From Heterotrichella gracilis (lineage: Eukaryota > Sar > Xanthophyceae > Tribonematales > Xanthonemataceae), in the NCBI GenBank assembly GCA_032358255.1, contig JAULBX010004555.1, positions 3,280 to 67,279 on the forward strand: a DNA stretch of 64,000 nucleotides, given 5' to 3'. Position 1 is the first letter of the stretch; the number at the start of each line of letters is the position of its first letter. Positions 1 to 64,000 of the stretch are shown piece by piece. A program made the position numbers and the translations under genes. The notes under the pieces are model-generated. The model had not been told where the DNA came from. It did no database searches and saw nothing but the letters and a program-made list of their open reading frames with translations.

Positions 1-131
1 GTTTTCGCACCTCATGGGAACCTCCTCGATCGCCTCCCACTTGTTCATGCCCATCTTCACCACAAGCGGGGTGTTGGTGTGGCTGAGGGGCCCCTTGGAG
101 CGGTCGTAGTACAGCTGGCACCGGTACCCTA
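1..131. repeat. Direct copy of the 3' half of the CBM53 exon
   Basis: Positions 1-131 repeat 209-339 with only a few differences. The repeat includes the exon end and its GTGCG donor. It breaks off at the same point (ggtaccctac) and probably begins before the window. It could be a decoy or alternative 3' exon of the starch synthase gene. Confidence 0.9.
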
Positions 132-3100
132 CTCTAAATCCTACTGTATAGGAGCGCTACACCCCAAAAAACACCAAAATAACCCCCAAAACCACCAAAA
201 GACACCAGTTTTCGCACCTCATGGGAACCTCCTCGATCGCCTCCCACTTGTTCATGCCCATCTTCACCACAAGCGGGGTGTTGGAGTGGCTGAGAGGCCC
301 CTTGGAGCGGTCGTAGTACAGCTGGCACCGGTACCCTACGGGAACCCTGCCCTCTGGGAGCCAAAAGGTGCCCTGGCCTGCGTTGCGCGCCTTTTCGGCA
401 GCGGAGGTGAGGGTGGCGCTGGAAACCGCCTCCTGGCGAAGCGCCATGCGGGCGACCGCCAATCCGGTGACAACCTGCAAAGAAAAGGGGGAGAAGTGGG
501 TGAAAAGTGGGTGAAATTTGAGCACACATTGGGTGAGGAATGGTTGGGTTTGGCGTGCGATTGCGCGCCTTTTCAGCAGCATAGGTGAGGGTGGCGCTGG
601 AAACGGCCTCCTGGCGAAGCGCCATGCGAGCCACTGCCAATCCAGTCACCACCTGCAAAAGAAAGGGCGAGAAATGGGTGATGATCGGGTGAATTTGAAC
701 ACAATTGGCTAGACCCCACACCCACATCTTTCCCAAAACACCACCACCACGCAACTCACATCAGGAACCTTGTCCACCCTCCTTCCACCTCCGCAGCCGC
801 ACCCCTGGCACCCTCCACAGCCGCAGCCATCGCCCCCTTCCCTGCCCACCTTTGAACCCACACCCACTTCAAAAACACCTTCACCCTCCCAAACACACCA
901 CCACCACCATCACCACCCCACCACAACTCACATCCGCGATCTTGTCCGCCCTCCCCTCCACCTCCGCCGCCGCCCCCCTGGCACCCTCCGCAGCAGCAGC
1001 CATGGCTGCCTCCTCTGCCCGCCTTTGCCCCCCCTGCCGGGCCACAAGCTTTTGGTAGCGCTCGCGCAGCCCTGCCAATTTAGCGGCTGCTTCATCCTTG
1101 TTGGCAGCAACCTCCATCACCAGGGATTGCAGCGCCTCGTTCTCAGACTGCGCCAGAGAAAATGGGTCAGAAATTCAGGGTTTTCATTAGGGTTTTGTTG
1201 GGGTGCAATTTGGGGATTACGGCAACAAGTGCGTGGTAGCGCTCGCGCAATCCGGTCAATTTTGCGGCTGCTTCATCCTTGTTTGCTGCGACTTCCATCA
1301 CCAGGATTGCAGCGCCTCGTTCTCAGACTGCAGGGTTTCGGGGGAAAAGGGTTGGTTAGGGTTTTGATGAGGGTATTTTCGGGTGCAATTGGGGTTTTTG
1401 GGACCAGTGTAGGGTTTCCAGCCAGCTTGGCAGCTGCTTCGTCCTTGTTGGCAGCTACTTCCGTCACCAGGGATTGCAGCGCCTCGTTCTGCGGGGTTTC
1501 GGAGAAAGGCTTGGTCAGGGTTTTGGGGAGGGCATTTTTGGGTGCAAATTAAGGTTCTTGAGACAAGTGTAGGGTTTCAGTCAGCTTCGTTCTTGTTGGT
1601 AGCAACCCGCATCACAGGGACTGATAGCGCCTCGGTTTTTTTACTGCGGCGAGTTTAGATGAAGAGTGGGTGCTCCTGTGCACTTTCACACCCTAATCAC
1701 AAACCCCAAGCCCGCTGCATTCGCTGGCCTCAGCCCCCGTCACATGGCCTCAGCCAAGTCAGGAAGTAATTTTTGCACGGTTTCTCCCCACCTTTAGTTA
1801 TATTGTATAGATATATTATACCCACCTTGAGTTTTTCCAGCTCCTGCATCTGCTTATCAGCCTGCTGGGCCTTGCGTGCTGAGCGGGCCAAGCGGTCCGC
1901 CTTGGCTGCCTCCATGGCCGCGGTGGCGCTGGCCTGCTCCACGCTGGAGATGACCCTACAGCAGTGGTAACAGGTGCGTGTTAAGGTAATCCTCAGGCTT
2001 TTAGGACGTTTTCTTAGCTGTTTTTCTAGGTTTTTCCAAGGGTTTTTGGGTAGGAATTGCGTGTGGACCGGGCCAGGCGGTCCGCATTGGCTGCCTCCAT
2101 AGCAGTGGCGCTGGCCTGTTCCACACTGCAGATGACCCTACCCTAGGGTGCATGTTCCCATACTGACAAGCCTTCGTGTCCTACCGCCACCACCACCACC
2201 CACCACCGCCACCACCACCAACACCCCAGCGCCACTCACTCGTGCGCCTCTATGGGTGCGTTCTTAATGAGCATCATATGCCAGCAGCAACCATGGCAGC
2301 TTTCTCCTCAGCCACATTCTTTAGTAGGGTAGATTAGGGGTTTCGGATAGGGTTTTTCACAGGGATTTTGGCACATGACCCCCACCCCCACCACAGCAGC
2401 CACCACCACCACCACCCATTACTCACTCGTGCGCCTCAACGGGTGCATTCTTGGTCAGCATCTTGCCAGCAGCGATGGTGGCGGCCTTCTCCTCAGCCAG
2501 CTTGCGAGCCAGGCCCTTGGCGGCACTGCGGGGTGGGGGGCGGACGCAGTGTCAGAAGGGTTTTGCGCAAAACCCTATCGATAGGCCGTCGAAACACCTC
2601 CTGGAAGTAGCCACTAGAGTCCACAGGCGCACCTGATCTTGGCCACAATGGCCATGCAGGGGATCCTAGACCCTAACATTTGAACCCTAAACTCTGGACC
2701 CCAAACCCTAGAGGCGCACCAGACTTTGGCCACAATGGCCATGCAGGGGATCGTAATCTCAACATATAACCCTAAACTCTGAACCTTCAACCCTAGAGGC
2801 GCACCTGACTTTGGCCACAATTGCCATGCGCGTGTTGGCGATGGCGCTGTTGGCAGCCCTTGCCTCCTCTGCCTGCCTCTGCATGCGTTCATTCCGCCTA
2901 TTGTCAGCATCCTGAGACGCATCCACCTCCACCTCCGCTCCCCCCTCCACCCCCACCGCTAGTGGCTTGACACCACCGCCCCCTCCTTCCTCCCCTGGGG
3001 GTTTTGCCTTGACCGCGGCGGTGGTTTCCTCCCCTTGCATTTTTTCTGCGGGGGGTGTTTTGCCCTTGGTTGCTTCGGGCGCAGGGGGTGCCACCTTCCC

Positions 3101-4008
3101 TTCCCCCTCCGCTGGCGCTGGGGGTGTTTTTCCCCCTGCCGGTGGGGTTTCCCCCTTGCCCTTTGCCCCCTCCTGTGCTGCTGCTTTCTCCAGCTCGGAA
3201 ACCCTGCATTAGGGTAATTGGTTCAGAAAACCCTAGGGCAACGCAACCAACTCGGAAACCCTATGAGGGCAGTGTGCGTGCGCGTGCACTACCTTCCCCA
3301 TCCCCGAAACCCTGCGTTAGGGTAACCAATTGTGCTGCTTGCTTCGAACCAGATAACTCACAAGGCAAAGACCTTGCTGTAATGCTTTGTAATGCTTGTA
3401 CTTACCAACGGACGTTGCACACGTGTGCTTGCCTGCACTGATACCCCACTGGACCCTGTCCACAGCTCGGCTTCAGCCTAGAGCCTAGGGTTCACGATCA
3501 AGGGTTCCTTCGCACGCGACCCTACTGCCAGAGACTTCTATTGGCTGCCACCTGGCACCTGGCAGCAACTAGTGCTGCCCAGTGCGCACAGGAATTCGGC
3601 TCAGAAAACCCTAGGGCAAGGCAACCGATTCGGAAACCCTACAGGGGAGAAAGTGGCTGTATCTGGATCCACACCAGTCACCCTAGCTGCTGGTGGAGGC
3701 ATTTCCCCCTGGGACACGGATGTGACTGAAACTGGTACTGTTTCACCTCCCAGGCTCTGGCCAGTGATGGACTCTTAGAGTGCAGGCTTTTGGGTGTGAA
3801 GGGTTTTGGGTGTAGGGTTTTGGGTGTAGGGTGTAGGGTTGTAGGGTGTAGGGCTGCACCTGACAAGTCCTGTCCGTCGGTGGGGTGTGTGGCGCCCCGC
3901 CCCCCATGGCGCACCCCCCCGCAGGGGTGGGTGTGCGTTGATGGAGGCGCGCGGTGGGTGGGGGGTGGGTGCCCCCGCCAGCCCCCGCTGCATGCCGCTG
4001 TGCTGCAT
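1..4008 (-). CDS. SS3: Starch synthase III-type protein, N-terminal part (runs off the left edge)
   Basis: Partial soluble starch synthase of the SSIII class, which elongates glucan chains in the plastid. Exons read on the minus strand: 3,860-4,008; 2,805-3,203; 2,427-2,525; 1,826-1,943; 932-1,147; 218-474. All joins are GT-AG and stay in frame. The first exon begins MQHSGMQRGLAG and is rich in R, A, P and S, like a chloroplast transit peptide. Next come a low-complexity K/P/G/E linker and Ala/Lys/Glu-rich coiled coils (for example RLARSARKAQQADKQMQ). The last exon holds YRCQLYYDRSKGPLSHSN and MGMNKWE, which match the start of the CBM53 starch-binding modules of SSIII. The GT5/GT1 catalytic domain must lie left of the window. 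The gene family rests on the CBM53 match and architecture only. The start could be further upstream, because a good acceptor (cctacaacag) sits just before the chosen ATG. Confidence 0.82.
561..835. repeat. Echoes of the CBM53 exon start and of the coiled-coil exon end
   Basis: 561-662 copies the acceptor side of exon 218-474 with point changes. 740-835 is a more diverged copy of the 3' end of exon 932-1,147. Both lie in the same intron, each next to the exon edge it resembles. Confidence 0.85.
1230..1647. repeat. Three decaying echoes of a coiled-coil exon start
   Basis: Copies at 1,230-1,332, 1,420-1,496 and 1,579-1,647 repeat the 5' end of exon 932-1,147 with its acceptor. They become shorter and more diverged with distance from the true exon. 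The spacers contain gggttttg-type telomere-like sequence. Confidence 0.88.
2060..2312. repeat. Echoes of two starch synthase coiled-coil exons
   Basis: 2,060-2,140 repeats the 5' part of exon 1,826-1,943. 2,233-2,312 is a degenerate copy of exon 2,427-2,525, including its donor side. Both lie in the intron between those two exons. Confidence 0.8.
2622..2751. repeat. Two tandem echoes of an exon 3' end and its donor
   Basis: The block ggcgcacctgactttggcc, marking the exon end and donor at 2,805, recurs at about 2,622-2,662 and 2,711-2,751. Each copy is followed by variants of 'aaccctaaactctgaacc'. Confidence 0.88.
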
Positions 4009-6946
4009 CCTCCTGTTGTAGGTGTGGGGTGGGGTGGGTGGGGTGGGGTTGAGGGTATGCAGGTAAAGGACTGGGATAGGTAGTGCGTGAGGGCAGTGCA
4101 AGATACCAATACAGAGAATGGCATAGAGGAAATACCAGGTACCCTATTGAAGAGGTAGCTACACAGTAGTGTACCACAATCTTTCAGTCACATCCACAAC
4201 GTATCCACGCCACCAGCTCTAACACATCCCCCCAGCAATCGTCAAGGCGGCAGTGGCAGATGTCCCCACCCACCCCGGTATGCAACCCAACGTTTGCAAA
4301 TTGCACACGCCACCGCCCAGCAAGCTTCTTCCTTACCTGGCTATATATTCGCCACGCGAGGAGGGTTACCAGTAAAAGAGTGCTCCACCACTCGCAGTAC
4401 AAATTGTAAAAAGTGGTACGGTAGCTTGCTAGCAGCAGTGCTGCGTGTGGTACCCCAGTTGGGTGTAAAGCGTCAGTAGTCAACTGCTATCTAGTGCAAT
4501 ATAAGGTGTCGCCTTATTCAAATCGTTACCACTGGCCCTCTCCGCCACATGGCGACGAGCTTAGCTAACGAAACTGGGCATGTGCCCCTGGAATGCATGC
4601 ATACGCACCACACCACAACAGCACGTGTACGCGCTGATCGTCTGCTGTGTGGTTATACACACGGGTAAAAGCACGTATTCGGCCCAGTGTAGCCGTATGC
4701 CAGCACAAGGCATCAAGCGAGCTCGATATACGGAGGCAGGGACTTGGCGCTGTTCAGCGATCTGGCTGCAAAAAAGATTTCCAGTAAAAAATGTGATCTC
4801 AGGGGGGAGGATCCAACATTTCAATGGAGACGAGGGGACATGGCTCGAGCTGGCTCAGACGCTAGTGAGCTCACAAGTTCTGGTTTAGGGTTAAGCGCAG
4901 TGCAACCGTGGATGAAGAGAACAGATAACCAGGCCTTCACTGTTTGGGTTACCCCCCTTGCACTCATGGCTCAACCCAGTTGCATGCATATGGGCATTGC
5001 AAGCATGCCTACATGCTTTCCAGCGATACAGCCAGATTAGCAGTCACTCCAGCATGCCTTGCATCAAATTAGACCATTCCTGGCACTGTTTATACCGTTA
5101 CACCTGGCATGCAAAGGTGCAACCCCAACCCTAAGGGTTAACGTTGGCAGCAACGCGAAACCTTGGCATGGGTTGGTGGAGGGGGCTGTAAACAGTTGCA
5201 ACTCTCACTGTCCAGCATAATAACTGCCCTCAATTTTCGGCTTTGAGCCTCGAATGTCTACACACAACCCAGGTGCTAGCTTGCACTGCCTCGGATCCCT
5301 CAGACCTCATATCTCTCAGGTTTGCTGCTAGAAGCAGGTGCAGGATTTCTTGGCAGAATGATTTTTGAGCAAAAGCCCAAATTTCAGCTTGCCCACTACT
5401 GTCCCCAGCAGAAGTAGCAGTTCTCTTGGCGGAATGGCTGCACCATAGCTAGGGATGTGTGGGGAGTCCTGTGGCTTGGTGCACAGCTGGAGACTGCCGC
5501 TGTGGAGGCTGTGTACGCCATCCCCATTCTGCGAATCCCGGGCATGGGGTTTGCGGTGTTGGTGTGGCCGTTCCCATGGGGATGGCAAGGAATGGCAAGC
5601 ATGCCCATCCCCGTTGGCACCCCTGTGCGTGCGCCAGTGAGTTGAGCATTGCCATGCTGCTTGACTTTGATGCGCCACGCAGCTGGAATGCATGCACTTG
5701 GCGCTAAACCCTAAACCCTCACCCAGCTACAGCCGATGCACGCACTGGCTGTGAACCCTAAACCCTACCGCATCTGTAGCCGAAGCACGCACGGGCTCTG
5801 AACCCTAAAACCCTACCGCATCTGCAGCCGATGCACGCACTGGCTCTGAACCCTAAAACCTTGCCACACCTGTAACCGATGCACGCACGGGGCTCGAAGT
5901 ATGCCACACATGCAAGGACACAGCCACCCTGAACCCTAAAACCCTAAACATTGGACACCGGCACTGTTCACAGAGCGCATCGCCTCCAGGGTGAAACACA
6001 ATACTTTGAGAGAGATTGTAACTTTGGTCATTGTCAACAATGCATTATAATAGTTACAGAATGCCCAGACGCCTTGGTTCACATAGTGCAATTTCTTCAC
6101 CACTACATCGAAACGACGTCCCAGGAAGATGGAAACTTGTATGCATACCTCAACGAGTGCTAGACGCGATTTAAAACATGCCGGTGTGGTACATGCAAGC
6201 AACAACATAGTATGGTGACATCCGCAGAGACAAACTGACTCCACATCTTCCATGCATAACACAGTGTCAAGCATAATCTCCCAAGACTAGACCCGAGCTA
6301 TGCGGCGCAGCGCCTAATAAAAAAAAGGCCATCCAATGGGGGTGGCGAATACGTTCTAAAAAATAACGGGTATCGTACTACCGGTATGGATGGTACCAAA
6401 CCTGCGTCAACCAGCAAAGCTAGCCATCAACCCACATGCAATGTCGCCTGCTTAAAAATACCCTGCAACGAGCCAAGGCAGCTTGCATGGCAGGATATTA
6501 ATCAAAGAGGCTAGTTGGAGTGCATATCAATAAGCTTGAGGGGTGATCGCAGGCACAGAGGATTTGAGCTCGATTGGTGGATGGTCAGACCAATAGGGGT
6601 GCTGTTAGGGGACCAAATGTGGCGCACGTGACAACCTGAAAAGGGGGCCTGGCGTACGTACGGGACAGAAGGGCGCAACTGCATTCAAAAGGCTGAACGA
6701 TGATGAACTCTGGTGCCAGCAACAAACTCCAAAGGGTAAACCACAGACCAACTGAGGGGCGCCAACTAACGGGCATGGATGGCGGGTGTGCGTACGATAA
6801 CCTTCTAAAGTAGGGGACGGCACCTAGGACAAACAGCGATCAGAGCGTCCACACATTTGCCCCCAACTTGGGGATTAGTAGCATCCCCAGCGCTGGGCAT
6901 GCCACCTTCCCTTTCCAGGGACAGGTTGGCAACCTCCCCTATTCAT
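4009..6946. other. Intergenic region, starch synthase promoter side and AMT copy A 3' flank
   Basis: I recognise no gene. The lower part should hold the starch synthase promoter. 5,011-5,040 is half of the hairpin element found at 18,361-18,423. 5,705-5,900 is a tandem repeat. About 5,950-6,800 is the 3' untranslated and flanking DNA of ammonium transporter copy A. It shares several blocks with 20,200-20,700 below copy B, for example ggcgcagcgcctaa and atgcaagcaacaacat. TGTAA, the usual chlorophyte poly(A) signal, occurs on the minus strand near 6,053. Confidence 0.6.
5705..5900. repeat. Tandem repeat, about 58 bp unit, roughly 4 copies
   Basis: The unit is an accctaaaccct block followed by a ctacagccgatgcacgcact-like block. 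The later copies diverge. No coding potential is seen. Confidence 0.85.
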
Positions 6947-9900
6947 TTACTCCACACTCTCCACCTTGGTCAGGCGCTCCTCCAAGTGCGCGATGCGTGC
7001 GATGAGCGAATCGCTGGACAGGGCAGACATTGCCTGCACCTTGGCGGGGTCCATCAACTCCTCACCTGAGATTGCAAAAAAAATGATCAGGTCGTAATTA
7101 GGTAACTTTGTTTTTTACAATTTAATAAGACTGAACTACCGTAATTGGTGATGTCATTTGAGGGGGCAGACATTGCCTGCACCTTGGCGGGGTCCATCAA
7201 CTCCTCACCTGGGATTGAAAAAAAATGCACAGGGTCGTAAATAAAGACGTATTTGTGCGACCAAATTAATTGATATTATCATTAAGTCATTGCCCGAGTA
7301 GTAATTACGTACCACGCTGTAAGATCGAGGTTGATTCCTCACCTGGCACGGGCCTGTTCCCGGTTGCGTACATGTCGCGCACCGACTCGTCCAGGGAATT
7401 TAGGGTTTTAGGGGCTGGGTTTAGAGTTTAGGGTGTAAAACTGTTCCTTAACTGACACGGGCCTGTGGCCGGTTGCATACATGTCGCGCACCGACTCGTC
7501 CAGGGTGCTTGGACTTTAGGGTCTCTGTGTAGGGTTTAGGGTTCTCACCTGGCACGGGCCTGTGGCCGGTTGCGTACATGTCGCGCACCGACTCGTCCAG
7601 GGTGTTGCCCACGTAGTTGTCGTAGCCGGTGATCTCCTGGTCAGCAGAGATGCGCAGCATGCCAAGCTTACTGCAAGGGCAAGGGGGTTGCGTTAGCGTC
7701 TGTCGTGTGCGCATAGGATGCACATGGGCGGCACGCCAAGCTTGCAGGGCTCAGGGTTGAGTTTCATAGGGTTTAGGGTTCAGGGTAAGGGTGTTGCCCA
7801 CGTAGTTGTCATAGCCGGTGATCTCCTGGTCGGCCGAGATGCGCAGCATGCCAAGCTTGCTGCAGACAGGAACGAGGGAAGGGGTGTGCGTTAGGGTTTG
7901 CCTTAACATTCGTGCCAGGTGGATGCATATGCCGATTTTGCAGGGCTGATATTCAAGGTTTTAGGGTAAGTGTGTTGCCCACACACTTGTCGTAGCCCAT
8001 CATCTTCTTACCAACTGCAGGTGCACAGCATAGGGCACCCTAAACCCCAAGACGTTTCACTCAACACCCTGAATCCAGGCACCCTGAATGCAGGCCCAGG
8101 ACGCCTTGCTAGGGTTTTTGGCTAGGGTCACCACCCACTCACGCGAGGCCACAGAGGAGCGCCATGCGCCAGCAGAATACTGCAAACCAACCCCAAGCAC
8201 CCTATCATAGAGCAGCTACATGCCACCGCCACATGCGCCTACCCACCCCAGGCGCACCCTAAACAACTACACACTAGACCCTAACACCCCCAGCACACAC
8301 TCACTTGAGGCCACAGAGAAGCGCCATGAGCCAGCAGAATGTCCAGGAGATCATGACAATCTCACCAATCACCTGGCAGGCCAGCAGGCGCCCTGCACCC
8401 TAGAGGGTATTTGACACCCGGAAAACGCCCACACCCAACACCCTAAATCCAGGCGCAGAAAAGGGCTCCTGCCTAGGGTTCTGGCTAGGGTCACTGCCCA
8501 CTTACTTGAGCCCGATGAAGAGCGCCGTGAGCCAGCAGAAGGTCCATGACACCATGATGATCTCGCCAATGACCTGGCAGGCCAGCAGGCGCCCGCCACC
8601 GCCCATGAACAAGCCGTAGGGGCGCTGGTTGCCGCTCACTGGGTTGGTGCCATAGGCCAGGGTCACATACTCAGCCTCAGCAAACAGGCCTGGGAAATGG
8701 GGAGGGAAGGGAGTTTGATTCAAAATTTAATGGTCTCGCACTATCGGGTGGTTGATATCCATGGGTGTTGGGTGTTGTACTGAGGAAGGTGACTATTTCA
8801 AGAGGTAATGATTCTCCCTAGGAGCACATCACAGGGGCGCTGGTTGCCGCTCACGGGGTTGGTGCCATAGGCCAGGGTCGCGTAGTCGGCCTCAGCAAAA
8901 AGGCCTGGAAAAGGGGGGAGGGATTTGGTGCTTGATCCCAAATCAGGCGAGACATCGGCTGACAGTTGGATTCTAGCCATAGGCCAGGGTCACGTACTCA
9001 GCCTCAGCAAACAGACCTGGAAAATAATGGGGGAGAAGTAGGTACAGTACCTAATAGCATTGAGGTGCTTGCTGTCTGAACCAGACGAGTCCTTGACTGA
9101 GGCTTATACGGTTATTGGGGAGTTGTATTAGATTCCATAAGGGGGTGTTAAAGCTCCCCAGGAGCTTGCAGTAGGGGGGCCGCCCACACGGAGATCTCAC
9201 TGGACTGGTGTCTACTTAAGGTTGAGGGTGCTGCCAATCGCCAGGGTCACGTGATTGGCATCAGCAACCAGGACTGGAAATGAGATGGGGAAAAGGTTTA
9301 ATGCACTGTGCAATATTCCTAAGTTGGAAACTCACAAGCCAAGTATACTGGCTTGTGAGTTCAGTATACTCAGCAAATACTTCTTGATTATAGAATGGCA
9401 GTTTCAGCTCCATTTGTGGATAAAAACACCACACATTCCCCGCTATAAACAACCCCCAGAAACAGCATCCCACGGCTAGGGTTTACGGTTAATTGAGGGT
9501 TTGCACAGTCACGCACATAATTCACGAGCACACCAGATTCAGCGTTAAATACTAGGGTTCATTAGGGTTTGGATACAACCCTATACTTACCGACTGAGAA
9601 CACGCCCCAGAGGCCGCACACCAGATGCACACCCACAGTCTCCAGGGGGTCGTCAAGCTTGAGTGTGTGCAGGGCCCAGTGCTTGGCAGGGGGGTAGAGA
9701 AGGCCTGTGTAGGGGGGAAGGAGGAGGATGGTGAACTAGTGTGTGATGTGGGTACCCTAAAATTATAGGTATATGCTGCTTTTCAGCCCCGCACACCACA
9801 CATGATGCTCACAATCACCGCTGCCCATGGTCCCTAGCTAAGGGTTTCATGAAATGCTACGGTTCTCACACCAACTCCCCCAATCACCGCAGCCCATCGG

Positions 9901-12900
9901 GGATGCACCCCACACCCATTGGCGCACACCAACATGCCCTTGAGCAAACCCTAGCCAAGGGTTTCCACCGACCCTTGTGTAATCCAGCAAAGGGGTCACT
10001 ATCCAAGTTTCAGAAATCCATGCTAAGAGTTTCCACCCCACGCACCGCAAACGACGCCCACAATCACCGCCGCCCATGGGGGCAGCACACCACACCCACT
10101 GGTGATTGCAACCAGGCCCCCAAGCACGCCATTGGCACAGGCAGACACGTCCCAGGACATGACCTTGGCCCCGCGCCACTTGGAGAGGATTGCTGAGAAA
10201 AGGAGAGAGACGATTCCGGCTGCTGCTGCCGCGAGGGTGGTGTTGACAGCGGCGATGTTCACCTGCGGGGGGGTGAGGAGCGGGGGTGAGGAGGAGTGAG
10301 TAAGGGGTGTGAGGAGGTGGTGTTGATGGTGACAACGGAGGGGTGCTAGGGTTGAGGCATTTGGAGTTTTGATGGGCTTCCAAGGTTGATTAGGAAACAT
10401 TTTGTCCAGGCACAGAAAGACAACGCTGCCTTTTTTGGTCAAATACCTTATTCGAGGACCTTGCGACACACTACAGGATTCCTTCCAGGATGCCCCTCCC
10501 ACCATTGCAATGCATTCGAAAATGGTCAGGTCACTAGGATGTTGTGTGGGGTTCCCCTAGAGTTAGGGATTTTGCAGGGTGTACGCCATCCTTATCGCAC
10601 CGTTGCGGAGTATCCGACGATGGCCAGGGCCGAGCCGGGGTTAAACCCATACCAGCCAAACCACAGGATGAGCACTCCCAGCATCTCAAGGGAAGCAGAG
10701 TGGCCGGGCATGGAGCGGGGCTCGCCGTTGGAATCAAAGCGCCCCAGGCGGGGGCCGGTAACCAGCATTGCTGCGAGGGAGGCGGTGCCGCCGTTCACGT
10801 GCACCACGCCAGACCCTGCAAAGTCAATCATGCCGGAGCCCAGGAAGAGCTTGCCTGCGCTGGGGACCCTGAAGGCGCCCAGCCAGCCTGCGGGGAGGAG
10901 GTAAGGAGAGTGGGAATCAGTTCCATTCAACTAGCAATGACAAGGTCAGCAGGGGATCCCCTTCCGGAAGGGGTGTGCGTGCACGAAACGCTGTGAAGGG
11001 GGTGGGTAGGGAAGGAAGGGTTCAGTAGGTTGCTAAGCCAATTATTCCAAAGCCAAGGAAGAGCTTGCCTGCGCTGGGGACCCTGAAGGCGCCCAGCCAG
11101 CCTGTGGGGAGGGGTAGGGAGGGATGCTGGGTTTGAGAAGCAGTGGAAGGATATTGTGGGGGATGCAGTGACCGATACACCCACGTAGACATCAACAGCT
11201 CACAGGGAAGTTACCTTAAATTGCACTGCAGGTTACCCTATACCGTAAACCTAAACCCTAAACCCTGCATGTGGTGCGTACCAGCTTGGGTCCATGTCCA
11301 GTGCACGAACCTTAGGTACACCCACATGGACACCACAAAGGCAAACCCTACCCCTAAACCCTACAAACCCTGCATAGGGTGCGTACCAGCCTGGGTCCAC
11401 GTCCAGTGCACGATGACTGGATACACCCACGCGGACATGAACAGCGCAAAGATGAGGTAGCCCTCGATCTTGACTTTCTCGGCAAAGCCTCCGGCGGTGA
11501 TGGTGGTGGTGACGGCGCAGAACTGCACGACGTGGGGGCATGGGTGGGTGATGGAAGGGACCATTCTGTCCTTGCACCGGCGACCAAAAAAAACTATACC
11601 ACAGCAAAAGGGTTACCCACTCACCAACATCCCGGGTGAGCAAGCACACTCTAGTGCCCACGTTACAGAAGCCTTGAACAGCATCTCAGCAGCGTCCTTG
11701 AGCAACACCCTAAACACCGTACAATGCCCTGGAGCCACTCCCTAGCAGCATTTGAGGAACACCCTAGACACCCTACCAGGACCCTTGCTACCCTAACAAG
11801 CAATCTGGCCTTGGTGCCTGTACGCACCACATACTGGAAGTACCACAGGTACCAGCCGTTCTGCACGTAGGGCGCGGAGGTGGACGGGGGGTCGTTCTTG
11901 AGGGCAAACCACTGGGTACCAATGAACCCATTGCCGGTGTTCGAGCAATTTTCGCCGTTCTCGTCGCACGTAAACTTGTCCCCAAAGGCAATACCCCAGC
12001 CGAGGAAGTAAAACCCTAGGGCGGCCACGCAGGCGTCGGAGATGTTCATGAGGATGATGGCCTTGGCGTTCTTCTTGCGGAGGGCACCGGCGCACAGCTG
12101 CAGGTGGTGGAATGGGTGGGGGTTAGTTGACGCAACATTGTTCCAGGGGTGGTATGAGAGGCCTGAGGGGGTGTATTGGGGGGGAGGGGGGGTAAGGGGG
12201 GGAAGGGGAGGGAAGGGGAGGGGAGAGAAGCAAGGGGAGTGGGGGAAGCATTGTTTTAGGGTTTGTGACTCGAGGTTGTTCATGAATACAATGGCCTTGG
12301 CGTTCTTCTTGCGGAGGGCACCAGCCCACAGCTGCTGGGGTGGGGAGGGGGAAATTGGTGGGGATGGGGGTGGTAGTTAATTGGCCAACTGTGAGCAGGG
12401 CCCAGTTGATGGGTTTGCAGACGTTGCGAGTGTGGGTTGCGTTCGAGAGGGTGGGGCCATTGGAGGGGGAATAACAGCATGGAGGGGGGGCGCTCAGCTA
12501 TATGGGGTGGGGATGGTGGACGGGTGGATATAAGAGGTCGAGAGGGTGTGGTGGACTATGTGGAGGTTAAAGTGCATGGGAATGTGGGTGGGTGGGTAGC
12601 ATGGGTACAAACAGGACGTGCACACTTGCACACTATGGCGGACGTGGGGTGGTGGTGGGTGGGGCTCCCTGAGGGTGACTAGATATCACCAAACTGCCAC
12701 GCGTCAACAAGCAATATCCACACCGCCCCCCACACATGCGGGCACAGGGCACGTGGCGCCAAGAGCATCGATATCGCCCACATTGAACGTGTACGAACGA
12801 TACACCACGACCTGCGATGCCCGTAGTGCACCACGTGTGATTGGATGCACGTGGTGGTATGTTTAACAGACCCAAACATGCTATCGATGCCCATGGACGT

Positions 12901-13123
12901 CTGCCAATCGTGTGATAATGCACCAGGGTCGCATCGAAGCTCGGGATGCAGCTAGGCGCGAAGCTGAATTGAAGCACACTCGTATACACCGTACCATGGC
13001 GAAGCCGGCTTGCATGAAGAAGACGAGGTAGCCGCTCATGATTGTGAAGAAGTTGTTGACGTCGATGGTCATGTTGGCCACCTGGGTCTGGAGGTCCTCC
13101 AGCGTGACAGGTGCGGACGCCAT
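6947..13123 (-). CDS. AMT: Ammonium transporter (AMT/MEP/Rh family), copy A
   Basis: Membrane channel-type carrier for NH4+/NH3 uptake at the plasma membrane, or possibly the chloroplast envelope. Nine exons: 12,995-13,123; 11,828-12,097; 11,387-11,522; 10,601-10,887; 10,046-10,262; 9,591-9,704; 8,506-8,689; 7,549-7,670; 6,947-7,065. They sum to 1,578 nt, or 525 aa plus stop. Family marks seen are FTIMSGYLVFFMQAGFAM in the first exon, DFAGSGVVHVNGGTASL with the first pore His, VGVHLVCGLWG with the second pore His, and LRISADQEITGYDNYV in the cytosolic C-terminal tail. Length fits the family (about 450-550 aa, 11 membrane helices). The start is the first ATG of an open exon and matches copy B. 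The protein is nearly collinear with copy B at 20.8-25.3 kb, but it has one extra intron (7,066-7,548) in the tail. Almost every intron holds exon echoes. Confidence 0.96.
7155..7507. repeat. Exon echoes filling the copy-A-specific intron
   Basis: 7,155-7,215 repeats the start of the last exon (7,065 side) with its acceptor. 7,340-7,395 and 7,455-7,507 repeat the end of exon 7,549-7,670 with its donor. The intron (7,066-7,548) therefore consists largely of copies of both flanking exons. The spacers contain ttagggtttta-like DNA. Confidence 0.93.
7788..8035. repeat. Two echoes of the tail exon 5' end
   Basis: 7,788-7,866 is a near-perfect copy of the start of exon 7,549-7,670 with its acceptor (ccaagcttgctgca). 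7,968-8,035 is a much more decayed second copy. Confidence 0.88.
8130..8405. repeat. Two echoes of the membrane exon 3' end
   Basis: 8,290-8,405 repeats the 3' part of exon 8,506-8,689 (cacttgaggccacagagaag and onward). 8,130-8,185 is a shorter, older copy. Donor-like CTCAC/CTTAC edges are kept. Confidence 0.88.
8825..9285. repeat. Three echoes of the membrane exon 5' end, graded in decay
   Basis: 8,825-8,912, 8,976-9,022 and 9,236-9,285 repeat the start of exon 8,506-8,689 with its acceptor (caaacaggcctgg). The nearest copy is longest and most alike, the farthest shortest. Confidence 0.9.
9330..9363. repeat. Short perfect-stem hairpin in an AMT intron
   Basis: actcacaagcca and tggcttgtgagt form a 12-bp perfect stem around a 7-nt loop. 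Its role is unknown. Confidence 0.8.
9788..9945. repeat. Two echoes of the exon 10,046-10,262 3' end
   Basis: 9,788-9,830 and 9,863-9,945 repeat the sequence around tcacaatcaccgccgcccat of the true exon end. Copy B has independent-looking copies at the matching intron. Confidence 0.85.
11046..11350. repeat. Echoes of two AMT copy A exon edges
   Basis: 11,046-11,110 repeats the 5' end of exon 10,601-10,887 almost perfectly (aggaagagcttgcctgcgct). 11,270-11,350 repeats the 3' end of exon 11,387-11,522 with its gcgtacc donor edge. Confidence 0.9.
12262..12345. repeat. Echo of AMT copy A exon 2 start
   Basis: The copy repeats the 5' end of exon 11,828-12,097 (ccttggcgttcttcttgcgg) and its acceptor side. 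No equivalent is seen in copy B. Confidence 0.9.
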
Positions 13124-15424
13124 GGCTGCTGCGGTGATGGGGTCGCACCCGGAACCTACAACTGCACGAGGCGGCGCAAGGGTGGGGAACGGGTGAGATG
13201 GAGAAGTGGGTTTGGATCTGGGGGCTGATTGTTGCTGGATAAGAGTTGAGCAAGGCGGGGGATAAGCAAGTTATCTAAGAAGCCCGGGTCGCATTAATGC
13301 CACGCAGCCGGGACTCCCTGACTAACTCTTCTCGGAGGAGCAAGGAACCCGCTAGTGGGAAGGAAAGTATCTTATAGTACAACCTACACTCGAACTCTGC
13401 AGCAGAGAATTGAGCTATCCTGCGGCTGCAATCAACAGGGCCTCTTCCCAAGACGACTGTGTCGACCACGACTGATGCAAAAGCCGGCAAATTAAAGGCA
13501 CTGGCTTGATGAAAATCACCAACACAGGGTCGCACAGGATACACCGGTGATAAAAAGAATATAAAACTTGTCTGAACTAACCGTTGAGGTAAGAAAAGGG
13601 GGTGTTGGACAAGTCTGCTGGTTGCTGGGCCGCATTTTCGAACGCATACGAGCAATGGTACGAATGGAAGCTCCCGAAGCAAGTAACCTTGAAACCGTAG
13701 CCGAGCTGTTAATAAACCTTCTATTTATCATGCTGAAGCAAAACCCATACCCAGCTTGAGCACTGCAACGGCTTGATGAGTGGTAATGACCTCATGACTC
13801 TGGCTACCCTGACCATCCACCTGGATGCCGACTTTGAAGCAAAACTAAGCCCCACAGGCCCATATATGCAATACGCAAAGCACAAGTGAATGCTTGCAAC
13901 CACGCAGCGGACAATCCTCTCAGCCTGGGTCTACTTAGGCGAGTTGGTCGCTTGCACTAGCACTCTCACCTGTACAACTGGGTGACGTCGACACCCACGA
14001 CGATGCTGCCGAGCCTCTGTCACCCCACACTCACCAGGCGCAGCAAAATTGGGCTGCGGTTGACGATTGTGGGTAAAATACACTGTCTTCGGTGCGTCTT
14101 GCAAAACTATATAGGGAAGGAGGTTTTCCACACCTCGTGGGTCAGGTGCGGTGTTCACCTGACCACGGCGGTCACGGCGGGAGCGGAAGCTTTGGAGGAA
14201 CTGATAAGTTATTGGATCAGCCAAAAGCTTTGCCAATCCAGGAGCCCACTTTAGTCATGTCTCGAAGCGGATAGGCCGTGGTGATAAACCTTTCCACTTT
14301 CGCCATATGCTCCTAGCTAGGCCATGAGGCCAATATGTGCATGCATGGGCACAAGGGGCGCCCAACCCTTGTGGCAAAGCCTGGTTGCTGTGAACTGGGC
14401 AAGGGGCTCTGAGACAAAAGAGGAAGTAAGGTAGGTAGTTGGATGACCCACCTTTTCACTTGTGCCATACTCGGGGCGTGGACACAGCTAGGCCTATATG
14501 TCAATGCATGCACCCTTGGACCCTTGCCGGCAGGGCCTGGGTGCTGTAAACCTGGGTAAGGGATTTTGAGACAAAAGAGTAAGGTAGGTAGGTAGCTGGG
14601 GAACACCCGGAATGGGGTACCAGCTACGACCCTTGTCTTTATGCAAAGGCTTGGTGGTACAATGCCATTGGGGAAGGAGTGCCATGATGCACCCCCCAAT
14701 GGCAGTGCCTTGCGCCGTGAACCTTGGCAAGGGTTTATGATTATGCTATCCTGGTCAGTGGTGCACATCTGGATTCAGCCTCTGCGTCATCCCTTGGTAC
14801 CGCCCTTCCACACTTTGGGGACGAGCGCTAGTCCTAGGCAGGCACTGTGAACTGACCTTGGCCCACGGCCTTGGCCAAGCTTGCCACACGCCCTAAAGAG
14901 GCAGGCTCCTCCCTACATACAGATTGCTTTTCAACACGCACCCACTGGTCACCACCTTGGCAGTAGTTCCACTAGTCAGTACAAATCCTACAAATCCTAC
15001 CTGCGGCGGTGGCAGCTCACATCATGGCGCATCGGCATGCTGTGCGTGATGGCACTTTGGCACCAGGTGATCTATATCTTTACCGCCATGTGTGCTGGAT
15101 TTGAGGCTGGCCAACCCCAGAAGCAAGCCGTGCATCAGGGTGTCTGCCAGTAATCACAGATCAGCAGCGTCCGCGCCTCACAAATAACAGCTAGCCAGAC
15201 TTGGGACTGACAACCCCACACCAAGCCATTTGTGCATGGCAAGGCCTGCCTGGGCTCAACAGCTTGCAATCTGGCTAACTGTTGTTGGCGGGGTACGGAC
15301 GTTGCTAAATGCGCAGCTTGCCATCAGGCAATGACCTTGCACCACCGGGGCTCCCAGCATCCGGCATCCATGGTCGAGCATTGATGGAAGGGAACCTGGA
15401 AGCCACTTTCCAAGCACCTGCATT

Positions 15425-15610
15425 CTTGCATCGCACACCATCGGCTGCCCGAAAGGGCATGCGGTGGAAACCCTGAGGAGGCCGTGGGAAGTAGATGCTG
15501 GAACCGCTGGAAACCATGCTTTTCGCAGCATCCCAGTATCCGATTCCCATGGCCAACTCAGGGTTCTCCACCGCATGGCCACTTGGGAAGCTGATGGTGT
15601 GCGGTGCAAG
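15425..15610. repeat. Long imperfect hairpin 1
   Basis: A 186-nt fold-back with arms of about 90 nt that pair to the tip. Outer arm cttgcatcgcacaccatc pairs with the complement of gatggtgtgcggtgcaag. Inner arms also match with scattered mismatches. It is compatible with a small-RNA precursor or a MITE-like element. Confidence 0.82.
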
Positions 15611-15992
15611 AAAACTCTAAAAATCTCAAGCGAATGCCTTTCAGGCTTCTCTCCATCAAAGCCACACTTTTGTGACATGAGACATAGCCACATGCATAGT
15701 TGTATTCGAATGAGACATAATGCTGCAGCGGGCGCTTTCCATGCCTGCAGCCAGCCCGGTAAACCCAAATTCCTAAAGCCTATAGCCTGCAGGCAGCGTC
15801 GCAGGGCAGGTTTCAAGGGTGCCGCCAGCAGTCAACAGCCAGGTGATGCATGACCCTAAACCCTAAACATTCAAACCCTGAGCAAAATCCCTTTATGACA
15901 GGGATGAGGAGAAGGGCGCCCTGACAAAACTGCACATGCTCAGCAAGGGGAATAAATACTGATATTTATTACTATTCATACCCCTTGTGCTA

Positions 15993-16202
15993 AGGCCAGA
16001 CCCCACCTCATGTGCACTATGTGTACAGTCCGCATGGCAGCGGATTGACAAAAGCCCTGGATGTGTGCATATGTGCTTATCACTGATAGGACGCCCCACC
16101 GATCAGGCAGGTTGCATAACCACACGCACGCTCCTCCAGGTATTTCGTGAATTCGCTGCCATGCTGACTGTACCCATAGTGCACATGGGTGGGGTCTGGC
16201 CT
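15993..16202. repeat. Long imperfect hairpin 2
   Basis: Arms begin aggccagaccccacc and end with its complement ggtggggtctggcct. Roughly 90 nt per arm align with few mismatches around a small loop. A half copy of one arm lies at about 16,945-16,995. A small hairpin (aggggaataaatac...) lies just before it, at about 15,938-15,980. Confidence 0.82.
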
Positions 16203-16536
16203 GAGCATTTGAGACAGAATACATGGTTTTTTTCTCTATGAACCTTTGTCGGGAATAATTGGTTAGCACGAAAGTGCGGTAAGCGGCACGACTGGTTGGC
16301 CACCATCTGCCACACTGGAGACAGTTAGAAACAGTGTCAGTCAAGCCTGGGCTCTTGGACTGGGATGCGGCGTACCCGGGCATGCTTACCTGGCTTCGTA
16401 CTGGAATGCACATACTTCCTTCCTTTTCAGCCTCGATAAACTACCCTAGCTCCTAAAACATTGCCCCCAACACCTCTGGTTACCTTGGGCCAGGGAGGTT
16501 CCTCTCGCCTTGATGTAAAGGCTGCGCACAGCACCT

Positions 16537-16705
16537 ACTAGAACGAGCAGGTAGGGCAAAGTGGTTTTAGGGTTTAAGGTTTAGGGTCTCCAGATCTCCC
16601 TCTTACTAAACCAGCAGAGAGGGCAATGTGGTTGTAGGGCTTAGGGCTTAGGGTTTAGGGTCTCCAAATCTCCCTCTACTAGAACGAGCAGGTAGGGCAA
16701 TGTGG
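16537..16705. repeat. Three short direct copies of a hairpin 3 arm end
   Basis: tactagaacgagcaggtagg-like blocks at about 16,537, 16,603 and 16,676 are separated by tttagggtttagggtct-type spacers. This is the echo pattern seen at exons, here outside any gene. Confidence 0.75.
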
Positions 16706-16897
16706 CGCCCGCAGCCTGCGGACAGATGCTGGCAGCTGGTTCCACTGATGCATTCTCCTGCTTGGGCTCCAGCCGCTGCACCGCCAGAACTTGGAGTGCC
16801 CGCAGGAAAATGCCTCGATGGCACTGGTTGCCTGCACCTATCAGCAGATTGTGTGCCCCGCATCGCCCTATCTGCTCTTTGTTCGACATCTAGTAGA
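16680..16897. repeat. Long imperfect hairpin 3
   Basis: A fold-back of about 218 nt: gagcaggtagggcaatg pairs with the complement of catcgccctatctgctc. Inner parts pair to a short loop near 16,785. It shares sequence with hairpin 4, including cctgcttgggctccagcc. Confidence 0.82.
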
Positions 16898-17063
16898 TCC
16901 TGTGTGCAGCCTGCAGGGTTCAAGGTACAGCTGCTCATCAAGGCAGGGGGACCCCACACACACGTGCAATATGTGTACAGTCAGCGTGGCAGCGGATGAC
17001 AAGGAAAAGAGTAAATTTATTAATGTATGTGTCGCGCCTCAAAAGGACATGACAGCGGAGGAT

Positions 17064-17293
17064 CCTGCTTGGGCTCCAGCCTCTGCACTGCCAGACCTTG
17101 GAGTGCCCGCGGGAGGTCTCCAGAGGTTTTGGGAGCTAGTGTGTCGATGCTCGTCAAAATCCCTGGAGGCAGGTGCATGTGGGTGTCATGTCCCAGGTGA
17201 GGAGCCTCGAGAAAACCAGCCCCCAAACAACCTCCGTAGGCCTCCTGTGGCCACTCCACGATCTGGTAGGGCAGATGCTGGAGCCCAAGCAGG
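17064..17293. repeat. Long imperfect hairpin 4
   Basis: A fold-back of about 230 nt: cctgcttgggctccagcctc pairs with the complement of gatgctggagcccaagcagg, and pairing continues inward for roughly 90 nt. It is related to hairpin 3 by duplication. Confidence 0.82.
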
Positions 17294-18360
17294 GAAATGC
17301 CACTGTGGCACTGCGGGTTGCCAGCATCTATCAGCAGACTGCACGCGCCACTTTGCCCTCCCTGTTATTTGTAGGAGACGCTGTGCGCAGCCTGTCCATC
17401 TTTAGTCCATCTAGGCGGGAGGAGCCCTGGGACCCCTCTGGCCCCCGGTGACAATGGATTGGTTGGAGATCAAGGGGCTAAAGATCAGGTGTGTTTGGTG
17501 CGGCGTGTGCCTGCTAGGAGACCATGCCTGCACACATCATGCGGCTGTCTCGTATCCGCTATGCGTCACAATGGCTTGCGATGTATGTGTTTAGTGATGT
17601 ATTACACTTATGTATGGTAGCGTGGCAACGTGGCTGATGCCCCTTGAAAGCTGCACCTTCTCAGGAGAAGACTATCCTGCGCTCCTAGGCCTACCAACAA
17701 GGTAAAATCAAAGTTTAACTTGAAAAAAAATAAAAAAAAAATTTTTGGAATTTTTTTTAGCTGGTGGTTGGCAATTGCTGGGAGGTGCCAGCTTCATGCG
17801 TGGGGCCTACACGCGTGCGGGGCCATTCTTGGTGTTTAGGGTTTAGGGTTTGAAGTTGAGGGTTGAAGCATGTATGGTGTGTGCAGGGCCACAATCGAGG
17901 CTTGAAGGCTTACACCGGTACCACTGCAGCCACCCAGCCACCACCTGTGACGGAGGAGGAGCTCCATTGCCATCTCCTCTTTGAGGCGAATCATCCTCCA
18001 GAAACATGGGTTTCGGGTAAACCTTAAACCCCGAACCCTTCAACAGTGCAGGAGCTCCATTGCCTCCTCCTTTTGTAGGGGCTCTCTCCGCTCAGCCGCG
18101 TCTACGAGGATGGCCGGTGGTGCTGCTTGGTGACTCATCGCTTGAAGCGTGGCTGGTTGATTGAACCAACCACCTGATCATCCTTCTCGACGCGGCTGAG
18201 TGGAAGCAGCGCTAGCAAGTGGAGAAGGCAAAGGAGCTTTTGAACTCAAGGGAAGGAGACAAGCAGTCTCAACTACAAAAAAATTGCAATTTCAAGTAGC
18301 AATTGCATTGTCAAATGGTCTGGTATGCGTCCTACATGCCCTGGTTAGGTAGTTGGTCAA

Positions 18361-18423
18361 TTACATGCTTTCCAGCAGTATAGCCAGATTAGTAATCTGG
18401 CTTCATCGTTGGAAAGCATGTAA
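18361..18423. repeat. 63-bp palindromic element
   Basis: Arms ttacatgctttcca...gccagatta meet at the centre with about 5 mismatches in 31. Half of the same element is at 5,011-5,040, so it is dispersed, like a MITE or solo arm. Confidence 0.82.
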
Positions 18424-20808
18424 GTAAGTGAGGGTCAGCCAGTTGGCGACACCCTAAACCCTAAGCCAGAGCCTGGTTGGCTGGTGGCTGGCACAGCGAG
18501 TTCAAGGCTACTTTTGCAACGCATTTGCAAGGCATGTACGTAAGCTATTCAGTAGTAGCTATTGAAATTAACTGCTCATGCAATTATATAAGAAACAGAG
18601 AAACATGTGAATTTTCTTATATTGTCCCTTCATTTTTTTCCAAAAACTCACACTGAGTTGCCACACACCTGCAAGGGTTGAAGGAAAACCCTTCGGCGGG
18701 GCCATGGGGCGCGGTGTGCGTGCCGCAAGCCACTGCCATATACTTGGTTGCAGGGTGCGGCTCGTTTGCTGGTGATGTCAGCAGGAGCCACGCCTGCAAG
18801 GGCCTGCGAGCGACACACGTGGTGCACCTGCACAAAGGGTTTAGGGTTTAGGGTGTAGGTTTTAGGGTGCACACACGTGGTGCACCTGCACAAAGGGTGG
18901 ACGCTCCTATCCCTCGCCAGGGCTTCTATAGCTGGCCCAGTGGAATACGTGGAAGCAGTTGCTGGCCATGACAGAGTTGCTGGCGATGACAAAGCTCTGG
19001 CCGTTTTGTTGCTGGCCCTGACACAATCAGGTGACATCGCTGAACAAACCAGATTGTGAAAAGCACACCCTGGTAGAGGCTGGACAGGGAGGTTGTTTGG
19101 AGGGTGTACTTCCTCCACCAGCCCCTGTACCAATGAGGGACAACAGGGGCTCAACCTGGTACCAACACTTGCTTAAGGCACCCAGTGGAAGAGGTTGCTG
19201 GCCCATGACAAAGCCAGGTTACACCGCTAAAAACAAACCAGCGTGTGAAAAGCGCACCCTTCAGCCTCTTTATCAAAAAAGGACAGCAGGGGCTCAATTT
19301 GGTAACAGCAAGGCACCACCCACTGTACCTACCCCAGGTACCTACCTGACACAGTCCACTTGTCAGCAGTACAGCCATCAGGGGCAGTAGCCTTGCATTT
19401 GGCTGAAGTCAGGGGTTCTATCAACGTATCCTCAGAAGCAGCACGGTCCCCTCAAGTTGAGCTTGCCACCCGCACCTTTGGAGTGGGGTACTGGGCTGGG
19501 TTGTAGCCTAGGTTGTTTTGAAGCTGTCGTGACTGAAGGACAAGCGGCTGAAAGCTGGTGGAGCAGGTTGCTGCTGCGCTGGTGGCACACCATTACACCT
19601 GCTGAGAAACCAGACGCAAGCAAGCAGGGAGCAGAGCAGAGGAACAAACAAACCCACAACCCAAACTTGGCCGAACTTAGGAACGAGGGCACCACGAATA
19701 TCTCGGCCGATGCATGCATGCACTGATTGACGGACACTGTCACAAAGCGATTGGCTTAGCACTGCTCAAGAATTCGTCAAAAATATTCATAAGCGTCACC
19801 TTAAACACGTGAACGGTGTGGTGGGAGCACTGCTGCTCGAACAGCAGTTCACAGGCATGCCCCTAGGAAACCCTTGGCAAGGGTTTTGGGACGTTAGGAT
19901 GCTCGCTGCACTGCAGTAGTACAGGTTGCACTGAGCAAGCCTTGACAAGCTTTAACGAGGGAAACCGCTGCCATAAGTACGCTGATTATGTGTTACAAAA
20001 TTAGTGAACCCGGTTACAGCAAGTACAAAATTAATGTAGCTGAGCAGTCCCACATAATTATGTGCACCACTGGCCAGCACAGCGCGCCACACAAGCGAAG
20101 CAACACTGCCGTTCACAGAGCACCAGCTGCTGTATTTACGCAGGGTTGGCGTCAGATGGTGCCATATAATATTATGCCCACCTGTGGCGGAAGCTAGCAC
20201 TTCATGATCACAGGGAAACGTAATACAGGTATTATGCATATCTCCTTTAAAAAAAATGCCATATATGCAAGCAACAACATCTGCAGAGACGAAACAACTT
20301 TGCATTCTATAAGCATACCGCAACATTATCATTAACATACCAGGGCGCAGCGCCTAAATGGCACCATCCAATGGGAATGGCGCACATGTACTGGCATTTT
20401 CAAAACAATTGTTTGGCATGAAGCGATGGAGCCGTGTATAAACGCCACACGCCCTGAGAGACCCACAATTGTACAGCAAGTCAAGACGGCTTGCAAGGCA
20501 GAGGGATCCTCCAGAGACCCGACAAGGGGAGATGGAATGAGGGGGGATCACATGGGGAAAGGGCAAACGCGCCAGGGGAGGGTCAAACCGGTAAAGGTGC
20601 TGTCAAGTAGCCCTGGTGTATGCGGCAGAAAGGCGCCATGGAAGGCGTTCAATGGCTGGATAAACAGTAAACCAATTGGAAGTGCCACCAAGGGTACAAT
20701 CTGAAGGGTTACGGGTGGTGGTTGCTGATGTAGGTACAACGGGGTGGCTGCCACTGGAACGTGCACCAGCCCACCGCCCGCGCCGGTGGGGATCCATCCT
20801 ACGCGCAT

Positions 20809-23800
20809 TTACTCCACGCTCTCCACCTTGGTGATGCGCTGCTCAAGGTGCGCGATGCGCATGAGCAGGGCGTCGTTGGAGAGGGAGGCCATGGCGGCGG
20901 CCTTGGCGGGGTCCACACCAGTCTCCTCGCCAGCCACGGGCCTGTGGCCGGTTGCGTACATGTCGCGCACCGACTCGTCCAGGGTGTTGCCCACGTAGTT
21001 GTCGTAGCCGGTGATCTCCTCGTCGGCGGAGATGCGCAGCATGCCCAGCTTGCTGCAAGGGGAGAGAGGGAAGGGGTTTGCGTTAGGGTTTGTGCCAGTT
21101 GGATGCATATGCCCAATTTTGCAGAGCTTGGGGCTGGTTTTTTAGAGCTTGCTGCAAGGGGAGGTGGGGAGGGTTTGGAAGTTGAGAGGAGGGGAGGTTA
21201 GGGCAACTGCTATGCGGGCCAGAACCCTAAGAACCCAAGGCAGGGCGGTGTGCGGACGCGCAATCTTGCGAGGCCAATGCTTTACAAGTTAAGTGCATTT
21301 GACCAACAGAAATGCAGACTCAGCTGTATGGTGAGCCTCAACACCATATGGCACTACATGCCCCGAGGGCCGAATAACGAGCACGGCGGGCTGGGTAAGG
21401 GTTTAGGACGTGTAGCAAAACCCTAACAAGCTACGCCCATCACACTTACTTGAGCCCGATGAAGAGCGCCATGAGCCAGCAGAAGGTCCATGAGATCATG
21501 ACAATCTCACCAACCACCTGGCAGGCCAGCAGGCGGCCGCCACCGCCCAAGAACAGGCCGTAGGGGCGCTGGCCACCGTTGGCGGGGTTGGCGCCATAGG
21601 CCAGGGTCACGTAGTCGGCGTCAGCAAACAGGCCTGTGGAAAGGGGGAGAGGGATCAGAGTTGAGCATGAAATCTGGTTGCTATTTGAGGGTCCAAGTTG
21701 ATCCTTTTTACAATACATTATGCCAGGGTCACGCGTCCTCTTATGCACAAGCGTCAGCAGCCAGGCCTGGTGGTGGGCATAAGAGTATGGGATATACAGC
21801 AAGACATTGAAGACAGCGTTGAGAGGCTGCACATGGCCACTTGCCAGCATGGTTTACACAGAACAACAAACCTTCACGCCACCACAACCGCTGAGGGGCC
21901 AACAAACCATACGCACCCTTGCTCTCCTTGCAAGGAAGGAGAATCACGCTCCCCAACCATCCCCAAGTACATAAGGGTTTAGGATAAACTTGTCACACTC
22001 ACCGACGGAGAACACGCCCCAGAGACCGCACACCAGATGCACTCCCACAGTCTCCAGGGGGTCATCCAGCTTGAGTGTGTGCAGGGCCCAGTGCTTGGCA
22101 AGGGGGTAGGCAATACCTGCGGGAGAGGGGAAGAGGGAGTCAGAGTGTGGTTGATGGAGGAGAGGGTGCAGGGAGGGGCGCCTTGTGCACTGCATACCTG
22201 GCCATGCAGCAATGGCAAAGTCTGCCCAACTGTTTTCACGAGGGTATCCCAGCCGTCAACCGCAAAACACCAAACAATTGAATAGTTGTCCATCCCCAAC
22301 AATGGCTCAGCGTCTAACTGCACCGCACTACACACCACGACTCGTAGCACACAGCAAACAATGGTTCCTCCACCACTGCTCACTATGCCCAGGAGGGCAC
22401 CAACCTAGCCCTAAAAGATTTCCGCCACCACGCACCGCACAACATGCCCACAAACACCGAGGTTCTGGGGGCAGGATACCGCACCCACTGGTGACAGCCA
22501 CCAACCCCTCATCGCACCCTAGCTAGGGGTTTCCATTCAAAATGAAGAGTTCACGCACCGCAGACAACGCCCACAACCATCAAGGCCCTAGGGGCAGGAT
22601 ACCGCACCCACTGGTGACAGCCACCAGGCACCCCAGCACACCCTAGCTAAGGGTTTCCATCCAAAACCACAAGGTTTACGCACCGCAGACAATGCCCACA
22701 ATCACCGCCGCCCATGGGGGCAGGATACCGCATCCACTGGTGACAGCCACCAGACCCCCGAGCACACCATTGGCGCAGGCAGACACGTCCCAGGAGGCCA
22801 CCTTGGCGCCGCGCCACTTGGAGAGGGCAGCTGAGAAGAGCAGGGAGACCACTCCCGCAGCGCCTGCCGCGAGGGTGGTATTGATGGCAGCGATGTTCAC
22901 CTGCGGGATGGGGGTGGTGGATAAGGGGGATCCGGACAGCGAGCGAGCGTGTTGGTGTGTGTGTGTGTCCTGTTGGGGCTTAGCGGTGGGACACGTGTGT
23001 TGTGGGAGTGCCAAGTGAGGCGGGTGGGGGGCAGCAGGGGTGAGTGGGGAGGTGGTGTTTTGAGGCTGGTTTAGGTTACTGGAGATGACTTGGGTACCAG
23101 GCATAAAAGGATGATACTTTTGATCAAGGCCTCATTCCAAGGCCCTAGGGACACATCAGGGTTTCCTCCAGGGTTTTAGGGTTTCCCCCGCACCGTTGCG
23201 GAGTACCCGACGATGGCCAGGGCCGAGCCGGGGTTGAACCCATACCATCCGAACCACAGGATGAGCACTCCAAGCATTTCAAGGGAGGCAGAGTGGCCGG
23301 GCATCGAGCGGGCCTCGCCATTGGAGTCAAAGCGCCCCAGACGGGGTCCGGTAACCAGCATAGCGGCAAGGGAGGCGGTACCACCGTTCACGTGCACCAC
23401 GCCGGATCCGGCAAAGTCCATCATTCCAGAGCCAAAGAGGAGGGGTCCGGACTGGGGGATGCGGAAGGCGCCCAACCAGCCTGTTGAAAGAGGGGTTAAG
23501 GGTGGTTACAGCACATTCAGGCAGCAGTGACCAGGTCAGCAAGGCAAGGGGGGCAGATTGTGAGCTAGCGGGCGTCAGTATGTACGGCGTACACTGCATA
23601 AACGCAAGAGAAAGCGTATGAGTGGTGCCAGCGCCACGAGAGGGCTGGCTGGTGCAATGTAGGTAAGGCAGGCGGCCAACCTGGCTATATTGCCAGAGCG
23701 CAATGCACCAGACAAACGCGCAAGAGGGTGGTGGGTGTGGGGCGAGAGATTGTGGATCTGACTGGGTCCATGTCCAGTGCACCATGACTGGGTACACCCA

Positions 23801-25277
23801 CCAGCACGTCTGGCAAAGGCAACCACAAACCCTTCACAGGGTTTCTGCACCTGACTAGGTCCATGTCCATGTCCAGTGCACGATGACTGAATACACCCAC
23901 GCATATTACCCTAAACCCCAAGTCGTTACCTAAACCCTCATTAGGGTTGCGCACCTGACTGGGTCCATGTCCAGTGGACAATGACTGGGTACACCCACGC
24001 AGACATGACCAGGGCAAAGATGAGGTAGCCCTCGATCTTGACCTTCTCGGCAAAGCCTCCGGCGGTGATGGTGGTGGTGACGGCGCAGAACTGTGAGCGG
24101 GGACAGAGGGGGTGAGAAGAGGAGGAGGGGGGACGCAAGACAGGGGTAACAAGCGCTCATAGCATACATCTGAAGTTTGCAACCCTCCCTGCACCTAACA
24201 CAAACGCGTGCAGAATGCCTGAACAAGCCAGGCACCTGCACTGCACATACCAAACCCAATACCCTGCCAGCAGTAGAGTGGCATCCTACCAGCCCATGAG
24301 CAACACCCTACCACAACCCTCGAACCCTACCAGCACTGAGCACACACGTACCACATACTGGAAGTACCACAGGTACCACCCGTTCTGCACGTAGGGGGCA
24401 GCGGTCGCTGGGGGGTCCTTGCTGAGCGCCCACCACTGGGTGCCCATGAAGGGGTTGCCATTGTTGTAGCAGTTCTCGCCATTCTCGTCGCACTCAAACT
24501 TGTCCCCGAAGGCAATGGCCCACCCAAAGAAGTAGAAGCCCATCGCGGCCACGCACGCGTCGGAGATGTTCATGAGGATGATGGCCTTGGCGTTCTTCTT
24601 GCGGAGGGCACCGGCGCACAGCTGCATGGGAAGGGGGGAGGGTTCAGTGGTGGGTGTGACAGGCCAATCAGGAGTGCCTGGGTGGTTGTCGAGTGTGGGT
24701 CCAGAAGCCAACAGGCAGCGTGGGGTGTGGGGTGTCAATGACGGCTGAAAGGCTCTGTAAGTGGAGGTATCACGATATGGAGTGTTTTGTGTGTGGGTGA
24801 GCAGCTGGCGTGCCTGGCCAGGGTGGATACAGTCAGGCAGTACGATAGTGGTGGGTGAGGCAACAGCTGAGACAGGGAAGGAGGTAAGCATTGGGCTGAA
24901 GAGGGAGGGCAAACAAACTCGGGTGGAGGGTGGGGAGGGTAGCCTAGGCTACTTGCTGGGGCAAAGTCCCTAACAGTGTTCATCGTGGCACCAACAGAGG
25001 CCACTGATCCAGTACACCCGATTAGCTAATTAAACGCGTTAAAGGGATAGGTACGTCTTCAGTTCGAAGGCCTTCGTTGTCAAAGGGTTTGGGAGGGCAA
25101 AGGTTGGGTGGAATGTCGTCGTACCATGGCGAAGCCTGCCTGCATGAAGAACACGAGGTAGCCGCTCATGATGGTGAAGAAGTTGTTGACATCGATGGTC
25201 ATGTTGGAGATGGAGTCGGAGTTGGCCTGGACCGTCTCGGCCAGGGACTCCAGCGTGAGTGGTACGACGTCAGCCAT
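20809..25277 (-). CDS. AMT: Ammonium transporter (AMT/MEP/Rh family), copy B
   Basis: Second ammonium uptake carrier, paralog of the gene at 6.9-13.1 kb. Eight exons: 25,125-25,277; 24,352-24,621; 23,955-24,090; 23,194-23,480; 22,684-22,900; 22,003-22,116; 21,450-21,633; 20,809-21,052. They sum to 1,605 nt, or 534 aa plus stop, with all phases consistent. The first seven exon boundaries equal those of copy A. The last exon is continuous where copy A has an intron. Signature DFAGSGVVHVNGG lies near residues 208-220. The second pore histidine is in VGVHLVCGLWG near residue 381. The cytosolic tail reads LGMLRISADEEITGYDNY. The N-terminus is 8 residues longer than in copy A. The two copies share 3' flanking blocks, so the duplication included the 3' UTR. 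The regulatory nitrogen response cannot be read from sequence. Confidence 0.97.
21130..21770. repeat. Echoes of two AMT copy B exon starts
   Basis: About 21,130-21,170 repeats the acceptor edge of the last exon (agcttgctgcaaggggag). 21,722-21,770 is a decayed copy of the 5' end of exon 21,450-21,633 (gccagggtcacg...cagcaGccaggcctgg). Confidence 0.72.
22430..22660. repeat. Two echoes of exon 22,684-22,900 3' end
   Basis: Copies at 22,430-22,525 and 22,552-22,660 repeat the exon end with its cgcaccgca donor edge and ggcaggataccgcacccact body, at about 120-bp spacing. Each is followed by an accctagctagggg-type palindromic spacer and a gtttcca block. Confidence 0.92.
23757..23907. repeat. Two echoes of exon 23,955-24,090 3' end
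   Basis: 23,757-23,815 and 23,845-23,907 repeat 'ctgactgggtccatgtccag' and the following exon sequence, including the donor edge. Confidence 0.92.
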
Positions 25278-28200
25278 GGCTGCTGGTTGGGATCGCGAGG
25301 CGAGGCCAACTGCGGCAAACACAGCAAGGAGGGGTCAGTTGGAAAGGTGGGTGTGGAGCTCATGGCCCTGGTGTAGCAGTAACGTGTAGTTTTGAGCCAG
25401 GAGAGGAGTGGTTCTCGTCACCAATTCCCTCGATCGATCGCCACGAGCGGGAGATGTGTCCCACGGGGCATCCCCCGTGACTAACCTGAGTTTTGGGACT
25501 GGGAAACCACTGCGGCCCAATGGCCGCCACAAAACGTACGCTCTAGCACCAGCTACTGTGGCTGTGTAGACACCCCGATCAGGGCGTTAGTGATGGAGAG
25601 GGATCATCAAGGCCCCGCTCCTGGAACGTTTTGCCTTACCGCCAACTGTACGGCAGCCTGACACGCAAGAAACGCTCGCCCGAACTCGCACAAAGCAACC
25701 ACGAGAAACTAAACAGTGGGCAAGGCAGGGATCAGGCAGGAACAGAGCTTTGTCGAAGTGAATTCAGGGCTGCTGGGCAAGTTTTTCAAATAGGGGCAAC
25801 CACGCCAGATATTTGTCCGACCCGAATCGGAGCCGCAACCTTGCCAAATGGCCCACTTGGCGCCACAAAGCAGTGAAAGAAAACCACGAGAAAGCCAAAT
25901 AGCAAGTTCTAGCTGGTCCGCAGCACAATTGAACCAGCTAAAGCCGGTAGATTAGCGCTGCAACCCCTCCCAATTGCTGGCCTCGAGGCCAAAGCTAGGG
26001 TAACACATTTGATCCCCAACTCGCCTCGAAAAGCTGCACAGCTCGCCAAGAAACCAAGCTAAGGCTTACATGCAGCGGATTCCAGCCTCACGCTGGGGTA
26101 TGGGGCACGGATCAAGCATTTCCTTCTCACCTGGCGGTTATGGAGGGGTGGGGTCGAGGCGAGCCTGACACGCCGACAAATCCTCGGTGCTGGCACTACG
26201 CACAGCAGCTGCAGCCCCGCTCTTCGAACCACACTCGCAACGTGTGGGAACACCGATTGTTGCCCTGCGATGTGCGCTGGCCTCGCCTTTTAGCAGCCTT
26301 CGAAGGGCAGTCCAACTTTGCTTTTGGGTCTGACGGGGGGGGGGGGGGGCACATGCGGCCCCATGCGGCCCAGCTTTAACCGCCTGCGCCCGCGGGGCGC
26401 CCCCGTGGACNNNNNNNNNNCCCCCCCCCCCCCCCCCCCCACACGCGGCCACATGCGGACCATATTTAACCGCATGCGCCCTCGTGGCGCCCTCGTGTAC
26501 CTGATCCTCGCTTCTGATTGGCGGCAGCGCCGGGCGCGTGCCTCATCACGACAGATCAACGGTCGTCACCCTATGATATGACCCCTTGTCGGGGGTCGCA
26601 AACAGGGGGGAAAGTAATGTCGATGCGGGCTACGGGGACGTCTGTACTGCCAGTGGCACCCAGCCTGGACGCCCATCTGCAGAGCTGTTTGAAGCAGTGG
26701 CAATGCAGCAATTTGCACTGCTTTGCCTGTGTGTTGGACCCAGGCTCGGTGGCTATGTAGGGAGAGCAACGCGCTGGCTGGGGCATGATTTTGCAACCAA
26801 TATATCGCGATACTCCATATCTTGCATGGCAATCACTGATGGTGGTGGGCGAGCGTGCACTTCAAGGTGGCCACGACCTGCGGCCACATGCTCATAAAAG
26901 TGTGGTGCACAGTGCCCTCATTTTTTTATCATTATCATTAGATGGGGGAGCACTCCGGGCCCGCATGCTAACGCCATGGTACGTGAGGTGCGAGCCGGAT
27001 GGCCATCCTGGTGTGTGGACCAATCAGAATGGTCTGGGCACCCTGGGGTCCCTTGAAATCTTGGTGTGAACAGTATGCTCAAGGTGTTACTTGCTTGCTG
27101 TGATGTTGGAAATTGCCTGTTACCATGATTGCATGCTATCATCATATGGTTCAAATAACCCAACTATGGTACCACCACAAGGTGCTCCGCCCAACTAATG
27201 TTCTTTCTGAAAGATGGCAATTAGGGGTAGACAAGTAAGAAAGAGAACACAGAGCCAACTCCACCGTGTGATATGTGCCCCCAAAACAAGCACCAAAGCC
27301 TCCACTGGCCTTGGCTAGGACTCGAACAAACAGACAAAAGGCTAGGACTAAATGCAGGAATAAATGGAGGCGTGCTGCATCAGCCAAAATGCACAACCAT
27401 TCCATTCATTGCACTGCATGCCCTATACACCTCCTGGTCGAATAAAAGAAGAGCACACACAAAACGACAAGAAACCACGCGCACCGCAAAAGGAAAAAGC
27501 TTGCTGATATGTATAAATTTTGAAGAGTTTCAATGAGTTATGCATACAGCCTGCTGGGAAAGCCTCGCCCTGCATCGATCACCCCTATTGCACGGCCTAG
27601 CTATTGGGGAAAACCCCACCAGCCTGGCATGGGTGCGCTTTGCCTTCCGCCTGGGAAACCCTTAAGCACCCGTAATACCCTACGCGCCTGGAAAAGAATT
27701 GGCTGGGGCATGGACATAAAGAGACACTCTAAAGCCAAAACACGCCGGTGCCACGCAGTTAAGCCTGCAGGACTTTGGCACCTGTGCTATACTACCCCTG
27801 GGCCACACTACAAGACCACGCCACCACATCCTGGCAGCCTAATGGTCCACATGAAATGTCAAAAAGAAAAAAATCATCTTCTATTATTGCCTGCAGATGG
27901 ACTACCCCGTGCTTGGTGCCCTGTGAACCCTAAGGGGGCCCACATGCTACGGGAAAAAACTGCTGCTGCAATAAAGTGCTGCTACGGAAAGAAAACTGCA
28001 GAGGGGTTTTCTAACCGAAAAAGAAGGTGCTCCGGCGCGAGGGACCCATGCACTGCCGCAGCACTGGCGTACGTTGGGCCAATGGGGAAACCACAGGCTC
28101 TGGGCAGGGGAGTGGGCTGCGGGTGATAATGAAAAGCAGCGAGGCCACGGGGTAAAGGTGGGACACGGGGGTGTGCGGGTGCTAAACTAACCAGCTTGAA

Positions 28201-28383
28201 GCTTCTGCCATGACCAAATGCGCACGCAGAACCTTCAAGGGGCGGTACAAGTACACCCTGCAACCTCCCTGCCTCACTACACATGCACTCGCCCTCCCAC
28301 AGCCACAACCCCCTCTCCTGCTGAGGAAAAAGCCCTACACAAGGGTTTCCAAATCCTGCCCCCCACCCAAGAACTCCCCACCT
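25278..28383. other. Intergenic region between AMT copy B and the LTP-domain gene
   Basis: The left part should contain the AMT copy B promoter and 5' UTR. 26,334-26,500 is a GC-rich direct repeat with homopolymers around the assembly gap. 27,533-28,126 is open on the plus strand, but its predicted protein is low-complexity and unlike anything I know; it is more likely 3' flank of the minus-strand gene at 28.4 kb. Nothing else is supported. Confidence 0.55.
26334..26500. repeat. Direct repeat flanking an assembly gap (10 N at 26,411-26,420)
   Basis: About 65 bp left of the gap (cacatgcggcc...tttaaccgc...) recurs to the right with about 80% identity. A G-run precedes the left copy and a run of about 20 C precedes the right copy. 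The true array length is unknown. Confidence 0.88.
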
Positions 28384-29582
28384 CTACTGCCTGATGGTCT
28401 TATCCAACAGGGGCTCACACCACTCGGGCCGCATAACCCCCCTTTGGGCAACCCCACACCCCACCAAGGGGTTCACGCACACCCCGCTCCCCTCCTCCCC
28501 ATTTTCCTCCCCGCTTTCCTCGTCGCCGCCATCCTCCCCCTGCCTGCTCCGCTCCCAGTAGCGCCCTAGGGTTGCCGCCAGCAAGGTGGCCATAAGAGAG
28601 GTGAAGAAGAGGGCGAGGAGCAGGCCTGGGCAGTCCAGGATGGAGGTTGAAAACTCCTGCAGCCAGCACCCGGGGCTGCCCTCCACAGTCACCACGTGGG
28701 TCTCGCCCTGCGGGAAGGTACAAAAAAGAGTTAGTTCTTGCTTTCAGCAGCCATCAGGTGGAGATGGCTCTGCAAAATGAGGTGGAGGGTGTACGATTTA
28801 GGAGAAGAAGCAGGCCTGTGCAGTCCTGGAGCCAGCACCCAGGGCTGCCGTCTACAGTCACCACGCGGGTCACCCCCTGTGCGGATATAAGGTGTAGGGA
28901 TTAGGGTTGAGCTTCATGGTGGCGAAGTGTGTAGTGGGTGCACTGGTGGTGGTGGTGGGTTGTAGTGGGTGGTGGTGGTGGCGGCGGCGGTTCATGCATC
29001 ACTGAGTGCGTAGCTAAAAGATAAGAGACAACTCCAGGGCTTGCGCTGGTTCATTCGCGCGCAGTTTAGTATGGGTTATGTGTCCTCCTGCGCTGGCGGT
29101 TTGGTATGTTAAATGCAACTGGGTTGAGGTGTAGGGTTTACAGTTAGGGTTTAGGATTTCACGTACCTGCACCTCCATGGTCCACGTGGCGGTGTTGGCG
29201 CCCATGCCCATGCCCTGGCCCAGCAGGAGGGCGCGGGACCCTAGGGAAGGGTTTCCGAGCGCCATGGTGGAGGTGGCAGATCCAGATGCCTCCATGGTGA
29301 GCTCCATAGCCACACCCACTTGCTGCAAGGGGGGAGAAAGGGGAAATTTTAGGAATGTAAGGGTTTGGGGTTTAGGGTTTAGGTTTTCTTGGCGGGTCCA
29401 GATGCCTCCATGGTGAGCTCCATAGCCACACCCACTTGCTGCAAGGGGGAGAACAAGCAGGGGGTGTTACACGGGGGGTGGGGTGGGGTTTAGTCGTACT
29501 GTGCACGCCGCACATTTACGACTGCCAGTTAGTTACATAATGTGAAGGGTTTCTAAGCTGACAACAGTCTGTTATATACACA

Positions 29583-29632
<50 letters not shown>

Positions 29633-32600
29633 TAGACCAGCATATTGCTGCATTCCAACTGCCAGATCGGGATCCCATGATTCCAAGATGTGGCCTTTGA
29701 CATGGAAATTCCATCCCATCCCCTTCCCACCACCCCACCCCTCACCTGCGCATCCACTCGAGTCAACAGCCCCTGCACCATCCACATCACTTTGTGGAGC
29801 ACAGACGAAACATCCCCCTCATTCTGGTCCATGCGGTCGGGACCCACACCCCCCTCCTCAGCACCCTCCTCAGCACCATCCATATCCCCCCCTGTCGAAA
29901 AGCCGCCCCCCATCCCTGCCTGCAGCCAGTCCATCATTCTGTGAAGAACGAGATACAGCTCCCCCGCGTCCCGGCCCTGATGGAAAGAAAGGAAACGAAT
30001 AAATACCTGAATGATGGACAAAGTGGAGAAAGTTTACACTGAATTTATTTACAGACATGGCTTGTTCGCGTGCCAGTGGACTTTAAAAACTGGAAATAAA
30101 TACCCAAGCAGGCGGTAGGTGAAGAACCCTACAGGGTTATAGAGCAGCTGCATGACGGAACGAAGTGCCGGTCGCATGGGTTGAATTATTTCTTCACCAT
30201 CTGGAGGCCCACAAGATGTAGGGCAAACATCCACCACGCCCTGAAGCGCCAGTAGAATACCCTATCCAACAATAGAGGAAACCCCCTGTAAAAAATTTGA
30301 TTATATTCTGAAAAAATATTTTAAGATTATTCCCCACCTGGTGGTCCACGTCCAGCTGTATATTGATGTTGTTGTCCTCCCCTGCCAGGCTGCTTTCCTC
30401 CCCCTGGCCACTCAACTGCCAGCTGAGGCTCACGCCCGTGTCGCTGTCTGGCCCCTGCCTGCGCAGGTGCATGTTGAAGCCTGCGGGTGGTGGGTGGGTG
30501 GGTGTTATGGGTGGGTGGGGGGTGGGGGTGAATGTGGTGCACCTTGCAGGGTGGTGGTGGTGGTGGTGTGTGGGCCCAGCCTGCGCAGGTGCATATTGAA
30601 GCCTGCGGGTGGTTGGTGGTTGGTGGTTGGTGGTGGTGGTGGTGGTGGTGGTGTGTGTAGAATACATGAAGCACGCTTTCCACCCCCTGAAATGGCTAGA
30701 TCGTCTGATGCTGTGAAGGGTCTGGGTAGGGTTTCAGCAGCGATCCCATGCACCATGTGGTGTGGCGTGGGCGGCGTTGGAAGGTGGCGATGCTGGGTTC
30801 CTGTAGGGTGTACGCAGGGTATGGTAGGGTTTGCAAAGGGTTTCTAGGCACTTTGTGGCACGCCGTTGCGCAGAGTCTGTTGTTGCTAAAGTTGCAGGGT
30901 TTGTGCAGTGTCCTTGTAGGGTTTAAGTAGGGTTTGCACAGGGTTTCCACGTACCTTGTGGCACGCCATGCGCTGAGTCAGTCGAGGAGGTGTCTATAGA
31001 GACGGTGGTGGTGGTGGGGTGGCTGGTGGTGGTGGTGGTGGTTGGGAGGTTGCGGGGGCCGCTGTCGAACATCTGTGGGTGGGGAGTGGGGGAGCAGTGA
31101 GGGGCTGTGGGTGGGGTGGGTGGAGGTGGGGAGAGGCCTGGAGGTGGTGGGTGTTGCAGGATATGGCGTATGTGGAAGGATCGCAGCGGTGGCGGGCGAA
31201 ACACCCTGGCGTAGGGTTTTGAGACCCTACTGAGGTGCTTTGGAGACCCTTCCTTTATGAACCAATGCCGAGTGTGACCCTTGGCGGCACCCAGTGCACC
31301 AGTGTGAGCTGCGGAGAACCAACAATGGCATTTAGGGTAATGCCCCAACCCTAAACAGCCAAGTGCATCGGTGTGACAGGCGCACAACAAAAACCCTAGG
31401 GTGTTTTCACCCTAGACCCTAAAAACTTACCCTAGGGTTTGGCAGGCCGGAGTCGTCCATGGCCCAGGCCTCAGCCCCCCTCTCGCCATCCCGTGGGGGG
31501 TCAAACACATCCCCGTTGCGCATCATCAAAATGGCGGTGATGGGGTCGGAGCCCAACGGGGCGTCCCTCCCATCATCCTCATCCCCCCATTCATCCTCAT
31601 CCCCACCCACTTCTTCCTCCCCCTTTTTCTCCTCATCCTCGTCTTCCTCTTCCTCCCCTGCATCCTCCTCTTCGCTCCCCTCGTCCTCGGTTTCCTCCCC
31701 TTGGTCCCCTTGCTCGAAAAAGTTTTCCTCCCCTTGGCTGCGGGTGGTGATGTGGATGGCGGTGCGCACCTGGGTGGGTTCCTCCCCTGACGCATCGGCT
31801 TCATCACCCCCCTGGAGGGAAGAGCCCAACAGTGATAGAACAACAGGATAGTCACGGGATAAGGGTATGGCATTAGAATAGTATCTTGATCATCAGGATA
31901 ATATATAAAGACATAAGTAAACCAGAGTGTGGGTGGGTTCCTCCCCTGACACATCTGCCTCGTCTCCAACCTGGGAGGAAGGGACCATTCCATCAGGATA
32001 TAGTTGCGGTCACAGCATAAGCCACACGCATGGTTTGGACTCCTTCACCCTAAACCCAAACCCTAACACATTCAGCCACACCTTAAGAGTGCAGTAGATT
32101 TTTATCAAGGGTCTAGGGTTTCGCGCGCGCCGCACCTTGGAGTGCAGTAGGTTAACCAGGCGATCCAGCTCCTCCCAAGCAAAATACTCCACCTGGGCCA
32201 CCTCACAATTCAACCACAAAACCCTAAGCTACAGTAGATTTAGGGTCTAGGGTTTCGCGCGCCCGCCGCACCTTGGAGTGCAGTAGGTTAACCAGGCGAT
32301 CCAGCTCCTCCAAAGTAAAATACTCCACCTGGGCCACCTCACAATTCACAACCACAAAACCCTAAGCTACAGTAGATTTAAAGTCTAGGGTTTCGAGGCG
32401 CGCCGCACCTTGGAGTGCAGCAGGTTGACCAGGCGATCCAGCTCCTCCCGAGTAAAATACTCCACCTGGGCCACCTCGGAATCCACCACCTGCTCGCCCG
32501 CTGACCCCGAGTAGAGGTAGGGTGCGGAGTCGAGCGGATCACCCTTGCTAGGGTTTTGGGGTGTGGTGGGCTTCACAAGGGGGGCGCCTGCGCGGGAAGG

Positions 32601-33514
32601 GGAGGTGAGAGGGGAGGTAAAGGGAGGGTTAAGGGTTTCTTCATACCAACAGAATGCACTCATGCACTCAAGCATCCACAGATAGCTGCATCCATGGCAG
32701 CCATCTGCAGATGCTGGGCCACCACCACCGCCACCGGCACCACCGGCACACCACGACCAACCCCACCCATATCACCACCACCGTCACCACCACCACCGCC
32801 ACCACCACCCACCTGCGCAGTCCAGCTTGACCTCCCCGCAGTGCTCCATTGACGCTGCCACCTGGAGGAGCTGGGTCACCAGGATAGACTGGGGGGAGCC
32901 AGGGGGTGCGTGGGTGCTGCAGGAGGGGGGGGAGGGAGGGCTTCAGGGTTTAGGGTTTGGAGGGGGGGCAGAAAGTGCTTATATTTTGGGCTCATTTTGG
33001 GGCAAAGCGGGGGGGGCGGGCTGCTGCAGGAGGGGGGAGAGGCGTGTGTGAGTAAGCTGGGGTTTAGGACTTAGGGTTTAGGGTTTAGGGTTTGAAAGTG
33101 GTGCAAAGCCAGCTAGGGGTGCAAAAACAACGGGTGCTGCGCAGGGGGCGTGGGTAGGGTTTAGGGTGCATTGCAAGGGTTTTGCAAGGGCGCTTTGGAG
33201 CACCACGGCTGCCACACGATGCAGAAGGGTTCAGAAAAAGCCTTTAGGGTTTTGCAAGGGTCTGCGTTTCAGGGTTTTGCCAAGGGCATTCCAACGCACC
33301 ACAGGCAGCCCTGCTTGGCCAGCCGCTGCAGCACGCCACAGCAGGCAGTGGAGTTGGCGCCCTCCCCTTGCCAACACCCCTTGAGCTCAGCAAGGGGGGA
33401 AGAGCAGTCGGGGGCTGCACCAGAGGCCGCCACCTGGCAGGCGGCTGGACCCAAAACCCCGAGGAGGGTCAGGGCCACCGCGAAAGTCCCCCAGTAGGAT
33501 TTCGTGTGCGCCAT
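28384..33514 (-). CDS. Type I membrane protein with an eight-cysteine lipid-transfer-like ectodomain
   Basis: Ten exons: 33,300-33,514; 32,813-32,916; 32,409-32,587; 31,431-31,811; 30,955-31,072; 30,338-30,480; 30,133-30,240; 29,746-29,976; 29,167-29,322; 28,384-28,707. They sum to 652 aa. In order: signal peptide (about 1-26, cut after PAAC); an eight-cysteine domain with Cys at about 37, 47, 58-59, 70, 72, 98 and 105, in the C-C-CC-CxC-C-C pattern of plant lipid-transfer and seed-storage proteins; an Asp/Glu-rich tract; a short Thr-rich mucin-like stretch; several acidic segments; one membrane helix near 573-594 (GLLLALFFTSLMATLLAATL); and an acidic cytosolic tail. It is probably on the cell surface or in the endomembrane system. 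Apart from the cysteine domain I recognise no family. The end of the exon at 30,133 is the least certain join. Confidence 0.78.
28800..28882. repeat. Echo of the membrane-helix exon start
   Basis: The copy repeats the 5' part of exon 28,384-28,707 (ccagcacccagggctgccgt) and its acceptor side, with an internal deletion. Confidence 0.85.
29398..29450. repeat. Near-perfect echo of exon 29,167-29,322 start
   Basis: ccagatgcctccatggtgag through ccacttgctgcaagggg is repeated almost without change, so this copy is young. Confidence 0.93.
29585..29628. repeat. (CA)n microsatellite
   Basis: Over 20 CA units in an intron of the LTP-domain gene. Confidence 0.97.
30570..30890. repeat. Echoes of two exon edges plus a (GGT)n tract
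   Basis: 30,570-30,612 repeats the 5' edge of exon 30,338-30,480 (gcctgcgcaggtgca...ttgaagcctgcgggtgg). 30,609-30,653 is GGT-rich. 30,850-30,890 repeats the 3' edge of exon 30,955-31,072 (cactttgtggcacgcc). Confidence 0.8.
31925..31985. repeat. Echo of the acidic exon start
   Basis: The copy repeats ggtgggttcctcccctgac and the following acceptor region of exon 31,431-31,811. Confidence 0.88.
32110..32408. repeat. Two tandem echoes of an exon 3' end, period about 136 bp
   Basis: Exon 32,409-32,587 has its 3' 70 bp plus donor repeated from 32,136 and 32,272. The spacer aaaccctaagctacagtaga and gtctagggtttcg is also repeated. The two copies share changes absent from the exon (gtaggttaacc), so one was copied from the other. 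Confidence 0.94.
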
Positions 33515-36500
33515 GGGGGCGTCGGTGGAGTGGCGGGTGGTGCGGTGAGGTGGCGGGGGGTGGTTATGACGCGCCTGCGGGAGAGATGTGTGGAGGGGAT
33601 TGTGGGTGCATGGTGGTGGAGGTGGTGATGCACGTCATGACGGGCTGTCCTGGAAATGCTGTGTTTGTTACTGGTATTCAAATTCCACATTTGCTGCAAC
33701 CCGTGCATGCCTCCCCGGTATATCGATGCAATATCGATGCGAGTGCTGTGCACAATTCTGCCACGGGGATGCTATGGTTTGCAAGAGCTTTGACGGCTAT
33801 ACTGAATACTTTACCTTGCAGGGTAACACCCTACTGTAAAACCCTAGACCCAACGCTGCCACCACTGTGCGCTCGCCCACCCTCGCTCATTCTTTTAACG
33901 ACCCTCGCCGGAAACCCTACCTGGAAACCCTAGACCCGAGCCTGCCACCACCCACCTGTGCGCTCACTCATCCTCCTTCCAACTCAGTGGGGTGGGGGCT
34001 ATGTGTACCCACGGGGGTATCAGCAATGCCACAGGAGGGGGGGTTTCCCCTGTCACAGAGCGTGTGGTGATGCCTGGTGTGGCGGCGACGGGTGGGGGGT
34101 GGGGGTGGGGGGGCTGTGGTGTCCTGCTGCGGGTGGTGCCCTAGGTTAGGGTGTCGCTACCTGCGGCGAACAAGGGGGTATACTGAGAGGGAGGGTGGTG
34201 AAAGAGCTTAGTGGGACAGGGAGTGGGTGGCGGTGGTGGTGGCGGCGGCTGTGGGGGTGGTGGTGGGGGTGGGGGTGCATCAGGAGGGTGTGTCCATGAG
34301 GTGGATCTACCCCCTTGCTTGCTGAGTGCTGGGGTGGGTGGGTGGGTGGGTGGGTGGGTGGGGTGTTTCCAAGGGGGGAACAGGGAATGCACAGTGGGGT
34401 TGCTGTGGGCGCAGAGCCAATACCAACACAGCGCACTACTCTATATGTGCACTCTATACATGCTCTCTGTATATAGGCGGATATACTACTCACGAGTGTG
34501 CGGTGTGGCAGCCCGCACTATGGCACCCAATCTGCCATCACACCCACCAGCTTGCCACCACGAACACTAGCATGGGAATGAGAAGTTTGATTACATGGAT
34601 GACACCCAGAATAGGCACGGGAAAGGGGCACTCGGCAGTGCGGTAGCAAGGGGTTGCACGCGCCGCCCTGTTAGGGTTTTGTGCGCTAGCTCGAACCGAC
34701 AAGGGGGGTGGGGCAGCGGGCGTACCGTACCAGCAGCCGGAGAGAATGCGATGCACTCAGAACTGGCTGGAAAACGGTGCTAGAGGAAAGGGAATCCGCG
34801 TAGCGTGGTGGGTGGTAGCAACATATACTTGCAGGGACCTGCCCCAGTCACGGACGGGGAGGCGGGGGTGTCACTATGACAGCGGGTTTGGTTTGTGGGC
34901 AACAGGTGCTTCCATACTGCCGAGGTGTACCCGGCGCGCCGCTCCGGATAATACGGGATGCACACAGACGGAAGCGTGTGCAGTACCGTGTTTGCACACG
35001 ACTAGGGCAGGATGCACGCGTGCTATAGACGCTTGTGGTGGTGGGTAGTGCCAGGCCATTGGTAGAAACACACTTGGCGCCAAAAGAGGGCAAGAATTGG
35101 GTGGGGGCAAGGGATAGAGAAGGCCCAGCGAACGCTGGGCAACAAAAAGGACGCCATGTAACGAGAAGGAGCTTACCCAATGCATTAGAACAAGGGATAT
35201 GGGTTAAATCCTGTTGATTTCGAAAGGGTTTTTGGTGTCGAGTTGCAGCCCCCCAGAACCCCTTCGAAATTAGGCTAAACACAACTGGGACAGAGCCGGT
35301 CTAGACGGGAACGAGGCTCCTATAGCGCTGAACGACAGTTATTACACACCCTGTGAAATTGAAACGGCGTGGTTGGGCAGTAACGGACGCCGGGGCGTGG
35401 CACCCAAATTCCGGGTTTGAAACTCAAACGCTGCCCCATCCATCCCCCGCTGCCACCCCACGGGAACCCACAACAAAACACCCGCTTCCACCCCGCAGCC
35501 CAATCCCAGAACGATAGTTAGCAGTATTGCCCTCTTCGGGGCGTATGCAACCGTTGCTGCGATCGGTGGTGGGTGCAATCAGGGGTGCTTTCCCCTATGT
35601 GTCGCCGATGGTGAGAGGGGTCGAACCCACCTGTTCAATGCAATCGCGTGGAGCCAATCCCAAAGCCGTGCCCTCCTCGATGCCGCAGCAGGGGGTATGT
35701 CACGCTGGTCGCCTCGACGCGTGCGTGAAGCAGTGGTATGATGCCCGGGCACAAGTCGCTGCAAGGTTTAGGCTTCCCAAGTTTTCAGCGAAAGCCCCCC
35801 CAGTGGAATTCCATGGAAATGACTCCAAATGTCAGACATTTCCTTCGGATTAAGAATGTAAATTCCCGGATGTGGAATCTAGCCTCTCGGATCTTTCGGG
35901 GTGACCTGTCGGATCTATTTCAAGGTCCCTGCTCTAAATTTCAATGGGGGCCCTTTAAGGGGGGTAAATATCCAACACCGTGTATGTCTCACCTTGTTCT
36001 GTGCTGCAACTGCTTACTGAAAAGAAACTCTAAGTGATATCAAGGATAGTGAACTGCACTGACGTGTCGACATCGCGTTTCAAAGCAGCCCTCGGACGTA
36101 AGTGCTGGTGGGTACATATACTATTTGCATATATCCTGGCAGCGTGGGCTACAGGACTACTGCTAGACGCGTTTGCCACAAGGTCAAAGGACGCACGTTC
36201 TATAAACCCATTGCCACCCATTTTAAAACCCATGGAGTACATCATCGTATGCATGCATATGAAACTGTGCCATGCACTGGCATGTGATTGGCAGTGTGAA
36301 AACAGCCAGTGGCCTTTTAGCTGAGTAACTCTGCGCACTTGCACAACCCCCCGTCGTTTCCGTTGCACACTCGCAGTAAAGCAGGGTCGTTACACTGTGA
36401 CTTTGCAGGAGTGCAACCACTCAAGTTGTACCACCCATGCTCCCCTAGCCTCCGCATCCCCCCTTGGGCCCATGGCCCCCTCCTCCCCCTCCTCCTAATT

Positions 36501-37006
36501 CTGCTGCTCACCCTGCACACTTTACAAAAACCCTAAAGTCACCCTGCAAACCCTACACAAAATGCCACTCCTCGCCCTGCACCCCCTACACAAACCCTAC
36601 CCCTCACGCTGCAAACCCTAGACAAACCCCGCTGACCCAACTTTTGTTCACACTTTCTTCGTCCAAGATGCGCCCTCCCGGGTACCCTCCACAAACCCTC
36701 CACAAACCCTGACCCTACAATCACGCGTCTACTCATACAGGACCCTCTTGACCCCTGGAATACCCACTCCACCTCCCCACTCCCCTCCCCTCCTAAAGAT
36801 AATCCCCCCGCGTCCTCCCTACCCCCCTTTGGCCCATGCCCCCAGCCGCCCACCTGCTCACCAATCAAACCCTGCATAAACCCTACACAAACCCTACTGA
36901 CCCTAGGATTCCCATCCTGCCCACAGGGTGTATCAATTTCTGGTGACACCCAGTCAACCTACCCTCCCCTCCTGAGGACCCTTCCCCCCCTTTCTCCCCT
37001 TGGCCC
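33515..37006. other. Divergent intergenic region between the LTP-domain gene and allantoate amidohydrolase
   Basis: It should hold both promoters. Long open stretches near 34.1-34.4 kb are GGT/GGGT low complexity: (TGGG)n at 34,332-34,363, a G-quadruplex candidate, plus CCA/GGT runs. I see no gene in it. Copies of the amidohydrolase first exon lie at 36,440-36,535 and 36,826-36,900. Confidence 0.6.
36440..36900. repeat. Two upstream echoes of the amidohydrolase start exon
   Basis: 36,440-36,535 and 36,826-36,900 resemble the 5' UTR and start of exon 37,007-37,160 (cccttggcccatggcccc...). Each keeps an ATG that opens a short unrelated or truncated reading frame. Confidence 0.85.
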
Positions 37007-40000
37007 ATGGCCCCAGCCGCCCCCCTCCTCCTCGCCCTCCTGCTTACCCTCCAAACCCTACACAAACCCTACGCAGCGGGGGATGCGGGTCTGTGCACCT
37101 CCAAGCCTGATGACGCGCTGACCGGGGGAGGGGCGGGCGGGTGCGGGGGGGTGTATCATGGTACGTAGCGCATGGAGTGGGGTGTGTTGGGGGGGGAGGC
37201 GTAAGGGGGGGTGTAACATGGTATGGTGTGGGATGGGGGATGGGGCTGCCACACCATGCTCCAATGGTACAAACCATGGTACACCCTAGACACTCTATAC
37301 GCCATCCCCCCTTAGTGTAAGCTGGATGGGGATGGGCTGTCACTTTTCAGTGATGCGCGGCGCTGAGCAGCTATGTCTATTGGCACCAATTTCCATGTCA
37401 ACCTCAGACCCTTACACAAATACCCCACCAGAGGGTTAAATTTTCACCGCCTGCAGCCCCTGCTACACCCTGATATATAGGGTTTTCGATCCCGCTGCAG
37501 GCGCCCTCAGCCCCACTACCCTCAAGCTGCTGCTGGCCACAGAACCCTACCAGAGGCTGCAGGAGCTGGGGCAGGTGCGATGAAAACCCTAGGTCAGGGT
37601 TCTAGGGAGCTTTGTAGGGTTTTGGGTAGAGTTTTGCTGGCCACTGGGCCCTACAGGAGCTGGGACAGGAGCAACAAAAACCCTAGGGTAGGGTTTGAGA
37701 AGGGTGATGCAGGGTTGCTATTGCTGCAGGAGCCTGCGGCAGGGTTGTGAGGGGTTTGATTGGGTGACAAAGGGCCCCCTGCGCACCTTCCTCAGCCATG
37801 CATACACCCACACTGTCAAAACCCTCCCAATTCCCAAATCAAAGCCCAGCAAAACCCTAACAGTACCCCACAACCCTACCTCCAGGTCAGCGGCAGCCCG
37901 AATTGCCTCCAGCGCACATTTTTGAGCCCCGCACATAGCCGTGCATCCTGAGTTCTAACCAAACCCTAACCAAACCCTAAAGAAACCATGGAAACCTGGG
38001 GCCCAGATTACAAACTCTCTTAACAAACCCAATCCAACACCCTACGCCTTTCAGGTCAGCGACAGCCCCGATTACCTGCAGCGCACCTTTTTGAGCCCCG
38101 CACATGGCCGCGCCTCTGAACTCATTCAGGGGTGGATGAGGGGGGATGGGCTGACGGTTACCACCGACAATTTCGCAAATGTGCACGGGAGGGTGGAGGG
38201 CAGAAATGTGACTGCGCCCACGTGGGTCACAGGTGGGGGGCAAAAATGTGCATTGAAGGGGGCAGGGCATAAATGTCACTTTTTATGTAATTGTGGACTC
38301 CGAGCACATAACGCCTGTCACCATACTGCCAATATCCTTGCTACCAATGTGACTTGAAAGGCTGTACAGGTGTTACATCCAGTGTGCCTATAGTAGCATT
38401 ATCCATGCTAGTTCATCTGTACTGTGGTTATGCAGGCAACTGACGAAGTAGCTTTAAAAGTTTTGTATATTCGATGAATGCAGCCCCTGTCCCCTGCACC
38501 CCCAGGGTCCCATTTCGACACCGTGATCGACGCCGGCAAATACGACGGGAATCTGGGCCACGTGGTGGGCCTGGCAGCAATTAAGACCCTTTTGGCGGAG
38601 GCGCTGGTACAGGTAAGAGTTCTACCCCACTATTAAGCGGTTGGGATTGGGTTGCTGCCGTGTGAAGCAATAGGGGGCCAGTGTCAAACTAAGCCTTGGC
38701 TATTGGACTGGGGCGAGGCTTACCCCAACATGCTACCCTGGCCTCAAAGTTAGATTGCTAACCAAAGGGAGGGGGGGGAAGTATGGTTTTCTGGTGCAGG
38801 GGGAGCACATCAGCAATGGGGATCCGAGGTGGCAATAGCAAATAAAATCACATTCACATCTACAATTACATGTACGTCTACATTTAACAAACACAATGAC
38901 ACCTGCAATACAGTCCGCTTATCGCTGGTGCAGGGGGGCCACATCAGCGATGCGGATCTGAGGTGGCAATTGGGCAAGGGGAAGACGCTGCGCGAGCTCT
39001 CCCCTGTAGACATGCATGGCCTCATCGCGCGCCCGGTGGAGGTGATTGCCTTTGCAGATGAGGAGGGCGTGAGGTGGGTCGGTATAGACCCCGGTGCGGG
39101 AGTCTATATGTGCCTGGCGCCACCACCGTCCTGTTCGACCCCTCATCCACTGTTCACAAGCACCCACCGCTGACTTCCCCCTACCCCACGGCCCCTTGCC
39201 CAGTCCCAAAGCACGTCTTGTGCAACCTGACCCATTCATCCTCATCTAGGGTTTTCAAGTGTAAACTAACCCTAAACCCTCAACCCTACCCAGGTTTCAG
39301 AGCACCTTCATCGGCAGCCAAGCGATTGCTGGTTACATGCTGCGCACGGGCCAGCTGGAATACACCGATAAGGAGGTAAGGCAATTATTCTTTGAATTAT
39401 AGTGGCGATTCTGATTATGAACAGTTTATACCAGCACCCATTTACCGCTGTATGATTTCCTTGTTTTCCTGTGTCCAATTAGTGCTGGCTGGTGTGTTGT
39501 TATTGTACATACTGCTTCACGTATGTGTGCCGACTGCATCTCTACGTGTACGTGTTTATGATCATTTTTTGCCCATATAATGCTGCGGATTCAGTTGCCA
39601 TCTCTTAACATGTGATCAGTGCATTTAGGGGAAGACAATACGGCAGGCATTGGAGGACGCTGGCCTGGATGGTTCTGACAGGGGGATAGCGGCAGTGGCC
39701 ATGGATCCCCACCAGGTACAGACAACCCTAGCAAACCCTAATACCACCTTAGTTTAGGGTTTCGGCCTGGATGGTTCTGACAGGGGGATAGCGGCAGTGG
39801 CCATGGACCCCAACCAGGAGCAGAAAACCCTAGCAAAACCCTTTAAGATGCGCTAGCAAAACCCTGACACATCCCAAGGTTGGGATTTGACCTCATCCAG
39901 TTGGGGGGGGGTGGCTCCAGCGTGGCATGGCAGCACTTCGCAGCAGGGGATCGCCGGTAATGGACCCTAATCAGGTTTACAAAAACGCTAGCAAAAGCTC

Positions 40001-42619
40001 ACAGAACCCTAGCAAAGCCTAGCAAAACCCTGGCAAAATGGTTGCTGTTTGTTGAATTGGCCCACATGGGAGACGCACATTTGTCAACCCTACACCAAAT
40101 ACTGACCCTTACCCTGTCTGGTTGCACAGATTGAGGCATTTGTGGAGGTGCACATTGAGCAGGGTCCCCGGCTGTGGTCCCAGGGACAGGCGCTGGGGGT
40201 GGTCAAGGCAATTGCGGGGGCTACATGGATTCTGGTGCAGGTGGGGGGTGCGACGGGAGTTACGGCTTTGTAGGGTTACGAGGCGCCAAAGTAAACATAT
40301 TTAGAGCATCCCCCAGAACCTAGGCTAGGTTTACGACTCCCAGGGCCACACACGGAGTGGGACCATGCAAGTGGAGGAAGGGAGGCAGGATGCACATGGA
40401 AAACCCTGTCGAGGGTATTTCACTCGTGGTCAGACCCCTCTTAACTGTATTGACAGCGCTTGTCTTCAAATACTTGGCTGGGTTTATGGCATTCAGGAGA
40501 GTGTGCCATGCATGTGGAGGCGGGATGCATACCGTACTGAAAACCCTATTGACGAAGCTTGTCCCAAACCCTTGGCTAGGTTCACGGCACCCAGGGCCAC
40601 GCTGGCAGTCGACTGAGATGTGGCTTAAAACCCTTGCCTAGGTTCCCTAGGGGAGTGACCACTTATAGGGGGATGTATGTTTAAAACCCTGTCAGGGAAC
40701 TAAACTTGCACCAAAATCCTTGGCTAGGTTCACGGCACCCAGGGCCATGCTGGCAGTGTGACCATGCGGGTGGAGGAGGGGAGGCGGGATGCAATGGCGG
40801 CAATGGGGGAGTCGGTGGCTGCGATCTACCAGCGCTGCTTGAACGGGGAGGTCAACGGCACGCAGTTCACAGGTGGGTGAGAGAAATTCCGCTTTGCAAC
40901 ACGCCATTGGACCATTGCAAACCCTGCAAGCGCGGTTACCCTAGCGCCGTACTCCTGCGCAAGGCAGTTATCTTGCCCCAGGGTTATGTGTGTGTCACCA
41001 TCAGGCATCAAGCAGAGGACGTCCTGCTTTGCACTGTAGAGCATGTCTCTGTGTGGCACAATCAAAATTGTCAGCCGCCATTTTGCAACCCTGACCTGGG
41101 CCAATTTTGGATCCCCATTACTCTAGACTAGGTGCAGCACCATTGCAATACCGTACCCAGGTATTTGACCCAGTGTATTTTTATGTTTGTCAACATCAGA
41201 CATCAAGCCAGAGGACAACCTTCTCTGCACCGTGGGCCACGTTTCTGTGTGGCCAAACCAGTTCAACATCCTCCCATCCACCGTCAACTTCACCATCGAT
41301 GTGCGGAGCGTGTACGATGAGGTCCGGAATCGAGTCGTGGACGATCACTTGTCATTCATCGACGCCATCTGCGCCAAATGGAGGGTAGACTGCCATGTGA
41401 CTACCACGCACAACGTGACTACAATTTTCTCGGATGAAACCCTAGTGGAGGGTTTGCAGGAGGCGGCTGAGGTGGCGCTGCAGGTGAGGGTTTTGATGAG
41501 AGTTTTGTCTGTGGAGGGGATGTGCAACCCTAGTGGAGGGGTTGCCTATGGTGTGTGTTGAGGGGGTGAGTTACCCTAGCAGAGGGTTTGCAAAAGACAG
41601 CAGAGGCGGCCCTGCAAAAGGGCGGTATATGCAGAAAAGCACATTGGATTATTTCTATCAGTTTTGGCCACATGTGCCATTCCATTTCCTCCCGCCACTC
41701 CACCCCGCACCTTATTCCCTCCTGCAGATGCTCCCTGACCTACTCCCCCCTGGCACCCCCCCACCCCCCACCGGCACGCCCCCCCTCATGGTGTCGGGCC
41801 CTGGGCATGACTCAGTGAGCATGTCATGGATCACAAGGTGAGGGGAAACCCCTAAGCAAAACCCTAACTAAACCCTGACAGGGCAAGTGGTCACCCACGA
41901 CTCGGTCAGCATGTTGTGAATCACAAGGTGTCGTGAAGCACAAGGTCACAACCAACATCCTAGAAATAGCAGCAAATGTGTTGCATGCTGTCAGTGCACT
42001 TGATGGGGATGTGCTGTTGGATTGCTGCACCCTTTCTCAGCATCTCACCCGCACTCACAGCACATTAAGCTCCAATTTTGCCATGCTGGTTGTTGGAGGC
42101 AGCAGCTTCTTGGCCCCCCCTCCCTCCCACCCCCACCTGGCCGGACCCACCACCACACACCCTCACCCACCCTCGCCCACTCCACCCCCCACCCGTCGCA
42201 GGGTGGCCATGCTGTTAATGCGCTGGACAGAGGATGCATTTAATGTAAAATCTTGACCAAAACCCTTGCGACATCTGTTGCATTCGATGAGTCGTGTCTC
42301 TTACCACTCACACGCCACCGCCACCTCGCACCATATGGACAGCCAGTCCAAGATACCCACCCGACACCCCTCCCACATCCCTCTTGCCCCTCCCCTCACT
42401 TACCCCAAACCCTGAGCTCCCCTTACCCCCACCCATCGCAGGGTAGCCATGCTCTTTGTGCGCTGCACAGAGGGCATCAGCCACTCCCCCCTAGAGGAGG
42501 CCACCCCCCCCGATGTGGCTGCGGCCGCCACCGCCCTGCACATGTTCCTGAGGGGAAAGGTGGCGCTGGGGGGACAAGGGGAGGGAGGGGAGGAATTGGA
42601 GGAGCACGACGAGCTGTAG
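37007..42619 (+). CDS. AAH: Allantoate amidohydrolase (allantoate deiminase), M20 metallopeptidase family
   Basis: Hydrolyses allantoate to ureidoglycine, CO2 and ammonium in purine (ureide) catabolism, with a two-metal centre. Twelve exons: 37,007-37,160; 37,501-37,574; 38,055-38,232; 38,506-38,612; 38,934-39,073; 39,294-39,375; 39,629-39,715; 40,130-40,240; 40,728-40,872; 41,200-41,483; 41,728-41,837; 42,442-42,619. They sum to 549 aa. Metal and substrate motifs in order: GSHFDTV (His about 138), DAGKYDG (Asp about 149), FADEEGVRF (Glu about 214-215), HIEQGP (His about 282), GTQGHAG (His about 318) and SGPGHDS (His about 481). Plant AAH carries the same set. An N-terminal signal peptide (APAAPLLLALLLTLQTL) fits the ER location of the plant enzyme. 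An insert of about 30 residues, compared with plant AAH, precedes the Glu-Glu motif. Related ureidoglycolate or carbamoyl amidohydrolases are the alternatives. Confidence 0.95.
37626..37935. repeat. Echoes in the second amidohydrolase intron
   Basis: 37,626-37,670 repeats the end of exon 37,501-37,574. 37,868-37,935 is a good copy of the start of exon 38,055-38,232 with its acceptor. It would encode VSGSPNCLQRTFLSPAH in place of VSDSPDYLQRTFLSPAH. Confidence 0.9.
38790..38845. repeat. Echo of exon 38,934-39,073 start
   Basis: ggtgcagggggagcacatca and following sequence repeat the acceptor and first 40 bp of the exon. Confidence 0.88.
39762..39980. repeat. Two echoes of exon 39,629-39,715 end
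   Basis: 39,762-39,825 is a near-perfect copy (ggcctggatggttctgacag...). About 39,930-39,980 is a decayed one (ggatcgccggtaatggaccc). Confidence 0.86.
40330..40622. repeat. Three echoes of exon 40,728-40,872 start, graded in decay
   Basis: 40,569-40,618 (cccttggctaggttcacggc) is closest in both place and sequence. 40,478-40,533 and 40,330-40,398 are older. All keep the TTGGCTAG acceptor context. Confidence 0.9.
40985..41097. repeat. Echo of exon 41,200-41,483 start
   Basis: catcaggcatcaagcagagg and the next 80 bp repeat the acceptor and exon start with many transitions. Confidence 0.88.
41520..41940. repeat. Echoes of two amidohydrolase exon ends
   Basis: About 41,525-41,545 and 41,570-41,615 copy the end of exon 41,200-41,483 (accctagtggagggtttgc). 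41,888-41,938 copies the end of exon 41,728-41,837 including GTCAGCATGT and its donor side. Confidence 0.84.
42186..42240. repeat. Echo of the terminal exon start
   Basis: The acceptor and first 35 bp of exon 42,442-42,619 (cgcagggtggccatgct) are repeated inside the last intron. Confidence 0.88.
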
Positions 42620-42719
42620 GAGGGGAGGGAAAAGGGTGTGCAGTGATGCAAGGATGGGGCTTACGGGGCTAGCACCAATTAATTCAGCCAATCTCCATTG
42701 GAAAGGGAGGGATACTCCA

Positions 42720-42838
42720 ATGTACTCCCCCTGATGTGGCTGCGGCCGCCACTGCCCTGCACATGTTCCTGAGGGAGAAGGTGGTGCTGGGGGGACAAGG
42801 GGAGGAACTTGAGGAGCACGATGAGCTGTAGGAGGGGA
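42720..42838. repeat. Echo of the amidohydrolase C-terminal end beyond the stop codon
   Basis: About 110 bp of the terminal exon, through the stop (gaggagcacgatgagctgta), is repeated in the 3' UTR. The echo process is therefore not confined to introns. Confidence 0.93.
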
Positions 42839-43308
42839 GGAAACGTGGGTGTGGACTGCTGCAGGGACGGGGGTGAAGGGGGGGGTAACATTAAGCGATT
42901 CAGCCAATGTCCATTGGAAGATAAGGGCACGTGACCCCCGCAATGGGAGACCCACCCATGTATGCACGTGACACCCATTACGACTTGCAAGGGGGTATTG
43001 TGCACATTGGCACATTGAAAGCATTTGAAGTAATGATTTGGTACCAAATCAGATGATTGCCGTTAACGGTAATTACAAAAAGGGTGCCTGCGGCAGCCAA
43101 TGACTACTCGGGCCCCGGCGTGGTAGTAAGCGCAGGTGTCATGCACTGGGCCCACGGTGACCCCAAGCTAGGTGCACCCAGCATGCTAGATCTAACATCA
43201 TGGGTGCAGACATGCCCCATGCGTGACTTGTTGTCACGTTACCCTAGTGACACTGTCAACCTAAACATTTGATGTAAGCCTCGTGTCCACCTCGACCTCA
43301 ACGGTTGA

Positions 43309-43382
43309 GGTTACCTGACACTACCGAGTGCGCAAATTGGCCTCATGAGGCCGATTTCCGCACTCAGTAGTGTCAGGTAACC
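43309..43382. repeat. 74-bp near-perfect palindrome
   Basis: Arms of 37 bp (ggttacctgacactac...ggcctcat) match with 3 mismatches and no loop. A second perfect palindrome, acctcaacggttgaggt, abuts it at 43,295-43,311. Confidence 0.95.
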
Positions 43383-44847
43383 CAGTGAAAATATCAAAAG
43401 GGAAGTAGGCTGCACGGCAATGGGTGAAGCGCGGCCGGCGGCAAGGAAATGGCCCAAGGGCACTGTATGGCGCAGCAATTCCTGATGAGTCATGTTCATG
43501 AAATAATAATATATTTATAAAAATTAATAAAAATGCCTGCTGCCAAAGAATCTCATTGCTAGGTCTAGCAACGCCTTTACCGCGGCGAGTCAGACATGGA
43601 AAACTACGAGGGCAAAGCAACGGGGAGGTCCAAATCACTTCCTGCGATGCACTCAACATATCTACGACACTTAATTTTACCCCAGCACAACTGCCGCAGC
43701 GGTTGCAGCTGATTTTGCAAGAAAACCTCGCAGTCCCCAAATGGTATAAATGGTAGGCTAGTGGCGGTAGCAGCTTTCGGAAAATAGGGAGGACAAAACG
43801 TGGTGCCAACAGTTTGAGGCTGTACTGCTCCTATGCCCTGCCATCCTAGCAAATGTGCCGGGCGGCCCGCTAGTAGCAAGCTCTCTGCGCATATAGTAAA
43901 TTCCATGCAGATATAGATCACGCGTGGTCGGAGAAGTTGCAGCAGGTTCACATGTACTGGGCCCCCAGATACTCAAAACAGAAAGAATAATGGGATTGAA
44001 ACAATGTAAAATCGTATAAATGGAATGGAATTGCAACGATGTAAACAATGCCGGAATCAGAAAACAAGCAATTATTTTTTCAACAATCACCACGAGCAAC
44101 ATTTTGTCAACAATGGCCATGTGCACACCTTGCAGGGTAACACAAAGACTCTTAGGGCCTAGCTGATGTTTCATCTCGCATCAACCGATGGTCAGAGGCA
44201 GAATTAATCTCCACAAGGATCATGGAGGTTACTTATTTTTTTAACATCGTTTTCATGAAAGAAACCTGTGGCAATAATTATGCTGGGTTTACGAATGTGA
44301 AGTACTTGAAGTGAATATTGCGGTAAACACTGTAGATTCTTCTGTGGCTCGGCATTCTTTTCTACCACGCTTATTTGACGCATGAAGTGAGCACTGCTTG
44401 GCAAAGAAGATCTGTCGATAAAAGTCCAAGTAGCGGTGGGGGTCATACTCTACATCAACGCTGCTGAACAGCGGCTGGTGCTGGTTATGCTGGTGCAGAG
44501 CAGGCGGTGGTATCTGCCTGTGCCTGCCCGGAGAACCTGCGTGCACCCATCCGATCATTAGTGACTGCCAGCTGATGCCATAGACTTTATGGTAGGCTAG
44601 GTAGCTATAGGCTAACATGTACATGATGGTATTTGGCAAGCTGTGCCGCAATCAGTGCAAAGCTCAACATCCCTTTGTTCACTATGGATAGCATACTTCA
44701 AATCTAGGCATCACCCGCACCTAGTCTTTTCCAGCCACAGGTATGGTCTTTTCGTGGTTTTATGGAGTCAATTCAGGGTCTAGGGTCTAGGGTTTTACAG
44801 GGCAGGCTGGTGTCACCAGTGATGACGTCACTGCTGGAAGGTGCAGG

Positions 44848-44968
44848 GGTTCACCTGTTGCATTCAAAGTCTGTATCAAACAGCCATAACCCTAAACCCT
44901 AAACCCTAACCCCACACAGCCACAACTCACCTGTTGAACTCAAAGTCGGTTTCAAACAGCCATAACCC
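44848..44968. repeat. Two echoes of the terminal exon end of the RCC1/root-cap gene
   Basis: cacctgttgaactcaaagtc-type blocks at 44,848-44,885 and 44,930-44,968 repeat 45,005-45,040. They are separated by ccctaaaccctaaaccctaa. Confidence 0.92.
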
Positions 44969-44982
44969 AGAAACCCTAACCC

Positions 44983-47900
44983 CTAACCCCATACAGCCAC
45001 ATCCCACCTGTTGAACCCAAAGTCGGTTTCAAACAGCCCCGACACCCGGTAGTCCGACACAGCCCCATCGATAAAGTGCTCAAAGGAGGCCACCGACATT
45101 GCTTGTTCCTGAGTGACCTGGCTGGTGTCAAGGGGTGCGCGGGTGAGGGTCTGGCCATGCACGCCATGCGCTTAGCCGTGGGGCAGGCAGCTGTAGTCGC
45201 CGGTCTGATGGAGCTGCAAGGGGGTTGATGGGTCAGGGAAAGGGCTGGTGCCGTGCTGCTTTTATTCCAAATTTGGTTGTGGGGAGATGAAATGCGGCAA
45301 TTGTTTAGGTCGTATTTTGTTATGAGTGCAGTACTGGGTGAGGGTCTGGCCAAGCACGCCATGCGCGTAGCCGTGGGGCAGGCAGCTGTAGTCGCCGGTC
45401 TGATGGAGCTGCAAGGGTGGGACACAGGGGTTGATGAGTCGCTGAAGGGCAGGTGCCTTGTGTGCATTCCACTATTTGGGCAGATGATGTGCGGCACAGG
45501 AGTGGAGACAATTTTTTGTTTCAGTGCAGTCTAGGCAGTCTGGGTAAGGGTGGGGCCCAGCATGACATGTGCATAGCACTGTTTAGGGTTTAGGGTTTGT
45601 GTTATAGGGTCTAGGGTGGGGAAGGCAGTTTGCGTACCGCCCATGGCTAACTAGTGCTATGCAGTAGGTGCCTTGATGGAGCTGCGGTGGGTGCTTCACA
45701 GTAGGGTTTAGGGTTTAGGGTGCTCCATGGAGGGTAGGGTATAGGGTTCAGGATTTAGGGTGCTTCATGGAGAGATTAGGGTTTAGAGTGCTCCAGGGTG
45801 CCACATGCCAACTGCCCTAGGAATTAGACGAGCAGTTCCTCCCCCTCCCCACCTGCACATCCCACCCTATGGGCATTTGGTCGGATTTACATGGACCCCA
45901 AAATGAGCAACATTTTCGAAAGTGGACAGGACCCTCACCTGCATGTCCAGGAAGCTCTCCTGCGCCCCCACATACACCCAGAACCGCATGTCGGGCGTGT
46001 CAACTACGTAGGTTTGGCCGTCGCAAATCCCCGGCTGGTACAGTGTGATGCTCAGGCTGGGGATGACCAGGGGCATCCCGGGGACCAGCTGCATGCTGAT
46101 CTCCTCCCCGTTCAATTCCACTGCAACACCACCCCTTGATGCTCAGCCACGGTCATACAGCACAGGCATGATGCAGTGCACTGCTATTTTACCAGTCAGT
46201 GGGGGCAAACATACAGAAAGGCATTTTCCAGCCGTCATCAGCGGATCGCCTTGGAGGAAATTTGCTGGGACACACTAGGTCCACAAATAGTTGGGCAGAG
46301 GGTCCCTATTAAACCTAGGTGCAGAATATGCATGCTTGCCAATGGTAAGTGCGCAGCGTCGTGCAGGGTAAGGGGCAGGCTGACGGTGGCTAAGGGTTCC
46401 TTGGATTGAGATTGAGGTTCAAGCATGCTGGTGCCTTCCCCGCCAGTCCCGCTGCCACACCACCCCTTGACTCAGCTCCATGCAGCAGAGAAACCCTAAA
46501 CCCTAGCGGAACAGACGAAAAGGAATGCTACAGTGAAGGCAGAACGTGCACAGGATGTGCGTGCAAGGTTGGTACAGATTGAGCAACGATAGCCCTGGAC
46601 CCTAAGCCTCAAATCCTAAACCCTTTGCACTCTACCCTTACCTGACAGCACTCCATTTGCAATAGCTCTGGACCCTAAGCCTCAAACCCTAAACTCTTTA
46701 CACTCTACCCTTACCTGACAGCACCCCATTTGCAATAGCCCTGGACCCCCAGCCTCGAACCCTAAGCCCTTAACCCTAAACCCTTACCTGACAGCACCCC
46801 ATTGGCAATGACCTCCACCACCAGCCGGGTGTCTGCCCCAACCATCAGTGCAGCGGTCTTCATGAACTGGTTGTCGATGGCGGTGTCAAAGCCTGTGAAG
46901 CGCGCATTCAGCTCCAGGCGCGGGGTGGACACAAGGGCAAAGGTGCCACCTGCAAAAGAGCAATGCCATGTGGCAAGGGATATGGCTGTACTAATGGAAC
47001 GCAGGCTAACCCTTCATAATGACCGAAAAATTCAACATGTCTTTTTTTTTTTCTATATATGAAGTTGCCGTTGTTATTTTGGTATGCAACAAATTCGTTA
47101 CCATTACCTGTACTGTGCGCCCGCCACGCACTGCATCCCTGGAGGAGTTGCACCAGTGACCATCAAAACCCTAGCCTAGGGCCTAGGACGTGCTGGTCAA
47201 ACTGAACTGACCCTACACCCTAAACTCTAGTTGCATGTCCCCAGCCACCAGCCACAACCCGCATACCCCCTAGCAGACAAATTGTACCGGTGGCCATCAA
47301 ACCCTCCTGTCTACATCTGAACCCTACACCCTACACTATCATGGCCACGCACCTGCATACCCAGGGAAGTTGTACCAGTGGCCATCAAAGCCCAGGATGT
47401 GTGGGTCGGCTTGGATGGCGCCCAGCACTTGTGACGGTGGTGCTGGTGGTGGGGGTGTTGGGGGTGGCGGTTGTGGTGATGGTGGTTCAGGTGATGGCGG
47501 CTCAGGTGATGGTGGCGGTGGTGGTGGTGGCATAGGTGGCGGTGGTGCAGGTGGCGGTGGTGGTGGCGCAGGTGGCGGTGGTGGTGTAGGTGGTGGCGAT
47601 GGCGGTGCCGGGTTCACGAGAGGCGTTGGTGTAATCACTGCTGTGGTTGCGGCTAGACCCACACCCAGCCCACTGAGGGTATCGTCACCCCACATTAAGG
47701 CGGTGTTGGCGTTGATGATGGCAGCCATCCTCAAAGCGCCTGCTGAGGCTGCTCTTGCCCCATCAAGAGCACCAATGTGGTATGGGGAGGAAACGGTGCC
47801 GATGGACGTGGCTTGAGCCATTTGCCAATTGCCATTCAGGCCCCAGCAATACACCTTGTTGTCCGAGGTCACCCCGCAGGTTTGGTAATCCGCCACGCTC

Positions 47901-48954
47901 AAGCTTGCCCAGTTGGTGATGGCCTCCCCAGTGGTTGCTTTGTCCACAAGCACCGGTGCATCGCTTCCAAGTATAACAGTCCCGGAGAGGGTCAACGCTG
48001 AGCTCCCCACCTTCAACACCCCATTGGTATTCTTCCCCCTACAGTATGCAAGGGTGCCGGCTGAGGCTGCGCACAGGGCGCAGGTGTGCTGAAATCCAGC
48101 ACCCATGGCGGAGCAGCTCTGTTGGAAGGCGGTTAGCAACACTGTAGGCACCAAAAAGTTGGCGGGAGTGTTGAGAGACGCAGTGTACTGTACTCCCCAG
48201 CACGCGAGAGTGCCCGCAGCCGATGGCGAGGGGGCCACAATCCCGCGCACGTGGAAGTTCCCTGCGCTGATGGCCCTCCACTCTGTGTATGCCGGCAGAT
48301 AGTTCACGTACTGCTGCGGTAATGCCGGCAAGGCGGCAGCAGTGAAGTCCGTGTTTGTGAGCGTGGGTGCGGGGTTGAAATAGTCCCATCCATGGAGTTG
48401 ATGCCCAGCTGGCCATTGCTGTTCGACCCCCAGCAGTGGACCGACCATGCAGAGCGGATGGTGACATCAGATGAGCTGGTGGCCATTGCGCAGGTGAATG
48501 TCCCTCCGCAGGTGATGTCCACCCAGGCCACCTTGCCTGGAGGGAGGAGGATTGGCACGGGTGAAGCGTTTACTGTTGTAGTGCTCGAGGGTATCACCCG
48601 CCCAAAGCGTCCATCACCCCAGCAGAACGCCTTGGTGGCTACACTGGTGCCGCTGGCCGCGGTGGCTAGGCTGCAGACATGGCTTGCAGCTGCAAACTTT
48701 GTCCACCTGCCGCCACTGGCGACAACATCGGCGTCCAAGCTCGCAACGCCTGGCGCAGTGGCGGTGAAACTAGTGGGGGCGCCATTGCCGAGCTGGCCTT
48801 GGGCGTTGGAGCCCCAGCAAAAGCCCTCCTGGTTTGCAATGCCGCAGGTTGTGCTACCCCCAAAACGGGCAGGGGCAATCATTTCCCAGCCTGCGGCGCA
48901 CGGCAGGCCAAGCGTTAACAACCCGTGGGTACAATTGGGTATCCCTCTGGCCTC
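44983..48954 (-). CDS. RCC1-propeller / Pro-rich linker / root-cap-domain protein (possibly damaged)
   Basis: Exons: 47,353-48,954; 46,788-46,949; 45,939-46,120; terminal about 44,983-45,213. A hydrophobic exon at about 49,531-49,620 (VALTIGAYLAAVLLLAW) probably supplies the signal peptide, but I found no ATG for it. The large exon has about six RCC1-type repeats with CWG blades (FCWGSNAQGQLGNG, VYCWGLNGNW), then a Pro-Ser-Glu-rich extensin/pherophorin-like linker, then ADPHILGFDGHWYNF. Later exons continue as FALVSTPRLELNARFTGFD and GVHGQTL...DYRVSGLFETDF, matching the plant root-cap/vWD-like family. It is likely secreted to the wall. Two oddities. The reading frame shifts in a CCCC run at about 48,371-48,374, and one extra C would restore both the frame and the exon phase. 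The terminal exon carries an in-frame TAA near 45,170, whereas its echo at 45,336-45,408 has TAC. Confidence 0.8.
45336..45690. repeat. Echoes of the terminal root-cap exon start
   Basis: 45,336-45,408 repeats 45,142-45,213 almost perfectly, with its own acceptor (tgatggagctgcaag). 45,540-45,690 holds a broken, older copy. The first copy lacks the stop present in the downstream exon. Confidence 0.93.
46635..46742. repeat. Two echoes of exon 46,788-46,949 end
   Basis: cttacctgacagcaccccat plus ggaccc...aaccctaaa spacers recur at about 46,635-46,665 and 46,710-46,742. Confidence 0.92.
47115..47305. repeat. Two echoes of the large exon 3' end
   Basis: About 47,125-47,168 and 47,262-47,302 resemble 'ttgtaccagtggccatcaaa' at the end of exon 47,353-48,954. 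Confidence 0.85.
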
Positions 48955-51900
48955 CTAGGCCTAGGCCTCCCTTTCCAGCGTGGGAACAAAGAGCACAAGC
49001 TACTAAAGCTACATACCACAATGTGCAGCGCGGACCAAAAACAACATCAATTCACTACGACAGCAACGCAACATGGCGACCCTATGCACGTACGTGCATG
49101 CTCTACTTAGAAACCATTCGCACTAAAGCCCTGAGCACGTGCAGGGTTTAGAGCAAGAACCCTGTGCATGGAATGCTGCTTGCCTTAGGTTGCCTGGTTC
49201 AGACCCAAGTCCAAACGTTAACGTGCGCATGCATGGCACGGCATGCATTCCTGCATGGCACGGCATGCGTTCACACGTGCTGCCAACTTGGATTTGACAA
49301 GTGCTGCAGCAGGAGGCGCCAACTTGGATTTCGCCATTTATGGACAGTGGGTATCGCGGGTTGCCGCCGTAGCCCTTACCGTTCCCTCAGGCAGGGGCAC
49401 CTTAAGAAGGAGCACCTAAAAAAGGAACCTCCCCCGGAGAAACCCCTCCGGGCGGCGCCAATGCCTTGCCTAAACCCTAACTCTAAACCCTGTAGCTAAC
49501 CCTTACCATACAGGGTTTATACACCCTTACCTTCCACTCGGGCGGGGCAGGCGACCAGGCCAGGAGGAGGACCGCCGCCAGGTAGGCGCCGATGGTGAGC
49601 GCCACGGTGGGTGCTATGGTAGCACTACAGCAGGGGCTATGTACACGGTAGCGCTGTAGCAGCGGAGACTAAGGTGCGCCACACGCGTTGAACCAGGAGT
49701 GCCTTTCTGCACGGGGCATGGGTATCAGCAACGGGGATTCAGTTGGAAAGGGGAGCTTGTGTGGTGACCCGGTGAGCCGGGCTTTGAAATCCGTGACTGC
49801 TGCTGGTGCGGTTGTCGATATCGATGCCTATGCATGCATGACCGACCATCGTGACACCTTGGCCGCTACCACCGGCCCACGTTGGTTACAGAGTGCACGC
49901 TGTAAACAAGCTTATGATATACCTTCTTTTAGCTAGCCGAAGAGGAGATGTTTAGTGTTGGCGGCTGAAGGCAACCCTGACTAGCAACAACCACTCAAGC
50001 GCCGTTTCGGCTAACTGGTACTCCTCAGTTTTCCCACTAGCCGGCTTACACGTTCGCGTGGGGAGGCCCAAAGACGCAGTATGTATACCCCTGGCAACTC
50101 AAAGCCACCTTTGTTGGGGCTCCAGGCGTGTGCGTGCAACCTCGCTGCGTTTTCGAAGCTTCCAAAGTCGTACCTTACTCATGGTCCTGACAGGGTCGGG
50201 TACACAAGTCCGTTTTCAACCAGCAATGCGTGGCCAGTGTACTAAATAACCATCCATACCGACCAAAAAGGGTAGCAAGACTGAGGTGGCCTTGAGGGTG
50301 TGCAGGTGCACCGGGTATTCGGCGCGTCATGGGACATGTATACGAATGTGTACCAGGCTGGAAGCAAGGTGCTTCAGGTCTCACCCACTATACCTCTACA
50401 AGCAACGAGTGTTGTGGTGTGCAAACATATCATGCTGAAGTTACTGTAACAGCCGAGGATCAGGTGCAACTCCGCGTGATGGCCATGGCCATCCTCGTTA
50501 GGAAGCGATGCCCATATGGAGTCCCAGAACGTTTAGTGCTTAACCTCTGCCACTTGTAACGGGTTTCAAGGAAGCCAGTTTTGCCACCAGTTGCATTATT
50601 CTTACCTTGCTTGGCACTGGAGTCTACAGGCGACACTGCGAGCTGTGGGTGCCCCGTTTGGCTTCCAAACCAAACCTCCAACCTTGCAAGGCTTGGGTGA
50701 AGGAATGTCTTACTCTCAAGCCTGGTTCAACATCGTGGCAATGAGGCGATCACTACTGGGTGTGGTGGTGGAAGACAACTTTCTAAAGTATCCCTGCTTG
50801 TTATGGGGGAGTATATGGTAGAGTGCAGGGAAGAGATGTGTTGGGCATGTATCGCAAAAGCACCAGTTGTACCAGGCTGTACCATGTAGTGTATATTATT
50901 ATGTACTACTGGTACGTTTGCCTTTTGACCAAAGCAGGCCTTGGGGTCAAAAGCAAGGGGCAGACAACCGTGTTGGGCTGTAAAGAGCGAAGAAACCGTA
51001 TGAATGTCAGACCTGCAGACCTCGCAGGTGCACAGCACATGTGTACACCCTTCAAGGCATGGTTGATCATGATGGTGGGTATCCTCAAGGCATCCTTTCT
51101 TCTTCTCATAGCTTGTTTTCTAAGTGTGATGACTGCTTACAGAACCCCACGATCTTGTGCTTGGGTGGACGAGGGTGGAGAAGGGTGGGTGGTGGCTCTG
51201 GCGGGCTGCAAACTACAAGGCTGAGGGTTACTTTATTACCTACAGGTCACACGCTAGGGTACAGACGCTCACACAATTCTGTGGAGTTTGGATATTGTTG
51301 TGGGATTCAGCGGTTTGGCTACACAGAGTGTACTGTAACAGGGTGTAGCATAAGTAGGGTTTTGGCCAATGGATAGTTAGGGTTTAGGCTGGCTGCCTTG
51401 CCAAGCAGTGGCTTGCTGACTGGACACACGTATCCCCTCACCAAATTGCAGATGAGTGGGCGCAGACTCTGTTGTCCCACAAAACTCTAGGCATTGAAGC
51501 TAAAACCCTAACGCCGCATGCACATGGGCGCATGCACAAATCAGCGATAAAACTGCATGCGGTGGGTGCGAAACCCTGGACACTTCAACCCAAACCCTAT
51601 AGGATTATATTGCCGCATGCCTTGATGCGTACGTGCTTGCCTGCTGGCAGCGTTGGCAAAGCTGCAGGAGGGTGGGAGCGCAAAACCTATGACACTTAAA
51701 CCACAAATCGTAATGCTGTTTGCACAACTAGCCTTGTGACAAGTGCTCCAAGCAAGGTGAGAGTGACACGCAAGCTGTAGGCGGATAGGTGCTCAAAACC
51801 TTCAAAAACCCAAGGCAAGTGGACCTGACACCCCCAACGCTGCCTGCAGATCTGGTTGCGCTAGTTGTCCAAGTCTCCAACATTGTTGCCGGGCAGAAGC

Positions 51901-52941
51901 TTCTACTAGGAGCCTCGGAGGGGCTGGTGGGGGCGGTTTGTAAATGGGTTGGCGGCGGTGTCGAGGCGGGCGGCATGCGTGCTCAATGTGTTGCATTATA
52001 GTCTCCCTCATTGTATTATATTACAATAGAAGAAACTCTTTTCGGAAAGAAAGGGGACGAGCAAAGGCGGAGGCAAGGGCCCGGGCCACTGGCTCGCACC
52101 AGGGCACCGCAACCACCTGCTCCGCCAAGACGGCTGATCAAGCCTTGTGACAGGCCTTAGCCAGCGCCACTAGCTGAGCATGGCAAAAGGGTTTGATGTA
52201 TACATACAACACCTGCCAATTGTTACACTGTCAACTTCTTTAGAAAACATTGCTGACGGTTTCTCAACTGCGCAAATCCAACGACTAGTACTACTAGACA
52301 AGTTTCGCCACCTTCAAGGCAACTTTTTCATGTGCAACCCCTCCCAAATCATCATGTTAAAAATTGAACGAGAAACGCATAACAGCCCCCTTCAGCCCTC
52401 TCAAATATTGCACATCTCAAGCCCGAGGCTAAGGGCCTTAGCCTACGGCCCGTTCCTTGATCTGTCAATGATCTGCTATAATATCCAGTGGCACACATGC
52501 AATTGCACTTGGAGTGCTGCCCCCGTTCCCGACACTAAACCATCATCCCTGATTCGTAAAGTGCTCTTTAAAGAGTTTCAAACCTGTGCAAAAGTCTCCG
52601 ACGCCCTGAGCTTCAACTTGAAGGGACCAAAACATGCAAGATATTTCTTGTACCCTGCTACCACTGCTGCTCCCACCACCCGCGGGCCATGGTGGCTCAA
52701 TTACCCTCGCCAGGGTTATTCTCAAAAACCCTTGGAGTCGATCACCCCCGACCTTTGGAGTCGATCACCCCCGTCTCCTGCTGCTTCGCACCCACCGGGA
52801 AGGAAATCCCAGGCTCCAACTGGGGCTGGCCAGGGTTGCTCATTATCCTCCCCAGGGTTCTCAAAAACCCTTGGACTCGCCCCCACTCCCCACTGTTGCT
52901 GCTTCACACGCCAGGGTTGCTCATTACCCTTGCCAGGTATT
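48955..52941. other. Intergenic region between the RCC1/root-cap gene and CAS
   Basis: It contains the likely signal-peptide exon of the RCC1/root-cap gene (49,531-49,620, minus). 49,230-49,270 has two copies of tgcatggcacggcatgc. 51,840-52,150 (plus) has an open stretch with a hydrophobic VSLIVLYY run and a basic tail that I cannot assign. 52,180-52,940 is mostly the CAS 3' flank with echoes of its stop region. Confidence 0.5.
52715..52905. repeat. Echoes of the CAS C-terminal end beyond the stop
   Basis: ctcaaaaacccttggagtcg at about 52,720 and ctcaaaaacccttggactcg at about 52,860 repeat the stop-codon region of the last CAS exon (ttttaaaaacccttggagtc at 52,940). Diverged copies of the next 50 bp follow. 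Confidence 0.88.
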
Positions 52942-55900
52942 TTAAAAACCCTTGGAGTCAGCCACCCCCTGCTGCTCTGCAGCCACGGGGGAGGAGGCCC
53001 GCGGGGGCTCGGTGGGCGCGGGTTCAAACTGGGGGGGTGCGGGTTTGATCTGGGTTTGCTCCACAGGGGTGGCCTGCCTGGCCCTGGATGGTGTGCTGGT
53101 TTCGGAGCTGGATGGTAGCCTGGCTGATGCTGCGCTGCGCTGCGCTGCGTCGCTGAGGTCGGAGAACTTGGAGCCCACGGCGTCGGCAAATGCCTGCACA
53201 AGAAAGGGTATTGCTATGTTTCACCTACTTGTAGCCACGCGCATATCAATTGGTGCATTATCTGTGGGCTGTCAAACTCTGCCAGTTGGACTATGCAGTG
53301 ACTATCCTTAGCCACGAGCATATCAAAAGGTGTCAGTCAGTATCTGTGGGCGAGGATGCGGCCAGCAGCCTAGACAAACTCCAGGTTGTGTACCATATAT
53401 TTAAGACCACATTTTCAAACCAGAGATGCGTGTTCAATGACTACAATGAGCCATGATCATATTTACTGGTGCATTACCTGTGGGCTCTCAAACTCTGCCA
53501 GCTTGGAGTATGCGGTGAGGATGAGGCCCGCAGCCCCGATGAACTCCAGGGTTGTGTGGTAGTTGTAGGCCGCCACCCCCGCCCCCACTATGGCGCCGAT
53601 GGTGGCCACGATGGTGGTGGTGACCGCGGTGGCGCGTTGCGGGTCCTGCGGTGGGGGGTGTTTAGGCTTTAGGGTCAGGGATAGGTTTAGGGTTTAGGGG
53701 GTGGTCACAGTGCGCACAGACGGGGGCATCGACTACACCGCCGGGGCGCTGGAGGTGCTTGCCGACGATGTTGAGGCAGCGGTGGAGGAGGTGTTGGTGT
53801 TCCTGGAGGGGCTCAAGGTGGCATGCTGCAGGTCCTGCCATGGGGTGTGGGGGGTGAGGGTGGCGGGTGAGATGTGTGTGGTGGGTGTGTGGAGGGCGAG
53901 AGGGATAGGGTAAACACGGTGGCTGCGGGTGGTTGGGGGTCTTGCAGTGGGGAGCGTGGGCTGCGGGTGTTGATGGTGGAAATGTGTGTGTGTGCGTGCG
54001 CCTCCAGGGGGGGGAGAGGGGTACTCACTCAAGCACCCCCCTCCCCACCCATCCCTCCCCACCCACCATCCTTAAGCCCCTCTAGAAACACCGACACCTC
54101 CTCCCCAGCCTCAACTCGTCAGCTAGCAACCTCCAGCGCCCCAGCAATGTAGTCGATGCCGCCGGCCAAATGCACATCCAAGATTAGCCTTCAAGTGCCA
54201 TGCTAGCCTTGCCGCTCTAACACCCTTCACAGAATGTGGATTATCATAGCCACCCACGTTGAGCCCCTCCAGGAACACCGACACCTCCTCCACCGCCGCC
54301 TCAACATCACCGGCAAGCACCTCCAGGGCCCCAGGGATCGACTCAAATTCCAAAAATACTTCCTAAAAACCCAAATTACCAAAACCACTAAATTTCAAGG
54401 GGGTCAACCACCCACCTTGAGCCCCTCCAGGAAAACCGACACCTCCTCCACCGCTGCCTCCACATCGTCGGCAAGCACCTCCAGCGCCCCAGCGGTGTAG
54501 TCGATGCCCCCGTCTGTGCGCACGTTCAGCCCGCTGTCCACCCATGCCCTGAAGCCGCCCTCTATCACAAACACGCGCGAGAGGCCCAGGGAGGTCACCG
54601 CGCGGGCTATCTTGACCGAGTTCTCGCCCTGCAGTGGTTGCGGTGTTTCAAAAGTTTGGTTCGGTGAGGATGCACATTTGGATGGAGTTTTGGATGGGGC
54701 GGTGGGTGGGGCATAGGGTTTTGTGGAGCGGGATTTACGGGGTTTTGTGGAGTGGGTTTTGCGGGGTTTTGTGGAGTGGGTTTTGCGGGATGGGTAATCA
54801 GCTTCTCCCACCACAGATACAGCGATGGGCCCGGGGAGGTCACAGGGTGCTCACCTGTGTGTCCAGTATGACGAGCTTGGTGTTTGGCTCAGCCTTGGCC
54901 AGGTTGGAAACGGCCAGGGATTTAGAGTTCAGTGCTTAGGGTTTTGAAGGTCAGATTTCGGGGTTTAAGGGTTCAGATTTGAGGGTTTTAGGGTTTTCCC
55001 GCTCACCTGTGTGTCCAGTATGATGAGCTTGGTGTCTGGCTCAGCCTTGGCCAGGTTGGAAATGGCCAGGGATTTAGAGTTCAGTGCTTAGAGTTTTGAA
55101 GGTCAGAGTTCGTTTTTTGGTTTTAGACTTCATATTTGAGGGTTTTAGGGTCTTCCCGCTCACCTGTGTGTCCAGTATGATGAGCCTGGTGTTTGGCTCA
55201 GCCTTGGCAAGGTTGGAAATGGCCAGGGATTTAGAGTTCAGTGCTTAGGGTTTTGAAGGTCAGAGTTCGGGGTTTTAGAGTTCATATTGTAGGGTTTTAG
55301 GGTTTCCCTCGCTCACCTGCGTGTCCAGTATGATGAGCTTGGTGTTTGGCTCAGCCTTGGCTAGGTTGGAGATGGCTGGGTTTTTAGGGTTCATAGTCTA
55401 GGGTTTTAATGATTCAGAGTTTAGGGTTTAAGGGTTTTGCCGCTCACCTGTATGTCCAGTATGATGAGCTTGGTATTTGGCTCAGCCTTGGCCAGGTTAG
55501 AGATGGCCAGGGATTTAGAGTTCAGTGCTTAGGGTTTTGGAGGTCAGAGTTCGGGGTTTCAGGGTTCAGAGTTTAGGGTTTTAGGGTTTTCCCCGCTCAC
55601 CTGTGTGTCCAGTATGATGAGCTTGGTGTTTGGCTCAGCCTTGGCAAGGTTGGAGATAGCCAGTGCGGTGGTGCTCACAGCCAACTCATCGGGGTTGCGC
55701 ACGCTGCAGGGGGGGAGAGGAAAAGGGTGAGGAAAAGGCAAGAGTACAGTTTTGTGGTAGGGTTTTGCTAGGGTTGTCCCTCTTCTGTGCATGGTGCTCA
55801 CAGCCAACTCATCGGGGGTGCGCACGCTGCAGGGGGGGAGAGGGAAAGGGGATGAGAAGAGGCAAGAGTGCACCTTTGGTAGGGGTTCAGAGTAGGGTTG

Positions 55901-58900
55901 AACAGAGTTTCCCTTTTTCGAATCTAGTGGTGCGCACAGCCACTTCATTGGGTTGCGCACGCTGCAGGGGGGTGGGGGTGTGAGTGGGAGGGGGTTTGGG
56001 GGTTTGGGGGGATTTTCCAGTTGTACATCACCGCATGTACAATTGACGAGATGCGCTGCAACGGAAATAGCTGCATGTCACGGCTTTCATGTCAACCGCC
56101 AACCTGCCTTAGGTCGCCGCCGCATGCTTGCGCTCGACTAACCAAATGCCAACAGTATGTTCACCTGTGACTGCACTGCACTGCATGGAACTGTGGCGCA
56201 TTTCAAACCCATAACTAAAGATGTGACTGTACTTGGACTGTGACTCACCGCTTGGCCAGTGCAGGCGACACACGCTGCAGGGGTATGGCGGCCCCCTTGG
56301 TCACAGCCGCACGCTTGAGCTCAACAATCCCGTCCGCCTCGCGCACCGCGTCCGACCTGACGTCAACCAGGAGTGAGGACTCGGCCTGCGGGTGGAGGTG
56401 GGTGGGGGGTGGAGGGAGTGGTAAAGTAGTGATGGGGACGGAGGGGTGTGGGGGTGTGCGCCGGGAGTGGGGGATCAGTGTTGGGGATGGGAGGCGGTGA
56501 GGGAGGGTGGGTCACGGAAATGGCGAAGGGAATGTAGCGGTGCACTGCGTCTGACCTTAAGTCAACCAGGAGTGAGGACTTCGCCTGCAGGTGAGGGTGG
56601 GGTGGCCCCCGGGTGGGGGGTTGGGGGGAGTGGTGGGTAGTGATGGGGACGGAGGGGTATGGGGTGTGCGTGGGGAGTGGGGGATGGGATGGTGTGACGG
56701 GTAGGTGGTGGTGTACCGCGCCTGAAACCTTATACCCTTGAAACCCTAAACCCTAAACATAAAACCCTAAACTCTGAAGTGACATCTACCGGGAGGACTC
56801 AGCCAGCGCGTGGGCCTGGGGGGAGTAGACATTAGCGCCGGGGATGGTGTGTGTGCGTGGAGTAAAACAAGCACGGTGACTGATCTGATTGGGGTCTGCC
56901 AATTAGGGTATGCTCATGTTATGGTATAGGATGTAGGGTAACTCATATGCCGGTGGGGTGGATGGGGGTGGTGCACAAGCACTAACCACTGGTTGGGCCG
57001 TGGATCAAACTCCAAATTCCACCCCCTTCCAGCAACACTCGCTACGCTTCAACGCCAGTCACTCACCTGGAGTGCCGCCAGCGCCTGCACAGGCGACAGC
57101 TTGCCCGCATAGCCCCCGTACAGCGATTGGTACAGCCACCACGAGGGTATGCCCACAGCCAGACCGGCCACCAGCGCGGTTGCACCGGGGTTGGCTGCTG
57201 CGGCGGCACCGATGGCCTTGGCGGCGGGTGCGGCTGTGGTGAGGGCGTCCTGGTGGGGGGTGGGGGTGGGGGGTAAGGGGGAGGTGGGTGAAGGGAGGTG
57301 GGTGTGTATGTGGTGGGTCGACAGGTGGCGTGGGTTGTGGTGTGTTGGGCTTATGTGCGTATGAGGTACTCAACATGTATGCATGTCCATCTGATGCTCG
57401 GGTTCTTGAAATACACTGTGATGCGGTATACTATGGATCAGGTGCGTACTATCACCACCAGATTGACTATGATGCCTACAACCTTGCTCTCACTTAGAGA
57501 GGTCCTGACGGTTCGTGATACACGCCTGACGTCATTGATTCCAATGCCCCGCTCACGCATTAATACAGTGCGTGCTTCCATATCCAGTGCTCCTGAATAC
57601 GTACATATAATGAATGATACCCACATGCACACACATATACCCCATTGGTCACATGGCACCCTAAGCAAGGGTATTGCATCCTCACCTGTACCGGCCCCGG
57701 CAGTGCGTTGTACACGCCTGACGTCGTTGACTCCACAGCCCCGCTCACGCTTTCTGACACACCCGCCACAGCCGATTGCACAGCAGAAACCTACATGCGA
57801 CAACAATTATTAGGGTATAGGTTTACGATATAGGGCTGAGGGTTGTTGTGGTTGAAAGAAGTAGAAAGGAGAGGGAGGGAGGCATACATGGGGCTTTAGG
57901 GCTTCCAGACACCAAACCCTACACATACCCGCACCAGCTGCTTGCACAACAGCAACATGCATCCTTGAGGGCTCATTCACCCTAGCTAAGGGTTTAGGCT
58001 TCAGGGAAGCTCACGCACCGCGCCGGACACCCACTCCTGCAGTGCCTTCAGCTCCACCCCCACCTCCTGCCTCGAACCCTCCAAAACCCCCCAAACCCCG
58101 CTCACAATTGCCCCCTGGTTCGTCACACAGACTGAAAAGCCAGACACGACCTAGCCATGGGTTTCCTGTCCCAAGGGTTTTAGGGTTTCCCACGCACCGC
58201 GCCCGACACGCCCTCCTGCAGCGCCTTCAGCTCCACCCCCACCTCCTCCCTCAAACCCTCGGCGAACCCCGAAACCCCGCTCACAATCGCCTCCTGGGTC
58301 TTCGCCACCGACTCACTAGCCCCCGACACAGCCGATGACACTGCACCCGTCACTGCTCCAGTAGCATCCCCTAGGGTTTCCTGGGTTTTTGCCACAGATT
58401 GGCTGGCCCCAGACATGGCGGAGGAGAGCGCCTGGGAGGCGGCGTCGCTGGCGCCCCCTAGGGTTTCTTTCACGTTGTCGCCCGCCCCTGTGAGGGAGGT
58501 GGTGAGGTCCGAGGGGGCGTCTGGTGAAGGAGGGAGGGTAGGGGTGTCAGTTGGCTGGGTGCGGAATGGGGGTGGGTGGCACTTTGGGGCCGGGACCTCA
58601 GGACTAAAATGCATTACGTTTCCCCTGCCTATCTTCACATGTTCACCTAACCTCCCGCAACCCACATGGGATTTCCCGCAGGCTGCCACCTGGCACCTCT
58701 GGAATCAATGGGGAACGTGACACCTGGCGCAAGCTCAAGCCCCAACAGGGGGACAACAACATCCTTCATACAAAAAACCTACATCATATGCAAACCAGGC
58801 CAAGAGTACAATCTTCACATGCCCAGCCACCCTGAAATATCCACCTGTTACCCATCATGTCCCACCTGGGATTTCCGGCAGGCTGCCACCTGGCACCTCT

Positions 58901-61900
58901 GGAATCAACGGTGTGGTGACATCTGGCGCAAGCTCCAGCAAGGGCTTGGGTGTGGGTGTGGGGATATCCACAGGGGCAGGAGTGGGTACTGGGGCGGGGG
59001 TGGGGATGGTGGCTTCCACCGGGGGAGGAGTGGGTACTGACGCAGGGGGTGGTGTGGTGGCCTCCACCGAGGGAGGAGTGGGTACTGGTGCAGGGGTGGG
59101 GATATCCACAGGCGCAGGAGTGGGTACTGGTGCAGGGGTGGGTGCGGCGGCTTCCACCGGTGGAGGAGTGGGTACTGGTGCAGGGGTGGGGGTGGCAGCT
59201 TCCACCGGAGAGGGAGTGGGTACTTCCACAGGCGCGGGTGGTGGTGGTGCGGTGGTGGGGGTGGGGGCGCTTTCCACTGCCGGTGCTTTCACCGCTTCCT
59301 GTGCCGGTCCTCTGTTGAGTGCAGAGGTGAGGGCGGTGAAGCTGTTCTTGACCTGCGAGCCAATTTGCTGGTTTAGGGTTTGCCGTTTAGGGATTAAGGA
59401 GAGTGCACAGCTGTGCGAACCGCAGTGCGCTGTGTAGCCAGGGGCACTCAGATGATCTGGAGATATTTGATTCGGGCCCAGTGTCCTTTGCAGCTCAGCA
59501 CAGCACCCAGTCTCCCCTCCAGTCTTCCAGGCGGATGCCATCCACCTAGAAATGCCATATGCTTCCACATGGGGGCATAGAGTCATATGCCCTCCTATGG
59601 GGCTGATATAGAGTCATGTGCACCAGTGGCAATTAGTACCCCTATGATGCATCCCACCCAAACCCTGCGAGCATGCCATCGCAACCATAAAGTGCATGCC
59701 CCCAAAACCCTACCTGTGACGTCAGCTCAGCTGCAGCCTCCAGGGTATCCTCCACCGCATCCCCAATTGCCTCGGTGGCCCCACTCACAGCAGCGCCCAG
59801 GGCCTCACTGGTGCCGCTCACCGCACCGCTCAGGGCATCTGGCACCTGGAGGGGGCAGCGTTCAGGGTTTTGGTTCCAGGCACTAGGAGTGAAAAGAGAT
59901 TCTTTTTTCCAACAAATTCCTTTGACATGGCAGACTTTCTGTTTTTATAAAAGGCTTTTGTTGGCATACAGCTCTGGCTGTACTGCTAAAAAGCATGCAA
60001 TCAACTTCTGAACTCAACCACAGGGCCTGGGTCTTACAAGGGTTATTACCTGTGACAATCCCGACTTGGGTCCGCCTGGGAGGTCTGGGAGCGATGGCGG
60101 CTCATAGGGCAGGGCAGGGGGCTCCGCGATGTAATCTGAAACCAAGGGGAGGGAAGGGGGGTTGCAATGTAATATGGGGAGGGAAGGGGCGCAGCCCTAA
60201 ACCCTAAACAGCTGCGACGGCGTAACGCTGGACGGTTCCAGCGATCAACCCTTAACCCCAAACCCTGTGGTGTTATGTGGCGCCAGCTGTCCTCACCACC
60301 ATGCACAGGGGTGCAGGAATTTCATGGGGCATTTCCTTTGCTGCCTGGCCACATTTGGTCGGCAGCTGGCTATAGCCTTACCCAGGGGACGGGCGCACCC
60401 CTACAATCCCTGCACATGGCCATAAGGCAGTACTGGAGAAAAACTGTTCCAATCACTCCCTGAGGGCCCTTTGCAGGTGACACAGGGTTGTGTGCGTCCC
60501 TTGCCTGTTTTCACCTAGATCAACTATGGCCAGACATCATTGAAAGGCAGGTCCCGGAGCATGGGCTGCGCTGGGTTGGACACCTGGGGCATACCACAAG
60601 ATGATAGCCTGTCCAAATGCATGCGGATTGGTAAAAGAAACTCTGAAAAATGGCGTACACAACACCGTGAACCCTACTGCCCCACCTGGAGTGCTCACTG
60701 CCAATGTTGCTGGCATGCATGCAAGGGTAATGAAATAACATTGGGTCCTCTTATTATCGAATCACCCCTGACGCATGTACCCAAGTTGGCCACAAAGAGC
60801 AAGTTGGACCACAAAATACCAGAAAACATGCAGCTTCTGCAGCAACAAAACCCTACACCCCAACCAAACCCTACAATTCCCTAACCAGCTCCTTTGAACC
60901 TCACCACCGCACCTTCAATTCTACACCAAAAACACCAAAACCCCACCTGGAATCGCCACCCCTTGTTGTGAAGCGCTCCTGACTCACACATAATCCACTC
61001 CGGCACATTCTAACCCCACACCCCGCACCACGAAACCCTAGCACCCCCCCCTCCACGACCGCTTTTCTGTCTGTACCTCTGACCCGCACCTCACTCGCGT
61101 ACTTAACACATGTATCCCACAGTTGCCCCACCTGGGATTGCCACCTGGACGCTCCTGTCCCCTTGGTAGGCTCCTTGAGGACCCCTGACTCCCCAAACCC
61201 TTCACCCCAACACAAACCCTAAAGTGACTATAACAAGCTCCTCTGAACCTCAAAGCTTATCCAAAAAACACCTAAAACCCCACCTGGGATCGCCACCCTG
61301 GACGCCCCTGTCCCCTTGGTAGGCTCCTTGAGGACCCCTGACTCGCGCATGATTTCTTCCAGCACATTGCGCACCCCCGTGGTGGCCTGCAAGGGGGACA
61401 GATACATGGTAAATGCACAAAGAACGGGAGGAAAACGACAGGCATGTCGAACCCCAGTCATGGCCTGAGTGAGGAGGCCATGGGTATGGGGCTTAGGGAG
61501 ACACCGTGGGTGTGCATACAAGGGGAGGGAAACACTGCAAATGCTGTGCGCTAACACATCCCTGGCCCCAGTAATGGCCTGCAATTGGGAGGCATAATCT
61601 GTAAATGCAGAAAATCTGGAAGTGGACCTATGATCTAAACCCCCCAGGTAAACAAATCCAATGCACAACTGCATGAGGGCTTGCGTGGTGCAGATGTAGG
61701 GTATTGATCAGGAGCAAAGGGCTTTGCAGGTCCCTACCTCCTTTGCTGCCTTGGTTGTCTCCTCCAGTGACGTCCCCGACGCCTGTGATGCAGCCTCTGC
61801 CACCTTGCTGCCACCTGGCATGGCCACACAGCCGATTACATCAAACCTTAGCGCAGGCAACTCAAAATCCTAGTGCATGCACGCCACCTTGCTGCCAACC

Positions 61901-62531
61901 GGCACAGCCACAAACCCTAGTCACAGGCGGAATCAAACCCTAGCGCAGGCAATGCCAACCCTGGTGCGTATCTACCCTGCCTCTGCCACCTTGCTGCCAC
62001 CTGGCATAGCCACAAACCTTGATACATGCAGCACAAGGGTTTACAGCAGGCAAGGCAACCCCCTACTGCATGCCTGCCACCGCCGCCACCTGGCACAACA
62101 GCAAACCCTAAAATAAGCAGCACCCAACCCTTGCGAGGGCAGTGCTACATGCAGAACAAAACCCTTGCCCAAGCTGTAAAAACCCTAATGCAGGGTGCTT
62201 CACTTCATCCGAAACCGCTGCTGACCCGCCCTTGACGCGTCTTGAAGCAGGGAGTGCATGCAAACCCTAGTGCCCTCGATAAAACTTTAGTGCTGGCGTG
62301 GCCTAAAGAGGGCATTGTTGTTGCCCTAAGGATGAAGTTGTTTCCCCTGCATACCTTGCTTGCCTGCCGCTTTCACTTCGTCCGACACCGCTGCTGGCAC
62401 GTCCTTGATGGCATCCTGAAGCAGTGATGACAGGTCGGAGGTCCACTCAGTGATAGGGGCCGTGGGTGGCGCCTCAGCCACCGCCTCAGTCGCTTCTACA
62501 GCCGCTGACACCCGCAACCGCCTGCCAGCAC
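52942..62531 (-). CDS. CAS: Calcium-sensing receptor, thylakoid (CAS), 5' end unresolved
   Basis: Thylakoid membrane protein of chloroplast calcium signalling, photoacclimation and, in algae, the CO2-concentrating mechanism. Exons: 62,355-62,531; 61,738-61,814; 61,284-61,386; 60,050-60,135; 59,714-59,845; 58,866-59,352 (or from 58,890); 58,198-58,520; 57,686-57,790; 57,067-57,249; 56,249-56,385; 55,601-55,703; 54,416-54,628; 53,478-53,645; 52,942-53,193. They give 847 aa in phase. The first exon, with the transit peptide, was not found. Order: Ala/Glu helices; a Pro-Thr-Ala-Val repeat tract; amphipathic SGA...SVAKTQE repeats; a membrane helix and YGGYAGKLSPVQAL, as in plant CAS; a rhodanese fold (LLVDVRSDAVREADG, KLIILDTQGENSVKIAR, VFVIEGGFRAWVDSGL) without the catalytic Cys, as in CAS; a second hydrophobic segment; and a Ser/Pro tail. 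It is much longer than plant CAS (about 390 aa). Confidence 0.88.
53250..53400. repeat. Two echoes of exon 53,478-53,645 end
   Basis: tctgtgggctgtcaaactct and neighbours at about 53,255-53,295 and 53,333-53,395 copy the exon end with increasing divergence. Confidence 0.85.
53705..53822. repeat. Inverted copy of the CAS rhodanese exon end
   Basis: This stretch encodes TDGGIDYTAGALEVLADD on the plus strand, opposite to the gene. It is about 115 bp of exon 54,416-54,628 in reverse orientation, the only clear inverted exon copy in the window. Confidence 0.93.
54070..54345. repeat. Two direct echoes of the rhodanese exon end
   Basis: 54,070-54,170 and 54,250-54,345 repeat gagcccctccaggaacaccg and the following exon sequence. 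Confidence 0.9.
54849..55600. repeat. Five-copy tandem echo array of a CAS exon end with donor site
   Basis: Copies of the last 70 bp of exon 55,601-55,703 plus donor start at 54,855, 55,007, 55,164, 55,317 and 55,448, at about 130-157 bp spacing. The spacer gatttagagttcagtgctta is shared. Each copy keeps an intact exon|GTGAGC junction. Confidence 0.96.
55790..55978. repeat. Two echoes of CAS exon 55,601-55,703 start
   Basis: cacagccaactcatcggggg at 55,797 and a decayed version at 55,935 repeat the exon start and gcgcacgctgcagg acceptor. Confidence 0.92.
56540..56815. repeat. Echoes of CAS exon 56,249-56,385 start
   Basis: 56,540-56,600 copies gtcaaccaggagtgaggact and the acceptor. About 56,780-56,815 is a remnant. 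Confidence 0.83.
57500..57560. repeat. Echo of CAS exon 57,686-57,790 part
   Basis: acacgcctgacgtcattgat and the next 20 bp match the exon at 57,713-57,760. Confidence 0.85.
58010..58118. repeat. Echo of CAS exon 58,198-58,520 end
   Basis: About 100 bp, from the cacgcaccgcgcc donor edge through the exon end, is repeated with roughly 15% change. Confidence 0.93.
58660..58715. repeat. Echo of the Pro-rich CAS exon end
   Basis: gggatttcccgcaggctgcc and following sequence repeat 58,866-58,910. Confidence 0.92.
58945..59235 (-). repeat. CAS: Coding minisatellite: Pro-Thr-Ala-Val repeats in CAS
   Basis: Tandem units of about 48-60 bp encode PVPTPAPV-type repeats (VEATTP, VDIPTP variants). They remain in frame, so this is a protein repeat tract and not an echo. 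Confidence 0.9.
60940..61200. repeat. Two echoes of CAS exon 61,284-61,386 end
   Basis: 61,127-61,195 repeats ccttggtaggctccttgagg and its donor. 60,943-60,985 is a shorter, older copy. Confidence 0.9.
61875..62240. repeat. Echoes of two CAS exon edges
   Basis: The ccaccttgctgccacctggc acceptor block of exon 61,738-61,814 recurs at about 61,884, 61,987 and 62,078. 62,193-62,240 copies part of exon 62,355-62,531 (cacttcatccgaaaccgctg). Confidence 0.85.
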
Positions 62532-63836
62532 CTGTAGAAGTAGTGGGGTGGTCAGGGGTTGGTGTAGGGTTTGCCAGGGTAATGCAGTTGGGTGGAAGGG
62601 TTTAAGGCTGGAATGTATGCGCTTGTCGTGCAACCGCGTGGCAGCATCTGGAAGGGTTGTTGGGAGCGTTCTCGCCATCTTTTCTAGACATTCTGCCGAG
62701 TGACGTAGTGCAAAAATGTGGTGCAAGGCGGTAGTGGGCGCCACCCATGGGTGCCATAGGAATGCCCCAATATGAGGCATCCACCTGGTGTGGTGTGGTG
62801 ATGGTGTGGTGCCGTGTAGTGTACAAAGCTGCGGTGGTGCAATAAGGTGGGTGTGTCCTCCATACCCCCATGATTAAACCTGGTGTGGTGTAGTGTGGTG
62901 CGTGTCCCAGCCAGTGGTGGGTGCCTCATGGTATTGCAGCAGGCAGTGCAGGGTATTCCAGAGGCCAGTACCGGAGACGTGTGTCATAAGAGTGGTCCGG
63001 GCCACCGTGTGTGATTGTGGTGTGGTGTGGTGTACAACCATGCAGTAGTGGGTGCCTCAAGAGCAATGTGGGACACAATGCGAGCAGCCAATGCCAGTGC
63101 AACCTGCTTGTTGTTCGTGTGACAACGTCAAACGCTGTGTGCCAGTTGGATGGTGCGCACACTATCATGGGTGCAGTTTGATAGTGTGGACTGGCAAGAG
63201 GTGGGTACTTTCAGTTACCTGGTCGTGCCCGCCATGTCCTTCGACTTGCAGAAGAGAAAGCCTTTGCTTCAGGCGCCCTTGCCACCTAAAGAAGAACGGA
63301 AGAAAACAGGAGGTGAATCCGTTTACACTGCGGCACACCGTTTAGGCAGTGCTACCATTGTGTACAGTACCCACCCACCCACCCACCAGATCGTCGAATG
63401 CACCACCACTACGAACGCCACGACCACGTAAGGGCTAGTGGTAACGTAGAGTCTGGAATGCGAGTATTGCAGCTACATACAGGCGCTGTTTCGGTTCGTG
63501 GCTGGCAAGGGACCATTGCAATGACTCACTATGACTCTACAACACTTGGTGGGTGGTGGTTGTGGAAGGGGAGTGCCACAAACCTGCGAGCAGCCTTGCA
63601 CGAGCTGAGCCTGCATCGTGTAACGACCCAGCTGCAGTCCACTGGTTACTGTTTGTGTGTCAGTGACAAAAGTCCCTTTCGCAGGTGGCTAGTTGCATGT
63701 GCTACAATAAAGTGAATCTAGGGGTGGTGGATAGGTGCTGACGCCTGTTGCTGGGGTTGTGGCGCCAAGCCTTGACACTTCCCTAGCAGATACTGTCAAC
63801 CAGAGAAGTCTCGGTATCGGTGGGAAAGCTTGCCTG
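62532..63836. other. Region upstream of the last resolved CAS exon
   Basis: It should contain the CAS first exon, 5' UTR and promoter, but I could not place them. 62,700-63,060 has diverged repeats of ggtggtgggtgcctca and gtggtgtggtg type. An open plus-strand stretch at 63,150-63,431 has no recognised family. Confidence 0.45.
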
Positions 63837-64000
63837 TCAAAAAGATAACAAAAGCATGTTTTTTTGGCGCCCTATCTTCGATTCATGCGATACGGTTCCA
63901 CCTCGCTTTGAGTAGTTGCAAGCAACTCCCTTGCACTTCTGGTTGACCTTTGCCACAAAGTTGGCACCAATCTCCAGCCCCAGCTCTTCTTCTTCCAACC
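63837..64000 (-). CDS. Possible C-terminal end of a neighbouring gene (partial)
   Basis: An open reading frame enters from the right edge and ends at a TGA (63,837-63,839). It begins LEEEELGLEIGANFVAKV and continues with a short Cys/Lys-rich stretch (KCKGVACNYSKRGG). The composition is protein-like, but there is no recognised family and only about 53 residues are visible. It could also be chance or a repeat fragment. Confidence 0.3.
   Translation of the reverse strand, partial: LEEEELGLEIGANFVAKVNQKCKGVACNYSKRGGTVSHESKIGRQKNMLLLSF

What the first reader, a model, noticed from the sequence alone, without database searches (positions are those of the whole stretch)
1..62531. Exon echoes: introns built from decaying tandem copies of neighbouring exon edges
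In all seven genes, most introns carry one to five copies of the adjacent exon's end or start, with the splice site included, in direct orientation. I count at least 60. Copies usually grow shorter and more diverged away from the exon. Spacers are rich in TTAGGG/CCCTAA-like motifs. Ordinary TE insertion or exon shuffling does not give this edge-anchored, graded pattern. It suggests a continuing local process, such as tandem duplication or templated repair at double-strand breaks, tolerated only outside coding sequence. I know of no description of it at this density.
Basis: partly seen in the sequence, partly recalled or inferred. Interest (0 to 1): 0.93.

Follow-up and report, generated by a model that had tools for sequence, protein, structure and literature searches.

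The report
Exon-edge copies growing inside algal introns
In a green alga, many introns have been lengthened by repeated local copying of the neighbouring exon's edge, often joined through telomere-like DNA, which gives a readable record of how introns grow.

Summary
In three genes modelled exon by exon (two ammonium transporters here, MnmG elsewhere), 30 of 30 intron copies of exon sequence match the adjacent exon in direct orientation; shuffled introns give none. Fourteen of 22 introns carry copies; copies plus spacers make up 4612 of 11540 intron bases. Ten genes picked by protein family gave 19 more, all direct and adjacent, in 7 of 10 genes. Telomere hexamers are at chance in exons, about tenfold enriched in introns and densest at copy junctions; exon breakpoints carry telomere-like microhomology. 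In the 11 youngest pairs the spacer matches neither flank, as if inserted, though some older units look like plain tandem duplications. Best reading: error-prone local repair duplicates flanking DNA, often with telomeric filler or microhomology. Copies spanning a splice site survive because the outermost site still yields the intact exon, so edge anchoring is a selection sieve. The ingredients are known; the density and telomere link I found nowhere in eight searches. No sister genome was available.

The parts
6947..13123 (-). AMT1, ammonium transporter gene, 9 exons (13123-12995, 12097-11828, 11522-11387, 10887-10601, 10262-10046, 9704-9591, 8689-8506, 7670-7549, 7065-6947), all introns GT-AG
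   Evidence: Pfam PF00909, open 525-aa model, best named homologues (Ostreobium) at 46-48% identity
20809..25277 (-). AMT2, ammonium transporter paralogue, 8 exons at the same intron positions, lacking AMT1 intron 8
12277..12331 (-). copy of AMT1 exon 2 start (acceptor edge) in intron 1, 89%
11282..11332 (-). copy of AMT1 exon 3 end (donor edge) in intron 3, 80%; weaker second copy at 11174-11205
11031..11101 (-). copy of AMT1 exon 4 start in intron 3, 90%
9874..9922 (-). copy of AMT1 exon 5 end in intron 5, 84%; second copy at 9804-9830
8833..8904 (-). copy of AMT1 exon 7 start in intron 6, 92%; further copies at 8976-9014 (97%) and, more decayed, about 9226-9272
8320..8399 (-). copy of AMT1 exon 7 end in intron 7, 86%
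7788..7858 (-). copy of AMT1 exon 8 start in intron 7, 96%, ending in ACACCCT then TACCCTGAACCCTAAACCC; older copy at 7969-8031
7343..7507 (-). two copies of AMT1 exon 8 end (7452-7507 and 7343-7396, both 96%) in intron 8, with telomere-like spacers
7164..7208 (-). copy of AMT1 exon 9 start in intron 8, 45 of 45 identical
23758..23903 (-). two copies of AMT2 exon 3 end in intron 3 (23865-23903, 23758-23801)
22436..22642 (-). two copies of AMT2 exon 5 end in intron 5 (22559-22642, 22436-22508), carrying AMT2-specific bases
   Evidence: bases compared by eye
54849..55663 (-). array of about six copies, 131-157 bases apart, of a putative exon end with GTGAGC donor (read by eye) and telomere-like spacers; gene not identified
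29274..29453 (.). young pair (95%) with a 51-base spacer holding 14 telomere hexamers and no match to either flank; no gene model
61126..61344 (.). young pair (96%) with an 86-base spacer, 8 telomere hexamers, no match to either flank; no gene model

Best explanation
Introns in this green alga grow by accretion at their ends. Shown: short stretches (about 30-110 bp) at an exon-intron junction exist again in the adjacent intron, always in direct orientation in the genes examined, usually separated from the original by about 20-200 bp of spacer that is often telomere-like. Inferred: each arises when a break or stalled fork near the junction is repaired with duplication of the flanking strand (fill-in of a staggered break, or re-priming a short distance back on the same template). 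Telomere-like DNA either supplies the microhomology or is inserted as filler, possibly by telomerase. The outermost splice site still gives the intact exon, so the inner copy is neutral and decays; the process then repeats, pushing older copies inwards. Duplications inside exons are purged, which creates the edge anchoring. Unequal exchange or conversion between exon and copy probably adds copies and refreshes parts of them.
For: 49 of 49 copies (30 curated, 11 chaperonin, 8 synthetase), in 10 of the 13 genes examined, are direct and adjacent; 0 inverted. Largely neutral-looking decay: splice dinucleotide lost in 10 of 30; differences at codon positions 1/2/3 are 71/59/148, against 33/18/107 between AMT1 and AMT2 exons. 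Nearest copy scores best on 11 of 12 edges. Introns with copies are longer, median 539 (n=14) v 353 (n=8), p=0.018, and 40% of intron length is copies plus spacers. Telomere hexamers: introns 31.8/kb, exons 3.3/kb; 81 of 600 positions within 20 bp of the junction, 10 of 406 at 100-120 bp. Inner versus outer side of pairs within 15 bp: 40 v 15 per kb in 20 blocks, 68 v 10 in the window. Telomere microhomology at 26 exon breakpoints, permutation p=0.0006. Eleven youngest pairs: none spans its full period, none has a spacer matching a flank beyond shuffles. In ten family-chosen genes, copies and telomere density go together (7 v 3 genes, p=0.008).
Against: In 4 of 15 testable two-copy edges the spacer does match the sequence beyond the copy, as in a plain tandem duplication (three more at p 0.02-0.03), and 3 of 12 neighbouring spacer pairs match; several neighbouring spacers are nearly equal in length (117/109, 110/107, 105/106) without a detected match, as if homologous but badly diverged. 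Of the nine single-step young pairs, five have no or one telomere hexamer in the spacer and four have 5-14, so telomeric filler is not general. Telomere density does not separate introns with and without copies inside the three curated genes (p=0.26). Outer flanks are partly coding, which inflates the inner-outer contrast; the intron-only comparison is milder: 112 per kb at the junction, 91 beside the true splice site, 62 beyond the copy. Spacers diverge faster than the 2:1 expected under uniform neutral decay. Longer introns also have more room for copies. No sister genome or second individual was available, so no empty site was seen.
Confidence: 0.68

Rival explanations
1. Plain tandem duplication by replication slippage or unequal crossing over, without break repair or telomerase; telomere-like motifs are only a common intron sequence that offers microhomology, and spacers look unrelated because intron DNA here changes very fast.
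For: Some units repeat spacer and copy together (4 of 15 two-copy edges, 3 of 12 spacer pairs; AMT2 intron 5 and the chaperonin gene on C902). Some neighbouring spacers are equal in length though not alignable. AMT1 and AMT2 intron flanks are near random (20 gaps per 100) although their exon edges are 92% identical.
Against: None of the 11 youngest pairs (93-98% identical) spans its period, and their spacers match neither flank; the 98% pair in L039 is the clearest.
Confidence: 0.22
2. The copies are kept by selection, as alternative exon ends, decoy splice sites or regulators.
For: Splice dinucleotides persist in 20 of 30; copies keep few indels (12 gap openings, 278 substitutions in 1975 aligned bases) and stay sharper than spacers.
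Against: Third-position share 53% in copies against 68% between AMT1 and AMT2 exons; my own unsimulated neutral estimate is about 46%. At least one copy has an in-frame stop and 10 of 30 lack the splice dinucleotide. A copied edge brings only one of the two splice sites that an exon needs (inference).
Confidence: 0.05
3. Introner or transposon insertion with target-site duplication.
For: Direct repeats flanking an insert is the layout of a transposon insertion.
Against: Copies match only their own neighbouring exon (49 of 49). Window 1-3000 searched against the whole genome matched only itself and ACC-type simple sequence (a lower bound).
Confidence: 0.03
4. Assembly artefact, for example two alleles or read-loop copies placed side by side.
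For: The stretch just before the window reads N (gap or withheld), the window holds 10 N, and repeat-rich blocks lie mostly on shorter contigs.
Against: AMT copies span 71-100% identity, occur in direct orientation only, and in 10 genes on 8 contigs. The exons of AMT1, AMT2 and MnmG read open.
Confidence: 0.02

Closest known systems
[quoted passage not shown] 2009, PMC2671141; passages seen)
   Same: Copies of nearby DNA (mean 162 bp), microhomology and filler at breakpoints, attributed to break repair
   Different: There single events found in interrupted transposons, donors up to 5 kb away, tandem duplications within 50 bp excluded, one exon copy inverted; here all direct, mostly within 420 bp, repeated at the same exon edges, with telomere-like junctions
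Interstitial telomeric repeat insertion at double-strand breaks, mammals (Nergadze et al. 2007, PMC2246262; human and horse 2020, PMC7215372; passages seen)
   Same: Telomeric repeats at repaired breaks, nucleotides in register at the break, sometimes direct duplication of the flank
   Different: There arrays of four or more units, duplication alone at 3 of 66 horse loci; here short, often degenerate motifs with long flank duplications
Tandem duplication across an intron-exon boundary, potato RdRp gene (PMC4974935; abstract seen)
   Same: Duplicated stretch crosses the splice junction and becomes intron sequence
   Different: One case, forming an additional intron; here tens of cases lengthening existing introns
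Novel intron positions by tandem duplication in Drosophila (PMC2891723; passages seen) and intron gain in break repair in Daphnia (review PMC3443670; passages seen)
   Same: Exonic duplication or staggered-break repair turned into intron
   Different: Those create introns, at AGGT or with short repeats; here existing introns are lengthened
Direct repeats near intron splice sites (Rogers and Bendich 2025, PMC11782384; abstract seen)
   Same: Direct repeats at intron borders read as traces of break repair
   Different: Repeats of 4-30 bp between the two borders of an intron, 213 introns of many taxa; here 30-110 bp copies of one exon edge inside the intron

Membership tests
Repair-mediated duplication (Pace 2009) | donor within 5 kb | tested here: met
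   131 of 149 direct pairs under 1 kb lie less than 420 bp apart; none at 1-10 kb in the window
Repair-mediated duplication (Pace 2009) | microhomology or filler at breakpoints | tested here: met
   telomere-like microhomology p=0.0006; unmatched spacers in 11 of 11 youngest pairs, but 4 of 15 two-copy edges without filler
Repair-mediated duplication (Pace 2009) | copies can be inverted (one exon case in the passages seen) | tested here: not met
   0 of 49 gene copies inverted; 149 direct, 6 inverted pairs in 306810 bases
Repair-mediated duplication (Pace 2009) | empty site in a relative | not testable with these tools
   no relatives of this genome are held
Interstitial telomere insertion at breaks | array of several exact telomere units inserted | tested here: inconclusive
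   junctions hold mostly short or degenerate motifs; arrays of five exact units away from contig ends exist but were not compared with copies
Interstitial telomere insertion at breaks | break site in register with the repeat | tested here: met
   p=0.0006 over 26 breakpoints, any telomere match within 6 bp; register proper needs the empty site
Intron gain by AGGT tandem duplication | new intron bounded by the duplicated AGGT with exon parts in the swapped order | tested here: not met
   AMT1 intron 8, absent from AMT2, has CAG|GTGAG at both ends but its exon copies lie on the same sides as their exons
Introners | one sequence family in many introns | tested here: not met
   each copy matches only its own adjacent exon, apart from the AMT1-AMT2 paralogy; spacers were not searched genome-wide except within window 1-3000

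The most novel reading that the evidence does not exclude
Telomerase takes part in repairing breaks near exon edges in this lineage: it extends broken ends with TTTAGGG, the ends re-prime on nearby CCCT or GGGT, and the flank is copied. Introns would then be in part a fossil record of telomerase-assisted repair, and the inserted C-rich strand may even supply pyrimidine tract and branch-point-like CTAA near the acceptor.
Probability: 0.3. Interest if true: 0.88.

Novelty: new variant of a known kind. Interest (0 to 1): 0.68.

Why it matters
Where intron sequence comes from, apart from transposons, is seldom readable. Here a large share can be traced to the neighbouring exon and placed in order of age, so intron growth, the local mutation process and its repair pathway can be measured directly. 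The link to the telomere repeat offers a concrete, testable mechanism. Practically, such copies carry splice sites and coding-like sequence and may mislead gene predictors.

Tried and rejected
Simple tandem duplication as the only process: rejected for the youngest pairs, kept for some units. AMT1 intron 8 as an AGGT-type newborn intron: the order of exon copies does not fit. Functional constraint on copies: not supported by codon positions. Introners and transposons: no shared family of copies. Bacterial contigs as the cause of quiet blocks: the 20 blocks do not look prokaryotic (cover by ORFs of 150 aa or more 0.10-0.65; a bacterial-type contig, L035, 0.84). A coding-potential score trained on AMT genes did not explain quiet blocks (rho 0.14) while telomere density did (rho 0.88; 26 blocks, six of them from the window); that score missed the MnmG block, so it is weak. 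L025, a block without local repeats, does hold genes (PCI, MatE), so not every gene is affected. Clustering of mismatches within copies is modest (combined p=0.009 over 24 copies), a hint of conversion only. Pfam scans of minus-strand frames found only the ammonium transporters; one minus frame of 1-15000, one of 49000-64000, the stretch 45000-49000 and the plus strand were not scanned. The species was not identified: the ribosomal RNA search did not complete.

Limits: five of the seven genes were not modelled. The ten family genes were taken from the many matches because they show several matched exons on one contig (6 of 14 contigs, 4 of 12), before their repeats were looked at; their exons are bounded by domain matches, not splice sites, and exons without a match are unseen, so 'adjacent' means no matched exon in between. 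One of the 8 synthetase hits is only 21 bases and 1.5 kb away, and two domain pieces were treated as one exon there. The test used six hand-entered chaperonin edges and no synthetase edges; that did not include the synthetase loci. The 18 intron-exon matches between AMT1 and AMT2 reflect paralogy and were set apart.
Full report
WHAT WAS CHECKED. The window lies in a 68.5 Mb assembly of 903 contigs. The best named relatives of MnmG from the same genome are green algae at 80-84% identity, and those of the ammonium transporter are Ostreobium proteins at 46-48%, so this is a green alga, species unknown. Self-comparison of the window gives 79 direct pairs within 1 kb, 6 inverted, none at 1-10 kb, and 23 beyond 10 kb, 22 of which join the two ammonium transporter paralogues. 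Twenty 10-kb blocks from other contigs give 88 direct and 0 inverted pairs within 1 kb; shuffled blocks give 0. Fourteen of the 20 blocks have at least one pair, six have none.

GENE MODELS. AMT1 (9 exons) and AMT2 (8 exons) read open with GT-AG introns. MnmG in L023 (8 exons modelled, partial gene) was found by Pfam and reads open. BLAST of every intron against every exon of its gene at 34 bits or more gives 14 copies in AMT1, 4 in AMT2, 12 in MnmG. All 30 match an adjacent exon, none is inverted. Restricted to the 22 complete introns the count is 29; dinucleotide shuffles give 0 adjacent and 0.025 other hits per round. Sixteen copies are of donor edges and 14 of acceptor edges. Copies are present in 14 of 22 introns.

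A SAMPLE NOT CHOSEN BY REPEATS. Six chaperonin-family genes gave 11 copies in 4 genes, all direct and adjacent. Four class I synthetase genes gave 8 in 3 genes, likewise all direct and adjacent. They were taken as multi-exon matches of two families before their repeats were seen. The seven genes with copies have 7.3-27.8 telomere hexamers per kb outside the matched exons; the three without have 0.0, 3.0 and 4.9 (exact p=0.008).

DECAY. Differences between exon and copy fall at codon positions 1, 2, 3 as 71, 59, 148, that is 53% third positions, against 68% for AMT1 versus AMT2 exons (33, 18, 107); my own rough neutral estimate is 46%. At least one copy has an in-frame stop, and 10 of 30 have lost the splice dinucleotide. 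On edges with several copies the nearest scores best in 11 of 12. The exception is AMT2 exon 3. Subtracting the copies' units, AMT1 intron 8 (483 bases) leaves a core of 134 between its innermost copies; over the three genes the summed distance to the farthest copy is 4612 of 11540 bases. AMT2 copies of exon 5 carry AMT2-specific bases (by eye), so they postdate the split of the paralogues or were homogenised since.

THE TELOMERE LINK. TTTAGGG is the telomere repeat: exact arrays stand at the starts of C70, C140, C526, C609, C717, C770 and C824, with others inside contigs. Telomere hexamers occur 3.3 per kb in exons, close to chance for 14 hexamers, and 31.8 per kb in introns. They peak at the interior junction of copies: 81 of 600 positions within 20 bp, 30 of 600 at 20-40, 35 of 534 at 40-60, 7 of 508 at 60-80. 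Across all pairs the inner side is richer than the outer, 40 v 15 and 68 v 10 per kb next to the copies, with backgrounds of 6.8 and 15.0; within introns of the three genes the contrast is 112 at the junction, 91 beside the true splice site, 62 beyond the copy. At 26 non-redundant exon breakpoints the longest telomere match is 3.85 on average against 3.19 at random positions of the same exons (p=0.0006). Telling cases: MnmG exon 8, where GTGACCCT of the exon continues in the copy as AAACCCTAAACC, and a chaperonin exon, where CCCTACACCCT of the exon is CTCTAAACCCT followed by AAAACCCCTAACCCC in the copy. Block by block, telomere count and repeat cover correlate at rho 0.88. Within the three curated genes, introns with copies are not significantly richer (p=0.26).

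HOW IT WORKS, AS FAR AS SHOWN. A plain tandem duplication should, when young, match over its whole period. Of 11 pairs at 93% or more, none does, and no spacer matches either outer flank beyond shuffles; two of the 11 bridge an intermediate copy and one is cut by the window edge. Clearest is L039: 57 of 58 bases identical, then 55 bases of unrelated spacer without telomere motif. Against this, 4 of 15 testable two-copy edges and 3 of 12 neighbouring spacer pairs do show spacer homology, and some neighbouring spacers are equal in length without a detected match, so whole-unit duplication happens too. The gap rate jumps at the splice site, from 2-4 to 11-22 per 100. Since AMT1 and AMT2 intron flanks look nearly random while their exon edges are 92% identical, intron DNA here changes fast; but copies at 96-100% beside spacers at roughly 60-83% need more: filler, hypermutable spacers, or refreshment of copies from the exon. 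I cannot decide among these.

WHY AT THE EDGES. A duplication within an exon breaks the protein; one across the junction leaves the exon whole if the outermost splice site is used; one wholly inside the intron is harmless but both copies decay, so it is soon lost to sight. The sieve yields edge anchoring and outward ageing without any splice-site-directed mechanism (inference).

LITERATURE. Eight searches of one open library found single or small sets of boundary duplications and each ingredient (see closest known; only abstracts or passages were seen), but no genome described with this density or with telomere-linked exon copies in introns. Subscription papers are largely not held, so the claim is limited to these searches.

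Noticed in passing
G000 contigs C1, C68, C111, C442: Long uninterrupted reading frames of tubulin/FtsZ and synthetase families suggest prokaryotic contigs in the algal assembly.
   Followed up: partly
window 6947-13123 and 20809-25277: Tandem ammonium transporter paralogues share all intron positions except AMT1 intron 8, which AMT2 lacks: gained or lost since the split.
   Followed up: partly
introns of AMT1, AMT2, MnmG: In the last 50 bases before the acceptor, telomere hexamer positions are C-strand 32 times and G-strand twice (overlapping hexamers counted), as if the C-rich strand were useful or the G-rich strand harmful there.
   Followed up: no
all sampled DNA: Distance between copies peaks at 180-220 bp with a broad shoulder at 80-180, near a nucleosome repeat length.
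   Followed up: no
window 53710-54523 and 16151-17400: The six local inverted repeats found in the window lie in these two stretches.
   Followed up: no
window 5688-5888: A 48-bp minisatellite with AACCCTAAACCCTA in its consensus unit, apparently between genes.
   Followed up: no
window 47339-48921, minus strand: Reading frames that look like RCC1-type repeats with a proline-rich stretch (recalled resemblance; no domain search was run there).
   Followed up: no
L009, L012, L013, L014, L025, L027: Blocks without a local direct repeat, all on contigs of about 180 kb or more; L025 contains genes, so copies are unevenly spread in the genome.
   Followed up: partly
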